A stretch of DNA of 64,000 nucleotides from Pratylenchus scribneri (lineage: Eukaryota > Nematoda > Chromadorea > Rhabditida > Pratylenchidae), in assembly GCA_030063045.1 (NCBI GenBank), contig JAQSEB010000023.1:310001-374000 (forward strand). Direction: 5' to 3'. The position numbers and the translations under genes are program-made. This document shows, in pieces, positions 1 through 64,000 of this stretch. The notes under the pieces were generated by a model. That model was not told the DNA's origin. It saw only the letters and a program-made list of their open reading frames with translations, and did no database searches. The stretch's first letter is position 1. Each line of letters starts with the position of its first letter.

Positions 1-80
1 AAAATTACAATTACAATCGCAAATTTACAATTACAATCGCAAATTACAATTACAATCGCAAATTACAATTACAATCGCAA
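1..80. repeat. short tandem repeat, unit about 19 bp (TTACAATTACAATCGCAAA)
   Basis: About four copies of TTACAATTACAATCGCAAA lie in the intron before the first visible exon of the isoleucyl-tRNA synthetase gene. The array probably continues outside the window. The same motif, reverse-complemented, flanks the 22-bp array in the Ku80 intron (45650-45770 and 46510-46560). Confidence 0.9.
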
Positions 81-185
81 GTTTTTTTTTCGACAAAAAG
101 TTATGGATAAATACAATGATTTTATAAGTAAAATTAATTTAATACATTTTTAAATTAATTCCACACATTATTTTTATATTTTCAG

Positions 186-1044
186 AATTTTGTCAAGGAT
201 CGACTCTATTGTGATCCATTGAATTCCCCCTCCCATGATGCAGCACTTTTCACACTTGATTTGCTCGGCAAAACGTTGATCTCCACGATTGCTCCATTCC
301 TTCCGCATTTGGCCGTGGAATTCTTTCACCATCATCCTAAAATGAAGAAGGAACCGGCAAAACATTTTCGCATGACATTTGATGATGAGGAGGGAAGAAA
401 AGAAGCAAAATTGGTGAAGAAAGCCATCGGGAATGGAAGAGAAGAATTGATGGAAATGAGGGAAATTTTGAAGAATGTGAGGGCAAAAATTATGGAAAAA
501 TTTAAGGTTGGTTTGTGAATGTAGGATAAACCCTTAATTAAACCATTATAATTATTTTGGCAAAATAAATTTTCTGATATTTACAATTTTTGATTTACAG
601 GAGAAAGAGGAGACACAAAAAAAGAAGGGGAAGAAAATTGAATTGAGACATTTGGGCGCAACTATTGTCGGTGGCCCAACCCAACAAATGGACATTCTAC
701 GAGGAATTGGCCAAACTGAATTGAAGGAATTGTTCGGCACTTCATTTGTGAAATTGGCTAAAGAAAGAATGGAGGAAGAATTCTCAATTGAATTGACCGA
801 TTCAAAAGAGGAGGGCATGGATTGGTGTTCACGGTGCCGAAGAATGAACACGGAAATCAGCAGGAGAAATGCCGAAGAAGACGCAAATTTATGCAGAAGA
901 TGTGAACAAGGGGAATTGGCGATGAGGGAGGCAATCGCAAAAATGGCAATGATGAAGGAATCGAAGGAAGAAAATAAGGAAAATGTTGGGAATGAAGAAA
1001 TTACAAAAGAGGAGGCCCACCAACAAAAACAACACATTTGCTAA
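186..1044 (+). CDS. iars-2: mitochondrial isoleucyl-tRNA synthetase, C-terminal two exons (partial)
   Basis: Exons 186-506 and 601-1044, joined in phase 0. The window starts inside the gene. The first exon begins NFVKDRLYCD, the KDRLY motif at the start of the class Ia IleRS anticodon-binding domain, followed by the helix around TIAPFLPHLAVEF. The last exon has two Cys pairs, WCSRC and LCRRC, the C-terminal zinc-binding element of bacterial/mitochondrial IleRS. The enzyme charges mitochondrial tRNA-Ile; assignment to the mitochondrial form rests on that zinc element. A Lys/Glu-rich insert of about 60 residues lies between the helical domain and the zinc element. Introns have GT and TTTCAG/TTACAG borders. 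The catalytic domain lies upstream, outside the window. Confidence 0.88.
507..600. other. intron with a fragment of foldback family 4
   Basis: The intron holds 'ggtttgtgaatgtaggataa' followed by 'aaaccattataattattt'. Both strings recur at the outer edge of the family 4 element at 39720-39770, so this is a decayed element end. Confidence 0.5.
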
Positions 1045-1148
1045 AATGGAAAGGCCATAGGCAATTTGGATGGACTGATGGAATGAATGAATGGAGGCGC
1101 GGGAATTGCCCCAAAATTAGCTCAATTTTAATTTTGTTTTTTCACCCT

Positions 1149-1154
1149 AATAAA
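1149..1154 (+). promoter_or_regulatory. polyadenylation signal AATAAA of iars-2
   Basis: Canonical AATAAA 105 bp after the stop codon at 1044, followed by a T-rich stretch. No other candidate lies closer. Confidence 0.6.
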
Positions 1155-1159
1155 TAGTT

Positions 1160-1768
1160 ACTTTTTTTTTCTGTTTTTACCCTAAATTGTTATTTTTCAC
1201 ACATTAAATTGTTTAAATATTAAATATAAATTTTGTGTGCAATTAAAATTCCACCATTTTCCATATTTATTCCCTCCCCCGAATTCGGAATTCGCTGCAG
1301 GGGATGAATGCAAAAATAAAAGACAAAAAGAAATATTCCCTCCACCTTTTAAAAAGCCAAATCCATTCCGCTCATTCCCTCCAATAATTCCGTCCACCAA
1401 TTGACAATTCAAAGAGGCGGAAAAATTCGGCGACTTTTTTACCCCCAATTTTTTGGGTACAGAGGAATTTTTCTCAGAGTTGAATAAGAAAAATTGGCCA
1501 ACTTTTGGAGAAGTCAAAAAGCCGATTTTGCCTATTTTTGCAAATAAATGTGTGTGACGTCTTTTCCCATCGCCCGACCCCAAATAATCCATTCCAGGGA
1601 AGTTCAAATTCATCCCATCCTCCTAAAATTAAGTAGAGATTTGGCATCATTTTTCACCCATCCACTTTCCTCCCCTTGGCCATATCACACAAATTTGAAG
1701 GCACAAAAGAAGACTGATGCCATTGTCATTCGAAACGATCATTTCTATGCCGCTGATTGGGTTTGGCC
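1160..1768. other. spacer, no gene seen
   Basis: AT-rich 3' flank followed by pyrimidine-rich sequence. Short open frames occur on both strands but have no splice context or recognisable product. Confidence 0.6.
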
Positions 1769-2077
1769 TATTCTTTTGGCCATAGCTGAACAAGGGAGCA
1801 ACCAATTTAGGAAGGCGATATGCCATTTGAAAGCCCTAAATGTCCTCTAAAAAGTGGCTTAAATAATTTTTGAAAATTTAAGACATAAAATTGGCAACTT
1901 TTCCGCCTAAAATTCGAGTTCATTATGGTTATATACTCAATTGTATGTAAATTGTTTTAAGGCTTGAAGGCATAAATTTTGAAAAGGCTATTTTGTAGAG
2001 GGCACATTGGGCTTTCAAATGGTATATCGCTTCCATTATTGGTCATTGCCTCATTTATCTATGGCCAAAAGAATGAT
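1769..2077. mobile_element. family 1 foldback MITE, full copy
   Basis: The left arm begins 'attcttttggccatagctga' and continues with a 'gcgatatgccatttgaaagc' block and 'cctctaaaaagtggctt'. The right arm is the reverse complement: 'tttgtagagggcacattggg', 'ctttcaaatggtatatcgc', 'tatggccaaaagaatg'. The arms are about 90-100 bp around a roughly 110-bp AT-rich centre that itself tends to fold back. I see no reading frame inside. More than 20 copies or fragments occur in the window, which marks a non-autonomous DNA transposon family whose transposase source is not visible here. Confidence 0.8.
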
Positions 2078-3363
2078 GACCTATGTACTCAATTGGCCGT
2101 AATGAAAAGTGTCCTCTTTTGGGATTTCCACAGGAAAGAATCTTCCTAAAATTAAGCAGCATTTTGGCATCATTTTCCAGTTCCCATTTCTGCCGTCGCC
2201 TTTTTGGCCACTTCTCAAATTTGGAAGCTGGAGGCACAAAAAGACGGCGCCGTGATGCCACATTGACCCATTCATTCTTGCCTTTTTGTGTCCTTTAATT
2301 CATCGGTCCCAATTATTTGACTCCTCCATTCCATCCATGGCTCTATTCCCAGGCCAAATTTCCTTCTTCCCCACCCTTCGCCCCAATTTTGCCATCTGCA
2401 GTTGCCTTTATTGCCTTTGCCGCTTGGCCATTTTTGTTGCTTCTTCTCATCAATCAGCTCAGATTCCCAAATGGCTTATCACCTTTCCGAATTGATAATT
2501 GTCTCATAGAACTACATATAAGTTAAAAACCTAATAAAGCAGAGGTATTGAATCGCCGGTACACCTAAATTTTTCATCCAAGCCCCTCCCTATTGGCCAC
2601 TTCTTGACGCCATTGTGCCATTGAACTATTCACCCCTCCCCCCACCTTTCACCCCACTTGCCTTTTTGTGTCCTTTAATTCATTGGCCCCAATTAAGTGC
2701 CTCCTCCACATTCCGCCCGCACAGCTCTATTCCCAGGCCAAATTTTCTTCCCCCTCCCAATTTTACCATTTGCAGTTGCCTTTATTCCTTTATTGCCTTT
2801 GGTCCTCGGCCATTTTTGCTGCTTCTTCTCCAATCCCGATTCCCCCTTTTCGCCCATTCTTCCCCTTCGCCCCTCTCCCAAGAGATTCACTTTACTCAAT
2901 ATTTTTGCCGGCGGTACCCCAAAAAAAAAACAATTCCACAAAAAGCGGTGAATAAGGGGGAATATGGATGTGGAGGGGGGAATTGGCCATAAGGGAAAGA
3001 GGGAAGGAAGCCAACTGAGCCATTGGGGTCCATTGGCCATTTGGGAGTTGTTGCGCTAAACTAGAAGAGGGAATGGAAGGAGGGGTTGGGCTGCGATTTT
3101 GACGAAAAAAAAAGTTGAGGATGGATGGATGGCGGTAAAAGGGGAAGAAGAAAGAAGAATGCATTGGTGGCTGGGCCATAAATGAATTAGTTTGGCCAAA
3201 ACATTTTATTGTCCCTTAAATTTGGCCAGAACAATTCTAGCCTTTAAATTTAATCACTCAAAATTGAATTTTTTATTTCACTCTCAATTCCCATTAAATG
3301 TTGCGCATTTTTCTATTTTATTCTAAATATAAATATTCAGTAATTATTTCAGTACTCAGGGCT
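2078..3363. other. pyrimidine-rich spacer with a diverged direct repeat
   Basis: Segments 2273-2455 and 2656-2840 are imperfect copies, about 383 bp apart. Both contain 'gcctttttgtgtcctttaat', then 'ctctattcccaggccaaatt', then 'gcagttgcctttatt'. Open frames here are low-complexity (Pro, Phe, Ser, Leu) and I do not consider them genes. Confidence 0.65.
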
Positions 3364-3667
3364 ATTCTTTTGGGCCATAGCTCAACAAGGAAGTAACCAA
3401 TTGAGGAAGGCTATATGCCATTCGAAATCACAAAAAGTCCTCTAAAAAGTGGCCAAACTAATTTTTGAAAATTTTAAAAATTTGCCAAAAAATTGGCCTT
3501 TTCCCTAAAACTTGTGTTTTTAGATTCAAGGACGAATAACTAAATTAAAAATGTGAAATTCATAAAATTTAATATTGCCACTTTTTAGTGGATAATTCAA
3601 GCTTTCAAATGCTATATCGCCTTCTCAGAATAGTTATCGCCTCGCTGAGATATGGCCAAAAGAATGG
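3364..3667. mobile_element. family 1 foldback MITE, full copy
   Basis: Both arms are present: 'ttcttttgggccatagctca' on the left and 'gagatatggccaaaagaatg' on the right. It lies about 90 bp upstream of the cassette A start codon, so it would be in that cassette's promoter or leader. Confidence 0.8.
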
Positions 3668-3758
3668 CTCAGAAACTGAGATTTCTTCTTATAACATTTT
3701 TCCTGATCATTTAAGATGCTCAAATAAAAGCGGTCAAAAATTTTACCGCCATCAATAA

Positions 3759-6700
3759 ATGTTTTTGCCTTTGGCATTGGCACTGATTTCAATCCTACTT
3801 TTTTCCAAAAATTCCCAATCAAAAATTCGTCGAGAAAAACATCATCCCCCATCAAATTTGTTTGGCATTTTCCCGCTGCGTGGCGCCGTTTTCCTCCCAA
3901 ATGATGCCGAAATTGTTGGACTCACCGCACAAAATGGTTAATTTCCCGTGAATTTCTTCTTTTTAATTCCATTGTCGTCTTTTTAGAATTACCCGAAACC
4001 CATTTGGCCACAATCGCCTCAGTTATGCCCATAATTGGTGCATTCAATTACCCACCCCCTTCTTGGACTCAACTTGTCGCCGTTTATAATAACTAATCAA
4101 GGACTGAACCAATTTTAATGATTTTAGTATCAAATTAAAGAACAGACTTTTGGCTATCAAATCGATATTAATTTTATTTAAATTGGTTAAGAAATGATGA
4201 AGTTATGCCCAAAAAGAACACTGAAAATTTCGCTAATCCATAGTAAAGGTCAATTTTAAATGATTTTTTGGCCATAACTTCATCAATTCTTAACCAATTT
4301 AAATAAAATTAATTCCATTTGATAGCCAAAAGTCAGCTCTTTAATTTGATGCTAAAATCATCAAAATAGGCCCCATGCTTGATGAGTTATTTCAAACAGC
4401 GTCAAGTTGGGGCCACCCCCTCCCAAATTCATCAATTTATAATGCTCATTTTTCAGATGTGGCCAAAAGGGATGCCCACCGACTTTTCCTTCGAAAATGG
4501 ACGCCTGACCCGGATGGATGGCTCCAAATTCGGGAGTCGTCCATTCTGCATTGCCACGATCAGGGACGGGCGGCATGGGCCGCGTTGGAAGCCGTCCAAT
4601 GGACAAATGGAAGCGGGGTGCGTTAAATTACTGCATGTTTTTGCCTTTTCATATTCGTATTAGGAAGCCTAGGATTATGAATGAATTTGGGCTTTCGATT
4701 TAAGGATTAATTGGGGGAATTAATGGCCAAAATTTGGGGAATAAATTAATTGTGAAATATAGGACATTTCACTACTTGGCCAATTCTTTTGGCCATATCT
4801 CAACAAGAAAGCAACCTATTCCGAAAGGCGACATTCCTTCTGGAAGCCTGAAATTCCCTTTAAAAAGTGGCCATAAAATTTGTCTGAAAATATAAAGAAA
4901 TTTGTAAAATAATCAGTTTTTTTTCTCTTCACAAGTCAGAAAATTTGGACTTACTTAAAGACGAATTACTAACTATAAAAGGTGAAATTTATAATAAATT
5001 TTATGGCAACTTTATAGAGGGCACTTTAGGCTTTCAAATGATATATTGCCTTCCCAAATTGGCCGTTGCCTCACTGAATTATAAATAAATAAAAAAATGG
5101 CCAATTGTGAAGTCTATCCTCTCATAAATTTGCCTATATGGCTAGAAAAAAGTACTGCCCCCACGCGGGATCGAACCACGGACCTTTGGTTGGCATTTGC
5201 ATCAATACAAGACCAACGCTCTACCACTGAGCTATAGGGGCTTATTAAAGGGTCCCTTCCCTTTTTTATAAATATTCTCCTGGAGTGCGGTTCACTTCAT
5301 CTGGGCGATGACCCAACTGGGCGTCGGCGCCTGTAGCTCATTAAGGGCAAAACCAAAATTAATGATTTTGATATCAAATTAAAGAGCGCACTTCTGGCTA
5401 TCGAAAGATATAAAATTTATTTGGATTGGTTCAGTAATAGTAGAGTTTTACTTAAAAAACTATTAAATAAGATAATTTGCGAATTTTTCAGTGTTTTTTG
5501 AACACAATTCCACCAAATCTTAACCAATCCGAATAAATTTTATGTCAATCGATAGCCAGAAGTGCGCTCTTTAATTTTATATCAAAATCATCAATACTGG
5601 CTTAGTCCTTAATTAGCTATAAGCGCCGTCGTCCAGTTGACCGTTTCCCCTTGGAGAGAAGGGAATCTTCCAAATTAAATAATAAAAATTGCCAATGTTT
5701 TTAGGCGTTAAAATTTTTTTCATTGGCTCAAATGAATTTAGGCTAATTCCTCTCCCATTCAATGAAATATTCTTCAAATTCCTTCCCCTCATAATCACAG
5801 TTGGACGTGGCATTTGGCCCCGCCTGCGACTATGTTTTGGCCACCGTTTCGCGCATTCTCAGCTTCTATCGGGTGCCAATTTTCACAAATGCCGGATTCA
5901 GGTGCCATCTTTATTTTCCCTTCGTGCCATTTCATTCCCTTCGATTTCAGTGAATTTTTCATTGAACAAAAAAGCACTGCACTTTTGACCCGTGTTGGCC
6001 CTCTCCAGGACCACATCAGCCGAATGCTTGAGCTAATTTTCCTTGGAATGGGATGGACACGGGCTCGAATGTTCTATGAGAAGCAATTTTGGGCCAGCGA
6101 ATTGCATGAGGCCGGATTCTGCAAATTGTTGACAAATGTTGGCGGGGAAATTGAATGAGGGAAAATTGGAATAGTTCTTGCCCATTTAGGATGGATATTT
6201 ATAATAATTTGCAGAAAAAAACATTGGTTTTTGGCAAATAATTTAACGAGGAAAAAGCCGATTTGAGAAATAATATACCATTTTAAAGATCTGAATCTGA
6301 ATCTCCTCTGCAAAAATATTTAAAAATTTTTATTCTAAATTTATTTTGAATCAATTAAAACCTTCTAAATAAAAACAATTGAGATAATATTAATTTTGCG
6401 AAAAATTTTCGTGTCGAAAAATATTATATTTTTGAGGGCATATAACTTGGCCCTAACTAGGGGTTTAGGGCCAGGGTTAGAGGTTCAGGGCAGGCATGGG
6501 ATTAGGGACTAACAAGGGCTAGGGGTTAGGGAATCTTAAAGAAGTTTGATTTGGCCAAGTTATATGGCCTCAAAAATATAATATTTTTTGACACGAAAAG
6601 TTTTCGGCAAATTCACTGTTTTTCGGCAAATTAAATGACTGCCAAAATAATTCGCGTTCAGCTGAGAATCTTTTCATAATCAGTCAAAATTTTTTATATA

Positions 6701-7019
6701 GATATTTTGTAGAAGTAAATCAGACCTTTAAAATGATATATTGCCTTCTAAGATTGGTTGTTGCCTCGTAGAGCTATGGGGCAAAAACCTGACCAAGGTT
6801 CTCAAGCAGTACAATTTCCCTTTTTCTAATTTTTCGGGAAATATTCCTAAATATTTTCGGGAAATATTCTTATATTTTTTCAGGGCCTCTACGCACGTAC
6901 GGTGATGAAAAGATGGCAACTGGAAATCAGCCCCGCAATTGTGCCCTCCTCATCCAAATCCTCCACCATAAAATGGGCCCAGAAGGATTTGGCCGAAATT
7001 GTGGGCGCAAATTTTGGAG
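3759..7019 (+). CDS. receptor guanylate cyclase, alternative ligand-binding cassette A
   Basis: Six exons: 3759-3936, 3987-4037, 4457-4617, 5801-5901, 5951-6137, 6884-7019; 814 nt, 271 codons plus 1 nt. It begins with a signal peptide (MFLPLALALISILLF), then the first strand of an ANF-receptor domain (GAVFLPND..MPIIDVAKRDA). Exon 4 has FGPACDYVLATVSR, the GPxCDY signature of natriuretic-receptor-like guanylate cyclases. Exon 5 continues with LTRVGPLQDHISRMLELIF. The final donor 'ggag|gtggg' is phase 1, the phase of the trunk acceptor at 30963. Splicing there would give a 1268-aa receptor. There is no membrane span or cyclase between here and cassette B. Unspliced, the frame runs about 50 more codons to 7171. 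Other readings: a secreted decoy, or a truncated duplicate. Junctions were chosen by eye. Confidence 0.75.
4070..4410. mobile_element. family 2 foldback MITE in cassette A intron 2
   Basis: Outer arms are 'caacttgtcgccgtttataa' and 'caaacagcgtcaagttgg'; inside them, 'aatcaaggactgaaccaatt' mirrors 'catcaaaataggcccc'. The centre has mirrored blocks reading 'gacttttggctatcaaat' and 'atttgatagccaaaagtc'. The element is about 340 bp with no reading frame. Seven copies occur in the window, often in introns of this locus. Confidence 0.8.
4783..5095. mobile_element. family 1 foldback MITE in cassette A intron 3
   Basis: The left arm 'attcttttggccatatctca' and the right arm, with 'gctttcaaatgatatattgc', are both recognisable. 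The last 20 bp of the right arm are decayed. Confidence 0.75.
5156..5241 (-). tRNA. tRNA-Thr(TGT) with a 14-nt intron
   Basis: On the minus strand the 5' acceptor GCCCCTA pairs with TGGGGGC, with one G-T wobble. The D arm is GCTCAGTGGTAGAGC. The anticodon stem TTGGT/ACCAA encloses loop CTTGTAA, giving anticodon TGT. A 14-nt insert TTGATGCAAATGCC sits just after position 37, the canonical place for tRNA introns. The T arm CGTGG-TTCGATC-CCGCG has one non-Watson-Crick pair. Six T's follow the gene on the minus strand (5145-5150), a Pol III terminator. The gene lies antisense inside intron 3 of cassette A. Confidence 0.92.
5328..5628. mobile_element. family 2 foldback MITE in cassette A intron 3
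   Basis: The mirrored inner blocks 'aaagagcgcacttctggcta' and 'tagccagaagtgcgctcttt' are perfect complements. The outer arms are eroded compared with the 4070-4410 copy. Confidence 0.75.
6405..6612. mobile_element. family 3 foldback element
   Basis: Arms 'gtgtcgaaaaatattatatt' ... 'gagggcatataacttggcc' and 'ggccaagttatatggcctc' ... 'aatataatattttttgacac' are inverted copies around a G-rich centre ('aggggtttagggccagggtt'). A second, more decayed copy is at 32250-32425. This copy is in cassette A intron 5. Confidence 0.7.
6690..6795. mobile_element. family 1 MITE fragment (right arm only)
   Basis: 'cctttaaaatgatatattgc' and 'tagagctatggggcaaaaac' match the right arm of family 1. No left arm is found upstream. 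It lies in cassette A intron 5. Confidence 0.65.
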
Positions 7020-7176
7020 GTGGGCCAAAAGAAAGATTGATTGATTGTGCTCATTTTGTGCTTTGTGATTTGTCTTTTGTAATTGGCAAAAATTTGGAAA
7101 AATTATTTGCAAAAAGTGCGAGCAAAAAGTGCGAACAAAAAATATTAACAAAATATGGCGAAATGGTATAAAGTAT

Positions 7177-7497
7177 CTGAAGTTTTTAGGCCATAGATCA
7201 GCGAGGCAAGGTCCAATTTTGGAAGGCGTTATAACATTTTAAAGCCAAAACTGACCTCTACAAAGTGGCCTAATTAAATTTTATGAGATTCAATCTTAAA
7301 GAAAGTTTCAAGTCTTTGAATTTATTAAACCCTACTTTGTTGATGATTGGGGAAAGCCATTTATTTTACAAATTATTTTAAATTTTCAAAAATTAATTTA
7401 GCCACTTTTTAGAGGAAATTTAGGGCTTTTAAATGACTTATCACCTTCCAAAATTGGTTGCCTTCTTGTTGAGTTATGACCAAAAGAACAGCGCTAC
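7177..7497. mobile_element. family 1 foldback MITE, full copy
   Basis: Left arm with 'aggccatagatcagcgaggc' and right arm ending 'gttgagttatgaccaaaaga'. It lies just after the final donor of cassette A. Confidence 0.75.
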
Positions 7498-8651
7498 TAA
7501 ATCGTTTTCTATTTAATAAAATAAAGAGACATAAATGTAAATTATAAATTAAATTATGCAATTTTTCAAGTTGCGAATTTTGTTGAATTGGGCCTTTGCA
7601 TAATTTGTTCCTTCCCATTCCAATTTTGCGCATTCAAATTCCATCAATAATCCATCCCCTTTCCTTCTTATTAATCCATTTTCGCACTCTTTCCCTTCCA
7701 ATCATCACATCATGGCAACCGGCGGCGGAAATTGCTGCCCCCAAAAATGGGAGGCATTGGAGGGGGAAATATGGGGGAAATGTGATGCTACGGGCGGCGA
7801 TGGCGATGGCGGTCGAGACATGGATTAGCGGGGACCGGGGAGTCGAGTGGGGGAAGAAAAGGGGGGAAAGCGGGCAACCATTTTGGGCCAAAAACGACCT
7901 CGCCATTATCAAAGTCTTCTTCCTTTCCACCTATTTGTGGCGCGATTCGTCGAACATACAACAAATCCCCCGGAAAATGTGCCACCATATGTTCCCAACA
8001 GTTCAAAATATTCACTCCAATTTTATTCGTCAATTTTTGCCATTTATTCCCTTTTGAAGTTGAATATGGGAAGAGAAGGGGGGGGGGGTGGAAAGTGGCC
8101 GATCATTTCGGGCCAAAATGACCCCGCCACTATCAAAGTCTTCTTCCTTTTCCTCCACCTATTTGTAGAGCCTTTCGTCGAACATACAACAAATCCTTCC
8201 AAAATGGATCCCCCTTCATCCCTTTATTATATATTCCCAACAGTTCAAAATATCCACTCTGCAATTATTCGCCAATTTTTGCCATTTTCTCCTTTTGTGT
8301 TTTGCCGCCACCTCCACACATTTCCGTAGTGAGTGGCGGATGGCTTATGGCTTTTTGGCCTCAAATTCTTGGTCTTCGCCTTTCCCTCTCTGTAGCGGAA
8401 TGTGCGTGATTGATGACAGCCCCCAAAAAGTAAGGGGGAAAAGGCAACCAAACCCAATGGCCAACAAAGGAGCCACAAAAGCGGCAAAGAGCACCATATC
8501 CCATAAGGGGCCAATGATGACTGGACTGACTTCGATTTTGCCCTAGCCTGACTTTCTCTTTGATGGCATTTTTACTGAATTTTGCGAGAAATCGATCCTC
8601 CCTTTTTGCCAACTTTCTTCTCCTTCAAAGCCGCTAATTCATTACCTAGAC
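7498..8651. other. spacer with a roughly 200-bp direct repeat pair; no gene accepted
   Basis: Segments 7859-8057 and 8083-8305 share 'tcaaagtcttcttcctttt', 'cgtcgaacatacaacaaatc' and 'cccaacagttcaaaatat'. They read openly in one frame but look like a tandem duplication of non-coding DNA: composition is biased, there is no recognisable motif, and frame is not kept between the copies. Confidence 0.6.
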
Positions 8652-8968
8652 CGTTCTTTTGGCCATATCTCAGCGAGGCAATGGCCTATTTGGGAAGGCA
8701 ATATGCCATTTGAAAGCCAAAGCCCTAAATATCCTCTAAAAAGTGGCTAAACAAATTTTTGAAAATTTAAATCATTTTGTAAAAATAAGCGGCTTTTCCT
8801 CATTCAATTAGAAAATTCAAGTTTATTTCACTCAAAGACATGAAACATTTTCAAAATTGGATTTTCTTAAAATTTAAAATAGCCACTTTATAAAAGACAC
8901 TTTTGGCTTTCAAAAGATATATCGCCTTCCCAGATTGATTATAGCCTCGCTGAATTACGGCGCTCCAG
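8652..8968. mobile_element. family 1 foldback MITE, full copy
   Basis: Left arm 'ttcttttggccatatctcag', right arm 'ggctttcaaaagatatatcg'. The outermost right end is eroded ('gaattacggcgctccagg'). Confidence 0.75.
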
Positions 8969-9860
8969 GAATAGCTCAGGTACTTGGGTGCCAGTTGAGC
9001 AAATATAAATTTAAAATAAAAAAATTTCCTCGCCATTTTTTTGCATCCATTCCAATTTTAATTTTATTGATATTCCCCAATACCAATTAGCCTCCTCTCT
9101 GCCTCCTTTCCATTTTAATTCCCACCAAATTGGCACTTTTATTTACCTGCCATTTCGCCAAAGTCTAATTCCAAGCGCAAATATTGACATATTCGCCAAT
9201 TTTTGCTTCCAAACTTTGCGCAGCCTTTCTTCTCCTTACCATCGCCTTTTTCACTCTTTTCCGCCACTTTTGACGCCAATCAATTCATCCATTTTCACAT
9301 TTCATTGGCTCGGCACACAAAACCACAAAAATGCCTTCGCATTTTCCCTTCCACTCCATTTCATTTCCTTACCCCCGGCCACTGCTTTCTTTTGGCTTTT
9401 GTCCCCTCCTCTCCACCACCATCACAATTCCCCGTAAAAAGAATAATTCCATTCATTGCCCTATTTTTCCCCTTTCTTTGGTACGAAGGTGCCAATGCCA
9501 ATGTACGGAGGCCAAGGCGGAATTTGCGCCAAGTCAACTTTTTCCCAGCGCCATTTTCCACCAATATTTGCCTCGCTTTTCACCGTCATTTTCATGCTGA
9601 GAATTTGCTGCTGCTGTGGGTTCCATTCTTTCTTCCCAGCAAATATTTTTGCATTTGCAAAATTAAACTGGTGCAATTTTCCCATTCCCTCATACCGAAA
9701 CAGAGGCCATTTCCGAGTAAAAAAACATGGGGAATGTTTTTACCTTTGATCCTATTTTATCTGAATTGTGGCCATTAAAATATTCAATTCTGCTTTAATT
9801 TGAAAAAATTCTATTGATAAAAATTTAATCAAAAGGCTAATTAAATTAAAAAAATTACTC
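8969..9860. other. pyrimidine-rich spacer, no gene seen
   Basis: C+T-rich on the plus strand from about 9050 to 9780. The open frame at 9203-9778 has a composition expected from pyrimidine bias (Phe, Ser, Pro, Leu, His) and no matching splice or domain signals. Confidence 0.55.
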
Positions 9861-9867
9861 TCCTTTA

Positions 9868-9945
9868 AGGGGAATCGAACCCACAACCTCAAAGAGTAAA
9901 GCGGAGGTATTAAACCTCTAAACTACGCGAATCGACTAGGAGGCT
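9868..9945 (-). tRNA. tRNA-like sequence, degenerate (pseudogene or SINE head)
   Basis: The minus strand contains an A box (TAGTTTAGAGG) and a perfect B box (GGTTCGATTCC) at tRNA-like spacing. The presumed acceptor ends do not pair over 7 bp and the anticodon stem is irregular. I therefore do not assign an amino acid. Confidence 0.5.
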
Positions 9946-9954
9946 GCTTATCTT

Positions 9955-10297
9955 TTTACTTATATGTGAAAAGGGGGATATAGGCTAATTTTGAAATTGC
10001 CGTAATTTGCCAATGGAACGACTTTGGGAGATAAAAATGGCCATTTAGTTAGGCGAAGGCATTCTATGGACTAAAATTAGGCAAAATTTCAGCAAAAGTG
10101 GCCTCCACATTGAGAAGAAGACTTTTCCCTTTTTAACATATATCTGAAATGTGGATATCACAATTTTGATATGGCTATAATTTCCGAGGCGAACAACTCC
10201 GGCAGATAAAAATTACGGTTTAGGCGATGGCATTCTATGGACTAAAATTAGGCAAAAATTTCATCAAAAGTGGCCACACTTTTAAGACGAAATGACT
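9955..10297. repeat. two tandem copies, about 170 bp each
   Basis: Both copies contain 'ggcattctatggactaaaat' followed by 'taggcaaaa', then 'aaaagtggcc', and end with a short 'gaagacttttccc'-like stretch. The 'aaaagtggcc' core is shared with family 1, so this may be a decayed derivative. Confidence 0.7.
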
Positions 10298-10687
10298 TCC
10301 CTTGTGATGAGAACTATGGGTTTCTCTGCAATTTTGCATTTGCAAAAAGCAAAACCAAGACCGAAAATTTCTCACCTACTACAACTTTTTCTCCGGTCCC
10401 CATTTTTTATTTGCCCTTTGTTCACAGCAAAAATTGATGAGGAAGTGGAAAATTGGTCGGCAGACTTTTTGGACACTGCGGGGATTCCTTCTTTCCTTCT
10501 CCTTCCTTCTCCCTTTTTTTCTTCTTGCGCATGAATTCCTTCCATTTTGCTGGTTTGGATTATTCTCCATGGAAATGGTTTGCAGTCCACAAAATGATAA
10601 CTTTTCCCCATCGATTCCACAAGTCACAAAAATTAATTTAAAAAAGGACAAAATAAGACGATTGAGAATCGTCGATTGAGTCTGAGC

Positions 10688-10998
10688 CATGCTTTTGGCC
10701 ATAAATCGAGAAGGAAGCAACCAATTCAGAAAAGCCGTATACCATTTGAAAGCTCAAAATATTCTCTAAAAAGTGGCTAAATTAATTTATTTGAAAATTT
10801 TAAAGATTTTGTAAAATAAACGACTTTTCCTACTTTTCCTCGCAAGTTAGAAAATTCCGATTTATTAAACTCAAAGACAAATAACTTGTATAATTCTTAA
10901 AAGATTTCAAAACCTTTTTTAGAGGATATTTTTGGCTTTAAAATTCTATATCGCCTTCTCAGAAAAGCCAAGCCTCGCTGAGCTACGAGTAAAAAACT
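10688..10998. mobile_element. family 1 foldback MITE, full copy
   Basis: Left arm 'cttttggccataaatcgaga', right arm 'tatatcgccttctcagaaaa' plus 'gcctcgctgagctacgag'. It starts an unusual tandem series (next entry). Confidence 0.75.
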
Positions 10999-11575
10999 AA
11001 TGCAATTACTAAATCAGCAACATTCATTGAGTTTGAGACATTCAAAGACGAATAACTACTATTAAATGAAAAAAATGAAATTTCTAAAAATTTTAAGGCC
11101 ACTTTAAGAGTACCCTTTAGGCCTGCAATGAGGTTTTCTATCGCCTTCAAAGATTGGTTATTGCATTGCTGAGCTACGGGTCAAAAATTAATACAAGAAC
11201 ACAATTGAAGGCCCTCATTTAAAGACAAATAAATAAATTAAAAAGGTGAAATTCGTAAGAATTTTTTAGGCAATTTTTTAGAGAATACTTTAGGCTCTAA
11301 AAAGGTAAATTGTCTTTCCAGATTCTTTATTCCCTTATTATCGTATAGACCAAAAACTAATGGGGGTACTCAATCGATCGCAAACATTGGGTTTGAGATA
11401 TTCAAAGACGAATAACTTTGTTACAATAGTGAAATTCATTAATAATTTTAAGGCCATTTTTAGAGCATATTTTGTGCTTTAAATAGGTATATATAGCCTT
11501 CCAAATTTGGTTAACGCCTCGTTGAGCTATGGGTCAAAAACTAATGCGCGAACTCAATCGGCAGTACTTAATTGT
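10999..11575. repeat. tandem series of family 1 right-arm segments
   Basis: Three further right halves follow the 10688-10998 element at about 170-180 bp spacing. Each reads in order 'gagttt/gggtttgagatattcaa', 'agacgaataact', 'aattttaaggccac/atttt', 'tatcgccttc..gattggtta' and 'gagctacgggtcaaaaa'. The element's right half has become a local satellite. Confidence 0.75.
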
Positions 11576-12115
11576 CTTCTCCTTCAATTAATCCCCTACC
11601 CGGAAAAGGGGATGATGGCGCCAATTTGTAAATATGTCCAAATATGTATATTTTATGCCAAACTTATGGTTTGGCTTCCCTTCTAAAAATATGGCCATTC
11701 CTTCCATTTTGTCGTCAATGATGATGATGATGCCCCATCTGCTTCTCCCTCCCACTTTCGTCTCCCTTTTGTCCACCCCGCCAGCGGAATTTGTGGCTTT
11801 GGTGTCCTTTGGGGCCAATTCCTTCACATCCATTTTCCCCTTCTCCTTCTTTTGCCATTTTCTTGCCCCTTCTCTTTTGCTTGTGTCCAATTCCCCAGTG
11901 TCAGTGGCCCAATGGCCATATTTCGCTGCTGAAGCCGCCTCCATTTTCCCACCAACCCAACCGACCATTCTCCCTTACTTCTTTTCTGCAAATATCAACT
12001 CACATTTTTACCCCCCAACTTTCCCCCTAGTTAACCCTCACCCCAACAAATTCGGCCTTTGCATAATTCTTTCCCCTTAACCCAGCGAAATTTGAGCCCA
12101 ATTTGCGCGCCTTCC
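11576..12115. other. pyrimidine-rich spacer, no gene seen
   Basis: Open frames on both strands reflect C+T bias (for example 11634-12080) and have no recognisable domain. Confidence 0.5.
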
Positions 12116-12116
12116 T

Positions 12117-12660
12117 CTTCTTTTCCTATTCCCTTTTTGTATTCAAATTTGCGCATCTTTTTCGCCAACTTTTTCCGGTACTTATCCCTTATTAGAGTCA
12201 ACCCTAAATTTCGCCCAAATTAGTCAAAGATTTTAATAAGCCCTAAAACAGTATTTTGCCCCTTCTTTCCTATTCCTTCAAATTTGCGCATCTTTTTCGC
12301 CAACTTTTTTCGGTACTTATTCCCTAAAAGTCTTCCAATTTTCTTCTAAAATTAGTTATAAGATTCTAATAAGCCTTAAAACAATATTTTCCTATCATTT
12401 TAGGATTATATGGAAAACAAAAAAAAAAACAAAAATTTCAAAAATTTTAATTTTTTTTCAAAATTTGCTGATAGATAATCGATAAGTAAACATTTCCCCT
12501 TTCTTCTAAAATTAGTCAAAGATTCTAATAAACTTTAAAAACAGTATTTTCCCGCATTATTTTAAAATCATAAATGAAAAATTAAAAATTTCAAAATATT
12601 TTTTTTAAAAACTTCTGGCAGATAATCGATAACTTTTCCCACCAAATTTATTTTCGAGCC
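12117..12660. repeat. diverged tandem repeats, about 140 bp
   Basis: 'caaatttgcgcatctttttc' plus 'gccaactttttncggtactt' occurs twice (from 12147 and 12277). 'gattntaataagcc.taaaacagtatttt' occurs three times (about 12230, 12360, 12510). The last unit is degraded to AT-rich DNA. Confidence 0.7.
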
Positions 12661-13315
12661 AAAAATTATTTATCCAATAGGCTGCATCCACACAAAATTA
12701 GGCTAATTTTCCCCTCCTCATCAAAAATAAATATTTGCCAATTTCACCCAAAAAATTCATTTTTTCCTTTAAAAATTTATATCCAATTTTTGGCAATTTT
12801 AACATTTTTTCTATAAAAATATTTTTTGAAATATTTTTTTACCATCCAATTTTTGCCAATTTGGCCCGAATATATTGAAGGGAATAAATTCACTTTTTTT
12901 GGCCGAATTTTCTCAATATTCCCTTTTGGCCATTCCGCCTCATTCTCCTATAATAAATATTTTCCACCCAAATCCCCCCCCCCCCCCCAAAAAAAAAAGT
13001 CCATAAAGCCATCATTTTCCACTGCAAAAAATGCGAAGAACAATTTTCCATTCCCTAAAAATTCCCTCAAAAAAAATATTTTCTTTTATGTAATTCCCGA
13101 ATGGCGAATAAATAAACACACAAAAAATAGGCCCTTCACTGATTTTTTATTCCCAAGCTTGGGACCAACTTTTGGACCCAATTTTTTTTCTGGCCATTTT
13201 CCTTCCTCTTTGCACATTCGCCTCTCTGGAAAATAAGCACATAAAAAAGCTGGGTCCAATAAAGCCGCCGCCCTCACCCCTTTCTGCAGCCTTGCGAAGG
13301 GGACTTTGAGCCTGA
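12661..13315. other. AT-rich spacer with homopolymers, no gene seen
   Basis: Contains a C-run followed by an A-run at about 12977-13000. I see no gene or recognisable repeat other than simple sequence. Confidence 0.5.
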
Positions 13316-13620
13316 TCCATTCTTTTGGCCATATCTCAGCGAGGCAATGACCAATTCGAGAAGGCGATACATCTTTTTAAAGCCCAAAGTGCACTCTAAA
13401 AAGTGGCCATATTAAATTTTTACGATTTAGACAATTAAAAAAGTTACATGTCTTTGAATGTAATAAACTCGAATTTTTGGGGGGAAAACTGCTTATTTTA
13501 CAAAATAATTTAAATTCCCAAAATTAGTTAAGCCAATTTTTAGAAGACATTTAGTGCTTTAAAATGGCATATCGCCTTCCAAAATTGGTTACTTCCTTGT
13601 TGAGCTATGGCCAAAATAAC
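13316..13620. mobile_element. family 1 foldback MITE, full copy
   Basis: Left arm 'attcttttggccatatctca', right arm 'ttgttgagctatggccaaaa'. Both arms are well preserved. Confidence 0.8.
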
Positions 13621-14077
13621 TGCACAGATATTGAAAAGTCCCATTTCTTGAACATTCGCTTCCACTCTTCTCTGAAAAAAGCACATAAAAAAGTTGAATG
13701 GGGGAATGGAATCCACTCATAAAGCCGCCGCTCTTTCTTTGCTCCAACTGAGAATCGCATCGATCGGCCGCGATGGTCGATGGATTGGCCACAACAAAAA
13801 ACACACTTTTTTGCGTTGGCCTTTGATTAGCCCCTTGGCCACAGCAGGGAAATTCCCCTTACAAAAAGGGAACAAACAAATTGTTGATTGCGTCAAGTGG
13901 AAGGAAATGGGAAAATACCTTCAAATTCAAATCCTTTCCAAAAATTATATGGGAAAATGGCCTCTTTTGATTAATTTTTGCCTTCAAATTCCTCCTACAA
14001 TTTATTGCATTTTGCACGCGCAAATTTCGTTGCTCCTTCCGAGTAGGGAATAATTGAGTATCATCGATTGAATATCC
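13621..14077. other. spacer, no gene accepted
   Basis: An open frame at 13694-14053 crosses this stretch but starts within sequence that repeats composition seen at 13086-13277. It has no family signature, so I leave it out. Confidence 0.45.
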
Positions 14078-14180
14078 GCATAGTTTTTTGGCAATATCTC
14101 AACAAGGAAACAACCAATTTGGGAAGGCGATATACCGTTTGAAAACCAAAAGTGCCCTCTAAAAAGTGGCTTTTTCTAAT
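14078..14180. mobile_element. family 1 MITE fragment (left arm only)
   Basis: 'ttttttggcaatatctcaac' through 'gtgccctctaaaaagtggct', with no matching right arm before the next element. Confidence 0.7.
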
Positions 14181-14264
14181 ATCTGAAAATTTGAAAAACG
14201 TTTACCGGAAATCGATCTTTTTCCCACTTCTCTCCCAAAATTGCCCATCTGCCCAATACCTAGA

Positions 14265-14572
14265 CCTTTATTTTGGTCATAGCTCAACAAGAAAACAACC
14301 AATTTTGGAATGCGATATACCATTTTAAAGCCTAAAGTCCTCTAAAAAGTGGCCTTATAACATTTTATTAAATCCAGCCTTTAAAAAATTCACATGTCTT
14401 TGAGTCCATTCAATCGGAATTTTTGGAGGAAAAGCCGCTTTTTTATAAAATTTTTAAATTTTCAAAAAAATTATTTAAGCCACTTTTCTGAGGACATTTT
14501 GAGTTTTTCAAATGGCATATAGCCTTACCGGATTAGTTAATCCCTTGTTGAGCTCTGGCCAAAAAAATGGCC
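14265..14572. mobile_element. family 1 foldback MITE, full copy
   Basis: Left arm with 'ggtcatagctcaacaagaaa', right arm with 'cccttgttgagctctggcca'. It lies about 0.5 kb upstream of the cassette B start. Confidence 0.8.
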
Positions 14573-15058
14573 CATTCGCCCATTTCAATTTCCCAACTTG
14601 CCTTCAATATTTGCCATTTATACCCTCCACTCCAATCCTCCCAATCCCCAAACTCATTTTTTCATTCAACCCAAAAACTGCCAATTGCAGCCATCTTTTT
14701 TTTTCTGGCCGTGAGAACGGCCCAAATCTCCTTCTCCCAAGCTTCATTTCCACCCTGCTTCCCAGTCAATCCCACAAATCTGCATTGGCCGCCTAAATTC
14801 CCGCCAATTCATTCTCCATTTTCGTCCATTTTTGTGTCCATTCAACCAACAAAAGGCTTCCAATTTTTTTGGCCTACTCCACAATTCTAAATCACCAAAG
14901 CCAAAAAAACAATTTTGGTGACCAAATCAACAACAAAAACACTGCCAAAAATCGGAGGAGAATGCCCCGTTGGCATGTCTCCTAATAAAAAAGGACGACG
15001 TGCCCGCAAAAATGGGCAAAATTCAGCGGTGAATGGCCCCGGAAGGCCACCACCCACA

Positions 15059-17915
15059 ATGGCATTGGCCCTCCTTTCGGCCTCCCTATTTTGTGCCTTT
15101 TTATTCATTGTTTTACCACCAACTCGAGGCGCCAAATTGGATCAAAGTTTGGAGCCGGAAGACCCAGAAAAGATGGATTGGCTACTTCGAAGATTGGATA
15201 GAGACGAAATTGGACGGAAATTTGTTGATTCATCGTCTGAGTCGGCATCATCCGCTGAAGATGAATCATCATCGGGGGAAGAGGAGGCCAAAAGGAAAAG
15301 AGGCCCAAGAGCAACAAAAAACAATAATAAAATTAGTAAATTTGGTGATTTATTGGAGGAAGAGGCAAAGGAATATGAGGAGGATAGCCACAATGGATTA
15401 GTGCATCGAAGAAGCCATTCTGCCGGAGGAAATACCGAATTGGCGCAAAAGACGGAAAGCAAATTCAAAGTGGACCCCCGGCATCCAATTCACATCCTCT
15501 TCCCATTGCCCACGGATGAAGGCCGCAAAAATGAGAACCCGTTTGGGATCACCATATTGAAGGCGAAACCCGTTGTGGATGAGGTGAGATCAATGAGGGA
15601 ATGAAGGGGGGTTTTATAATCTAAAATTCATTTTATTTAAACCGGAATTTTTTAAACCATTAATTTTTAAACCGAATTTTTTTTTTATTAAATCATTCGG
15701 TTTTAAATCGAATTTTTTTATTAAACCATTGGGTTTTAAACCGAAACGTTTTTTTATTAAACCATGTCTTAAAAAACCGAAATTTTTATTAAACCGGTTA
15801 GTTTTTAAATCGAAATTTTTTATTAAACCGGTTAGTTTTTAAACCGAAAAAACTCTTTATTTTAAACCGGTTAGTTTTTAAACCGAAAAAACTCTTTATT
15901 TTAAACCGGTTAGTTTTTAAACTGAAACTTTTTAAACCATTAATTTACAAACAGAAAGTGAATTTTGAACCGAAACATTTTTATTAAACCGTTGTTAATT
16001 TTAAACCGACAATTTAAACCGAAATTAATTTTAATCGAATCGAATATATTCAGGCAGTGGAGGAGGTCTATCGACGTCAGCTGGTGCCCCCAAATTCATT
16101 GAGTATCCATTTCGAGGATTCCATGCTTTCGGATGCGCATGGCCCAAATGTGGCCATCAACCAATTGGTGGACAACCAACTGGACTGCATCATTGGCTAT
16201 GCATTTGTTTATGCGTTGGCTCCGGTGGCCAGAATGAGTCCATTTTGGCGAGACAAAGACTCTAATGGGATACCGGTGATCACATCCGTTGGCCTGACAT
16301 CAAATTTGGGTGAGAATTGAATCTGAAGGGGATGGGGCGGAGTCGGAATAGGCGAACCATACTGCTTGAAAAGCTGCTTAAATTTTTGGCCCATATCTCA
16401 ATGAGACAATATCCAATCTTAGGAAGCGATTTACCATTTGAAAGGCCGGAGTTTACTCTACAAAGTGATTAAATAAATTCTGAAATAATTTCGTTAAAAT
16501 ATAAATTTATCCTAATAAAACTTGAGCTTGAGTTTTTCCTTCAAATCATAATTTTCAAACCACTAATATTTGTAAATAATCTGATATAAAAATAATAATT
16601 AATAAAATGTTACCAGAAGAAAGTTAGGCCTTTCGAAAGGTATGAAGCATTCAAAGATTGGCTTTCGCCTCTTTGAGTTATTGACCAAAAACTGAGGTAG
16701 GCATTCAAGCAGTATTCAATCATTTTTTGGGAGAATTAATTCATATAATCCAAAATATTATGCTATTTATGTTTGCAGATAATCGCCGTGAATACCAGCT
16801 GATGACCCGTATTTCCAGCCCATACAAAGTGGTGAAGGATGCGGTGATGGGATTTTTCGATGAAATGGGCTGGATTAAAAGTGCATACCTCTTCCATGAA
16901 CAACGTTGGTTTTTGGTGGTGGAAAGGGTGGAATATTTTATCAAATTCAATTCACGGATCCTAGTTCAAAATTGTTATTATAAAATAGGATGAAAATTGA
17001 ATTGAGAGCGTGAAAGAAAATAAAAGAAAAATAAATGAGAGAAAATGGGAATTGGTTTGATATTGACAAAGGAGCAGTACGTTCTGCTGGAAATATATTC
17101 ACGAAGAAGGCGGAATTATTCTAAGCGAAAACACAAAACAGGCGGAATTATTCTAAGCGAAAACACAAAACAGGCGGAATTATTCTAAGCGAAAACACAA
17201 AACAGGCGGAATTATTCTAAGTGAAAACACAAAACAGGCGGAATTATTCTAAGCGAAAACACAAAACAGGCGGAATTATTCTAAGCGAAAACACAAAACA
17301 GGCGGAATTATTCTAAGCGAAAACACAAAACAGGCGGAATTATTCTAAACGAAAACACAAAACAGGCGGAATTATTCTAAGCGAAAACACAAAACAGGCG
17401 GAATTTATTTACACCAAAATGTGTTTTATTAGTACCTCTATCAGACCAATTCCCCTTTTCTCTCAATTATTGCTTATCTTAATTTTCTTATTTTTCCTAC
17501 CAATTTTCTTGCCATTTTTAATCTTACAGTAATTGAATGAGTCCATTTCCATTCTATAATACTGTATATATGTCGTAGGAGATAGCTTTAGGCAAATTCT
17601 ACGGAAATGACCGATTTTATATAAAAATTTACCGCACCAGAAATATGTATTAATTATTTTTTTATATTTTCAGGATACGATGCTACCAATCCAAGGTGCC
17701 ATTCCTCCTCCATTTATTTCCTTCAATGGTTACCAATTTTCCCCTCCATCATTTAAGCATTCCTTACGGTGAATGTTACCTGTTGATGGCTTCCGTCCAA
17801 CCGCATTTGTATCGGGCCAATCGAATGGAGCATAATTATTTTATGTTCAATGAACTCAATTATGATCATAAACGAATGAATGATAATTTGAAAAAGGCAA
17901 GCGAGCTCAGCAATG
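15059..17915 (+). CDS. receptor guanylate cyclase, alternative ligand-binding cassette B
   Basis: Four exons: 15059-15583, 16054-16309, 16779-16908, 17674-17915; 1153 nt, 384 codons plus 1 nt. The start at 15059 gives a signal peptide (MALALLSASLFCAFLFIVL); an in-frame ATG at 14975 would add 28 residues. About 100 acidic and Ser-rich residues separate the signal peptide from the ANF-receptor domain (IHILFPLPTDE..KAKPVVDEAVEEVYRR). Exon 2 carries the [18 protein letters not shown] block, equivalent to GPxCDY.. in cassette A but without the cysteine. Exon 4 has GECYLLMASVQPHLY, equivalent to [14 protein letters not shown] of cassette D. The final donor 'aatg|gtcag' is phase 1, matching 30963; the spliced receptor would be 1381 aa. 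No trunk follows before cassette C. All internal junctions keep frame. Confidence 0.78.
15610..16045. repeat. degenerate array of AAACCGGTTAGTTTTTAAACCGAAA-type units
   Basis: Cassette B intron 1 consists largely of alternating 'ttaaacc' and 'aaccgaaa' blocks. A near-perfect stretch at about 15795-15925 has units of roughly 40-50 bp containing 'aaaccggttagtttttaaac', itself partly palindromic. Confidence 0.75.
16383..16690. mobile_element. family 1 foldback MITE in cassette B intron 2
   Basis: Left arm 'ttttggcccatatctcaatg' and right arm with 'aaaggtatgaagcattcaaa' and 'tttgagttattgaccaaaaa'. More diverged than most copies. Confidence 0.65.
17108..17408 (+). repeat. 32-bp minisatellite array, about 9 copies
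   Basis: The unit is 'caggcggaattattctaagc' followed by 'gaaaacacaaaa' (32 bp), nearly invariant. It lies in cassette B intron 3. The same unit forms arrays at 25769-26176, 37496-38752 and, inverted, from 63716 to the window end. Confidence 0.97.
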
Positions 17916-20100
17916 GTCAGTCTTTTGAATAGAAATATTAATTTTAAATGCAAAAAGACGCTAAAAAATGTTTGCAAAAAATTTGGCAAAAAATGATTAA
18001 AATAAATAATATTCTGCTGCTCAGTCAAATCGAAAATTTAGGATTGAAAATGATCACCAATTTATGCAAAAAATGTAAAAAATTTGGCAAAAATTTCGAA
18101 AAAAAATTTAAATTAAAATAAAATAAAATTGAAAATTGGAGTCCGTGATCAAAATAAAACAGATCCAACCAAATTCTACTTTTAATCCTCTCCAGCGGAT
18201 ATTCATATTCAGTCAGCTCGTCACATTACTTCCGGTTTCACTTTTTTCTATTCAATTCCAATTTGAAATGCAAAACGCTAAAAATAGCCTATCAACATTG
18301 CCCAAAAAGAGTTAAAATAAAATATTCTGATCAACTTGATTATTGCTGATCAGCGATCATATGAATAAATAAAACTAATCCATTAAAATTATACCTTTAC
18401 ATTAATATAATACCCCAGCGGATTATTCCGCCATTTCAACATTCTTCCATTTGTTTATTTTCTACCCAATTCCAAATCGGGACAAAACAACACAAAAAGA
18501 ACATCAATAAACAGCTGTTTTGGCTGCTTTTTGCCCCTTCCTTTCATCATCCGACATTCCATTCCCATCGACTCACCGCCATTCTCCCCTCCGGGGTTCG
18601 ATCCCCTTTTTTTGCCTTTTTACTATATTTTTGCCGATTTTTCCTTTTCTTAATTTTTTTCAGCCACATTTTCATTCCCTTCCCTAAAAACTTGATTGCA
18701 TCCCAAAATCCATTAAATTTAAAATTAAATATTTAAATTTATTTTTTTTTGGCTCTTTGCAAAATAAAATGGAATAAATTATAATAAATGGCCAAAAATG
18801 ATATTAAATGGAATTTTTTGCAAACAAAATAATTTTTAATGGCCATTAAAATGAAATTTTTAAATGTATATATAAATTTATGCTTTCTTTTATGGATCCA
18901 TTTGTTTTTTTTTGTCCATATATTTTTGCGCCAATTCCTTCCCCTTTTCATTCCCCCTCCTCCAACCCGTGTGTTGATGATGCAAATTCTGCTGGCTGGG
19001 CCAAATGGCCTCTGCCCCCCCCCCCACCACATTTTTTTCCTATTTTTTCGTCCATATTTTTGTTCGCCATCCGACATTTTCTTTGCCATCTTTCTCCTCC
19101 ATTTTCCTTCCATTGGCCCCTCTAGTTTTGTCCTAATAAGCCTCCCATTGCTTCCCGCATTTTTCCTTCCTCCTAGGCCATCCTCCATTTCCGTTGCATT
19201 CTTCCCCTCATTTTTGGGTGGAGGCTGGAGGGGAATGTGAAATCCGATGCGCGGCAACCTCTGAACCCCCTGATGAGGAAAAAAGGACGAAAACCCCAAA
19301 GGCAAAAAGGACGAAAAGAAACCATGAAAACCCCCAGTGGGTGGAGGGTTTTCCCTTTTAGTCAATTCCCCTTCGACAATTGGAATTGGGAGGAATTGCG
19401 ACAAAAGTACAGAGGGGAATGTCCCCTTCCCAGCTCGGTTGGGTGCAAATTAATGAATTTTTGATTGGGGTTCAAGCCGCCCCGGAAAGGGAAGGCGAAG
19501 GAAAAGCGTCGGAGGGGAAGGCGGCCATAAAAGGGGAAAGGCAAGGCATCCAGACTCACTCCATTTCTTTCTTCTTCCAACCTTCCATCATTTTTGCCTC
19601 GTGCATTCGGCGTTGGCGGGAGCCTTGGCCTTGTTTCAACCGAATTCACCCTTTGCCATTTTCCTTGGGCTTTTCCTTGAGGCCAAATTAATTCCACCTC
19701 CTTCCGGTAGGATGCTCTCTCTTCAGCCCTCCAATTCGCAATGGAAGAATTGGTGGAATTTTCGAATTTGCTTCAAATTCCAATTTTCATTTCGGCCTCC
19801 TTCCTCCCCCAATAAACTAATTGTTTTCCCCAATCCAAATGCTTCTTCGCCCCTTTCCATTTTTTCGTTTATTTTTGGCTACCGCCTCTCTTGCCGCTTC
19901 GCTGCAATAAAATTTGTGCTCCTTTGCCCCCTCTCCGCTCCACTCAATTCTGCCCCCCTACTCCCATTTCCAACCAAATACGGCTGTGGCTGGCAATAGG
20001 GGAAGGAATGGATTAGAATACGAAAGGGGGAAGATGGCCATCATTGATGCCATTGGGAGGAATGAAGGAAGAAACAAAGAGAATAGAAGGAAGGGAAGGA
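17916..20100. other. spacer after cassette B, no gene seen
   Basis: AT-rich to 18800, then pyrimidine-rich with C-runs (for example 19017-19024). Long open frames on both strands at 18739-20260 overlap each other and reflect base bias. I found no domain, splice pairing or similarity to the cassettes. Confidence 0.55.
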
Positions 20101-20105
20101 ATGGG

Positions 20106-21110
20106 AATGGCTGGATTGGAACAGGGAAGCTAGGCGCTAGGCCCCATCCACTCTCGAGAAAAAGAAGAGGGAGACCAAGAAGAGGGCCAACCAAGAAAGC
20201 GAAGGCGAAGGAGGCTGTGGCCGATAAGCCGTAAGGCATTGGGCCAACGGCCAAAAACACACAAGGAACTCCTTGCTGGGCTTTTTTTGCATTTTTCTAT
20301 TGGCCCAAACTTTGGCCACCCATCCCATCTCATTTAAATCCATCGAATGATTTGGTTTAAAATGAATCCACCTTAAAATCACTACCCCCAAAAATCTCTA
20401 CAACCCAAAATCCCTACATTCTAAATCTCTAGAATGGCTGGATTGGAGCAGGGAGGCTAGGCCCCAACCCCCTATCCACTCTCTCGAGAAGAGAAGCCAA
20501 GAAGAAGAGGGGCCAAGCAAAACGGAAAGGAAGGCTCCTGGCCGATAAGCCCTGCAAAGCCTCCTTCTTTGGAAGGAAATAAGGAGGGGAGACGGAAGAT
20601 TGGGCCAACGGCCAAAAACACACACAAGGAACTCCTTCCTGGGCTTTTTTTTGCATTTTTCTATTGGCCAAATTTTGGCCACCCATCCCATCTCATTTAA
20701 ATCCATCGAATGATTTGGTTTAAAATGAATCCACGTTAAAATCACTACACCCAAAAATCTCTACACCCAAAAATCCCTACATTTAAAATCGCTGGAATGG
20801 CTGGATTGGAGCAGGGGCTAGGCCCTATCCACTCTCGAGAAGAGAAGCCAAGAAAGGGAAAGAAGGAAGGCTGTGGCCGATAAGCCCTGCAAGAATCCCT
20901 CGCTTATTTGGAAGGAAATAGAGGAGGCGGAAGATTGGGCCAACGGCCAAAAACACACAAGGAATTCCTTCCTGGGCTTTTTTTGCATCTTACCACATTG
21001 GCCAAACTTTGGCCACCCATCCCACTTAATCATTTCATTGGTTCGGTTTTTAAAATGGGTTTACCTTAAAATTTCTGCACCCAAATGCCTAAGTTCAAAA
21101 TCTCTACATG
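20106..21110. repeat. three tandem copies of a unit of about 330-360 bp
   Basis: Each unit runs 'aatggctggattggancagg', 'ccactctcgagaa', 'tggccgataagcc', 'attgggccaacggccaaaaa' + 'cacacaaggaa', 'gggctttttttgcat', 'ttggccacccatccca', then 'cccaaaaatctctaca'. Copies start at about 20106, 20431 and 20791. The third is shorter. Apparent reading frames across them are not conserved in frame. Confidence 0.88.
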
Positions 21111-21600
21111 GAAAATATTGGTTTTTAGAGCTAAATCCTTATCCTTTAAGCTTTCCCTGACAATAAATCCCATGTTCTGAGACCTTAAAGCTTATACTCA
21201 TTAGCTTTAAATTTTCGACTTGTTTGACCTTTTAAATGGATCCATCCCAAAATCTCTGCACCCAGAATCCCTACAGGGAAAAGTTGAATTTTTAGGCTTG
21301 AGCTAAAGCCGTAAAAGGTTAACCTTAAACCTGGCCCTAATATCCATGCTCTGAGACCTTTAGGCTTATAAATCTTTAGCTTAAGATTATTGATTGGTTT
21401 AGCTTTTTAAATCGATCTGTCCCAAATTTCTGCACCCCAAATCCCTACAAATATAAATCGTATTTTTTAAACTAATAAGGCCTTAAAGACTTAACTTTAA
21501 ACCTGACCGTAAAAATCATGATCCGTAGTCAGCTTACTCCTTATTGTTAGCTTTTAGGGATTTTGGGTATAGATATTTTGGGTTTACTCCCTTTGAAATA
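21111..21600. repeat. degenerate repeats derived from the end of the 20106-21110 unit
   Basis: 'tctctgcacccagaatccct' and 'tttctgcaccccaaatccct' occur at about 160-170 bp spacing, each followed by 'acaggg/aaata', then 'gctctgagaccttnagcttat'. These echo the last part of the unit described just upstream. Confidence 0.6.
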
Positions 21601-22376
21601 TTCTGATATGATGAAGCCCATTAAATATCCATTAAAAAAGGCCTATGTTCTAAAGCATTAACTTAAAATAAATAAATTTAAATCGATCCATTTTTGTGGC
21701 CGCCCCCGCTAAATTTCCACCCAAAATTCGTCTCCTCAATATTCTCGCCCATTTCAACCAGCCTCAATCTCCGCCACCCACACCCCACAAACACATCGAT
21801 TTGGGCCTCCTCCTCTCCATTTTTGGTTGGCCCCTCTAATCTCGGGCTGGCTGGTGGTGTTGGGCCCAAAACTCTCGCTATCCTTTTCCTTTTTCCCTTT
21901 CAATTCCGGCTGCCCCCAAAAAAATTCTCGGCTGCAATTGACTGACTCTGCCTGCTGCCCCCCCCCCTCCACCCCAATTTTCTACGCCTTTCGATTTTGT
22001 TCCTTCTTCTTTTAGGCCTTTTTCCCTTTTTCGTTCACCTGCAAATCGACGACACGAAATTGGCCTCCTCCAAATTTAGAGTGTTTGCTGATTTTGTTCC
22101 CTCTTCAATTTTCGTCCTTTTTTTGTAATTTGGTTGACTCGATTTTCCCCAGAAATTCGGTAATTTTCCTGCTCTGTCCAAAAAATGCCAAATGGTTTTT
22201 TCCCTAACTTTGGGGCCATTCCTTGAGGTTCCTTGGGGAAAACTCCTAATTGGCTACCGGAGGGAACGATCTAATTAGGCATTTGGGCAAAGGCAAGGGA
22301 AGAAGATTGCCACAGGCAAATTTCCCTTTCAAATTCCAATACCGATAGGAGACGGTATCGCCATTTCAGTACTTGA
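21601..22376. other. pyrimidine-rich spacer, no gene seen
   Basis: C+T-rich with a C-run at 21959-21967. No coding signal was accepted. Confidence 0.5.
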
Positions 22377-22615
22377 CTAATTCTTTTGTTTATATTTCAT
22401 CGAGGCAAAAGCCAATCTGGGAAGGCGATATAACTTTTTAAAGCCCAAAGTGTCCTATACAAAATGGCCATAATTACATTTTTTGGAATCTGAGATTTAA
22501 AAATGTTACTTTTTAGCCATATTTTAGAACACTTTTAGGGCTTTCGAATAGCATAAAGCCCACTTGAATTGGTTGCTTCCTTGTTGAGTTATGGCCAAAA
22601 GAGTGGCTAATAAAG
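22377..22615. mobile_element. family 1 foldback MITE, internally shortened
   Basis: Arms 'attcttttgtttatatttca' and 'ccttgttgagttatggccaa' are present, but the centre is about 70 bp shorter than in other copies. Confidence 0.7.
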
Positions 22616-24059
22616 TATTGAAATGTCCCATTTCATTCCCTTCCAAATTTGGCCCATTTTCACACATTTTCCCCATCCATACATCAAGTCGATCGGTTTA
22701 TGCAAATCCATCGGAGCCCAATTTTCAATTGGCAAAGGCGAAGAGGAAGAACCCACAATAAGATTTAGCCTCCTCCAAATTTAGACATTTCCAATTTTAG
22801 GCAATCCCCTCCTCTCCCATTTTTGCCTTTCCGGTTCTCCTACTTCCCTCCCTTTTGGCCAATTCACGTTCCTGGGCCCAGCGAAGGGGGGAAGGAAGCT
22901 ACCCAAAAACATGGTAGGGGTTTGTGGCCCAGTCCCCTTGCCCCAAAAATGCTCCGTATGGAATGGGTGGAAGCCACTCAAACGTCGTCGGTCGTCGCTG
23001 GCCATATGGGAAGAGGAAGGGATGGGCGGAAGGAAGGCCCCATAAGAGAAGGAAAGGGGGAATTGGGGGAGGGGGAAACGAATTGCCGCATTTCCATTTT
23101 TGCACCGGTCGATGGTTTTGGCTATTGGCAGCCAAGGAAGGGCCGAGTTCATTGGGGAAAGCAACCAACCGCCACCACGGCCATTTGTCAAATTATGAGC
23201 AAAAAGGACACGGCACATAAAATGGCAAAAGGCCAGTGCAAAAAGTTGGCCACCAAGCATTTTTTTTATTGATGGTGGCATTCCGCCCATCCCTTCCCTC
23301 CCAGCAATTCATTCCATCCATTCACATTTTTATTCCCTCCCCGCGTCATTCCCACGGCATCACAATTGCAAAAGGGTCGAAGGGGGAAGAATTGACTGAA
23401 TGTGATGTGAATGAATGTTTGCGGTTGACCGGCTGGCTGAATTATTATTGCCCCCGCCCCCCCCCCTTTTGGAATTATTGACACCTTGGCCTTCTCCTTT
23501 CCTTTCCAAGCAGGCCATTCTCACGGTTATACCTTCACTTTTTCCATTCTTGGATGGCGCGACATCCTTCCATCATTTCCATTCTCCTATAGCATTTTTT
23601 CTTTACAATTCAAAAATATGTTTTTTCTTGGCAGCCTTTCGACTTTTAAGTGAAACATATCCCTGGGCAATATTCCATATTCTCGAGCCCTTTCCCCATC
23701 CCTGAAAGCAGGCCATCTGCCAATCGGCCCCCAGCCCCCCTTCCATTCAATCCGTCAATTTCTTGGCCACAAGTCGATCCCAACCACCTTTTCCCCCTCC
23801 TCTTGATCCATCCAACCTCCGCCCTCCTTTGGCACATTTGCCCCTTCCCCCATTTTTGCCTCGTTCCAGCAGAGCTTTTTCCCGCCAGTCGATTGCTATT
23901 GCCAGCAAAATCAAAGGAGGGGGATAGCACTTGTTTGAAGGGGATGGGGCAGCAATCGAATGTGCATCGAAATTGGATCGATCTGGCTACTGCCTTGGGA
24001 AAATTCCACGGCCGTCCCGCCAGCCTGTAAGAGATGATGAGGTAAAACCGATCGGAACT
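22616..24059. other. spacer, no gene accepted
   Basis: Overlapping open frames occur on both strands (22781-23290 and 23646-24071). Neither has a family signature, and the two strands are equally open, as expected from base bias. Confidence 0.5.
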
Positions 24060-24350
24060 TGAGCCATTCATTGGCCATAGCTCAACAAGGAAGCAACCAA
24101 TTTTGGAAGGTGATATGCCATTTTAAAGCTCTAATTTACCTCTAAAAGTTTTCTAATTAATTTTTGAAAATTTAAATAATTTGTAGAAAAAGCGGCTCTT
24201 CCTCCAATATTCTGATATACGCCTCAAAGATATGTAGCATTCTGTAGATTTTCTAAATATATTAAAGCCACATTTTAGAGGGCACATAGAGCTTTAAAAT
24301 GGCATATCGCCTTCCTAAATTGGTTGCTTCCTTTATGAAATATGGCAAAA
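24060..24350. mobile_element. family 1 foldback MITE, full copy
   Basis: Left arm 'attggccatagctcaacaag' and right arm 'gcatatcgccttcctaaatt'. It sits about 0.7-1.1 kb upstream of the cassette C start. Confidence 0.78.
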
Positions 24351-25149
24351 AATGACCCAGGTATACGATCAGCGGATCCAATCGCCCCCAACCGATTCCC
24401 CTTTGACCTGTACTAGGCAAGCCCCCAATCATCATGATTTGGCCCCTTTCCCATCCAATACATATTCCCGAGTCCCCTTTCCATCCATTTCCCTTTCCTT
24501 TTCATTTTCTGCTATCAATTTCGTCCCTGGGCCATTTCTCGCCCCCTCCCCACTTCCCTTGGCCCAGTCGAAGAGCCACGGCCCTTCTGCTATTTGCACA
24601 AGCATTTAATGAATATTTATTGAACGCGTCCCCCCCCCCCCCCCCCATATCTTCCTCCTTTTTTCCATCCATCCTCTTCCTCTTCAATTCCCCTCTTCCC
24701 CTCTTCTCAGCGCCTTTTTGCCCTTCTCATCGCTGCCTTCACATCCATTCAACCACACCAACAATAATTCACCTCCAAAAAAGAAGAGAGAGGCTTGCTT
24801 GCAGCCGACAAACCAATCATCACCCGAAAAAGGGATTTTTGAACAACAATTACCCCTGTCAAAATACAAAAAGGAAAAATAGCCGGAAGTGTTGCCGGTG
24901 AAAATCAAAATTCAATCAAATTGGCGAATTCACTTATTTCGGCCACAAATTCCTCCTTCTCATCATCAAAGGCGGTGTTTCGTCCTGGATGCGCAAGAGG
25001 AAAGAGGGAGAGGAAGAAGAAGGCGAAAAGGTGGCCAAAAAGGCAACATCAGCAATAATGTGATGGCCTCCTCAAAAACAACAAATAACATTGAGCGGCA
25101 CAAAAAGCAACGAAGAATTGTGCCAAACAATGGGAAGGGAAGGCCGAAA

Positions 25150-26936
25150 ATGCCGAATAATTTGCTTTTTCTTCTCCTCCTTTTACTTATTTTGCCCCTC
25201 TCTTCATCGGCCGCCACCCCGGAAAGGAAGGGCCTTTTAATGTTGCAGAGGCCCCAACAAAGGATTCCGGCACAATATAACATCAATAATCAAAGGAATA
25301 ATTCCCCTGGCCTTCCCTTCAATGTCATTTTGATTTTGCCGGAACGCGAATCCAACAATGACAAATTCGGATTGACCGTTTCCAAAGTGCGCCCAGTCAT
25401 CGACATTGCCATTGAGGACGTGATCAAACATGGACGAATGCCCCCGGGCTGGATCAACATCACCTATCATGATTCACGCTATTGGGAGGATACATTGTTG
25501 GCCGAGAGGGTCAGCGCCACTGGCGTTATTCAGGTTTGTTGGCAATGGCCAATTTGGGTGGATATGGCCCAACTTGTCGCTGGTCTAATTTCTGTTCATA
25601 ATAATTTATCAAGGACTGAACTAATTTTGATGTTTTGTTTTCAAATTAAAAAGCAAATTGTAAGCTATTATAAAATGATATTCAATTTATTCCATTTAGG
25701 CAATTCCTAAAAAATAAATTAATTTTTAAAATTCCTTCAAGCAAGGAAGAATTAGAACGTATTTAAAATAGGCGGAATTAAAAAGAGGCGGAATTATTCT
25801 AAGAGAAAACACAAAACAGGCGGAATTATTCTAAGCGAAAACACAAAACAGGCGGAATTATTCTAAGCGAAAACACAAAACAGGCGGAATTATTCTAAGT
25901 GAAAACACAAAACAGGCGGAATTATTCTAAGCAAACACAAAAGAGGCGGAATTATTCTAAGCGAAAACACAAAACAGCAGAATTATTCTAAGCGAAAACA
26001 CAAAACAGGCGGAATTATTCTAAGCGAAAACACAAAACAGGCGGAATTATTCTAAGCGAAAACACAAAACGGGCGGAATTATTCTAAGCGAAAACACAAA
26101 ACGGGCGGAATTATTCTAAGCGAAAACACAAAACGGGCGGAATTATTCTAAGCGAAAACACAAAACATGCGGAATTACTTTATTTACAACATCTCACCAT
26201 TTCCGAACCAATTTAAATAATCATTCGATAGCCAAAAGTCTACTCTTTAATTTTATAAAATGACCAAAATTAGTTCTGTCCTTGATGAGTTTATTATAAA
26301 ACAAAGTCAAATTGGCCTAACGACAAGTTGGGCTGCTCCGAAATTGCATAATGGCCAAATCAACATATGCTTTACAGGCTTATTGTGAAAAAAGACTGGA
26401 TGCCATCCTCGGGTTTGCTGATGCCTATTCCCTGGCAACAGTCTCCAAAATTTCCGCCGGTTTTGGCGAAGGCGTTCCCGTTCTGACTACAACCGGGCTT
26501 ACCTCAATCATTGGCTCCAAAAAGTCATATCCATATGTGACCAGGATGCGCGGTTCCTACACACAAATGGCCGAAGCTGCCTACAAATTTGTGGCACAAC
26601 ACGAAGAGGAGGAGGAAGGACAACAAATCCAACAAAAATCATCCATCAATTTGAATTATCAGAAAATATTGTTCATGTACCATGACAAGAGGCGGGCAAT
26701 CAACAAACCGAGCAGTGGCAATCGCAGAGGCGAAAGTGGCGGTGGACCGGAGGAGTCCCCGTCCTCCTCATGCTATTTCTCACTTTATGCCATCAAAGAG
26801 TATTTCCAAGATCATCCAATCTATTTGGAGGCGTGGCGAAAAACGCCCACCCCAAATGTGGCATTCGACGAGGAATTGCCAAGGAGTAGGGAGGAAGTGG
26901 CCGAATGGGTCAAATTGGCCAGCATCCGTGCAAATG
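25150..26936 (+). CDS. receptor guanylate cyclase, alternative ligand-binding cassette C
   Basis: Two exons: 25150-25533 and 26378-26936; 943 nt, 314 codons plus 1 nt. The chosen ATG gives a strong signal peptide (MPNNLLFLLLLLLILPLSSS); an in-frame ATG at 25063 would add 29 basic residues before it. The ANF-receptor domain starts FNVILILPERESNNDKFGLT, then RPVIDIAIEDV. Exon 2 has LDAILGFADAYSLATVSKI and VPVLTTTGLTSII, then a Gly/Ser/Glu-rich insert and CYFSLYAIKEYF. The single second exon covers what is two or three exons in the other cassettes. The final donor 'aatg|gtgag' is phase 1; joining to 30963 would give 1311 aa. As in cassette B, the GPxC cysteine is missing. No trunk follows before cassette D. 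Confidence 0.8.
25567..26331. mobile_element. family 2 foldback MITE split by a 32-bp satellite
   Basis: The left arm (25567-25740, 'cccaacttgtcgctggtcta' then 'atcaaggactgaactaattt') and the right arm (26195-26331, 'gatagccaaaagtctactct' then 'cgacaagttgggc') belong to one family 2 element. The 32-bp satellite occupies its centre. The element lies in the cassette C intron. Confidence 0.8.
25769..26176 (+). repeat. 32-bp minisatellite array, about 12 copies
   Basis: Same unit as at 17108, with small variants ('gggcggaatt', 'gcaaacac', 'cagcagaatt'). It lies in the middle of a family 2 MITE. Confidence 0.96.
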
Positions 26937-28548
26937 GTGAGCTTATTAATAAATTTGGGATTTTGGGGGGATGCAAAATACATAAATGCGCAACTTGCGA
27001 TTAATTTAGCATAAAATGCTTATGCAAATTTGCATATTTGCCAGTCTAAACTCTAAATTTTGCCAAAATATGCCAATTATTCGCCAAATTTTTGCCAAAA
27101 TATTGCCAAAAATATTTCAACATTTTGCGCTAAATTTTGACAATGGCAAAATATTTTAAATTTTGACAGTCTTAAATTTGCCAAAATAATTTGTCAAATT
27201 TTGCCAAAATAATAATTTGCTCCTAACATTTGCATTAATTTTTTTAAAAAATATTCCAACATTTTTTTGCCAAATTTTGCCAGAATAGATTCCAATATTT
27301 TATGGCTAAATTTTACTAAAATATTCTTAAAAATTTTATCTGTTCTTAAATATTTTTGTTTTTTGGAACATTTGTGGTCATATTTTACTTAAATAATTTA
27401 CCAAAAAATATTTCAACATTTTGTGACCAAAATTCAACATTTTTGCAGCCTTTTTTCTTCATCCAAAAATTCCTTGACGACCACATTCCCTCCATTTTCT
27501 TCCTCTTCCCCCAAAGGGCAGTTCATTTGGCATTCTGGCCAAATTAGTATGCCTTCCCCTTCCCTTCTGGGTCCATATTGGGCCCAAGGGAATCGATTTG
27601 GCCATGAGAAGATGGTTTTAATTAAAAACCTCCTAGGCCATTCATTTTTGACCCCCTTCCCAGCCTTTCGTCATTTCATTCTCAACTTTCACCCAAAAAT
27701 GCTTCCCGGCAGCCTTTAATTGAATTTTGACGGTCCCCTTTCCCGAAAGACGGAAAGCGGGAAATCATGGCTGCTGGGAAACGAGTAAACCATAAAAAAG
27801 ACAAGGGGACAGGGTGGCTTAAAGGGGGCGTAAAAAGGGGAGGAAAAGGGAGGAGGCACAAATTCGGGCGCGAATCTGTGGATGGATGGAGGATGGCCCC
27901 TTTTTTGGCCATTTCACTGCTGGCTTCCGCCCGTTTTAGGCTCATCAGGCGGCAAAAGGGAGGGTGGAAGGGGCCAATGCCGATGGATGGCTTTGGCCAC
28001 ATCGTCGTCAGAGTCCCGCAATTTAGCCCCACATTGAGAGCATCCCCAATGCCCCTGGAAAGGGGGCCAACGGAGGCCAACAAGGAGCATCCTCCCCTCC
28101 CTCCATTTCACTCCATTTTCGCCCTTTCAATGGCTCTGCGAAATTGTCTTTCCGCCCTACTCCTCGTCCTCCTCGTCAGTCAGTGACATTGTGTTGGTTG
28201 GTTGGGTGGTGTGTTGGCTCTCGACCGGCCATTCGACCCTCTCAAGAAGACGGCAAAAACGGCCCTCATTCAAAGAAGAAGCAGCCAAGAAAAAGCATCA
28301 AAAAGCCGCAAAAGCAACAGTCACAGTCCTCCTCTTTTTGATGGTCCTCCGCTGTGGTTTTGGGCGTTTTTGTTTGCCAACCCTCCAACCTCAACCTTCC
28401 AATCTTCCATCCAATCTACTAGGCCAAGTGCCTCCGTTCAATCTCGTCTTCTTTGTGATGAAAAGAACGACCATCTTCATCATCATCAGCACTTGAGTTG
28501 AAGCGGATCTATCTTCCATTTGAGCAGCAAATTTCCATCGCCTTTTCA
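26937..28548. other. spacer between cassettes C and D
   Basis: 27020-27450 is AT-rich with many 'gccaaaat' repeats. 27450-28500 is mixed, with open frames on both strands but no recognisable product. The region just before cassette D presumably holds its promoter, but I cannot point to elements. Confidence 0.5.
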
Positions 28549-28689
28549 ATGGCCTCCTCCGCCTACAATTGCCAACAAAGCCAAAGTCAAAGCCACCGAA
28601 GACGACGACGATCTGCTGACTTCCCTTTCCATTTTGCGGCCAATTTTCATTATTTAACATCATTTTTCGTCCGCCAAATTCTCACTAAA

Positions 28690-31600
28690 ATGCCTTTGTC
28701 CCCTCTTCCACTTCTTATATTTTTGCTCATCCCCTTCGGTTGTCCGGTGGCCAGCGCCAGTCCAAATTCGGCGCGGCGCCACAATTCACCGTTCATCAGT
28801 CTTTTGCCACCACCATCTTCCCATCAGAGACGGCATTCACCGCCAGTTTCCATACAAGTTCGATTCCCGTTGAACATTGTGGTAGGCCTTCCGGCGGATG
28901 ATGAAAACCCGCTGAGGAATCCGTACAAGCTGTCCATTGCAAAAGCGCAGCCTGTTTTTGATGTGGCCATCGATGATATTGTTGGGAAATTTAAGGTGGC
29001 TACCTGGCCTTACCCTACGAAAATAGGAGGTTTCAGTAGAGCCAATCGAGTACCTGTTGGCATTCTTTTGGCCATATCTCAACAAGGAAGTAACCAATTT
29101 GGGAAGGCAATATGCCACTTGATAGCCCTGAAAGTCTTCTAAAAAATGGCCATATTAGATTTTGCGAAATTTAACTGTTTAAAAAATTACATTTCTTCGA
29201 GTGTAATAAATAAACCCTCATTTTTGGAGGAAAAACCGCTTATTTTAAAAATTGTTTTAAAATTTTCAAAATTAGTGATTGAAGCGAATTTTTAGAGAAT
29301 ATTTAGTTCTTTTGAATGACATATATCCTTCCCATTTCACAGATTAGTTAATTCTTTGTTGAGCTTTGGCCAAAAGATGCTAGAGGACATTTCTTTACCG
29401 CCAATTGAATACTTGGGCCTTTCTTTATGCCATAGCTCAACAAGGAAGCAACGAATTTTGGAAGGCGATATGCCATTTGAAAGCATTATATATCCTTTAA
29501 AAAGTGGCTTTACATTTTTTTTTGAAAAATTTAAAAAGTTTTGTAAAATAAGCCATTTTTCCTCTTAACTCAGAAAATTCGGATTTATTATATTCAAAGG
29601 CTAATAATCAAAATAAAAAGGCGAAATTCACAAAAATTTTATAGCTAATTTTTAAAGGGCACTTTAGGCTTTAAAATGATATATTGCCTTCCCGAATTGG
29701 TTTCTTCCTTGTTGAGATATGACCGAAAGAATGGCCGGCCAAGATAATGAAATGGCGGTAGTGAAACTATCCCCTTTCTACCATCTGTCCATCCTATTTT
29801 TCCACTTTACAAATTCGAAATTGGCCTCAGATTCTGCCAACAAATTCATTGAGTTTGGCCTATGAGGACACCAAGCTGAGCGACGCAATTGGACCCCAAA
29901 AGATTGTCGACCATTTTTGCAATCAAACTGTGGACGCCGTCATGGGAATGGCCTACGTTTTTGCGTTGGCCCCAGTGGCGAGGATGTCCCAATTCTGGGG
30001 AGTTGGCGGCGTTCCAGTTTTTACCACAACTGTACTAAAAAATATACATATAAATTCCCTCGAAAAATATCGGAGTAGCCCAATTTGTCGCGGGGTCAAC
30101 TTGATGCCGTTTGAAATAACTATAGGGGGATAGGGACAGAACCAATTTTGATGATTTTAGTATCAAATTAAAGACTAGACTTTTGGCAATCAAATGAAAT
30201 TAATTTTATTTAATTTGGCTCAAAATTGATGAAGTTATGCCCAAAAACATTCTAATTATCCTTTATTTTGGATTAGAGAATATTTTAAATGGGTTTTTGG
30301 CCACAACTTCATCAATTCTAAACCAATTTAAATAAAATTAATATTATTTGATAGCCAAAAGTCAGCTCTTTAATTTGATACTAAATTCATCACAATCGGC
30401 TCTGTCCTTGATGTCTTATAAACGCTCGCGTCAAGTTGGCTCGACGACAAGTTGGGACATAACCGAAAATGTCCTCAAATACCCCCAAAATTCCCCCCTA
30501 AAAAATATAGGCCTTGGTCGATGAACTCGGCGACCGACAATCATTCCCACTTCTCACCCGCCTAATGGGAACCTATCGAACGCTGGGCAAAATGGCCCAT
30601 CGACTCTTCGCCGAACTCGGCTTTCGCCGTTTCCACTTTTTCTTCAACGATCAAGCCGTTCACGGGTCAAGCCAAGGGCGGTCAGAGTGCTTTTTCTCAC
30701 TGAATGCAATCAAGAATTTGTATGATCGCCGAAATTGGACGGTGGAAATGTTTTCGGAGAGAACAACGAGCAGAAATATTTTCAAAGATTTGCTCAGAAA
30801 ATCCTCACTTCTTTCAAACAGTAAGAAAAATTAAGGCTAAAAATGGCTAAAAATGCGCACTAAAATGCAAGCCAAAAATATATGTAAAAATTGTGCAGTG
30901 CAATTTATTATAATTTTATGTGAATTCGAATTAATAAATTTGCATATTTTGCCAATTTTCAGTTATCATCCTCTGCGCAAGTCCGGACACTGTAAGGGAA
31001 ATAATGTTGGCTGCCTATGAGCTGGGAATGGCAACATCGGTTGGAACATTTTTTTTATGATTTTTTAAAGCATTTTACTTTTTATTCTACTGCCATCTCT
31101 CCATCACATTTAGAAAAGATAAAAGAAAATTAGATTAGAAAAAAAACTAATATTTAAACCATCTTTCTGATTTTTATCTAATTGACTTAGTTTTTCCTTT
31201 AATTTCTTAAATTCTTTCTAAGAAAGTTAGATTAGAAAAAAATTAGAAAATTAAATAGAAAAGTAAATAAGAAAATTAGATTTAGAAAAACTAATAAAAT
31301 TAGATTAGATAAAAACCAAGAAAATTAGATTATAAAAAACTAAGAAAATTACATTAAAAAACTAATAAAATTAGATTAGATAAAAAAACGAAGAAAATTA
31401 AATTCAAAAAATCTAAGAAAGTTAGATTAGTTAAAAAAACTAACCAAAATAAAAAAAATTAGAAAAATTATAGAAATAATAAAATTAGTTAGAAAAAACT
31501 AAGAAAATTTGATTAGAAAAAAAAAACAAAAAGTTAGATTAGAAAAAGGGTTGTTAGATAGATAATAGCTCATTCATTCACAAAAATTTACATTTTTTTG

Positions 31601-34600
31601 CATTTAATTTAGTCAATATTAAAATTTTCACATCTTTTTTCAGGGCGAATATGTCTTCATCAACATTGACGTGTCCACTGGGTAAGTTTTTTTTTACTTT
31701 TTGCAAAAATTTGGGACAGTTTTGCACTCCATTCATTCCATTCCATTTCCTTCCCTTCCATTCTCAAAAGCTGCTTTTTCCTTTTCTCAATTCCCGGAGC
31801 CCTTTCCTTGGCCCATCCATCCATTTTTCCATCTATCTAGTAAATTGGCCCTGCTTTGTTTGTTACAAAGATATTTGGATGGGATGGGCGGATGGACGCC
31901 CCCCTCTAAAAGCTCAAAATTGAATTTGCAAAATAGAACGAAAAAAGGGGCAAGGGAAAAGCAATTCAAGCGGAAAAGGGAAAAGGAAGAGGATTGAATA
32001 GGGGAATGAATGGTTTGTGTTGAATTGGTGGGGGGAGGTCACGAGCTTTTTTGCAAATAAAAAAGTTACTCTCTTGACATAAAAGTTTTGCAAAAATTTA
32101 CAAAAAATGGAGAAATTTTTACAAGAAAATTGATGTCATAAAAATTGTAAAAATACAAAAAATAACAAAAAAAAAATTAGAAAATTTTCAAAAAAAGTTG
32201 ATTTTAAAGGGAAAATTAATTTAATTTGCCAAAAATTTTTCTTATTGAAAACAATCAGTATGGGCCATATAACTTGGCCATATCAAAAGTGTTGGGTTTA
32301 GAATAGGTTTGGGAGGTTAGGGCTGGCATGTAAGTATTAAAGTTTAGGATACGGAGCATACAGCATAAATTAGAGAAACCTGATTTGGCCAAGCAATATG
32401 GCCTCAAACACACGAAAGGATTTTCGGAAAATTAAATACTATTCATTTAAAAATTGCCCCTGAGATGCTGAGATACCGTAAATTTTCTATTAGTGGTCCA
32501 TGGGATACTATTTTTTCAGAGTCTATCTAGGATGTACTATTATTAGAGAATGGGCTACTATTTTTAAGAGAACCTATAAATGGTCTCTTATTAGAGAAGG
32601 GGTCTCCTATTAGTAGAGAATGGGATACTAATAGAGAATTTAAATAAATGAAAAATTTTGCAAAAAAAAATAAAAAAAAATAGAAAAATTTTACAAGAAA
32701 TTTGATTGAAAAAATTATTTAAATTTATTGCAGTTCGCATGCCGAAAAGCCATGGCTACGCCAAAATGACACATCCAGTTCGGCAGAGGAAAATGAGAAG
32801 GCCAAAAGAGCATATCGAGCACTGAAGACAATTTCGTTGCGCCGATCCGATTTGGATGAATACAAAAATTTTGAGGCCAGAGTCAAGGAGAGAGCCGAAA
32901 AGAAATACAATTACTCAAAAAATACGGGCAAAGAATATGAGGTGGGCATTGCATTATCGCTTGGAGGCCAACTTGACGCCGTTTAAAATAACTAATCAAG
33001 GACGGAATCAATTTTGGATGATTTTAGTATCAAATTAAAAAGCAGACTTTTGGCTATTAAATAATATTAATTTTATTTAAATTGATTCAGAAATGATGGA
33101 GTTAAGGCCAAAAAACCATTGAAAATGACCTTTACAATGGATTGGAGAAATTTACAGTGGATTTTTGAGCATAACTTTATCAATTTTGAACCAATTTAAA
33201 TAAAATTAATATGATTTGATAGCCAAAAGTCTGAGCTTTAAAATGATACTAAAATTACCAAAATTGGCTAAATCCCTGATGAGTTATTTTAAACGGCGTC
33301 AAGTTGTCTACCACCAGCAGGAAAAGAGGATGAATGAAATTTTTGCCAATAATCTCTTAAATTTCAGATGAATAATTTTATCAGCGCCTTTTACGATGCA
33401 GTGCTACTTTATGCGATTGCCTTGAATGAAACATTAGCCGAAGGATTGGACCCAAGAAATGGGAGGAATATTACCAGCAAAATGTGGAATCGAACATTTG
33501 TTGGTTAGTGATGGAATAAAAATTATTTTTTTATTATTTTTTATAAAGGAATCACCGGAAATGTGAGCATTGATCACAACGGGGACCGTTATTCTGATTA
33601 TTCCCTTTTGGATTTGGATCCGGCTCAAGACAAATTTGTGGTAAAAAATTGAAATTTTAAAAAATTTCGAAAATTTTTAGAAAAATTTCAAAAAATTTTA
33701 AAAATTTTAGAAAAATATTAAAAAATTTTTAGCTAAAATTTTTATTTTTTTTTAAATTTTAGAAAAATTTTTAAAATTTTCAAAAAAATTTTAAAAATTT
33801 TCAAAAAAAAATAAAAATTTTCAAAAAAATTTTAAAATTTTCAAAAAATTTTCAAGAAATTTTCAAAAAATTTTCAAGAAATTTTCAAAAAAGTTTCAAA
33901 ATTTTCAAAAAATTTTAAAAATAATTTTGAAAAATTATTTAAACATTTTAAAAATAAAAAAATAATAATAAATTACTAGGAAGTGGCCTACTATTCCGGT
34001 GCATCCAATGAGCTGAAACAAATCACAGATTTCCATTGGGTCGGTGGAAAACCACCAAAAGATACACCGTACGTCACAAAATATTTTAAAATAAATAAAT
34101 AAACATGGAATTGAAGGGTTTGCGGTTGGGATCATTCAAAATGCCCCGAGGGCTATCCGGCACACGTGTACGCATTGATGGGCCTCGGCATTGTGGTGGT
34201 CATCTTGCTCATTGGGTTCGCCTTCTTCTACAGGTATGTTTGAAATTTGAATATTAAAAAAATAAAAAAAAAAACAAAATAACGGTTCCATCCTTTATTT
34301 TGGGACAAATTTTGGGGCTCACTCACTGGTTCGTCAGCTCTGGAATTTTTTTGGACTAAATTCCCACTTTTATTCATAACATTTATAATTTCTACCGCAT
34401 ATTTCTAGATGAAGTAATTCATCCAAAAAGTGATAGAATTTGCAGTAATTAGAACAAAAAATTGTTCAAAAATTACAGTATTCGAACAGAAAAATGATCA
34501 AAAATTACAGTAATTTAAACAGAAAATTAGTAAAAATTACAGTAGATGTACAAACAGAAAAATGATCAAAAATTACAGTAATTTAAACAGAAAATCAGTA

Positions 34601-37600
34601 AAAATTACAGAAAATGTACAAACAGAAAAATGATCAAAAATTACAGTAATTTAAACAGAAAATTAGTAAAAATTACAGAAAATGTACAAACAGAAAAATG
34701 ATCAAAAATTACAGTAATTTAAACAGAAAATTAGTAAAAATTACAGAAAATGTACAATTTTAGAAGAAATACATTATTTCTAAATTTATTTTAATTTGTA
34801 GGCGATATCGTGCCGAAGCAGAGTTGGCAAAAATGACATGGAAAATCAGATGGGATGATTTGGACGGAGAGGAATTCCGGCGTGAAAAGAAAAAGAAAAG
34901 ATTGCAAAACAGCAATTCCAAGATTAAACCTGAAATGGTGGAACAATCCGAGGCCCTTTTGCTTCGTTCCAACAGCAGAATATCCATTGGATCGGATAAG
35001 GTCAGTCAATTAGGTTAAAAATTGAGAGGAAAAATAATAAAAAATTTACCCGAATTCACCCCAAAATCCAACACACCTAAAATCCATACAGAGAATAATT
35101 TTTCGAAATTTTTCAATTGACCTACGACTTTGCCTTAAACACACTTAAGACTCAGTCAATCCTTCCATAGCTAAACCTTATTCTTTAGCACTAAAAGTGT
35201 TCTCTTTATGGATTTTTTGGTTGCCCACAATTATCCGAATATTTTATGCCGATTGATTGCCTTTTAAAGAAAATGGGAAAAGGAATTAAGGAATATTCCT
35301 ATTCATTCCCCTAAAAAATTCCTATTCATTTATCACGGCTTGTTCTTATTTATTATTTTTTTTTGCTGCTTTAATTCACCCACCAGCCAAGCCACCCCAC
35401 GCATTTTTCACTCAAATTTGTACAGATAGCCGAAGAAGAAACCGACGAATTGGCAATGATGCAAATGTACCAAAGCCAAAGGGCACGTCTGGTGAGCCAC
35501 CACCATTCCCCACACACCCATCATTTCAACTACCGTATTTTGTTGATTCGCACTTTGTTCCCCCTTCCCTTCGATATACCATATTCGATTAACACACAGA
35601 GACCCAATCATCTCCTCTTTGCCCTCCGGCTTCACTCACAATCAGCAGTCATTCGCTTTCCCCAATTCCTCCTTTGTTGTTCCTCTATTCTGTTTTTTTT
35701 TTCAGTTTTTTTGATATTAAAACAACAATTTATGTACCCAAGCTAACATTTTTGAAAAGTGCTCTAAGCTCTAACACGCATTTCATCTAAAAAAATCATT
35801 TAATCCAAACCTGTTTTCATCAATTTGCAAGGATTAAACCCAAAAAAACCAATGATTTCGGATACGGATTAAAAAACAATGAAGTTACGATTTAGCTTAC
35901 CCCTAAAAACAATTACGATAATATAAATTTATAAAAAACCCAAATAACGACAGTCATTTTTAGTCAACTTTCAATGAGATTAAACCCGAAAAAACAATGA
36001 ACATTTCGGAACTAAACCATTAAAACCAATTTCAAAACATCTAAATTTATAAATGATAGCAAAAACAATGGTTTAAATTGGAAGTTTTAAACGATTTTTT
36101 GCGATTAAACCCGCAAACATACTTTATTTATAACCAAATTTGCTAATTCCCATTATCCATCCTTCTTCCCATTCACTTTTTGGTCCTTTTATTCTGTCTT
36201 TTGGTACATTCAACAAACAGGAATTTGTGAGCAAAACTAACATTTTGAATATTAGATTTAAAAATATTGTCACAAATAATATTGTAAAAATTACTCACAA
36301 ATATGTAAATAACAAAACAAATTAACAATTAATTTAATTATTTATCTTTAGTTTAATCCCCTTTTGTATTTTAGAGGAGTTCATCATCCGGCGCCACACG
36401 AAAAATCTCTGCCATCATTGATCGGAAATTTAGCATTTTTACACGGAAAAAATCATCGCCATGCGACCATAAACAGCCACCACTCCCCGAACAAAATCAT
36501 GTTGGCAATAAATATGAGGGGGAAGCGAACAATTTGTCATCGCCTTCATATTCATTGAGTAATTCAAACAAAAAGAAATCAAGTGGAGAGGAGGATTTGG
36601 AAATGAGCAATTCGGCTGGTGGCAAAAAGTCCATCGTGTCTTCGACAAAGAACCGAAAATTCTCATTCAGTGGATACAGCATAAAGGTGGGGAGAATGGT
36701 GGATTATTAATATTGATATTGCCAAAAAACATTGAAAATAAGAAGGTTTAAGAAAGGGTTTGCCACACATTCACAAACCAAATATACCTAAAATTGGATA
36801 GAGCTGATCAAGATGGACGCATTGAATGGTCTATAATTTGTTATGGTTTGGTCAATAATTAAGGGGTATTAAACGGTTTAAACACATTTTGGTTTAATGG
36901 TTTAAAACTAAATTAGAATTGGTTAAACCCAATACCCAATCCAAAATATACTAAAATGATGCGTCTTGTAGAGGATTGGGATTTGATAATTTCAAATTTT
37001 TTAGTAAATTAAATATTCCCGTAGAGAAAAATGGATTATTTAATAAAATCTCAATTTTCTGCAGAGCGGCGGTTCCGTTGAGACCATCCAACTGCAAAAT
37101 AATGCACAAATATTCACAAAAACGGCAATGTACAAAGGCACAATGGTTGCGATTAAAATGGTCAATTTGGACCTGAAGAAATACCCAAAATTGGAATTGC
37201 CTCGCTCTTTGCTCATTCAATTGAAGGAAATGAAGGATTTGCAACATGACCATTTGACCAGATTTTGTGGCGCCTGTGTGGATGCACCCAATTATTGCAT
37301 TGTGACAGAATATTGTCCAAAGGGATCGTTGGAGGACATTTTAGAGAATGAGAAGGTGGGTTTTCCTGATGGCTGAGTGCATTTTCAAAATAAATATAGG
37401 ATGTCAATTTATAAAATTGAGTAATTTATCCATAACAACCTTCCAAATCGAGTTTTAGTCAGACTGAATTATTTCTAATTTGATGAAATATAAACCAGGC
37501 GGAATTATTCTAAGCGAAAACACAAAACAGGCGGAATTATTCTAAGCGAAAAGACAAAACAGGCGGAATTATTCTAAGCGAAAACACAAAACAGGCGGAA

Positions 37601-40600
37601 TTATTCTAAGCAAAAACACAAATAGGCGGAATTATTCTAAGTGAAAACACTAATAGGCGGAATTATTCTAAGCGAAAACACAAAACAGGCGGAATTATTC
37701 TAAGCGAAAACACAAAACAGGCGGAATTATTCTAAGCGAAAACACAAAACAGGCGGAATTATTCTAAGCGAAAACACAAAACAGGCGGAATTATTCTAAG
37801 CGAAAACACAAAACAGGCGGAATTATTCTAAGCGAAAACACAAACAGGCGGAATTATTCTAAGCGAAAACACAAAACAGGCGGAATTATTCTAAGCGAAA
37901 ACACAAAACAGGCGGAATTATTCTAAGCGAAAACACAAAACAGGCGGAATTATTCTAAGCGAAAACACAAAACAGGCGGAATTATTCTAAGCGAAAACAC
38001 AAAACAGGCGGAATTATTCTAAGCGAAAACACAAAACAGGCGGAATTATTCTAAGCGAAAAGACAAAACAGGCGGAATTATTCTAAGCGAAAACACAAAA
38101 CAGGCGGAATTATTCTAAGCGAAAACACAAAACAGGCGGAATTATTCTAAGCGAAAACACAAAACAGGCGGAATTATTCTAAGCGAAAACACAAAACAGG
38201 CGGAATTATCCTAAGCGAAAACACAAAACAGGCGGAATTATTCCAAGCGAAAACACAAAACAGGCGGAATTATTCTAAGCGAAAACACAAAACAGGCGGA
38301 ATTATTTTAAGCGAAAACACAAAACAGGCGGAATTATCCTAAGCGAAAACACAAAACAGGCGGAATTATTCTAAGCGAAAACACAAAACAGGCGGAATTA
38401 TTCTAAGCGAAAACACAAAACAGGCGGAATTATTTTAAGCGAAAACACAAAACAGGCGGAATTATCCTAAGCGAAAACACAAAACAGGCGGAATTATTTT
38501 AAGCGAAAACACAAAACAGGCGGAATTATCCTAAGCGAAAACACAAAACAGGCGGAATTATTCTAAGCGAAAACACAAAACAGGCGGAATTATTCTAAGC
38601 GAAAACACAAAACAGGCGGAATTATCCTAAGCGAAAACACAAAACAGGCGGAATTATTCTAAGCGAAAACACAAAACAGGCGGAATTATCCTAAGCGAAA
38701 ACACAAAACAGGCGGAATTATTCTAATCGAAAGCACAAACAGACGGAAAGACCGAATTAGCGAAATTAATTTTATTATTCATCAAACCATTTTTTATTAA
38801 CATGCTAGAAAAATGTTGATTTTTTGATATGAAAATTAATTTTACAATTTTGAATGATTTTATGGAATTAAATTAATAAATTTTACAGATTAAATTGGAC
38901 AAAATGATGAAATATTCACTGTTGCATGATTTGGTCAAAGGAATGCATTATTTGCATGGCAGTTTAATTCGAACCCATGGACGGTTGAAAACATCAAATT
39001 GTGTGGTGGACAGTCGATTTGTCCTAAAAGTGACCGATTTTGGTTTGGCCGAGCTGCATGCAATGGAGGAGACAAAAGAGGACGATGTGGAATCGCATGC
39101 CTTCTACAGAAGTAAATTTATTAAATTTAGCCATTTATTCACAATTTTTGCCCTTTAGAAAAACTTTGGACCGCCCCCGAATTGCTCAGGGACCCAAATG
39201 CGCCAGTGCAGGGCACACAAAAGGGCGATGTATACAGTTTTGCCTTAATTCTCCACGAAATGCTCTACAGGAAAGGGGCCTTCTACAGGGGCGAAGATGA
39301 ATGCCCAAGTCCAAAAGGTGAGGCCTGTGGCGGAATTGTTGAAAAGGAAAATATTTAATTTTGCCAAAAAAGGATCATTTGATTATGTTTTGGCTGATGT
39401 TTAACCAATTCTAACTTAGTTTTAAACCATTAAACCAAAATGGGTTTAAACCGTTTAATACCCTTTAATTGTTGACCAAACCAAAATGGGTTTAAACCGT
39501 TTAATACCCTTTAATTGTTGACCAAACCAAAATGGGTTTAAACCGTTTAATACCCTTTAATTGTTGACCAAACCAAAATAGGTTTAAACCGTTTAATACC
39601 CTTTAATTGTTGACCAAACCAAAATTGGTTTAAACCGTTTAATACCCTTTAATTGTTGACCAAACCATAACAAATTATATACCATTCAATGCGTCTTCAG
39701 CAGTTCTATCCAATGGTATATTTGGTTTGTGAATGTTGGACGTACCCATGCTTGAACCATTATAATTATTTAGGCATTTTCTGTTTTTATCGGCAAATTA
39801 AATACTATTTAATTATATTAAAATGTTTTTTTGTACAGAAATACTCGACCAACTCATCCATGTGCCTCACAGTGAAGCGGAATTGTACAGGCCAATTATC
39901 CCGGATTCACCACCCGTTGATGATACACCGGATACCGTAAGAAAATTGATTGATTTGATGATGGCCTGCTGGAATGAGAGCCCAAATGGACGGCCAGATT
40001 TCAGCATGATCCGGAAAATTGTTCACACATTGAACAGGTAAATCAAATTAATTCATTAAATAAATTAATATAAAATAAATTAATTAAATAAATAAAAATA
40101 AATAAAAAAATTAAAATAAATAATTACCAAATAAATAAATATTAAATAAATAAAAAATAATAAATAATATAAATACTTAAATAAATATATGTATATGTAT
40201 TAGATTAATATTATTATATTAGATAATATATTATATTAAATAAATAAATATTAAATAATTAAATATTAAATAAATAATATATTAAATAAATATATATTAT
40301 ATATTAGATTAATATATTTTATATTAGATAATATATTATATTAAATAAATAAATAAATAAATATTATATATTTGTATTATATTTGATAAATCTAAATTAT
40401 TTTAAATAAATAAAATAAAAAATGCTTAAGGGAGAATGAAACATCAAATCTGGTGGACAATTTGCTCAAACGCATGGAACAATATGCAACAAATTTGGAA
40501 GGATTAGTCGAGGAACGGACACAGGAATATTTGGCAGAGAAGAAAAAAGTGGAAGAACTTTTGCATCAGCTGCTGCCCCCGAGCATTGCTGATCAAGTTT

Positions 40601-42709
40601 GACATTGCGAAAAGAGGAATTTATTATAATAAATTTAATTTTGCAGTTGATTTCTGGCAATCCGGTGCAGGCAGAGGCCTATGAAAGTGTGACCATCTAT
40701 TTCTCGGACATTGTCGGTTTCACCGCCCTTTCGGCCTTATCCACACCAATGCAGGTATGGTTGATTTGATTTGAAGGGAATTATATTTAATTTGGCGAAA
40801 AAAACATTGAAAATGGTGAAAAAAAAATATTGAAAATGGCGAAATATAACGGTTTAACGGTTTGTTCTAGACCCCTAAACCTTATACCCAATTGATAGAT
40901 CTCGTCAAGATGCGTCGATTGGCATATATTTTGTCGTGGTTTGATAAAAAAATTAAGGGTTTTAAGCCACTTAAACCATTTAATGCGTTTTGGTTTAAAA
41001 CCAATTAAACCATGACAAATTAATTATATACCAATCGAAGCGTCTTGACGAGCTCTATTCAATGGTATTTGGTTTGTCAATTTTGGGCAAACGACTAAAT
41101 CGTTATAAACTTTTCGCCATTTTCAATACTCTTTTCGCCATTTTAAATATTTCCCTTTTGTTCTTTGGGAAAATTTTTATAACATTTTTTATTAATAAAA
41201 AATTCATTTTTGACTGAAAACCCAATCAATTAAAAATGATTTTACCCACTAGGCATTCGGATCATGCCCCACAAAAAACATATATTTTTGAAGATCTTTC
41301 CAATTTAAATATGGTATTATCCGATACCGTAATCCAGCCACTAATTCTTACAAAATTACCATAATATTTTTAACCTTAAAATTCATTTTAAAAATTTTTA
41401 CCAAATTCATTTAAATTTGAATTTTGGAATATAATGAAAAATGAAGGGAATTCATTTCATTTGATTTAAAGGTTGTGGCCTTGTTGAACGATTTGTACCT
41501 GGCCTTTGACAGTGTTGTGGACAATTACAAGGTGTACAAAGTGGAAACAATTGGCGACGCATATATGGTCGTGTCCGGGTTGCCCGAGAGGAGGGATGAC
41601 CACGCCTCACAAATTGCTCAGGTTTTTAATTGGAAAATTTTGATTTATTTTATTCTAATTATCAGGTTAACGCTAGTTTTACTTTTTTTTAACCTGTGTA
41701 TTGAGTTAAGGCTTAGATTAGGGCTATAGGTTTACATTACTCCTCTGGGGAAATCCAAAAGGATGGCAGCACAAAAAATTGGGTCACAGTTTCGAACCCT
41801 TTTCAGCAGGAGGCTTTCAATCAAATAGCTTAAAGCCTTCCCAAATTCTTTAGTGCCTTGTTGATGAATTATGGCAAAAAGAACAACCCAATATATAGAA
41901 ATCCGATCGTTTTCTATTTCGATGAAATGGGGGCGAAGTGCATCATCATCATATGGGGGGAATTAGTTGGGATGGGATAACATTAGGAAGGATACAGGAT
42001 AGCAATTAGCCGAATTACGAATATGAACATATCAGCAGAAAGCCATGTTCCTCTCTACAAATTGGCCATTTAAAATTTTATATGAAATTCAAATTTTTAA
42101 AAATTGAATTGTTATTTTTTGTTCTTTGGGACTAACATTTCCAGACGAAATACAATATTTCGAACCAAAAATACTTTACCATTTTTTGTATTTTTCTGAC
42201 AATTCCCTCCCTAAAAATGTCAATTTCTTTTCTCCCAATTTAGATGTCATTGGCACTGTTGCATAAAGTGAAGAATTTCACCATAAGACATAGGCCAAAT
42301 GAGCAGTTGAAGCTGCGCATTGGAATGCATTCTGGGTCGGTGGTGGCCGGTGTTGTTGGCTCCAAAATGCCCAGGTATTGCCTGTTCGGCGATACGGTGA
42401 ACACGTCCAGTCGAATGGAAAGCAATGGATTGCGTAAGAAGCGAATAAAAGAATTAATTTAATTTAATTTTGATTTTTAGCCCTTCGAATTCATGTTTCA
42501 TCCATTACGAAGGATATTCTCTGCCGGGACGCGGATTTCAATTTGGAGCTACGCGGCGAAATTGAAATGAAGGGGAAGGGCAAACAGACGACATATTGGC
42601 TAAAGGTGAATTTGAAGGGGATTTTACGGAAAAAAATAATCCAATTTTTAACATATTCTAGGGCTATAAAGATGTTCAAGTTCCATATTTTGGACCTGAA
42701 TTTTTGTGA
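28690..42709 (+). CDS. gcy-28: receptor-type guanylate cyclase (cassette D plus common trunk)
   Basis: 23 exons, 1269 aa. Cassette D: 28690-28995, 29831-30031, 30511-30820. Trunk: 30963-31039, 31644-31681, 32734-32941, 33368-33503, 33549-33640, 33980-34068, 34117-34233, 34802-35000, 35426-35491, 36375-36686, 37065-37355, 38889-39111, 39159-39317, 39839-40037, 40431-40596, 40647-40754, 41472-41621, 42244-42433, 42481-42605, 42662-42709. Signal peptide, ANF-receptor domain to about residue 500, membrane span (about 505-524, [14 protein letters not shown]), Ser/Lys-rich juxtamembrane segment (614-717), kinase-homology domain (718-1008; VAIK kept, HRD replaced by THG, DFG kept), dimerisation coil, then cyclase. 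FSDIVGF and ETIGDAY give both metal-binding Asp; Glu about 1124 and Cys about 1195 specify guanine. It makes cGMP at the plasma membrane on ligand binding. Every junction keeps frame. gcy-28 is a family-level assignment. Confidence 0.93.
29058..29378. mobile_element. family 1 foldback MITE in cassette D intron 1
   Basis: Left arm 'attcttttggccatatctca', right arm 'tgttgagctttggccaaaag'. A second copy follows 45 bp later. Confidence 0.8.
29423..29735. mobile_element. family 1 foldback MITE in cassette D intron 1, second copy
   Basis: Arms 'ctttatgccatagctcaaca' and 'ttgttgagatatgaccgaaa'. The two adjacent copies are too different for a recent tandem duplication. Confidence 0.78.
30080..30455. 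mobile_element. family 2 foldback MITE in cassette D intron 2
   Basis: Outer arms 'ggtcaacttgatgccgtttg' and 'gcgtcaagttggctcgacga', inner mirrored 'gacttttggcaatcaaatga' and 'atttgatagccaaaagtcag'. It fills most of the intron. Confidence 0.8.
31085..31560. repeat. AT-rich simple sequence, 'gaaaattagattagaaaaa' type
   Basis: Intron sequence made of degenerate 'aaaattagattagaaaaaac' units with no fixed period. Confidence 0.75.
32250..32425. mobile_element. family 3 foldback element, decayed
   Basis: 'gggccatataacttggcca' and 'ggccaagcaatatggcctca' are inverted, with a G-rich centre as in the 6405-6612 copy. It lies in the trunk intron 31682-32733. Confidence 0.6.
32967..33307. mobile_element. 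family 2 foldback MITE in a trunk intron
   Basis: Outer arms 'ccaacttgacgccgtttaaa' and 'tttaaacggcgtcaagttg' pair perfectly. This is the best-preserved pair of termini for the family in this window. Confidence 0.85.
33645..33965. repeat. low-complexity 'aaaattttcaaaaaatttt' run
   Basis: A degenerate short-period A/T repeat fills the trunk intron between 33640 and 33980. Confidence 0.8.
34433..34758. repeat. tandem repeat of about 66 bp, 4-5 copies
   Basis: The unit runs 'cagaaaaatgatcaaaaatt' + 'acagtaatttaaacagaaaa' + 'ttagtaaaaattacagaaaa' + 'tgtacaaa'. It lies in the intron after the membrane-span exon. Confidence 0.88.
36785..36940. mobile_element. family 4 element, single-unit copy
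   Basis: Contains 'aaattggatagagctgatca', 'gatggacgcattgaatggtc', one 46-bp-type unit ('gggtattaaacggtttaaac') and the distal 'aactaaattagaattggtta'. It shows what the family looks like before unit amplification. It lies in the intron before the kinase-homology domain. Confidence 0.7.
37496..38752 (+). repeat. 32-bp minisatellite array, about 39 copies
   Basis: Same 32-bp unit as at 17108. This is the longest array in the window, filling most of a 1.5-kb intron inside the kinase-homology domain. Variant units ('attatcctaagc', 'attattttaagc') alternate with the standard unit in the distal half, which suggests multi-unit expansions. Confidence 0.97.
39395..39770 (-). mobile_element. family 4 element with a 46-bp array, about 5 units
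   Basis: The unit on this strand is 'ccaaaatgggtttaaaccgt' + 'ttaataccctttaattgttg' + 'accaaa' (46 bp). The edge sequence 'accattcaatgcgtcttcag' + 'cagttctatccaatgg' matches the edges of other copies. It lies in the intron 39318-39838. Confidence 0.85.
40045..40420. repeat. AT-only simple sequence ('aataaataaatatt')
   Basis: The intron between exons ending 40037 and starting 40431 is almost entirely A/T in short degenerate repeats. Confidence 0.85.
40868..41110. mobile_element. family 4 foldback element, no amplified array
   Basis: The left arm 'attgatagatctcgtcaaga' + 'tgcgtcgattggcatata' and the right arm 'tataccaatcgaagcgtctt' + 'gacgagctctattcaatgg' are inverted copies. This shows that family 4 is itself a foldback element. 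Confidence 0.7.
41815..41890. mobile_element. family 1 MITE fragment (right arm)
   Basis: 'tagcttaaagccttcccaaa' and 'gttgatgaattatggcaaaa' match a decayed right arm, in the intron 41622-42243. Confidence 0.45.
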
Positions 42710-43360
42710 AGACACAACAAAACAGAGCATTCCTTTTGCCAATCAAATTGAATGAATGTTTTACACGCAGATTGATTTGATATATGATGATGAACTTATA
42801 TTCACAATGTTGATGAAATGAAAAAAAAAACGGGTAGACTGATGGGCCACACTAATAAAACCCTCCTTTCCTTGTTCCTTCTCATTTTGATTAGCCCGGT
42901 TCTCTCTCCCCTTTTTTGAATTCTAGCGACAAAATGTTTTTTTTTTTTTTTGCTTATTTTGGTCCCCACATTTCCTCCAGAAATAAAATTTTACGGGTAC
43001 ATCCATCCAACCACTCCACACATTCTCCACACAACTTCTTCCCCTTATTATTATTATTTTCGAATAATCCCCCAAAAATTGAATTTACACTTAATTGTTG
43101 TTTTTCATGCCATCTGAACCTTCTCATCATCATCCCCACTCCTCAAAAATTATTAGTTCTCCATTTTTGATTTGTGTATTTCATTTCCTCACTCATTTAA
43201 GAACCCGGCGAATTCTTTTTTTTATTTTTGATGTTTTTAATTCATTTATTTTTTAATAATCAATTCGGTTTGAAAATAAATATAATAAAAAAATAATAAA
43301 TATGTGTAGAATTGTTTTTTGGTGATTTTTTCCAATAAGTAAATGCTTTTTAGTTCAATG
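42710..43360. other. 3' flank of the guanylate cyclase gene
   Basis: AT-rich. 'actaataaaacc' at 42851 is a candidate polyadenylation signal (AATAAA). No gene seen. Confidence 0.5.
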
Positions 43361-43364
43361 AATT

Positions 43365-44180
43365 TCCATATAAATTATATGCCATAAAATAGCCTAGAAT
43401 CTGCGGTTTAAATTCATATAAAATTTATTAAATTTGAATCATTTTTAACCGATTTATGGCCAAAAAATGAAGTCCACTTCCATTGAATTTCATCGATGTT
43501 TTTTTTGCCCATTAAATTGGCAAAATTTTAATAAATCCAAACAAATTTTATATCATTATATAGCCAAGAATCTGCTTTTTATAATTATATAAAATTTATT
43601 CAATTTGGCCCATTTTATTTCGAGTTATGGTGGCAAAAACTCCGACCTCATACGAGAAGATTGGGTTGTCATCAATGTTTTTGCTTTTTAAATTGGCAAA
43701 ATTATATATTAAATAAAACCATTTTTTTATATCATTATATAGCCAGCAATCTGCTCTTTATAATTTTATAAAATTTATTCAATTTAGCCCATTTTATTTC
43801 GAGTTATGGCCAAAAATGCTAACGAATTCCTCTTGGAAATCATCGATGCTTTATGCTCATTAAATTGGTCAAATTTTTAATGAATTAAAACATTTTTTAT
43901 ATCATTATATATTCCAGAATCTGCTCTTTCATTTGATATAAAATTTATTTAATTTGGCACATTTCTTCCAGAGTAATGGCCAAAAATGTCTAGTATATGC
44001 ATCCCCTTTGGATTTCAGCGTTGTTTTTTTGCCAATTAAAAAATATAATTTTAAAATAATGAAGGTGAAATATATATGAATTAATAGCCTAGAATCTGCT
44101 TTTTCATTTGATATAAAATTTATTTAATTTGGCACATTTCTTCCAGAGTTATAGATTATAGTCCAAAAATACCAAAGCCC
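43365..44180. repeat. five tandem copies, about 170-180 bp
   Basis: Each unit has 'tatcattatatagccaagaa' + 'tctgctctt' (positions about 43391, 43562, 43742, 43910, 44087), then 'ataaaatttattcaatttgg', 'attttatttcgagttatggc' and a mirrored 'taaattggcaaaattttta'. The array separates the convergent 3' ends of the guanylate cyclase and Ku80 genes. Confidence 0.82.
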
Positions 44181-44406
44181 AAATTCTTCCTTTTAAGGCC
44201 ATATCTCGAGGAAAAGTCGATCAAAATATCTCTTGTTTCTTCCTTAAATATTATTTTTTTCTTAAAATCCGACGAAATTTTTAAATTTTTAATGCTTTTC
44301 ATTTATTTAAATCAACTCGGATAGGAAAAAATAAAAAAAAAAACAAATATGTGTAAAATTGCTTTTGGAGATCCTCCAAACTAAAATAAGTAAAAAAGTA
44401 AATTTA

Positions 44407-47400
44407 TCAATCCAATGAATTGCGCTCCTCTTTCTTCGCGCCATTGTTCTTCTCATCAATATCCATTTTCTCGTCAATTTCCTTCATTTCATCCAATGTG
44501 GCAAGAATTGGCTGCAGCTGATCATCAACGCCCACCAACACTGTTTGGGCCTTTTTCTTCTTGAAAACCGCCATTTTCGTTTTTTCATTCAATTCCAGCT
44601 TGAAGACTTCCTTTGCCTCTTGGACAGCTTCACTGAAAATTTTTGAATATTTTTTAAAAAATAATTTTCCATTGCTACCTCGCTTTTTTCAACAGCTTTT
44701 TGGGCGGTGACATCAGCTCCAACAATTTGTTTATATCCTCCTTCGACAATTTAATATCCTTTCCAGGGTTTAAGGCTTTTTCACGCAAAGTCATGCACTT
44801 AAATAAGGAAATGAATTTAATTTGCAGAGTAAAAAAAATGAACATTTAAATTATTTTCCACTAATGGGAATCGAATCTTCAATTCTATCCTAATAATTAA
44901 TCCAATAATTAAAAATAATATTGAAAAAAAATTATTTTCCAATAGTGGAAAATGGGAATCGAACTCTCAAACCCTATTACCCCAAGTAAAAACACTTACT
45001 ACCAAACTATCCAATAAATAATGAGAAGACTTGTGTAATCCGCTATATTACTAGTAACCAACAATCAACTTCAACCTACTTGATATTGAGTCCGCGGATC
45101 GTGAACTTCCTTTTTCTTTAATAATTCATTGCTCCTTAAAAAATGAATTTCAAAATGAAAAAAAACATCGAAATTTCCTACCCATCATCCGCTGAAAGCA
45201 TCAAACTGTCAATATAGTTGTCAATGTAGGCTTCTTGTTGAAAATCTTCAAAATAAATTAAAATTTTATATTTAAATTTTAAATAATTATATTCCACCTG
45301 AATCCTGTGAAATTTGTGGGAAATCGAAGTAACGAAAATCATCGCGAAATGGCAGCAAATAGTGGATTAAGACCTGAAAAAATTATTATTATTATTAAAT
45401 TAATTAATAATTTGGCTCACTGGATAATTCTCGTCTTTGGTCATTTTGGGTATCAGGCAAACCAGTTTGGGATTTGAATTCACATTGAATGCATAACGAC
45501 AAAGGGCAACCACATTGGATTGGAGCATTGCCGTGACCAGCGAAGAAAATGTTTCATGAGCGGTCTAAATTAATGGTAAAATGTGAAATAGAATTAAAAT
45601 TAGTATTAATTTAGACATAAAATGATAAATAAGCATTTGTAATTGTAAATTTGGATTGTAATTGTAATTTTCGATGTAATTATAATTTGCGATTGTAATT
45701 ATAATTTGCGATTGTAATTGTAATTTGCGATTGTAATTGTAATTTTAAGTTTTGTAATTTTAAGTTTGTAACTTGGCGAACATTTTCTTAAAACTTGGCG
45801 AACATTTTCTTAAAAATTGGCAAACATTTTATTAAAACTTGGGGAACATTTTATTAAAACTTGGCGAACATTTTCTTAAAACTTGGCGAACATTTTATTA
45901 AAACTTGGCGAACATTTTCTTAAAACTTGGCGAACATTTTCTTAAAAATTGGCAAACATTTTATTAAAACTTGGGGAACATTTTATTAAAACTTGGCGAA
46001 CATTTTATTAAAACTTGGCGAACATTTTATTAAAACTTGGCGAACATTTTCTTAAAACTTGGCGAACATTTTATTAAAACTTGGCGAACATTTTATTAAA
46101 ACTTGGCGAACATTTTCTTAAAACTTGGCGAACATTTTTTTAAAACTTGGCGAACATTTTCTTAAAACTTGGCGAACATTTTCTTAAAACTTGGCGAACA
46201 TTTTCTTAAAACTTGGCGAACATTTTCTTAAAACTTGGCGAACATTTTCTTAAAACTTGGCGAACATTTTCTTAAAACTTGGCGAACATTTTCTTAAAAC
46301 TTGGCGAACATTTTCTTAAAACTTGGCGAACATTTTCTTAAAACTTGGCGAACATTTTTTTAAAACTTGGCGAACATTTTCTTAAAACTTGGCGAACATT
46401 TTTTTAAAACTTGGCGAACATTTTCTTAAAACTTGGCGAACATTTTCTTAAAACTTGGCGAACATTTTCTTAAAACTTGGCGAACATTTTCTTAATACTT
46501 GGCGATCCTTAAAATTGTAATTGCGATTGTAATTGTAATTTTAAGAGTGTAATTGTAATTTTTGAGTCTAATTTCATATTTCAATTAAATGTTTTTTGAT
46601 TTGATTTAAATCAATTTAATTTTTTTCAAAAATTACCTTATCAAAGCCTTTGGCATCTTTGTGAGGCAAAATATATCGAGCATTTGAAAGCAAGAATTGC
46701 GGCAAAATCTAATTTACAATTTTAATCCATTAAAATCACATTTAATTTAAACAAACATTTTCCCGGGAAGTGAATTGAATCAGCTGAAGTTGTTTCCCCT
46801 TTTCCGGAATATCCATCATTTTTTGTATGTCCTTGTCGACTGGAACCAGCGATTGGCCGTAACGGAAACCTAAAAAAAATGGGTTTTTTAATGGGAATAT
46901 TAATAAAATGTACCTTTAACGATGTTGTGTTTTTCGGTAATTTTTCCTGTGGGAATTCCGCCTGACTGAGCGCCGAATGCCGCATCCGGTGCCTGGTCAA
47001 TGTCGCCGTAGGAGAGGGTTTGCCCTTCATCCGCTATTGTCTCATATCTTCGCACTTTCTTTAACTGTAAAAAAACAACCAAATTAATTATTGTTTATTT
47101 ATTTTGGATAATTGTCAAAAAAAGAGTAAATTCTAAACCTCTTGTTGACGGCCATTTGCCTCAACATTTACGGGGTTGAATGAAAGTTTTATGGCCTGTT
47201 CGGCGGAATTCTTCAAAAACATTTGAACTCGAATGGAAAAATTTTCGCCCAATTCCAGGTTAAATGGCGTTCCTCGCGGGGAGACACTTTTTGGTACGAA
47301 AAATTTCAATTTTGATAATCCAACTCTGCAAAATTTATTTAATAATAATTTTAATTTTTTTTTAAATTACTGGAAATTGAATGCATTTCCATCCACTTTT

Positions 47401-48302
47401 TGATCGAATAATTGTCGAATAAAATGATGGCCAATCTTTTGGGCTTTTGACCGTGGCTCTTCTGTAATATCGGTTCCACTGGAAAAATTTTAATTAATTT
47501 TTTGGAAAATATTTTAATTAAATTTTCTGGAAAATTTTTAATTAAATTTTTTTTTCAAAAATATTTTAATAAAATTTTCCGAAAATTTAATTAAATTTAC
47601 ATTAAAATATTTTAATTAAATTTACATTGTAATCAGACTGGTTCCAATTGTTTTGAATGCATTCGCAATTGGTTCCAACGCTTCCATGACTTGATCGCCC
47701 TCATCCAATCCACTGAAATTGCTCAACAAAATAATTGTGGAATCCTCCAATTCGCCCTTGTCCAAATCCTCGGCATGGAATTTCATCAGCTCCAGTCCGG
47801 TGTACATTGCGGCCAGAACTGAAATTTTATACAATTTTAATATTAAATTTCCACTTACAATCGCCCGGACATTTTGGATTCACTTGAACTTCATTTTTGA
47901 ACATTTGAAGCCATTCGACGCGGGCCTTCTCGAATTCTTGATTATGCACATAAACATTTGGATAATTTTGGTTTGTGGTGACCTCGTGCCCAAAGAAAAT
48001 GATAGAGAATTGGTCTTTGGATTCAGTGAAAAGCTAAATGAAAAATATTTTGATGAATTTTTGTAAAAATAATCTTTTACTTTTCGTGAAATAATCCAAT
48101 CGGCAATTTGAAGGGAACGTTGCAAATCCGTTTCAGGTTCGCCCGGAACCGAATAAATGCCGGAATTGTTGCCAACATCAATGGCCAAAACAACGGCGCC
48201 ATGTTTGAATTTGGTGGATTTGGCTTTTTTCACAACCGGCGGTTGCTCATCCGCTTCTTCCATTTCTTGCTGGATTATTTGTTGTTTCTTTTTTGGTGGC
48301 AT
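44407..48302 (-). CDS. cku-80: Ku80 (XRCC5-like) DNA end-binding protein
   Basis: 14 exons from the ATG at 48302: 48302-48081, 48033-47859, 47818-47626, 47478-47371, 47325-47139, 47064-46914, 46869-46757, 46708-46637, 45564-45421, 45373-45298, 45245-45182, 45134-45080, 44797-44679, 44632-44407; 634 aa. The N-terminal vWA-like domain has AVVLAIDVGNNSG; the Ku bridge core has GFRYGQSLVPVDKDIQ, ARYILPHKDAKGFDK, VVALCRYAFNVNSNPKLVCLIP and LLPFRDDFRYFDFP, all standard Ku80 landmarks. With Ku70 it forms the ring that binds double-strand ends and starts non-homologous end joining. At 634 aa it lacks most of the long C-terminal region of vertebrate Ku80, including any evident DNA-PKcs-binding tail. 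Ku70 is not in the window. All junctions keep frame. Intron 8 is about 1.1 kb and full of a 22-bp satellite. Confidence 0.93.
44865..45025 (-). tRNA. two tRNA-like fragments in a Ku80 intron
   Basis: On the minus strand, 45020-44945 has an A-box-like TAGTTTGGTAG and a B box AGTTCGATTCC with tRNA-like spacing. A second B-box piece, GATTCGATTCCCATTAG, lies at 44870-44887. Acceptor pairing is incomplete. They resemble the degenerate element at 9868-9945 and may be tRNA-derived SINE heads. Confidence 0.45.
45650..46560. repeat. 22-bp minisatellite (about 33 copies) flanked by GTAATTGTAATTTGCGATT repeats
   Basis: The core 45773-46505 is built from 'aaaacttggcgaacattttc' + 'tt' (22 bp) with a few variants ('ttggggaac', 'attggcaaac'). 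Both flanks consist of 'gcgattgtaattgtaattt', the reverse complement of the repeat at 1-80. The block occupies Ku80 intron 8. Confidence 0.95.
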
Positions 48303-48613
48303 TTCTTCTTTCTCTTAAATTATCGATTAATTCATGAATAATTGATTAAATGAAAAATTATAAAAATTATTAATTGAATAAAATCAACAATAAAAAAATT
48401 ATAATTAAAAAATAAATAAATGATTCTTTATTTTGAGCACTTTTTGTATATACCCGTATCAATGAATTAATGTGATATCACGATGATATAATGTTGAATA
48501 ATTAAAACAAAAACAACAAAAATGAAAATAAATATACCGGTAATTGATGAAATTCAAAAATAAATTAAAATCACTCCATTTTCTTCCGTCCTCTTTCTTC
48601 CTTCGTTCCTCAA
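48303..48613. other. 311-bp interval between Ku80 and rhomboid genes
   Basis: AT-rich. It must hold the 3' end of the rhomboid transcript and the 5' end or trans-splice site of Ku80. 'attcttta' and A-runs are present, but I cannot identify a promoter. Confidence 0.5.
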
Positions 48614-50684
48614 TTAATTTTCTCCTTTCTTTGCTTTGCGTTTTGCATTTTTCTTTCCTGCTGATTTTTCCTTTGTGGCTGGAACCAATTGCCGATACCA
48701 GAATTCCCCATAATGAGCATACCATCTTAAAAATCAAGGAAAAAATTATTAAAAAAATATTAGAGCATTTCCTGTCTCATTTTTTTATTCTAAAACAGTA
48801 TTTTTAACTATAAAAATAAAAATCCTGTAGAATGTGTAAAAAAAGTTCACCAAGTCTGAAAAAAAATAATTTCCCCCTCCCTAACTAAATGTGTTTGAAT
48901 TTGAATTAGTAACCCAATTTTGTAAAAAGTCTTGGTTCGAAAATTTTTTAAGAAATTTTTTCTGGTAAAATTTTCAAAAATTAAAAAATTTTCTGCTTAT
49001 TTTTTTTTAAAAAAGACCAAAATTCTCAAAAATTTACATTCCAAATAGGAAGCCTCCAAGATGAGCGGCATGGTCAAATATTTTGGCACTTGGAATGAAT
49101 AAACCAGCCACCAAGACGGCAATATATCCGTAGATAGCGTCTAAAATTAGGCAATTAATTATTTTATGTTTTTCGGCGATTTACCGTGTCCAGATAATGT
49201 CAATTGTGGACAAAATTCGAATCCGGTGCTAATTTCAATTTGGGAATCCGGCTTTTTTACGCAAAAATATCCAATCAATGCGAAAATTGCGCCACTGGCA
49301 CCAAGCGAGCCAGGTAGAGTACGGGTCATGCATTTCCACCCCAGTGAAACAAATGAAGCAAAAACACCACCGGTCAAATAGAAAGCCAGAAACTGAAAAA
49401 ATAATTAAATGTTTAATTTGTTGAAAAATAATAAATTATTATGGCTTAAGAACCAATTCAAATTGGATAGAGCTGGTCAAGAAGACGCGTTGAATGGTAT
49501 ATAATTTGTTATGGTTTGGTCAATAATTAAAGGGTATTAAACGGTTTAAACCCATTTTGATTTGGTCAACAATTAAAGGGTATTAAACGGTTTAAACCCA
49601 TTTTGGTTTGGTCAACAATTAAAGGGTATTAAACGGTTAACCCATTTTGGTATGGTCAACAATTAAAGGGTATTAAACGGTTTAAACCAATTTTGGTTTG
49701 GTCAACAATTAAAGGGTATTAAACGGTTTAAACCAATTTTGGTTTGATCAACAATTAAAGGGTATTAAACGGTTTAAACCAATTTTGGTTTGGTCAACAA
49801 TTAAAGGGTATTAAACGGTTTAAGCCTATTTTAGTTTAATGATTCAAAACTAATTAAGTTAGAATTGGTTAAATCTAACATAAGCCAAAATATAAGTTAA
49901 GTTTTATGGACTTAGGAGCTCTAGTAGTCTAAGACAAACCATGAATCTGTTATAACTTTTTGCGAAAGTTTTAATGTTAAAAAATAAATAAAACCTGTTC
50001 TTTGCCCATAAATTTAATTGAGTCATTGGCAAAACTGTTCAAAGCACACATATTCATGAAAAGATGAACAGAATTATAGTGTGAAAATATGCTCAATAAC
50101 ATTGGCGAACAAAGGTTTTCTAAAAATGATAAATTTAATTAATAATTAATTATTTTAATAAACTTGATGCAAAACTCGATGTAAAATATTTGCTCATAAA
50201 AGGTTGCAGCGCCGGGATCCGCCATAAAAGGAAAACCGCCAAATTCAGACCAATCAGTGCGGCCAGCGTTTCATCAATTCCTTGTTTATCCGGTTCCGGT
50301 TGACCAAATTTTTGCTGTTTTCTTTTCTCTTTTTGATATTCAACAATGGAAGCACATGAATAGGTGGCAAATGCCGTCTTTAAAATATGGATAAATTGTT
50401 ATTAATATTCGGCTTACCCCAGCAAAAAATGCAAATGCTTTTCCAAGATCTGATGCTGGTCGCATTGAGCCATTTCCCTGTTTATAATTCTTTTTGGCCT
50501 CCATTTTCCTATCAAAAGCCTTTTTAAGTTGTCCAATCCGCGCTGATACCTTGCCGCATTTTGAGTTGTAAAAGTCAAAAATCTGCTGTTCTAAATTGAT
50601 AATCATGATTCGGTAAAATATTAGGAAAGAAAACAAACGATTTGTGATGACAATGATGCTGGATTTTGATGGCTTGCCCGACAT
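48614..50684 (-). CDS. rom-5: mitochondrial rhomboid protease (PARL type)
   Basis: Six exons from the ATG at 50684: 50684-50418, 50377-50164, 50119-49995, 49392-49185, 49140-49038, 48725-48614; 342 aa. The signature parts of an intramembrane serine protease are present: HLFMNMCALNSF in the second core helix, GSLGASGAIFALIGYF with the catalytic Ser of GASG, and FDHAAHLGGFLFG with the catalytic His. The short basic N-terminus and the 6+1-type layout fit PARL, the inner-membrane rhomboid; C. elegans rom-5 is the presumed orthologue. PARL cleaves membrane proteins such as PINK1 in other animals; substrates here are unknown. The C-terminus is Lys-rich (SAGKKNAKRKAKKGEN). Intron 3 carries a 46-bp satellite. 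Ku80 lies 311 bp downstream on the same strand. The next feature upstream is an LTR element starting about 165 bp away. Confidence 0.92.
49440..49900 (+). mobile_element. family 4 element with a 46-bp array, about 7 units
   Basis: Edges 'aaattggatagagctggtca' + 'agaagacgcgttgaatgg' and 'actaattaagttagaattgg'. In between are units of 'aattaaagggtattaaacgg' + 'tttaaacccattttggtttg' + 'gtcaac'. It lies in rhomboid intron 3. Confidence 0.85.
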
Positions 50685-50844
50685 CGCGTTAAAATTTTTA
50701 CAATTGACAGCATTTTTTATAAATAAGAATATCTTATTTTAATTGGATTTATGTGATCTTTATTTTTCGATTTTTCTATTGTAATTTGTTAGGTTCTAAA
50801 ATGGAATTGCAAATAATTACTCACTCAAATCAATTCAAACACTA

Positions 50845-50849
50845 ATGCT
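50845..50849. repeat. target-site duplication ATGCT (left)
   Basis: ATGCT abuts the 5' LTR and is repeated at 53083-53087 after the 3' LTR. An equivalent reading is a 4-bp ATGC duplication with the LTR starting TGTGA. Confidence 0.8.
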
Positions 50850-51125
50850 GTGATATTCGGAAGGGAATTTGAAAGAAAGTTGGCGATATGACATTTCCCC
50901 CATAAATTGATACCTTTTGTCCTTATTCTTTTTCTTTGTTTTCTCCCCTCGCATTTTGTTTTAAAAAATAGCTCCCCAATCCCCATTCTTAGTCACTCTT
51001 GGTGAATATTCACTTTGTTGTTTTATTAATTTTGAGTCGGGGTCCTCCGAAGAATAAAGTGTAGTGACCCAATTCGTTAGTGTTTATTTATTTATTGGGG
51101 GAAAGAATCATCATAAGTTTTCACT
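50850..51125 (+). repeat. 5' LTR, 276 bp
   Basis: Begins GTGATATTCGGAAGG and ends AAGTTTTCACT. By eye it is identical over 276 bp to the segment at 52807-53082. It contains 'gaagaataaagtgtagtg', a polyadenylation signal inside the LTR. Its first and last bases form the short inverted pair AGTGA/TCACT if the neighbouring base is counted. Confidence 0.95.
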
Positions 51126-51405
51126 TGGCGCTCCCGGAAAGAACAAGTCAATCGCACCGAGGTTTTTAAAATAATATTGCGCAGGAGCAGGAAGACAACA
51201 ACAGCAACTATTTGAATTGATTTGAGCTTCAAAGTTTTGATTTTTGAAAACACGCCTTTGTGGAGTGTGGCTTATATTTCTTTGTGGAATATAAGTACTG
51301 ATCTTCGATTATTGTTCTCTTTGTGGGTTCAATAATTCAACAAATATTTGGAAGTGAGAAAAGCAGTGAAAATTGAGAAAAATTGGTGATATTCAAATTA
51401 ATAAT

Positions 51406-52752
51406 ATGTGGAATCAACCGCCAAGTTTTGACGAAAATATTCCGGCAATGGACCAGCTTACTCAACAAATCCCGGACTTTGAAATTTATTCAGGTTTTAT
51501 TGAACAAAATAATGAAAAATTTGTGAGATTGGATGAGTGGAATAAAATGAAAGCCGCATATTTGAACTTGATGGATGAACACTTTAAACTCGAGGATAGT
51601 TTCGCAAATTTGGAAGACATTGGCCGATTAAAGTCCAGAATAATAGAAGATTTCAAGCAGTTTACAAAGCAGTTAAAGAAAGAAAGAGATTTAGGCCACT
51701 CGCATGAAGAATATCTAAAGCTACAGATGGAACTGGATTTGAAAGAAATTGAAATTGCCGAAAAGGATAAAGTTATTCAGGAAATTAAGAGAAATATGGA
51801 AAATATGGCCATTAAAAATGGAATTCTCGATAAAGAAAAAAAGGCTCTAAAAATCTCTATGGAAAAGATAAGGAAGAGACCGCCGAAAAATGAAAATTCT
51901 CTAGCCCATTTGCGTGTTTGGCCAAGGAATGAACAGAATTTTGGAACAAAAAAGGCAGTAAACAATAATGCGAATCGGTATCAAAATAAGGTCAATTCCG
52001 GTTGGATTCATCCAAAAAACCATCGACAAAATGTTCGTCAAGGAAATATTCGATATCCCGAGAATTACAATCGATTGAGGACAATCGAACATTTTGAGGG
52101 TCGGAATGGGTTTAAGAATTTTGGAATAGAAAGAAATGGATCGATTGGGTTAAAGAATGTCGGAATGAAAGCTCATTGGAAAAAGAAAGGTCGATTTAGG
52201 AATGGAATTGATCCGGAGGTTGAAAAGTGGTTTGAGAAGAGAATGGACAATTGGGAAAAGCGAAAATCCATGGATAATGATTTGAGAAAATCTTTAGGAA
52301 TAAATTCGGAAAATTTGCATTTTGAAGGACCAATTGAGATGGGCTTGAAGGAAAATTGTGTCAATGACAATGGAAAAGCTGTGGAAAATGATAAAATAGG
52401 CTGGAATTGTGGAAAATGGAATGAGAAAGGATTGGAGACTGATCGATCTGATCGTCCCATGTCCAATGCAAAAGGGGCCAATGCTTCGGCCGATTGTGAA
52501 AATGAATTGGGTAGTTTTGAAGGGATGGATTATGGCACCGAAGAATCATTTCGAATGGAAGGAAAGAATGAAGAGAATTTGGAGGAAGATGAACAGTTTT
52601 TCGAGAAATTCTTTGGCCATGAATTCGGTGGAAGATCAGTGGCGCATCTATGTGATCGCCCTGTGTCCAATGCAAATTTCCCTCGATTATTGACTATTGT
52701 TGATGGTGCCTTTGACTTGTTCGACCATCGATACCTTTCGGAAACAAGCTGA
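51406..52752 (+). CDS. unknown coiled-coil protein of the LTR element
   Basis: 448 aa, no intron, starting MWNQPPSFDENIPAMDQL. Residues about 35-160 are charged heptad-like sequence (LKLQMELDLKEIEIAEKDK) expected to form a coiled coil. Residues 165-290 are basic and Asn/Arg-rich, and the C-terminal third is acidic (NEENLEEDEQFFEKFF). Two short copies of a motif occur near the end, SDRPMSNAKG and CDRPVSNANF. I see no CCHC knuckle, protease DSG/DTG or polymerase motif. By position it may be a Gag-like structural protein or a captured host sequence. The frame is intact, which with the LTR match suggests recent activity. I do not recognise it. Confidence 0.8.
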   Translation: MWNQPPSFDENIPAMDQLTQQIPDFEIYSGFIEQNNEKFVRLDEWNKMKAAYLNLMDEHFKLEDSFANLEDIGRLKSRIIEDFKQFTKQLKKERDLGHSHEEYLKLQMELDLKEIEIAEKDKVIQEIKRNMENMAIKNGILDKEKKALKISMEKIRKRPPKNENSLAHLRVWPRNEQNFGTKKAVNNNANRYQNKVNSGWIHPKNHRQNVRQGNIRYPENYNRLRTIEHFEGRNGFKNFGIERNGSIGLKNVGMKAHWKKKGRFRNGIDPEVEKWFEKRMDNWEKRKSMDNDLRKSLGINSENLHFEGPIEMGLKENCVNDNGKAVENDKIGWNCGKWNEKGLETDRSDRPMSNAKGANASADCENELGSFEGMDYGTEESFRMEGKNEENLEEDEQFFEKFFGHEFGGRSVAHLCDRPVSNANFPRLLTIVDGAFDLFDHRYLSETS

Positions 52753-52806
52753 ATCGCGGAGAAACAAGGAAAATCAAGGGACGATTTTGTTTCAGAGGGT
52801 CGGAAT

Positions 52807-53082
52807 GTGATATTCGGAAGGGAATTTGAAAGAAAGTTGGCGATATGACATTTCCCCCATAAATTGATACCTTTTGTCCTTATTCTTTTTCTTTGTTTTC
52901 TCCCCTCGCATTTTGTTTTAAAAAATAGCTCCCCAATCCCCATTCTTAGTCACTCTTGGTGAATATTCACTTTGTTGTTTTATTAATTTTGAGTCGGGGT
53001 CCTCCGAAGAATAAAGTGTAGTGACCCAATTCGTTAGTGTTTATTTATTTATTGGGGGAAAGAATCATCATAAGTTTTCACT
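52807..53082 (+). repeat. 3' LTR, 276 bp
   Basis: I find no mismatch to the 5' LTR. It is followed by ATGCT at 53083-53087, the right-hand target duplication. Confidence 0.95.
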
Positions 53083-53441
53083 ATGCTATGCAAATCCAAA
53101 ATGCAAGTAAAATAATATTCTTTTTACCAGCATAGTATTGCTAGCTTATGTATGCTCATTCTCGTTAATGAATGACTGAAAAAAGGACAAAATATCTAAC
53201 ATAAATGGTTCATAAACGCATTTGGCGTTGATTCTAAAGTTCTAAACCTCAAATGACCAAATAATTCTTCATCAAATTTCGACCGAAGATATTGGAAATT
53301 GCAAATTATAACCGAAAATGTTTCGAACAAAAATTAATTTAAATTTTATTTTGTAATCAACAAATTTTATGTAAAAATAACAAATGATTTAATTGTTCAA
53401 CAAGATGAAATAATTTCTTCCTCGATTCTTCTCGCATCATT

Positions 53442-54030
53442 TCAGCAAGGCTTCAATCCCATCATCGCTGCGTAGAAAACAATGAAAAATTTCGTGTTCT
53501 CCGGTCCCTCTTTCGCAATTTTGCCCTCATCGATTTCATTGCCCCCGGAGAGTTCCTTAGCAAAATCGCGCATCGAGTCCCAGAAATGCTAGAAAGGATT
53601 TCAATAAAATTAATTGCAAAATCATATGAATTAATTACCTCCAACACTTCATAATTGAATTGAATTCCTAACTCCTTCTTGAAGTGGGATGTGCTGCCGA
53701 GTTTAAGGTCTTCAAATTTCTTGCCACAATTCTTGAGGAAATATTCGTAAAATTTCCGTGGCTCCTTCAGACCATTCAATTTGAGAGTTGAATCCACTAT
53801 CGAATACTGAAAAATAAGAATTTATTTTTTATTTTGTTAATTAAAATTTGGAGGAATTAAACACTAATTATAATTACCAAAGTATAGGTCATCTCCTTTT
53901 CTGGTGTCATATATTTTAACAATAGAATGTTAAAATTGTGCGAAATCTTCTTTTCTTTCCAACGTTTTGGCTCAAATGGAAGCATTCTAATTATTTCCCA
54001 AAGAAGCTCATTTGGAAGAAATTTACCCAT
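53442..54030 (-). CDS. small F-box-like protein, function unknown
   Basis: Three exons from the ATG at 54030: 54030-53878, 53806-53639, 53588-53442; 155 aa, all junctions phase 0. The N-terminus FLPNELLWEIIRMLPFEPKRW, read with KKISHNFNILLLKY, resembles an F-box, which would link a target to an SCF ubiquitin ligase through Skp1. The remainder (YSIVDSTLKLNGLKEPRKFY and FWDSMRDFAKELSGG) matches no family I know. Nematodes carry many short F-box genes of this kind, but the match is weak and the function is open. The nearest neighbour downstream is the LTR element, 360 bp away. Confidence 0.6.
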
Positions 54031-55500
54031 TTTATTGATTTTATAAAGGATGGAATTTTAATGGGACTAATATTTTGTCGAAGGGTCAGTGAATGAGAAT
54101 GAGAATGCTCATATTCATATATTTATACCCTTCCACCCTTTCCTGTTTCCTCGGCTCTTTCTTAAGGGTCAACCCGACCTATTCAGTATTTGCTTATAAT
54201 TCAAAAGAAATACCCATTCCTCCATTTGCTGTTCATCCAAAGCCACCATATTTGTTTTGCTCATTGTCCCGTTGAATTGATGAGAATTTAAATTGAGATT
54301 TTAATCACTTCTAAATTAAACTTTATGTATGTGAATAAATAAGGTCAGCTGACATTTGCGAATCCAACACTTGCGCATGAAATTGTCTGATACCGAAGGT
54401 GATAAGGCTGGTATTTAATTGATTATAGCATTTTATTAAGCATAATATTAGCTACAAAATTACATTAAAAGCATTCACCAATGTTGAAACTTCATCGAGC
54501 TATGGTCCAAATACCTTCGTTTTAACTGGATTTGTTTTCTGCTTGTTTTTTTTTTTGCCATAACTGAGTGAATATTCAACATTGGCCAATAATGCCTTTT
54601 GATATTATTTTGCAGCTAATTTTATACCTTAGTAAAATGCTATAAACAATTAAACCCCAACTTTAACCACCAACGGGACCCGATCATTTCGTTCGCAAGT
54701 GTCAGGTACGCAAATGTCGTAATACGAGATAAGAAATTGGATTTTATGTAGAGTGCTTATTTAGGTTTATTAATAAAAATAAGTCAATCCTATCCTCCCT
54801 AGTTGAGAAGCGAAATGCGAATTTTTTGTGCTTTGGAAAATAACGAAATACGAAACGAAATCAAAAATCGATGAAAATGAAAAATGATATAGATTATAGA
54901 GAACATGGATAAAAAAAAGACTATGGTAGGCCAGAGATATAAAACATTTCGTTTTAATTAAAAATCAATACTCAAATATTAAATTTGCTTCTAATTCCAC
55001 TCATTTTGTTGTGCTGATGCTGATTGTTCTCTGACGGCTGATAAAGAATGGTTCTGTTCCTTTTTAAAGTCCCGTTTCCCACAATTAGGAATTTAGGTAT
55101 TGAAGCATTAAACTTTAAGCATTTTAGGATTAATTTAGTGTCATTTTATTAAAACATATTTTGGCCACGAAACAAAAATTTTCATTATGATTGCTAATCT
55201 ACTTTTGGCCATAGCTTCTGCTGAATTTCAAATCGTTCTGCTGATTTGTTATTACATCATTTTTCATCCTCCAACTCCAACCTCCATCGAATATTGGGAA
55301 AAAGCTTCATTCCTTTTTACAGAGATAATCAACATTTTTCTTTTATTCCAAATTTTACAATAATTTACATATTTTATTGAAACATTTTATGATAGAAATC
55401 GTTTTTAATTCGTAATAAATAAATAAATAAATAAAGCTTATTAAATATTAAGCGTAGGCCAATACATAGCTCTTCCCTCCAGCCTCCACCAATTCCAATG
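54031..55500. other. AT-rich spacer, no gene seen
   Basis: Contains a weak foldback pair: 'ggtatttaattgattatagcattttat' at about 54411 is mirrored by 'ataccttagtaaaatgctataa' at about 54626, with 'aatattcaacattggc' opposite 'caatgttgaaac'. This is possibly another MITE family (about 54400-54660). Nothing else is recognisable. Confidence 0.5.
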
Positions 55501-56154
55501 GCACTTATTCCGCTTCTTTCCATCCAACTTTCCCCTCATTCAATGCAGTGAAAGGCACAGCAGCATACGGCACTGTCAAGAGGCAAAAGGGCAAATGGGA
55601 TTTTGAGGAGGAGGAAAAGGGGGGAATGAAAGAATGCCCCGGCGGGGGGTCGAATCTGGGTTTTTTTGGACCATTCAGCAGAAGCAGCGGATGGGACAAG
55701 CAATTTCCCTCTTCCGGAAGAACCTCGGCTGCCACCCTACTGCCACTTTTTCCCACATGATGAAAAAAGGCCGCGAAGACACACATTAAAGCATTTTTTT
55801 ATAAGTGACTTTAGTGGAATTTGATGGACTTTTTGACCCTTTTCTGTATTTTCGGACTTGGTCTTGGTGGCTATCTTGGCCATCCCATTCCCATCCCTAG
55901 GGAACGATCCATCCATGTGCCATTTTGCTGCCATTTTCAATGGCCCAAAAACATCGATTATGGCAACAATGATGATGGCGGGGATATGGGGCCAATTGGC
56001 ATTTGAGAAGAAGAAGAGGCTGCTATGGAAATGTGGAGGCCAAAATCCTTTCTTTTTTCATGAAAACTCCAATTTTCATTGTTTAAGAATGACTTCCCAT
56101 TTGTTAGTCTTTCCTTTGTCAAAAATCAAAACATATGAGACAGTTAAGTCTGGG
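55501..56154. other. spacer with short open frames, no gene accepted
   Basis: Frames at 55548-55760 (+) and 55505-55786 (-) overlap on opposite strands. Neither has a clear start, splice sites or family features. Confidence 0.45.
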
Positions 56155-56470
56155 CCCTTTCTTTTGGCCATAGCCCAACAAGGAAGCAACCAATTTAGAA
56201 GGCGATATGCCATTTGAGAGCCCTAAATGTCCTCTAAAAAGTAGCTTTATAATTTATGTAAATTTCAAATGATTTGTAAATTAAAACAGCTTTTCCTTCA
56301 AAGATTCGGGTTTATAACACTCAAAAGGTCGAAAGCATGTAACTTTTTTAAATTCTGAATTTTATAAAATTTTAAAATAGCCACTCTGTAGAAGACACTT
56401 TTGGCTTTCAAATGGTATTATGCCTTCGCAAATTGGCAATTGCCTCGCTGAGTTATGGGCCAAAAACCGA
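56155..56470. mobile_element. family 1 foldback MITE, full copy
   Basis: Left arm 'ttcttttggccatagcccaa', right arm 'ggctttcaaatggtattatg' and 'cgctgagttatgggccaaaa'. Confidence 0.8.
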
Positions 56471-57118
56471 TGAGAACTCAATCAGCAATAGTTAATTATC
56501 CCCTAGCTCCCACTCCTACCCGCCAAGAATCAATCAAGTATTCCCTTCAATCCTCCCATTCTTCAAGAATCTGTCCCTTCATTCTTCCCAAAATTAGCGA
56601 TCATTAACACTTTTACCCCTCGGGGTCTAACAGAAAACACACACACTAATAAATCATTAAATAATGAGAAATGGAGGAAGAACAAATGCCTTAAAAAATA
56701 CCTTAAAACCTTTTTGGTCCTAAAGGCATATATCTTTTTTAATGCTAAGAATTTATTAAATTTAATAAGGCAAGTTTGTAGAGGACAAATTTTAGGATTT
56801 TAAATGGTATATCGCCTACCGGAATTGATAATTGCCTCTTTGAGTTAATGGCCAAAATCCGATGTAGGTACTCATCAGTCTTCCAGCCCTATCCGTCAAG
56901 AATTCCTTCCCCCATGCTTCCCAAAATTACCGATCATTAGCACTTTTACCCCTCGGGGGCCACCGACACATTTCACACACTCAATCATTAAAAGAATTGG
57001 GGAAATTTAGGGAGATGAGGGAAGAACAAATGACTTAAAGCCCCCTTTTGGTCCTTTCACCAACCACCAAAAATCGGAAGCATTTTTAGCCACAACAAAG
57101 CTCATTTTTCACGGGCCA
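56471..57118. repeat. duplicated segment containing a family 1 right arm
   Basis: 'cccaaaattagcgatcatta' + 'acacttttacccctcggggt' at about 56588 recurs at about 56929 ('cccaaaattaccgatcatta'). The second copy follows a family 1 right arm at 56690-56865. The unit is therefore about 340 bp: a right arm plus adjacent spacer, duplicated in tandem. Confidence 0.7.
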
Positions 57119-57329
57119 ACAGAGTGGTTGGGGGTGGGGTGGGCAGCAGTCGGCTAACATTGAATTCGTTTTTTTCGGCTTGGAATATATTTTCTTCCCC
57201 TCCATTGACTTCCTCCGCCTTTCTGCCTCATTTCCAACTCATTCATTCCATTCATTTTGTCCAGTCAAAACAGCAACAAAAACAAAATAACTTTAATAAG
57301 TACAACATCGGTCGATTAAGTACCTTTGC

Positions 57330-57640
57330 TATTCTTTTGGCCATAACTTAACAAGGAAGAAACCAATTTTGGAAGACGATATGCCATTTTAAAGCCCTAA
57401 ATGTCCTCTAAAAAGTGTCTAAACGAAATTTTTGAGAATTTAAAAAATTTTGTAAAAAAAGGCAGCTTTTCCTCACAATTCAGAAAATTCGAGTTTATTA
57501 CACTCGAAGACATAAAACTTCCTTTGAAGTATAATTATCTAAATTAAAATTGTCAATTTTATAAAAGATATTTAGGGCTTTCGAATGGCATATCGCCTTC
57601 TCAAATCAGTTATTGCCTCGTTGAGATATTTGCCAAAAAA
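57330..57640. mobile_element. family 1 foldback MITE, full copy
   Basis: Left arm 'attcttttggccataactta', right arm 'cgaatggcatatcgccttct'. Confidence 0.8.
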
Positions 57641-57679
57641 TTTCCTAGGATTCGATCGACAGTACCCATTTTCTTCTAC

Positions 57680-57995
57680 TAGGGTCTTTTGGTCATATCT
57701 CAACAAGGAAGCAACGAATTTAGAAATGGAATATGCTATTCGAAAGCACTAAATCTCCTCTATAAAGTGGCTTAATATATTTTTAAAAATGTAAAAAAAT
57801 TTGTAAAAAAGACAGCTTTTCTTCCAAAAAATTCCGATATACTAGACTCAAAGGTCAAAGGCATATAACTTTTTTTGAAGCTTAATTCATGAAATTTAAA
57901 TAAGCCAAATTATTGATGGCACTTTAGGCTTTCAAAAATTATATAGCCTTCCAGAATTGGCTATTTCCTCGTTGAGCTATGGGCCAAAATCCGAT
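57680..57995. mobile_element. family 1 foldback MITE, full copy
   Basis: Left arm 'tcttttggtcatatctcaac', right arm 'cgttgagctatgggccaaaa'. Confidence 0.78.
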
Positions 57996-58189
57996 GCAGC
58001 TACTCATCAATCGGCAGTATCCAAATTATCTTCTTATCCAAGTACAACGAGCATATATTGTTAATCCATTTTTGGCGCAAAATTTTTTTTTCATTGGTTC
58101 TTTCCAGTTATTTCCATCTGCATTCATCCCATTCATTTTGTTGCTGTCAAAAAAAAACAATAAAAAACACAACTCCAAGCCCAATTTGC

Positions 58190-58536
58190 CGCCGGGGTCA
58201 ACTGGCGCCCTCTTTAATATATCATCAAGGATTGTGCCAATTTTGATAATTTTGTTATCAAATTAAAGAGCAGATTTTTGGCTATCAAATAATATTAATT
58301 TTTATTGAAATTGGTTCAGAAATATTGAAGTTATGACCAAAAAACCATTTAAAATTACCTTTACTATAGATTGGCGAAATTGTCCGTTCTTTTGGGCCAC
58401 AACTTCATCAATTCTGAACCAATTTAAATAAATTTAATATTATTTGATAGCCAAAAGTTTGCTCTTTAATTTGATACTAAAATCATTAAAAATAGTTCAG
58501 TCCTTGATGAGTTATTTTAAACGGCGTTAAGTTGGG
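58190..58536. mobile_element. family 2 foldback MITE, full copy
   Basis: Arms 'gtcaactggcgccctcttta' and 'ttttaaacggcgttaagttg', inner mirrored 'tttttggctatcaaataata' and 'tatttgatagccaaaagttt'. Confidence 0.8.
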
Positions 58537-58974
58537 TCTTATATCCATTTAATTCATTTATTACAATTTGTCGCCGTCAAAAACAGCAAAAAAAACATAA
58601 TTCCAATTCCACCGGACATATTATTAATCCATTTTTGCCCGCCGGGAATTCTTCCATCCTCTCATTGAAAAAATGATAATAATTTTGGCCCTCGGCGAGT
58701 CCCCCACTCGACGGCACAAATTCCCTGGCCAATTATCCACTGCCATCCCAACCCCCTGTTGCATCTGGCCACATTGGCGCAGGCATTGGCATCCTCTTAC
58801 CCCAACATTTTGGGTTGTCATTTTCAGCCACATTCATTCAATGTAATGAAGGAAATGAATGGAGAGATTACACCTTTATTTGGGGCCCCATTTTCATGTC
58901 CGCCATCCCCTTTTCCCCGGCAAGGGATGTTTCAGTACCGCCGATTGTGCCATTTTCTAGATATAATTTAAAGA

Positions 58975-59235
58975 GAAAATTGCAAATCTTAAGAAGGAGG
59001 CGATACCATTTTAAAGCCAAAAGTGTCAACTACAATAAGGCAATTTTAAGTTTTTTTAAATTAATTTAAGCTTTAAAAATGTTGCCTTTGAGTCAAAAAT
59101 AAAAGTGGCTTTTTTGGTATTAATTTTCAAAAAATAAGTAAGCCACTTTTTAGAGGACATTTAGAGTTTTCGAATGCCATATCGCCTTCTAAAATTGGTT
59201 ATTTCCTTGTTGAGCTATGGCTAAAAGAATGGCTG
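58975..59235. mobile_element. family 1 foldback MITE, left end truncated
   Basis: The right arm is complete ('cttgttgagctatggctaaa'). The left arm starts only at 'aggcgataccattttaaagc'. Confidence 0.72.
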
Positions 59236-59444
59236 TTTCTCCATATCCGACATCGACATCCCCCTTTTCCTCTATTCGATGAATATTTTGTTTGGTTGAA
59301 TTTGATATTTTCTCAAAGCTAGTAATTTGATATTAGTCTGTAGCAACAAATTTCCCCAACATTCTACTTAAAAAGGAGAGATATTTTTAATTTACTCAAA
59401 ATGTATTAGAAATTCCAAAAAGATTGAACCGGTTCAAAAATTTA

Positions 59445-59935
59445 TCCTAGACCCATAAACCGTATTATCCAATCGATAAATATTGCCAAACGCATCAATT
59501 GACTATATATTGGCCGTTGGGTTTAACCAATTCTAACTTGGTTTTGAACCATTAAACCAAAATGGGTTTAAACGGTTTAATACCCTTTAATTGTTGACCA
59601 AACCAAAATGGGTTTAAACCGTTTAATACCCTTTAATTGTTGACCAAACCAAAATGGGTTTAAACCGTTTAATACCCTTTAATTTTTGACCAAACCAAAA
59701 TGGGTTTAAACCGTTTAATACCCTTTAATTTTTGACCAAACCAAAATGGGTTTAAACCGTTTAATACCCTTTAATTGTTGACCAAACCAAAATGGGTTTA
59801 AACCGTTTAATACCCTTTAATTGTTGACCAAACCAAAATGGGTTTAAACCGTTTAATACCCTTTAATTGTTGACCAAACCAAAATGGGTTTAAACCGTTT
59901 AATACCCTTTAATTGTTGACCAAACCATAAAAATT
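59445..59935 (-). mobile_element. family 4 element with a 46-bp array, about 8 units, inverted
   Basis: The unit here is 'ccaaaatgggtttaaaccgt' + 'ttaatacccttta..ttgacc'. Edge 'aaccaattctaacttggttt'. It lies immediately upstream of the unrecognised gene at 60014 and faces the copy at 60395-60850. Confidence 0.85.
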
Positions 59936-60013
59936 TTTTGATTTTTAGCAAATTAATAAAAATCCTTAAAAATGATCCAAATTGTAAATTATTGTTGATT
60001 GGCACAAAATGCC

Positions 60014-61095
60014 ATGCCGTTCTTTGCCCGATTTGGCCAACAATCCAAGCCATTGTCATTGAATTCATTGTTTGCCATTTTGACGACAATTTTTGTATTG
60101 AATTTTGTCCAAATAAACAACAAAATGGCAATTGCAAAATCGACGGCATCCACCGAAAGCGATTCATTGTTTCCATCTTCGGCACTTTTAGAATTGGCCA
60201 GTGGATTGTTGGGCAAAAACAGTGAACAAAATGGACAACAAGGAAAGCAATGGAAAGGACAAATTCAACGGAGAAGCAAATTTTTTGGCCAAAAAGATTC
60301 ATCAATAAATGCCGAAGGATTGGTAGGTTAAAATGGGGGATGAAATTATATATTTTAATTTGCCAAAAAAAAGAGGGGTTTCCCTTCATTCACAACCAAA
60401 TATACCCAAAATTGGATAGAGCTGGTCAAGATGGACGCATTGAATGGTATATAATTTGTTATGGTTTGGTCAACAATTAAAGGGTATTAAACGGTTTAAA
60501 CCCATTTTGGTTTGGTCAACAATTAAAGGGTATTAGACGGTTTAAACCCATTTTGGTTTGGTCAACAATTAAAGGGTATTAAACGGTTTAAACCCATTTT
60601 GGTTTGGTCAACAATTAAAGGGTATTAAACGGTTTAAACCCATTTTGGTTTGGTCAACAATTAAAGGGTATTAAACGGTTTAAACCCATTTTGGTTTGGT
60701 CAACAATTAAAGGGTATTAGACGGTTTAAACCCATTTTGGTTTATAGGTTCAAAACTAAATTAGAATTGGTTAAACCTAAGCAAAAATATAATTAAATTA
60801 TGCATCTTGATGAAATCTATCCGTTGGGTATAATTTGGTTTTCGGCAAATTAAATATTTCCCAATTGACAATTTGAAAAAAAAATTTTCAGTCAGCAGGA
60901 ATGGCCTCATTCTCCAGACAACCAAAAACACGTGATGAACAAGAGGCCGAATTGGAGGATGAACTCCGTGCCGAATTTGTTCGCATTTCCCTGAAGAATG
61001 ATCCGGATGGACAAAATGTGCGATTCCGGAAGAAAACATACAGTCAGTATTGGGTGAAAGGGGAATTAAAGGAAAAGGCGGAACCAACTTTTTGA
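60014..61095 (+). CDS. unrecognised protein with an N-terminal hydrophobic segment
   Basis: Two exons, 60014-60322 and 60892-61095, phase 0; 170 aa. The N-terminus MPFFARFGQQSKPLSLNSLF leads into a hydrophobic stretch of about 20 residues (AILTTIFVLNFVQI), a signal anchor or late signal peptide. Then come a Ser-rich segment, a basic patch (KGQIQRRSKFFGQK) and, in exon 2, a charged region (RDEQEAELEDELRAEFVRIS) ending KAEPTF. There is good codon structure across a GT..TTTCAG intron, but I know no family. The basic sites could be cleaved in a secreted precursor, which is speculation. Inverted 46-bp satellite elements sit just upstream and inside the intron. A further upstream exon is possible. 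Confidence 0.6.
60395..60850 (+). mobile_element. family 4 element with a 46-bp array, about 6 units
   Basis: Edges 'aaattggatagagctggtca' + 'agatggacgcattgaatgg' and 'actaaattagaattggttaa'. The units 'aattaaagggtattaaacgg' + 'tttaaacccattttggtttg' + 'gtcaac' are the exact reverse complement of those at 59445-59935. It lies in the intron of the 60014 gene. Confidence 0.88.
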
Positions 61096-61132
61096 GGGAA
61101 GGGGACAATTGAGCATCGCCGAGTAAATATAG

Positions 61133-61445
61133 TTCGCTTTTTTGGCCATAGCTTAATAACGAAGCAACCAATTCAGGAAGGTGATATACCATTGAAAAGC
61201 CCTAAATATTCTCAAAAAAGTGGCTTAACTAATTTTTTGTTAGATTAAAATAATTTGTAAAATATAAGCAGCTTTTCCTCAGAAGTCAAAAAATTCGGAT
61301 TTAATACATTTTAAAAGAATAATTTTATAAAAAGAAGATGAAATTCATGAAAATTTCCTGGTCACTTAGTTAAAAACACTTTGGTCTTGCCAAAGGTATA
61401 TCTCACGAATTGGTTGCTTTCTTATGAAGCTATGGCCAATAAATT
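61133..61445. mobile_element. family 1 foldback MITE, full copy
   Basis: Left arm 'ttttttggccatagcttaat', right arm 'tgccaaaggtatatctcacg' and 'atgaagctatggccaataaa'. Confidence 0.75.
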
Positions 61446-62795
61446 GCCCGGAGGCTCAATCGGCGCATCGGCAGTACTCAATTTTGTCTCCAACTGGGAG
61501 AAGGGTGGGGCCTGGCAATATTGACCACATTTTGAAGGGAGAGGGGGGAAAATAATGCAATTATGGTGCCTCAAAATAAAATAATAATGGGATTATAAAT
61601 GGGCTGGGTCGATTATGATGGGTTTGGATTGGACGGTTGCTTTGGATTTGTCCCCCATATTTTGGGCCGAGTGTTTTTGTTGCCAAAACAGGCGCCCCAT
61701 ATTCCCTTCTTCTTACACCTCGGCTGGAAGTCACAAAACCAAAAGGGGCCAATTCCGTCCGTCCAATGTGGCCAACAAATGCCTCCAATATCCCCCCTCA
61801 CAAATTCCCCCATAATTTGTCGCCTAATCGCGTGCCCCTCGCCGAAAAGGCCATCGCCATTTTTATGCCTTCCATTTTGCTTTCCACCTCCAAAGGTGAG
61901 AAGCCTCCCCTTTCCATTCCGCCATTTTCCCCTCCAACTTTTATGTGCACATTAATTCGCTTCTTCACTAAAACCACCATTGGCTAAAATGAATTAAGGC
62001 GCCCAAAGGGATCCGACCTGGGCCCAATGATGAGGTCGAGGAGGTCGAGGGGGCCGAATTGGCTTGGAGGGCGAATTAAAGGCGAAAAGGGGATGAGGAA
62101 GGGCAGCTCCCAAAGGGCACCCTTTTTCTCTTATATTTCCGCCCCTCTCATTGGCCATTTAATTTCGGGCGCAAATCGACTTTATTCCTTCCCATTGGCC
62201 TCTCCTTTCGAGATGATATTAATTCTCAAAATACTTTTGGGTGAAAGGAAGTTTTCGGGCCAAATCCAATTTCACATGAAAATTGGCCAAAACATTGTAC
62301 AAAAAAGGCCAATTTTCTTCCCTCCATTCTCCTTCCACATCCAATTCATGTCCAATTCATAATGTGGCCAAAAAATTTGGCCACAGGTCTGGTTAGGCCA
62401 AATGTTTGTGTTTGCCCATTGCCTTCCAAAATGTGCCATCCACACACACAAATTCCTTCCAATTTGTTTTCCCCAGCCCCCCTTTTCCTTGTTAATTTTC
62501 GTCATTTGATCCTCTTCCATCCGGCAATTTTAGTTCTCTTTAAAACCCCAATTCCCTCTCAAAATCATCTCTCTGGAAAATGCCCCCACATATTTATGGC
62601 CCCAAACCAATAATCCGTCACATTTTCCCCCTTTTACTTCAGCCAAATCCTCCCCTCTTCCGCCCGACGATGATTGATCTGATCACCGGGAGAGGGGCCT
62701 TTTGGCCAAATTCCCTCCTTCAACATAAATTGTCCACATTTTCCCCTTTCATAACTTTTTTTGTGTACTTTTTCACATATATCAATTCAAGAAGA
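61446..62795. other. spacer upstream of the Ly-6 gene, no gene accepted
   Basis: Pyrimidine-rich in parts, with several overlapping frames at 61560-62000 on both strands that lack any family signature. It probably includes the promoter of the gene starting near 62796. Confidence 0.5.
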
Positions 62796-63617
62796 ATGCA
62801 ATTCCCGTCAAATTCTAATTCAATTCATGAATTCACATTTGCCAATAATAGCACCAGAATATCCTCTTCCTCCCTTTTCCTACTTTGGATGATGATTTTC
62901 AGTGCTGAACAAAATTTGGTCATTGGTATGCCAGGCTTTGACCACCACGGTATTAGAGCAACCCAACTTGTCGCCGTTTATAATATCCAAGGAATGTCCC
63001 AATTTTGATGATTTTAGTATCAAATTTAAGAGCAGACTTTTGGCTATTAAATGATATTAATTTTATTTAAATTGGTTCAAAATTGGCTGAGTTTCGACCA
63101 AAAACCACTGGAAAGTTTATCAATCCGTAGTAAAAAAATATTTCGATAGTTTTTTCGGCACAACTCCATCAATTCTTAACCAATTTAAATAAAATTAATC
63201 TCATTTAAAAGCAAAAGTCTGCTTTTTAATTTGATACAAAAAATTAGTTAATTCCTTATTAGAGAAATATTATTATAAAACGGCGACAATCTAGGGGTGT
63301 ATCCTGCCAAAAAATGGGTGAAATAGTTCTAAAAATTATAATAATTTGGCCAATTATTATAAATAATTTCCCACAGCCACAATGCCTCGTCCTTTTGAAT
63401 GCTATTCTTGCATGTCATCCAGCTATCAAACCAAATGGGCCTTCCTCAAGGAAATGTATTTCGCCCCAAAGGTAAATTCTTGTCTTTTAGTATTTTTGCC
63501 ATTTTTTGAAGGCCTTTACCGATGCCTGCGATCAGTCAATTCAAAGGAGGAATCCAATTCCCACCGTCCTTTGTGCCTCTTTTTGTGTGTCAATGTTGGA
63601 ACCAAGTGTTGAAGCTG
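62796..63617 (+). CDS. ODR-2/HOT-like Ly-6 domain protein, 5' part (partial)
   Basis: Exons 62796-62925, 63377-63471, 63512-63617; the gene continues past the window, with the last exon ending in a phase 1 donor. Exon 1 ends in a hydrophobic stretch (SSSSLFLLWMMIFSA) that could be an internal signal peptide if translation starts at 62796; the same frame is open upstream, so the start is uncertain. The mature part begins PFECYSCMSSSYQTKWAFLK, then FTDACDQS and PTVLCASFCVSMLEPSVEAG. The CYSCMS start and cysteine spacing fit the nematode ODR-2/HOT group of GPI-anchored Ly-6 proteins, known for a role in olfactory neurons in C. elegans. The GPI signal would lie beyond the window. Confidence 0.75.
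62957..63290. mobile_element. family 2 foldback MITE in the Ly-6 gene intron
   Basis: Arms 'cccaacttgtcgccgtttat' and 'attataaaacggcgacaatc', inner 'agcagacttttggctattaa' mirrored by 'aaaagcaaaagtctgctttt'. It fills most of intron 1. Confidence 0.8.
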
Positions 63618-63715
63618 GTCAGTTTACAGAGGGAAAAAATGTTAAATTAATTCCGCCTGGTTTCTAATTGTAATTGTAAATTCTGCATATTTGTGCTTCA
63701 ACTCTAAATAATTAA

Positions 63716-64000
63716 GCCCGTTTTGTGTTTTCGCTTAGAATAATTCCGCCTGTTTTGTGTTTTCGCTTAGAATAATTCCGCATGTTTTGTGTTTTCGCTT
63801 AGAATAATTCAGCCTGTTTTGTGTTTTCGCTTAGAATAATTCCGCCTGTTTTGTGTTTTCGCTTAGAATAATTCCGCCTGTTTTGTGTTTTCGCTTGGAA
63901 TAATTCCGCCTGTTTTGTGTTTTCGCTTAGAATAATTCCGCCTGTTTTGTGTTTTCGCTTGGAATAATTCCGCCTGTTTTGTGTTTTCGCTTAGAATAAT
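63716..64000 (-). repeat. 32-bp minisatellite array, inverted, about 9 copies to window end
   Basis: The unit on this strand is 'ttttgtgttttcgcttagaa' + 'taattccgcctg', the exact reverse complement of the unit in the guanylate cyclase introns. The array runs off the window and lies in an intron of the Ly-6 gene. A lone half unit 'attccgcctggtttc' sits at about 63650. Confidence 0.95.

Follow-up and report, generated by a model that had tools for sequence, protein, structure and literature searches.

Organization of the locus

The window analysed here is a stretch of 64,000 nucleotides from the nematode Pratylenchus scribneri (assembly GCA_030063045.1, contig JAQSEB010000023.1, positions 310,001 to 374,000), and all coordinates refer to it. 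Its forward strand carries four head cassettes, A, B, C and D in that order, followed by a single trunk of 20 exons (30963-42709). The heads end with phase-1 donors at 7019 (A), 17915 (B), 26936 (C) and 30820 (D), and they share a common acceptor at 30963. Rebuilding the exons confirmed these positions, which had been proposed in the initial annotation together with isoforms A, C and D of 1268, 1311 and 1269 aa. The frames of these isoforms are open, and isoform B, whose model had to be changed, is likewise free of internal stops (1359 aa). Each head has its own methionine and a hydrophobic signal-peptide-like stretch. Mutually exclusive internal cassettes of the Dscam type, which share an upstream start exon, do not fit this arrangement.

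Head A (3759-7019) consists of six exons. Exon 1 (3759..3936) holds the start codon and the signal-peptide-like N-terminus; it is followed by exons 2 (3987..4037), 3 (4457..4617), 4 (5801..5901) and 5 (5951..6137), and by exon 6 (6884..7019), which ends at the donor and encodes an alpha-type tail, VGANFG (see below). Head C (25150-26936) has two exons, one with the start and signal-peptide-like stretch (25150..25533) and one that leads to the donor (26378..26936); it is of the head type of the ENA sequence P0001 and of the C. elegans protein P0028. Head D (28690-30820) has three, the first again with start and signal-peptide-like stretch (28690..28995), the others at 29831..30031 and 30511..30820, and it is of the type of P0004, P0009 and P0031. 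All these exons are supported by the rebuilt frame and by two further copies of the locus in the genome (C59 and C100), and the whole of head A matches three nematode gene models (P0121-P0123).

Head B was initially read as four exons, giving an isoform of 1381 aa. The counts of six, two and three exons proposed for A, C and D stand, and that of B becomes five, for a head of 362 aa. Its last exon as first read measures 242, 241 and 240 nt across the three copies of the locus, and such one-base differences are a sign of an intron in that stretch. An unseen intron of 62 nt lies at 17696-17757, and the exon preceding the newly separated one ends at 16904. The corrected head reads ...FHEQRYDATNPSIPYGECYLLM..., matching the Ditylenchus model ...FHDQKHDTTNPSLPYGECYLLM..., and the homologues P0121-P0123 fit this reading only. 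The four-exon form is thus ruled out by the copy lengths and by the homologues. Exons 1 (15059..15583, with the start, a signal-peptide-like N-terminus and a low-complexity stretch) and 2 (16054..16309) rest on the rebuilt frame and the genome copies. Exon 3 (16779..16904, its end corrected from 16908) and the new exon 4 (17674..17695), whose YDATNP resembles HDTTNP of P0121, come from the corrected model, and exon 5 (17758..17915), with the donor, is supported by both this model and the copies.

The trunk begins at the common acceptor with exon 1 (30963..31039), followed by exons 2 (31644..31681), 3 (32734..32941), 4 (33368..33503), 5 (33549..33640) and 6 (33980..34068). Exon 7 (34117..34233) encodes the transmembrane segment, a hydrophobic stretch judged by eye in the translation. 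Exons 8 (34802..35000), 9 (35426..35491) and 10 (36375..36686) come next; exon 9 has no counterpart in P0001 or in the C. elegans protein P0022, so that it is possibly optional. The kinase-homology domain extends over exons 11 (37065..37355), 12 (38889..39111), 13 (39159..39317) and 14 (39839..40037), where it ends. Exon 15 (40431..40596) forms a linker, the cyclase domain occupies exons 16 (40647..40754), 17 (41472..41621), 18 (42244..42433) and 19 (42481..42605), and exon 20 (42662..42709) ends with the stop codon. The rebuilt frame supports these exons, joined by the genome copies for exons 2 to 6 and 8 to 10 and by Pfam for exons 11 to 14 and 16 to 19.

Identity of the gene

In trunk and heads, the Pfam profiles PF01094 (ANF_receptor), PF07714 and PF00211 are all above cut-off, and an ANF_receptor ectodomain, a kinase-homology domain and a guanylate cyclase domain are thus present. 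Among the best 120 of 248 matches, the nearest trunk ectodomains (93-98% identical) are those of P0001, Meloidogyne, Globodera and Heterodera, which points to a tylenchid nematode; C. elegans gcy-28 is 83% identical over the whole region, and non-nematode proteins reach at most 55%. The trunk is therefore closest to nematode gcy-28 among the matches listed. By domain content and similarity, the locus is identified as gcy-28, a receptor guanylyl cyclase of the natriuretic peptide receptor type, whose trunk would produce cGMP.

Heads B and C have their orthologues in isoforms d and c of C. elegans gcy-28, whose heads meet the trunk at the same residue: head B is 47% identical to isoform d (P0022) and head C 51% to isoform c (P0028, 1276 aa), and each shares a clade with its counterpart in the head tree. 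The trunks of the two C. elegans isoforms agree at 975 of 975 aligned residues, apart from two indels of 1 and 13 residues. The initial annotation's view of one gene with four heads and one body, of the kind of C. elegans gcy-28 with its different 5' exons, is supported by this orthology. In a C. elegans study, both gcy-28.c and gcy-28.d cDNAs were amplified and separate promoters were used (PMC9249223). The N-termini of P0022 and P0028 fit the gcy-28.d and gcy-28.c primers given there, as translated in the present analysis. The principle of two promoters and two heads is consequently already known from C. elegans, and the window enlarges it to four heads.

D-type heads are found in C. briggsae, C. 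bovis and C. tropicalis, and it may be guessed that isoform a of C. elegans carries head D. The gene models of Aphelenchoides besseyi and A. fujianensis run B, C, D, and a C. tropicalis model has head C followed by D. The comparison of the locus across related nematodes, proposed earlier as a check, thus finds the same partial orders, B-C-D or A-B, in other models. Furthermore, P0001 is an ENA contig of 4811 nt that holds head C and trunk in one reading frame, while the window takes 17.5 kb for the same protein; P0001 is therefore almost certainly the cDNA, or transcript, of a relative. A tree of 95 heads unites B, C and D in a single nematode clade (100/100), which is taken to mean that they arose within nematodes.

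The head-trunk junction and the ligand-binding fold

At the junction of each of the four heads with the trunk, the joined codon consists of G or A from the head followed by TT, giving V or I. Pfam assigns the heads to the beginning of ANF_receptor, and the trunk takes over at position 180 of the 353 in this profile. The initial annotation had assigned to the heads the membrane-distal part only, which this boundary shows to be too narrow a description. The closest solved structures for A plus trunk and D plus trunk are NPR-C and NPR-A, NPR-C being the best, and the junction falls near residue 207 of the NPR-A chain 1dp4.

Among the contact residues listed in a docking study, those of NPR-A range from 59 to 189, with a few contacts of NPR-B and NPR-C at 338-365 (PMC9699598). 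All these NPR-A contacts fall in the head, and those at 338-365 of NPR-B and NPR-C in the trunk. On these reported contacts, swapping the head would exchange most, although not all, of the hormone-contact surface.

Copies of the locus and selection

The genome assembly (227 Mb, 276 contigs) contains the locus in three copies, namely the window, C59 and the more diverged C100, with the order A-B-C-D-trunk in each. All 16 head exons are present in both C59 and C100. C59 also holds 20/20 trunk exons; the C100 contig stops at trunk exon 13, and 12 of its trunk exons were checked. Every checkable splice site keeps GT or AG across the three copies, and no stops occur in the heads or trunk of any of them, in agreement with the earlier view that all four heads are open with intact splice sites. 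A genome search in which the best candidates were scored detected no trunk ectodomain beyond these three copies. Each copy has one trunk, as the initial annotation stated for the window.

Head exons of the window and C100 are 94-97% identical, and the other aligned sequence 83-93%. Between copies, dN/dS is 0.069-0.111 for B, 0.031-0.049 for C, 0.013-0.046 for D and 0.003-0.009 for the trunk; for A it is 0.117, from one comparison, the window and C59 being identical in A. The low dN/dS and the intact frames rule out that the heads are pseudogenes.

Head A in nematodes

Relatives of head A were found in Ditylenchus dipsaci (62%), Halicephalobus (52%) and Bursaphelenchus okinawaensis (51%), and in a Haliotis protein (25%). 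In the three nematode models, head A runs into B and no trunk follows; their B parts fall in the B clade of the head tree. In Bursaphelenchus, the A-B model and a model of D plus trunk both come from a contig of 11618144 nt. These models show that the position of head A next to B is conserved. Querying with the head A of Halicephalobus recovered the three known nematode relatives and nothing further, among proteins of about 454-1444 aa, a range outside which short stand-alone heads fall. No C. elegans counterpart of head A appeared in the full lists of the head A searches or in the best 120 of 248 matches of the trunk search. The four nematodes with head A, the window species included, presumably all belong to clade IV. 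If head A is old, its restriction to these four would mean that other clades have lost it or have it without annotation.

Two classes of heads in molluscs and insects and the probable place of head A

Among the matches listed, mollusc and insect proteins also have two kinds of head that end at the same junction, an ordinary one (beta) and an alternative one (alpha). Seven species combine a beta head with at least one alpha head: Argopecten, Mya, Mercenaria, Biomphalaria, Haliotis rubra, H. rufescens and Helicoverpa. Within each of them, the trunks of alpha and beta proteins show 0 or 1 difference over 830-1008 aligned residues. The single difference, where present, is the junction residue (I vs V), as would be expected for a phase-1 split codon whose first base is supplied by the head exon. 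For six of these species, the alpha and beta proteins are isoforms with a source contig of equal size; the Helicoverpa pair lies on different contigs. Crassostrea angulata has the same pattern as judged by the tail only, its alpha-like head being short and outside the tree.

The maximum-likelihood tree has 95 rows: the four heads of the window, 22 nematode proteins and 60 from elsewhere, both sets selected manually out of 124, and nine segments excised manually from fused models. Proteins with an incomplete head were omitted, as were additional nematode species with a head type already represented. The tree contains an alpha clade (100/98) of 28 rows, made up of the nematode A heads and 24 heads of molluscs, insects, one horseshoe crab and others. 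Heads B, C and D group with the beta heads. Head A thus groups with the alternative heads of molluscs and insects, the rival grouping, with all nematode heads forced into one clade, having a p-AU of 0.073; the position of A directly beside insect heads reaches only 43/58. Forcing the insect heads together is rejected (3.6e-5). In a second tree of 85 rows, for which 12 long or gappy rows were taken out and NPR-A and NPR-C brought in as root, a selection made after the first tree, the alpha clade obtains 98/95 and A is sister to the insect alternative heads (99/89), with the beta heads unresolved; the p-AU of a single nematode clade falls from 0.073 to 0.043.

Profile HMMs built from the 24 alpha and 36 beta non-nematode heads, with the classes taken from the tree, assign 60/60 of these heads as in the tree when each is left out in turn. 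Applied to nematodes, they place the A heads in alpha (4/4, by 17.0 to 29.2 bits) and the others in beta (31/31). NPR-C scores nearly neutral (-3.2) and NPR-A beta-like (-46.5). In the same way, the tail VGANFG of head A is alpha-like: a tail ending in R is found in 36/36 non-nematode beta heads versus 0/24 non-nematode alpha heads. A CK motif was also considered as a mark of alpha heads and was rejected; it occurs in 10/28 alpha and 0/67 beta heads, and 16/28 alpha heads have CH, CF or CY, like beta.

On these trees and profiles, two old head classes are firmly established in insects and have good support in molluscs, and at least two classes probably predate the protostome radiation. That nematode head A belongs to the old alpha class is likely, not certain. 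Since B, C and D form one clade while A would fall in an older class, the four heads probably do not derive from one local duplication series. A simple local duplication of all four is disfavoured by the HMMs and the 85-row tree, not firmly so given the p-AU of 0.073.

Alternative readings of head A and of the locus

A competitor to an ancient origin of A is that it is a fast-evolving local duplicate of B, C or D, drawn towards mollusc and insect heads by long-branch attraction. The branch leading to the four A heads, of 2.2-2.3 changes per site, speaks for it, as do the 95-row tree, where one nematode clade stays above the usual threshold (0.073) and A is placed beside insects at 43/58, and the occurrence of A in four nematodes only. 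However, the alpha class is itself well supported (100/98), HMMs built without any nematode sequence assign the four A heads to alpha by 17-29 bits and the 31 others to beta, and the tail of A lacks the R of beta heads. In the 85-row tree, the test against a single nematode clade gives 0.043 and A stands beside the insects (99/89). We regard this explanation as unlikely.

A different question is whether A belongs to the same gene at all. Heads B, C and D could be the 5' ends of gcy-28 and A a separate small gene, encoding a secreted half-domain that acts as a binding protein or decoy, or else a head that has ceased to be spliced to the trunk. This would agree with the absence of a trunk from the P0121-P0123 models, with the two weak internal donors of head A (GTTAAT and GTTGGC), and with the fact that no nematode protein joining A to the trunk was found by two head A searches or among the best 120 of 248 matches of the trunk search. 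Against it, A stops exactly at the trunk junction and in the right phase in all three genome copies, and its dN/dS of 0.117 and lack of stops argue against decay. Half an ANF-receptor domain would, moreover, miss the strands supplied by the trunk, and in molluscs and moths, heads of the alpha class do occur on the trunk. The separate gene seems rather improbable, and head A would be joined to the trunk at 30963. By comparison, an assembly error in which several full-length cyclase genes were collapsed or misjoined, raised by the initial annotation and suggested by the dense repeats, is scarcely credible. The same order is found on three contigs, whose copies of B, C, D and trunk differ by a synonymous distance of about 0.13-0.27, other nematodes have gene models with B-C-D or A-B arranged likewise, and the trunk ectodomain occurs at these three places only among the best candidates scored. 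Three copies in the same order, with intact frames and low dN/dS, thus remove both collapse and decay as explanations.

Proposed mechanism

In the arrangement favoured here, transcription would start at one of several promoters, one per cassette, and the last exon of whichever cassette begins the transcript would be spliced to 30963. Because a separate start and signal-peptide-like N-terminus are present in every head, transcripts most likely begin at several promoters, and the choice of head most likely follows the choice of promoter. Each transcript would carry one head with the shared second half of the ectodomain, the transmembrane segment, the kinase-homology domain and the cyclase. Different sensors would thereby be placed on one cGMP-making output, the head providing most of the hormone-contact surface; four promoters and different ligands for each head would be expected. 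Between the window and C100, non-exonic identity is 83.0% before B, 88.6% before C and 92.7% before D, against 83-85% within the regions of A, B and D and of the trunk, and 91.9% in the C region. As the C region is itself this high, the rise in the spacers may be regional and lends little weight to separate control regions.

Taken as a whole, it is likely that this gcy-28 locus has four heads able to join one trunk, selected by promoter, with A probably of an older class and B, C and D born within nematodes. The wider evolutionary scenario, which we consider fairly likely, is that the gcy-28/NPR-type cyclase was already multi-headed before the split of Ecdysozoa and Lophotrochozoa. Alpha and beta heads would have been kept at one phase-1 junction on one trunk, lineages would have multiplied either class (molluscs alpha, nematodes beta), and head A would be the alpha survivor of nematodes.

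Comparison with known systems

A 2006 phylogeny recovered the natriuretic clade without any C. elegans orthologue, and gcy-28 goes unmentioned in its main text (PMC1435932). Among the matches listed in the open-licence literature, no account was found of alternative heads of invertebrate receptor cyclases beyond the C. elegans gcy-28 isoforms, or of head classes across phyla. Head A and its protostome context are, as far as could be found in this literature, the new part of the finding.

In C. elegans, a single receptor cyclase gene has a different head depending on the cell. Should this design be general and very old, the annotations of molluscs, insects and nematodes undercount receptors, each head being a potential receptor, and ligands could be searched for class by class with a fixed read-out. 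The locus also offers an evolutionary case in which half a domain is swapped and the other half remains almost unchanged (trunk dN/dS 0.003-0.009).

C. elegans gcy-28 is the same gene, with B- and C-type heads (isoforms d and c), one trunk and the same junction. In contrast to it, the window has four heads, including A, which has no C. elegans counterpart among the matches listed. The mollusc and insect genes annotated as isoforms of "atrial natriuretic peptide receptor 1-like" have a related trunk, alternative heads that meet it at the same residue, and one head class that is probably that of head A. In molluscs there are several alpha heads per gene (e.g., Mercenaria X2, X3 and X6), whereas nematodes have multiplied beta (B, C and D) and have one alpha.

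In clustered protocadherins, several alternative 5' units can each be joined to one constant region. The resemblance to them drawn in the initial annotation fits this one-constant-region logic. The present heads differ from protocadherin units in that each spans several exons and makes up half of one fold, in their small number and in their high divergence. Vertebrate NPR-A and NPR-C have a homologous ectodomain across head and trunk; to our knowledge, they are separate genes without alternative heads. If the interpretation is true, protostomes obtained receptors for different ligands by changing the head within one gene, and vertebrates did so with separate genes.

Divergence between copies of the locus

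Over its first 17.4 kb (positions 1-17405), the window shares 98.3% identity with C59, the contig of the same genome that holds the second copy of the locus, and the exons of head A do not differ at all between them. From head B onward, the synonymous distance between these two copies is about 0.2. In the sequence comparison, this pattern resembles the outcome of a recent replacement, with one copy's left part taking the place of the other's. Intron 3 of head A contains a minus-strand tRNA gene (5156-5241), surrounded by a block that the more diverged third copy, on contig C100, retains at 95% identity or more.

Repeated sequences

Introns and spacers, in the window as well as in the C59 and C100 copies, carry short repeats at many places (for example 3350-3680, 4065-4415 and 5300-5640); they fall into families with a length of about 300-350 bases. 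Some match one and the same place in both orientations, and the families are MITE-like. A tandem repeat with a 32-base unit, GGCGGAATTATTCTAAGCGAAAACACAAAACA, occupies four places in the window, within introns of head B (17108-17405), head C (25781-26177) and the trunk (37492-38748) and, on the opposite strand to these three, at the window end (63707-64000). Another dispersed tandem repeat (46 bases) is present in both orientations (39432-39667, 49512-49837, 59554-59927 and 60462-60743), one occurrence lying within a trunk intron.

A putative optional exon

Trunk exon 9 (35426-35491) comprises 66 bases, in frame. Protein comparison reveals no counterpart in P0001 (head C plus trunk, from a 4811-nt ENA contig), M. 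incognita P0003 or C. elegans isoform d, yet a piece is present at this position in P0004, whose head is of the D type, and in the C-headed C. elegans protein P0028 (1276 aa), which suggests that this exon may be optional.
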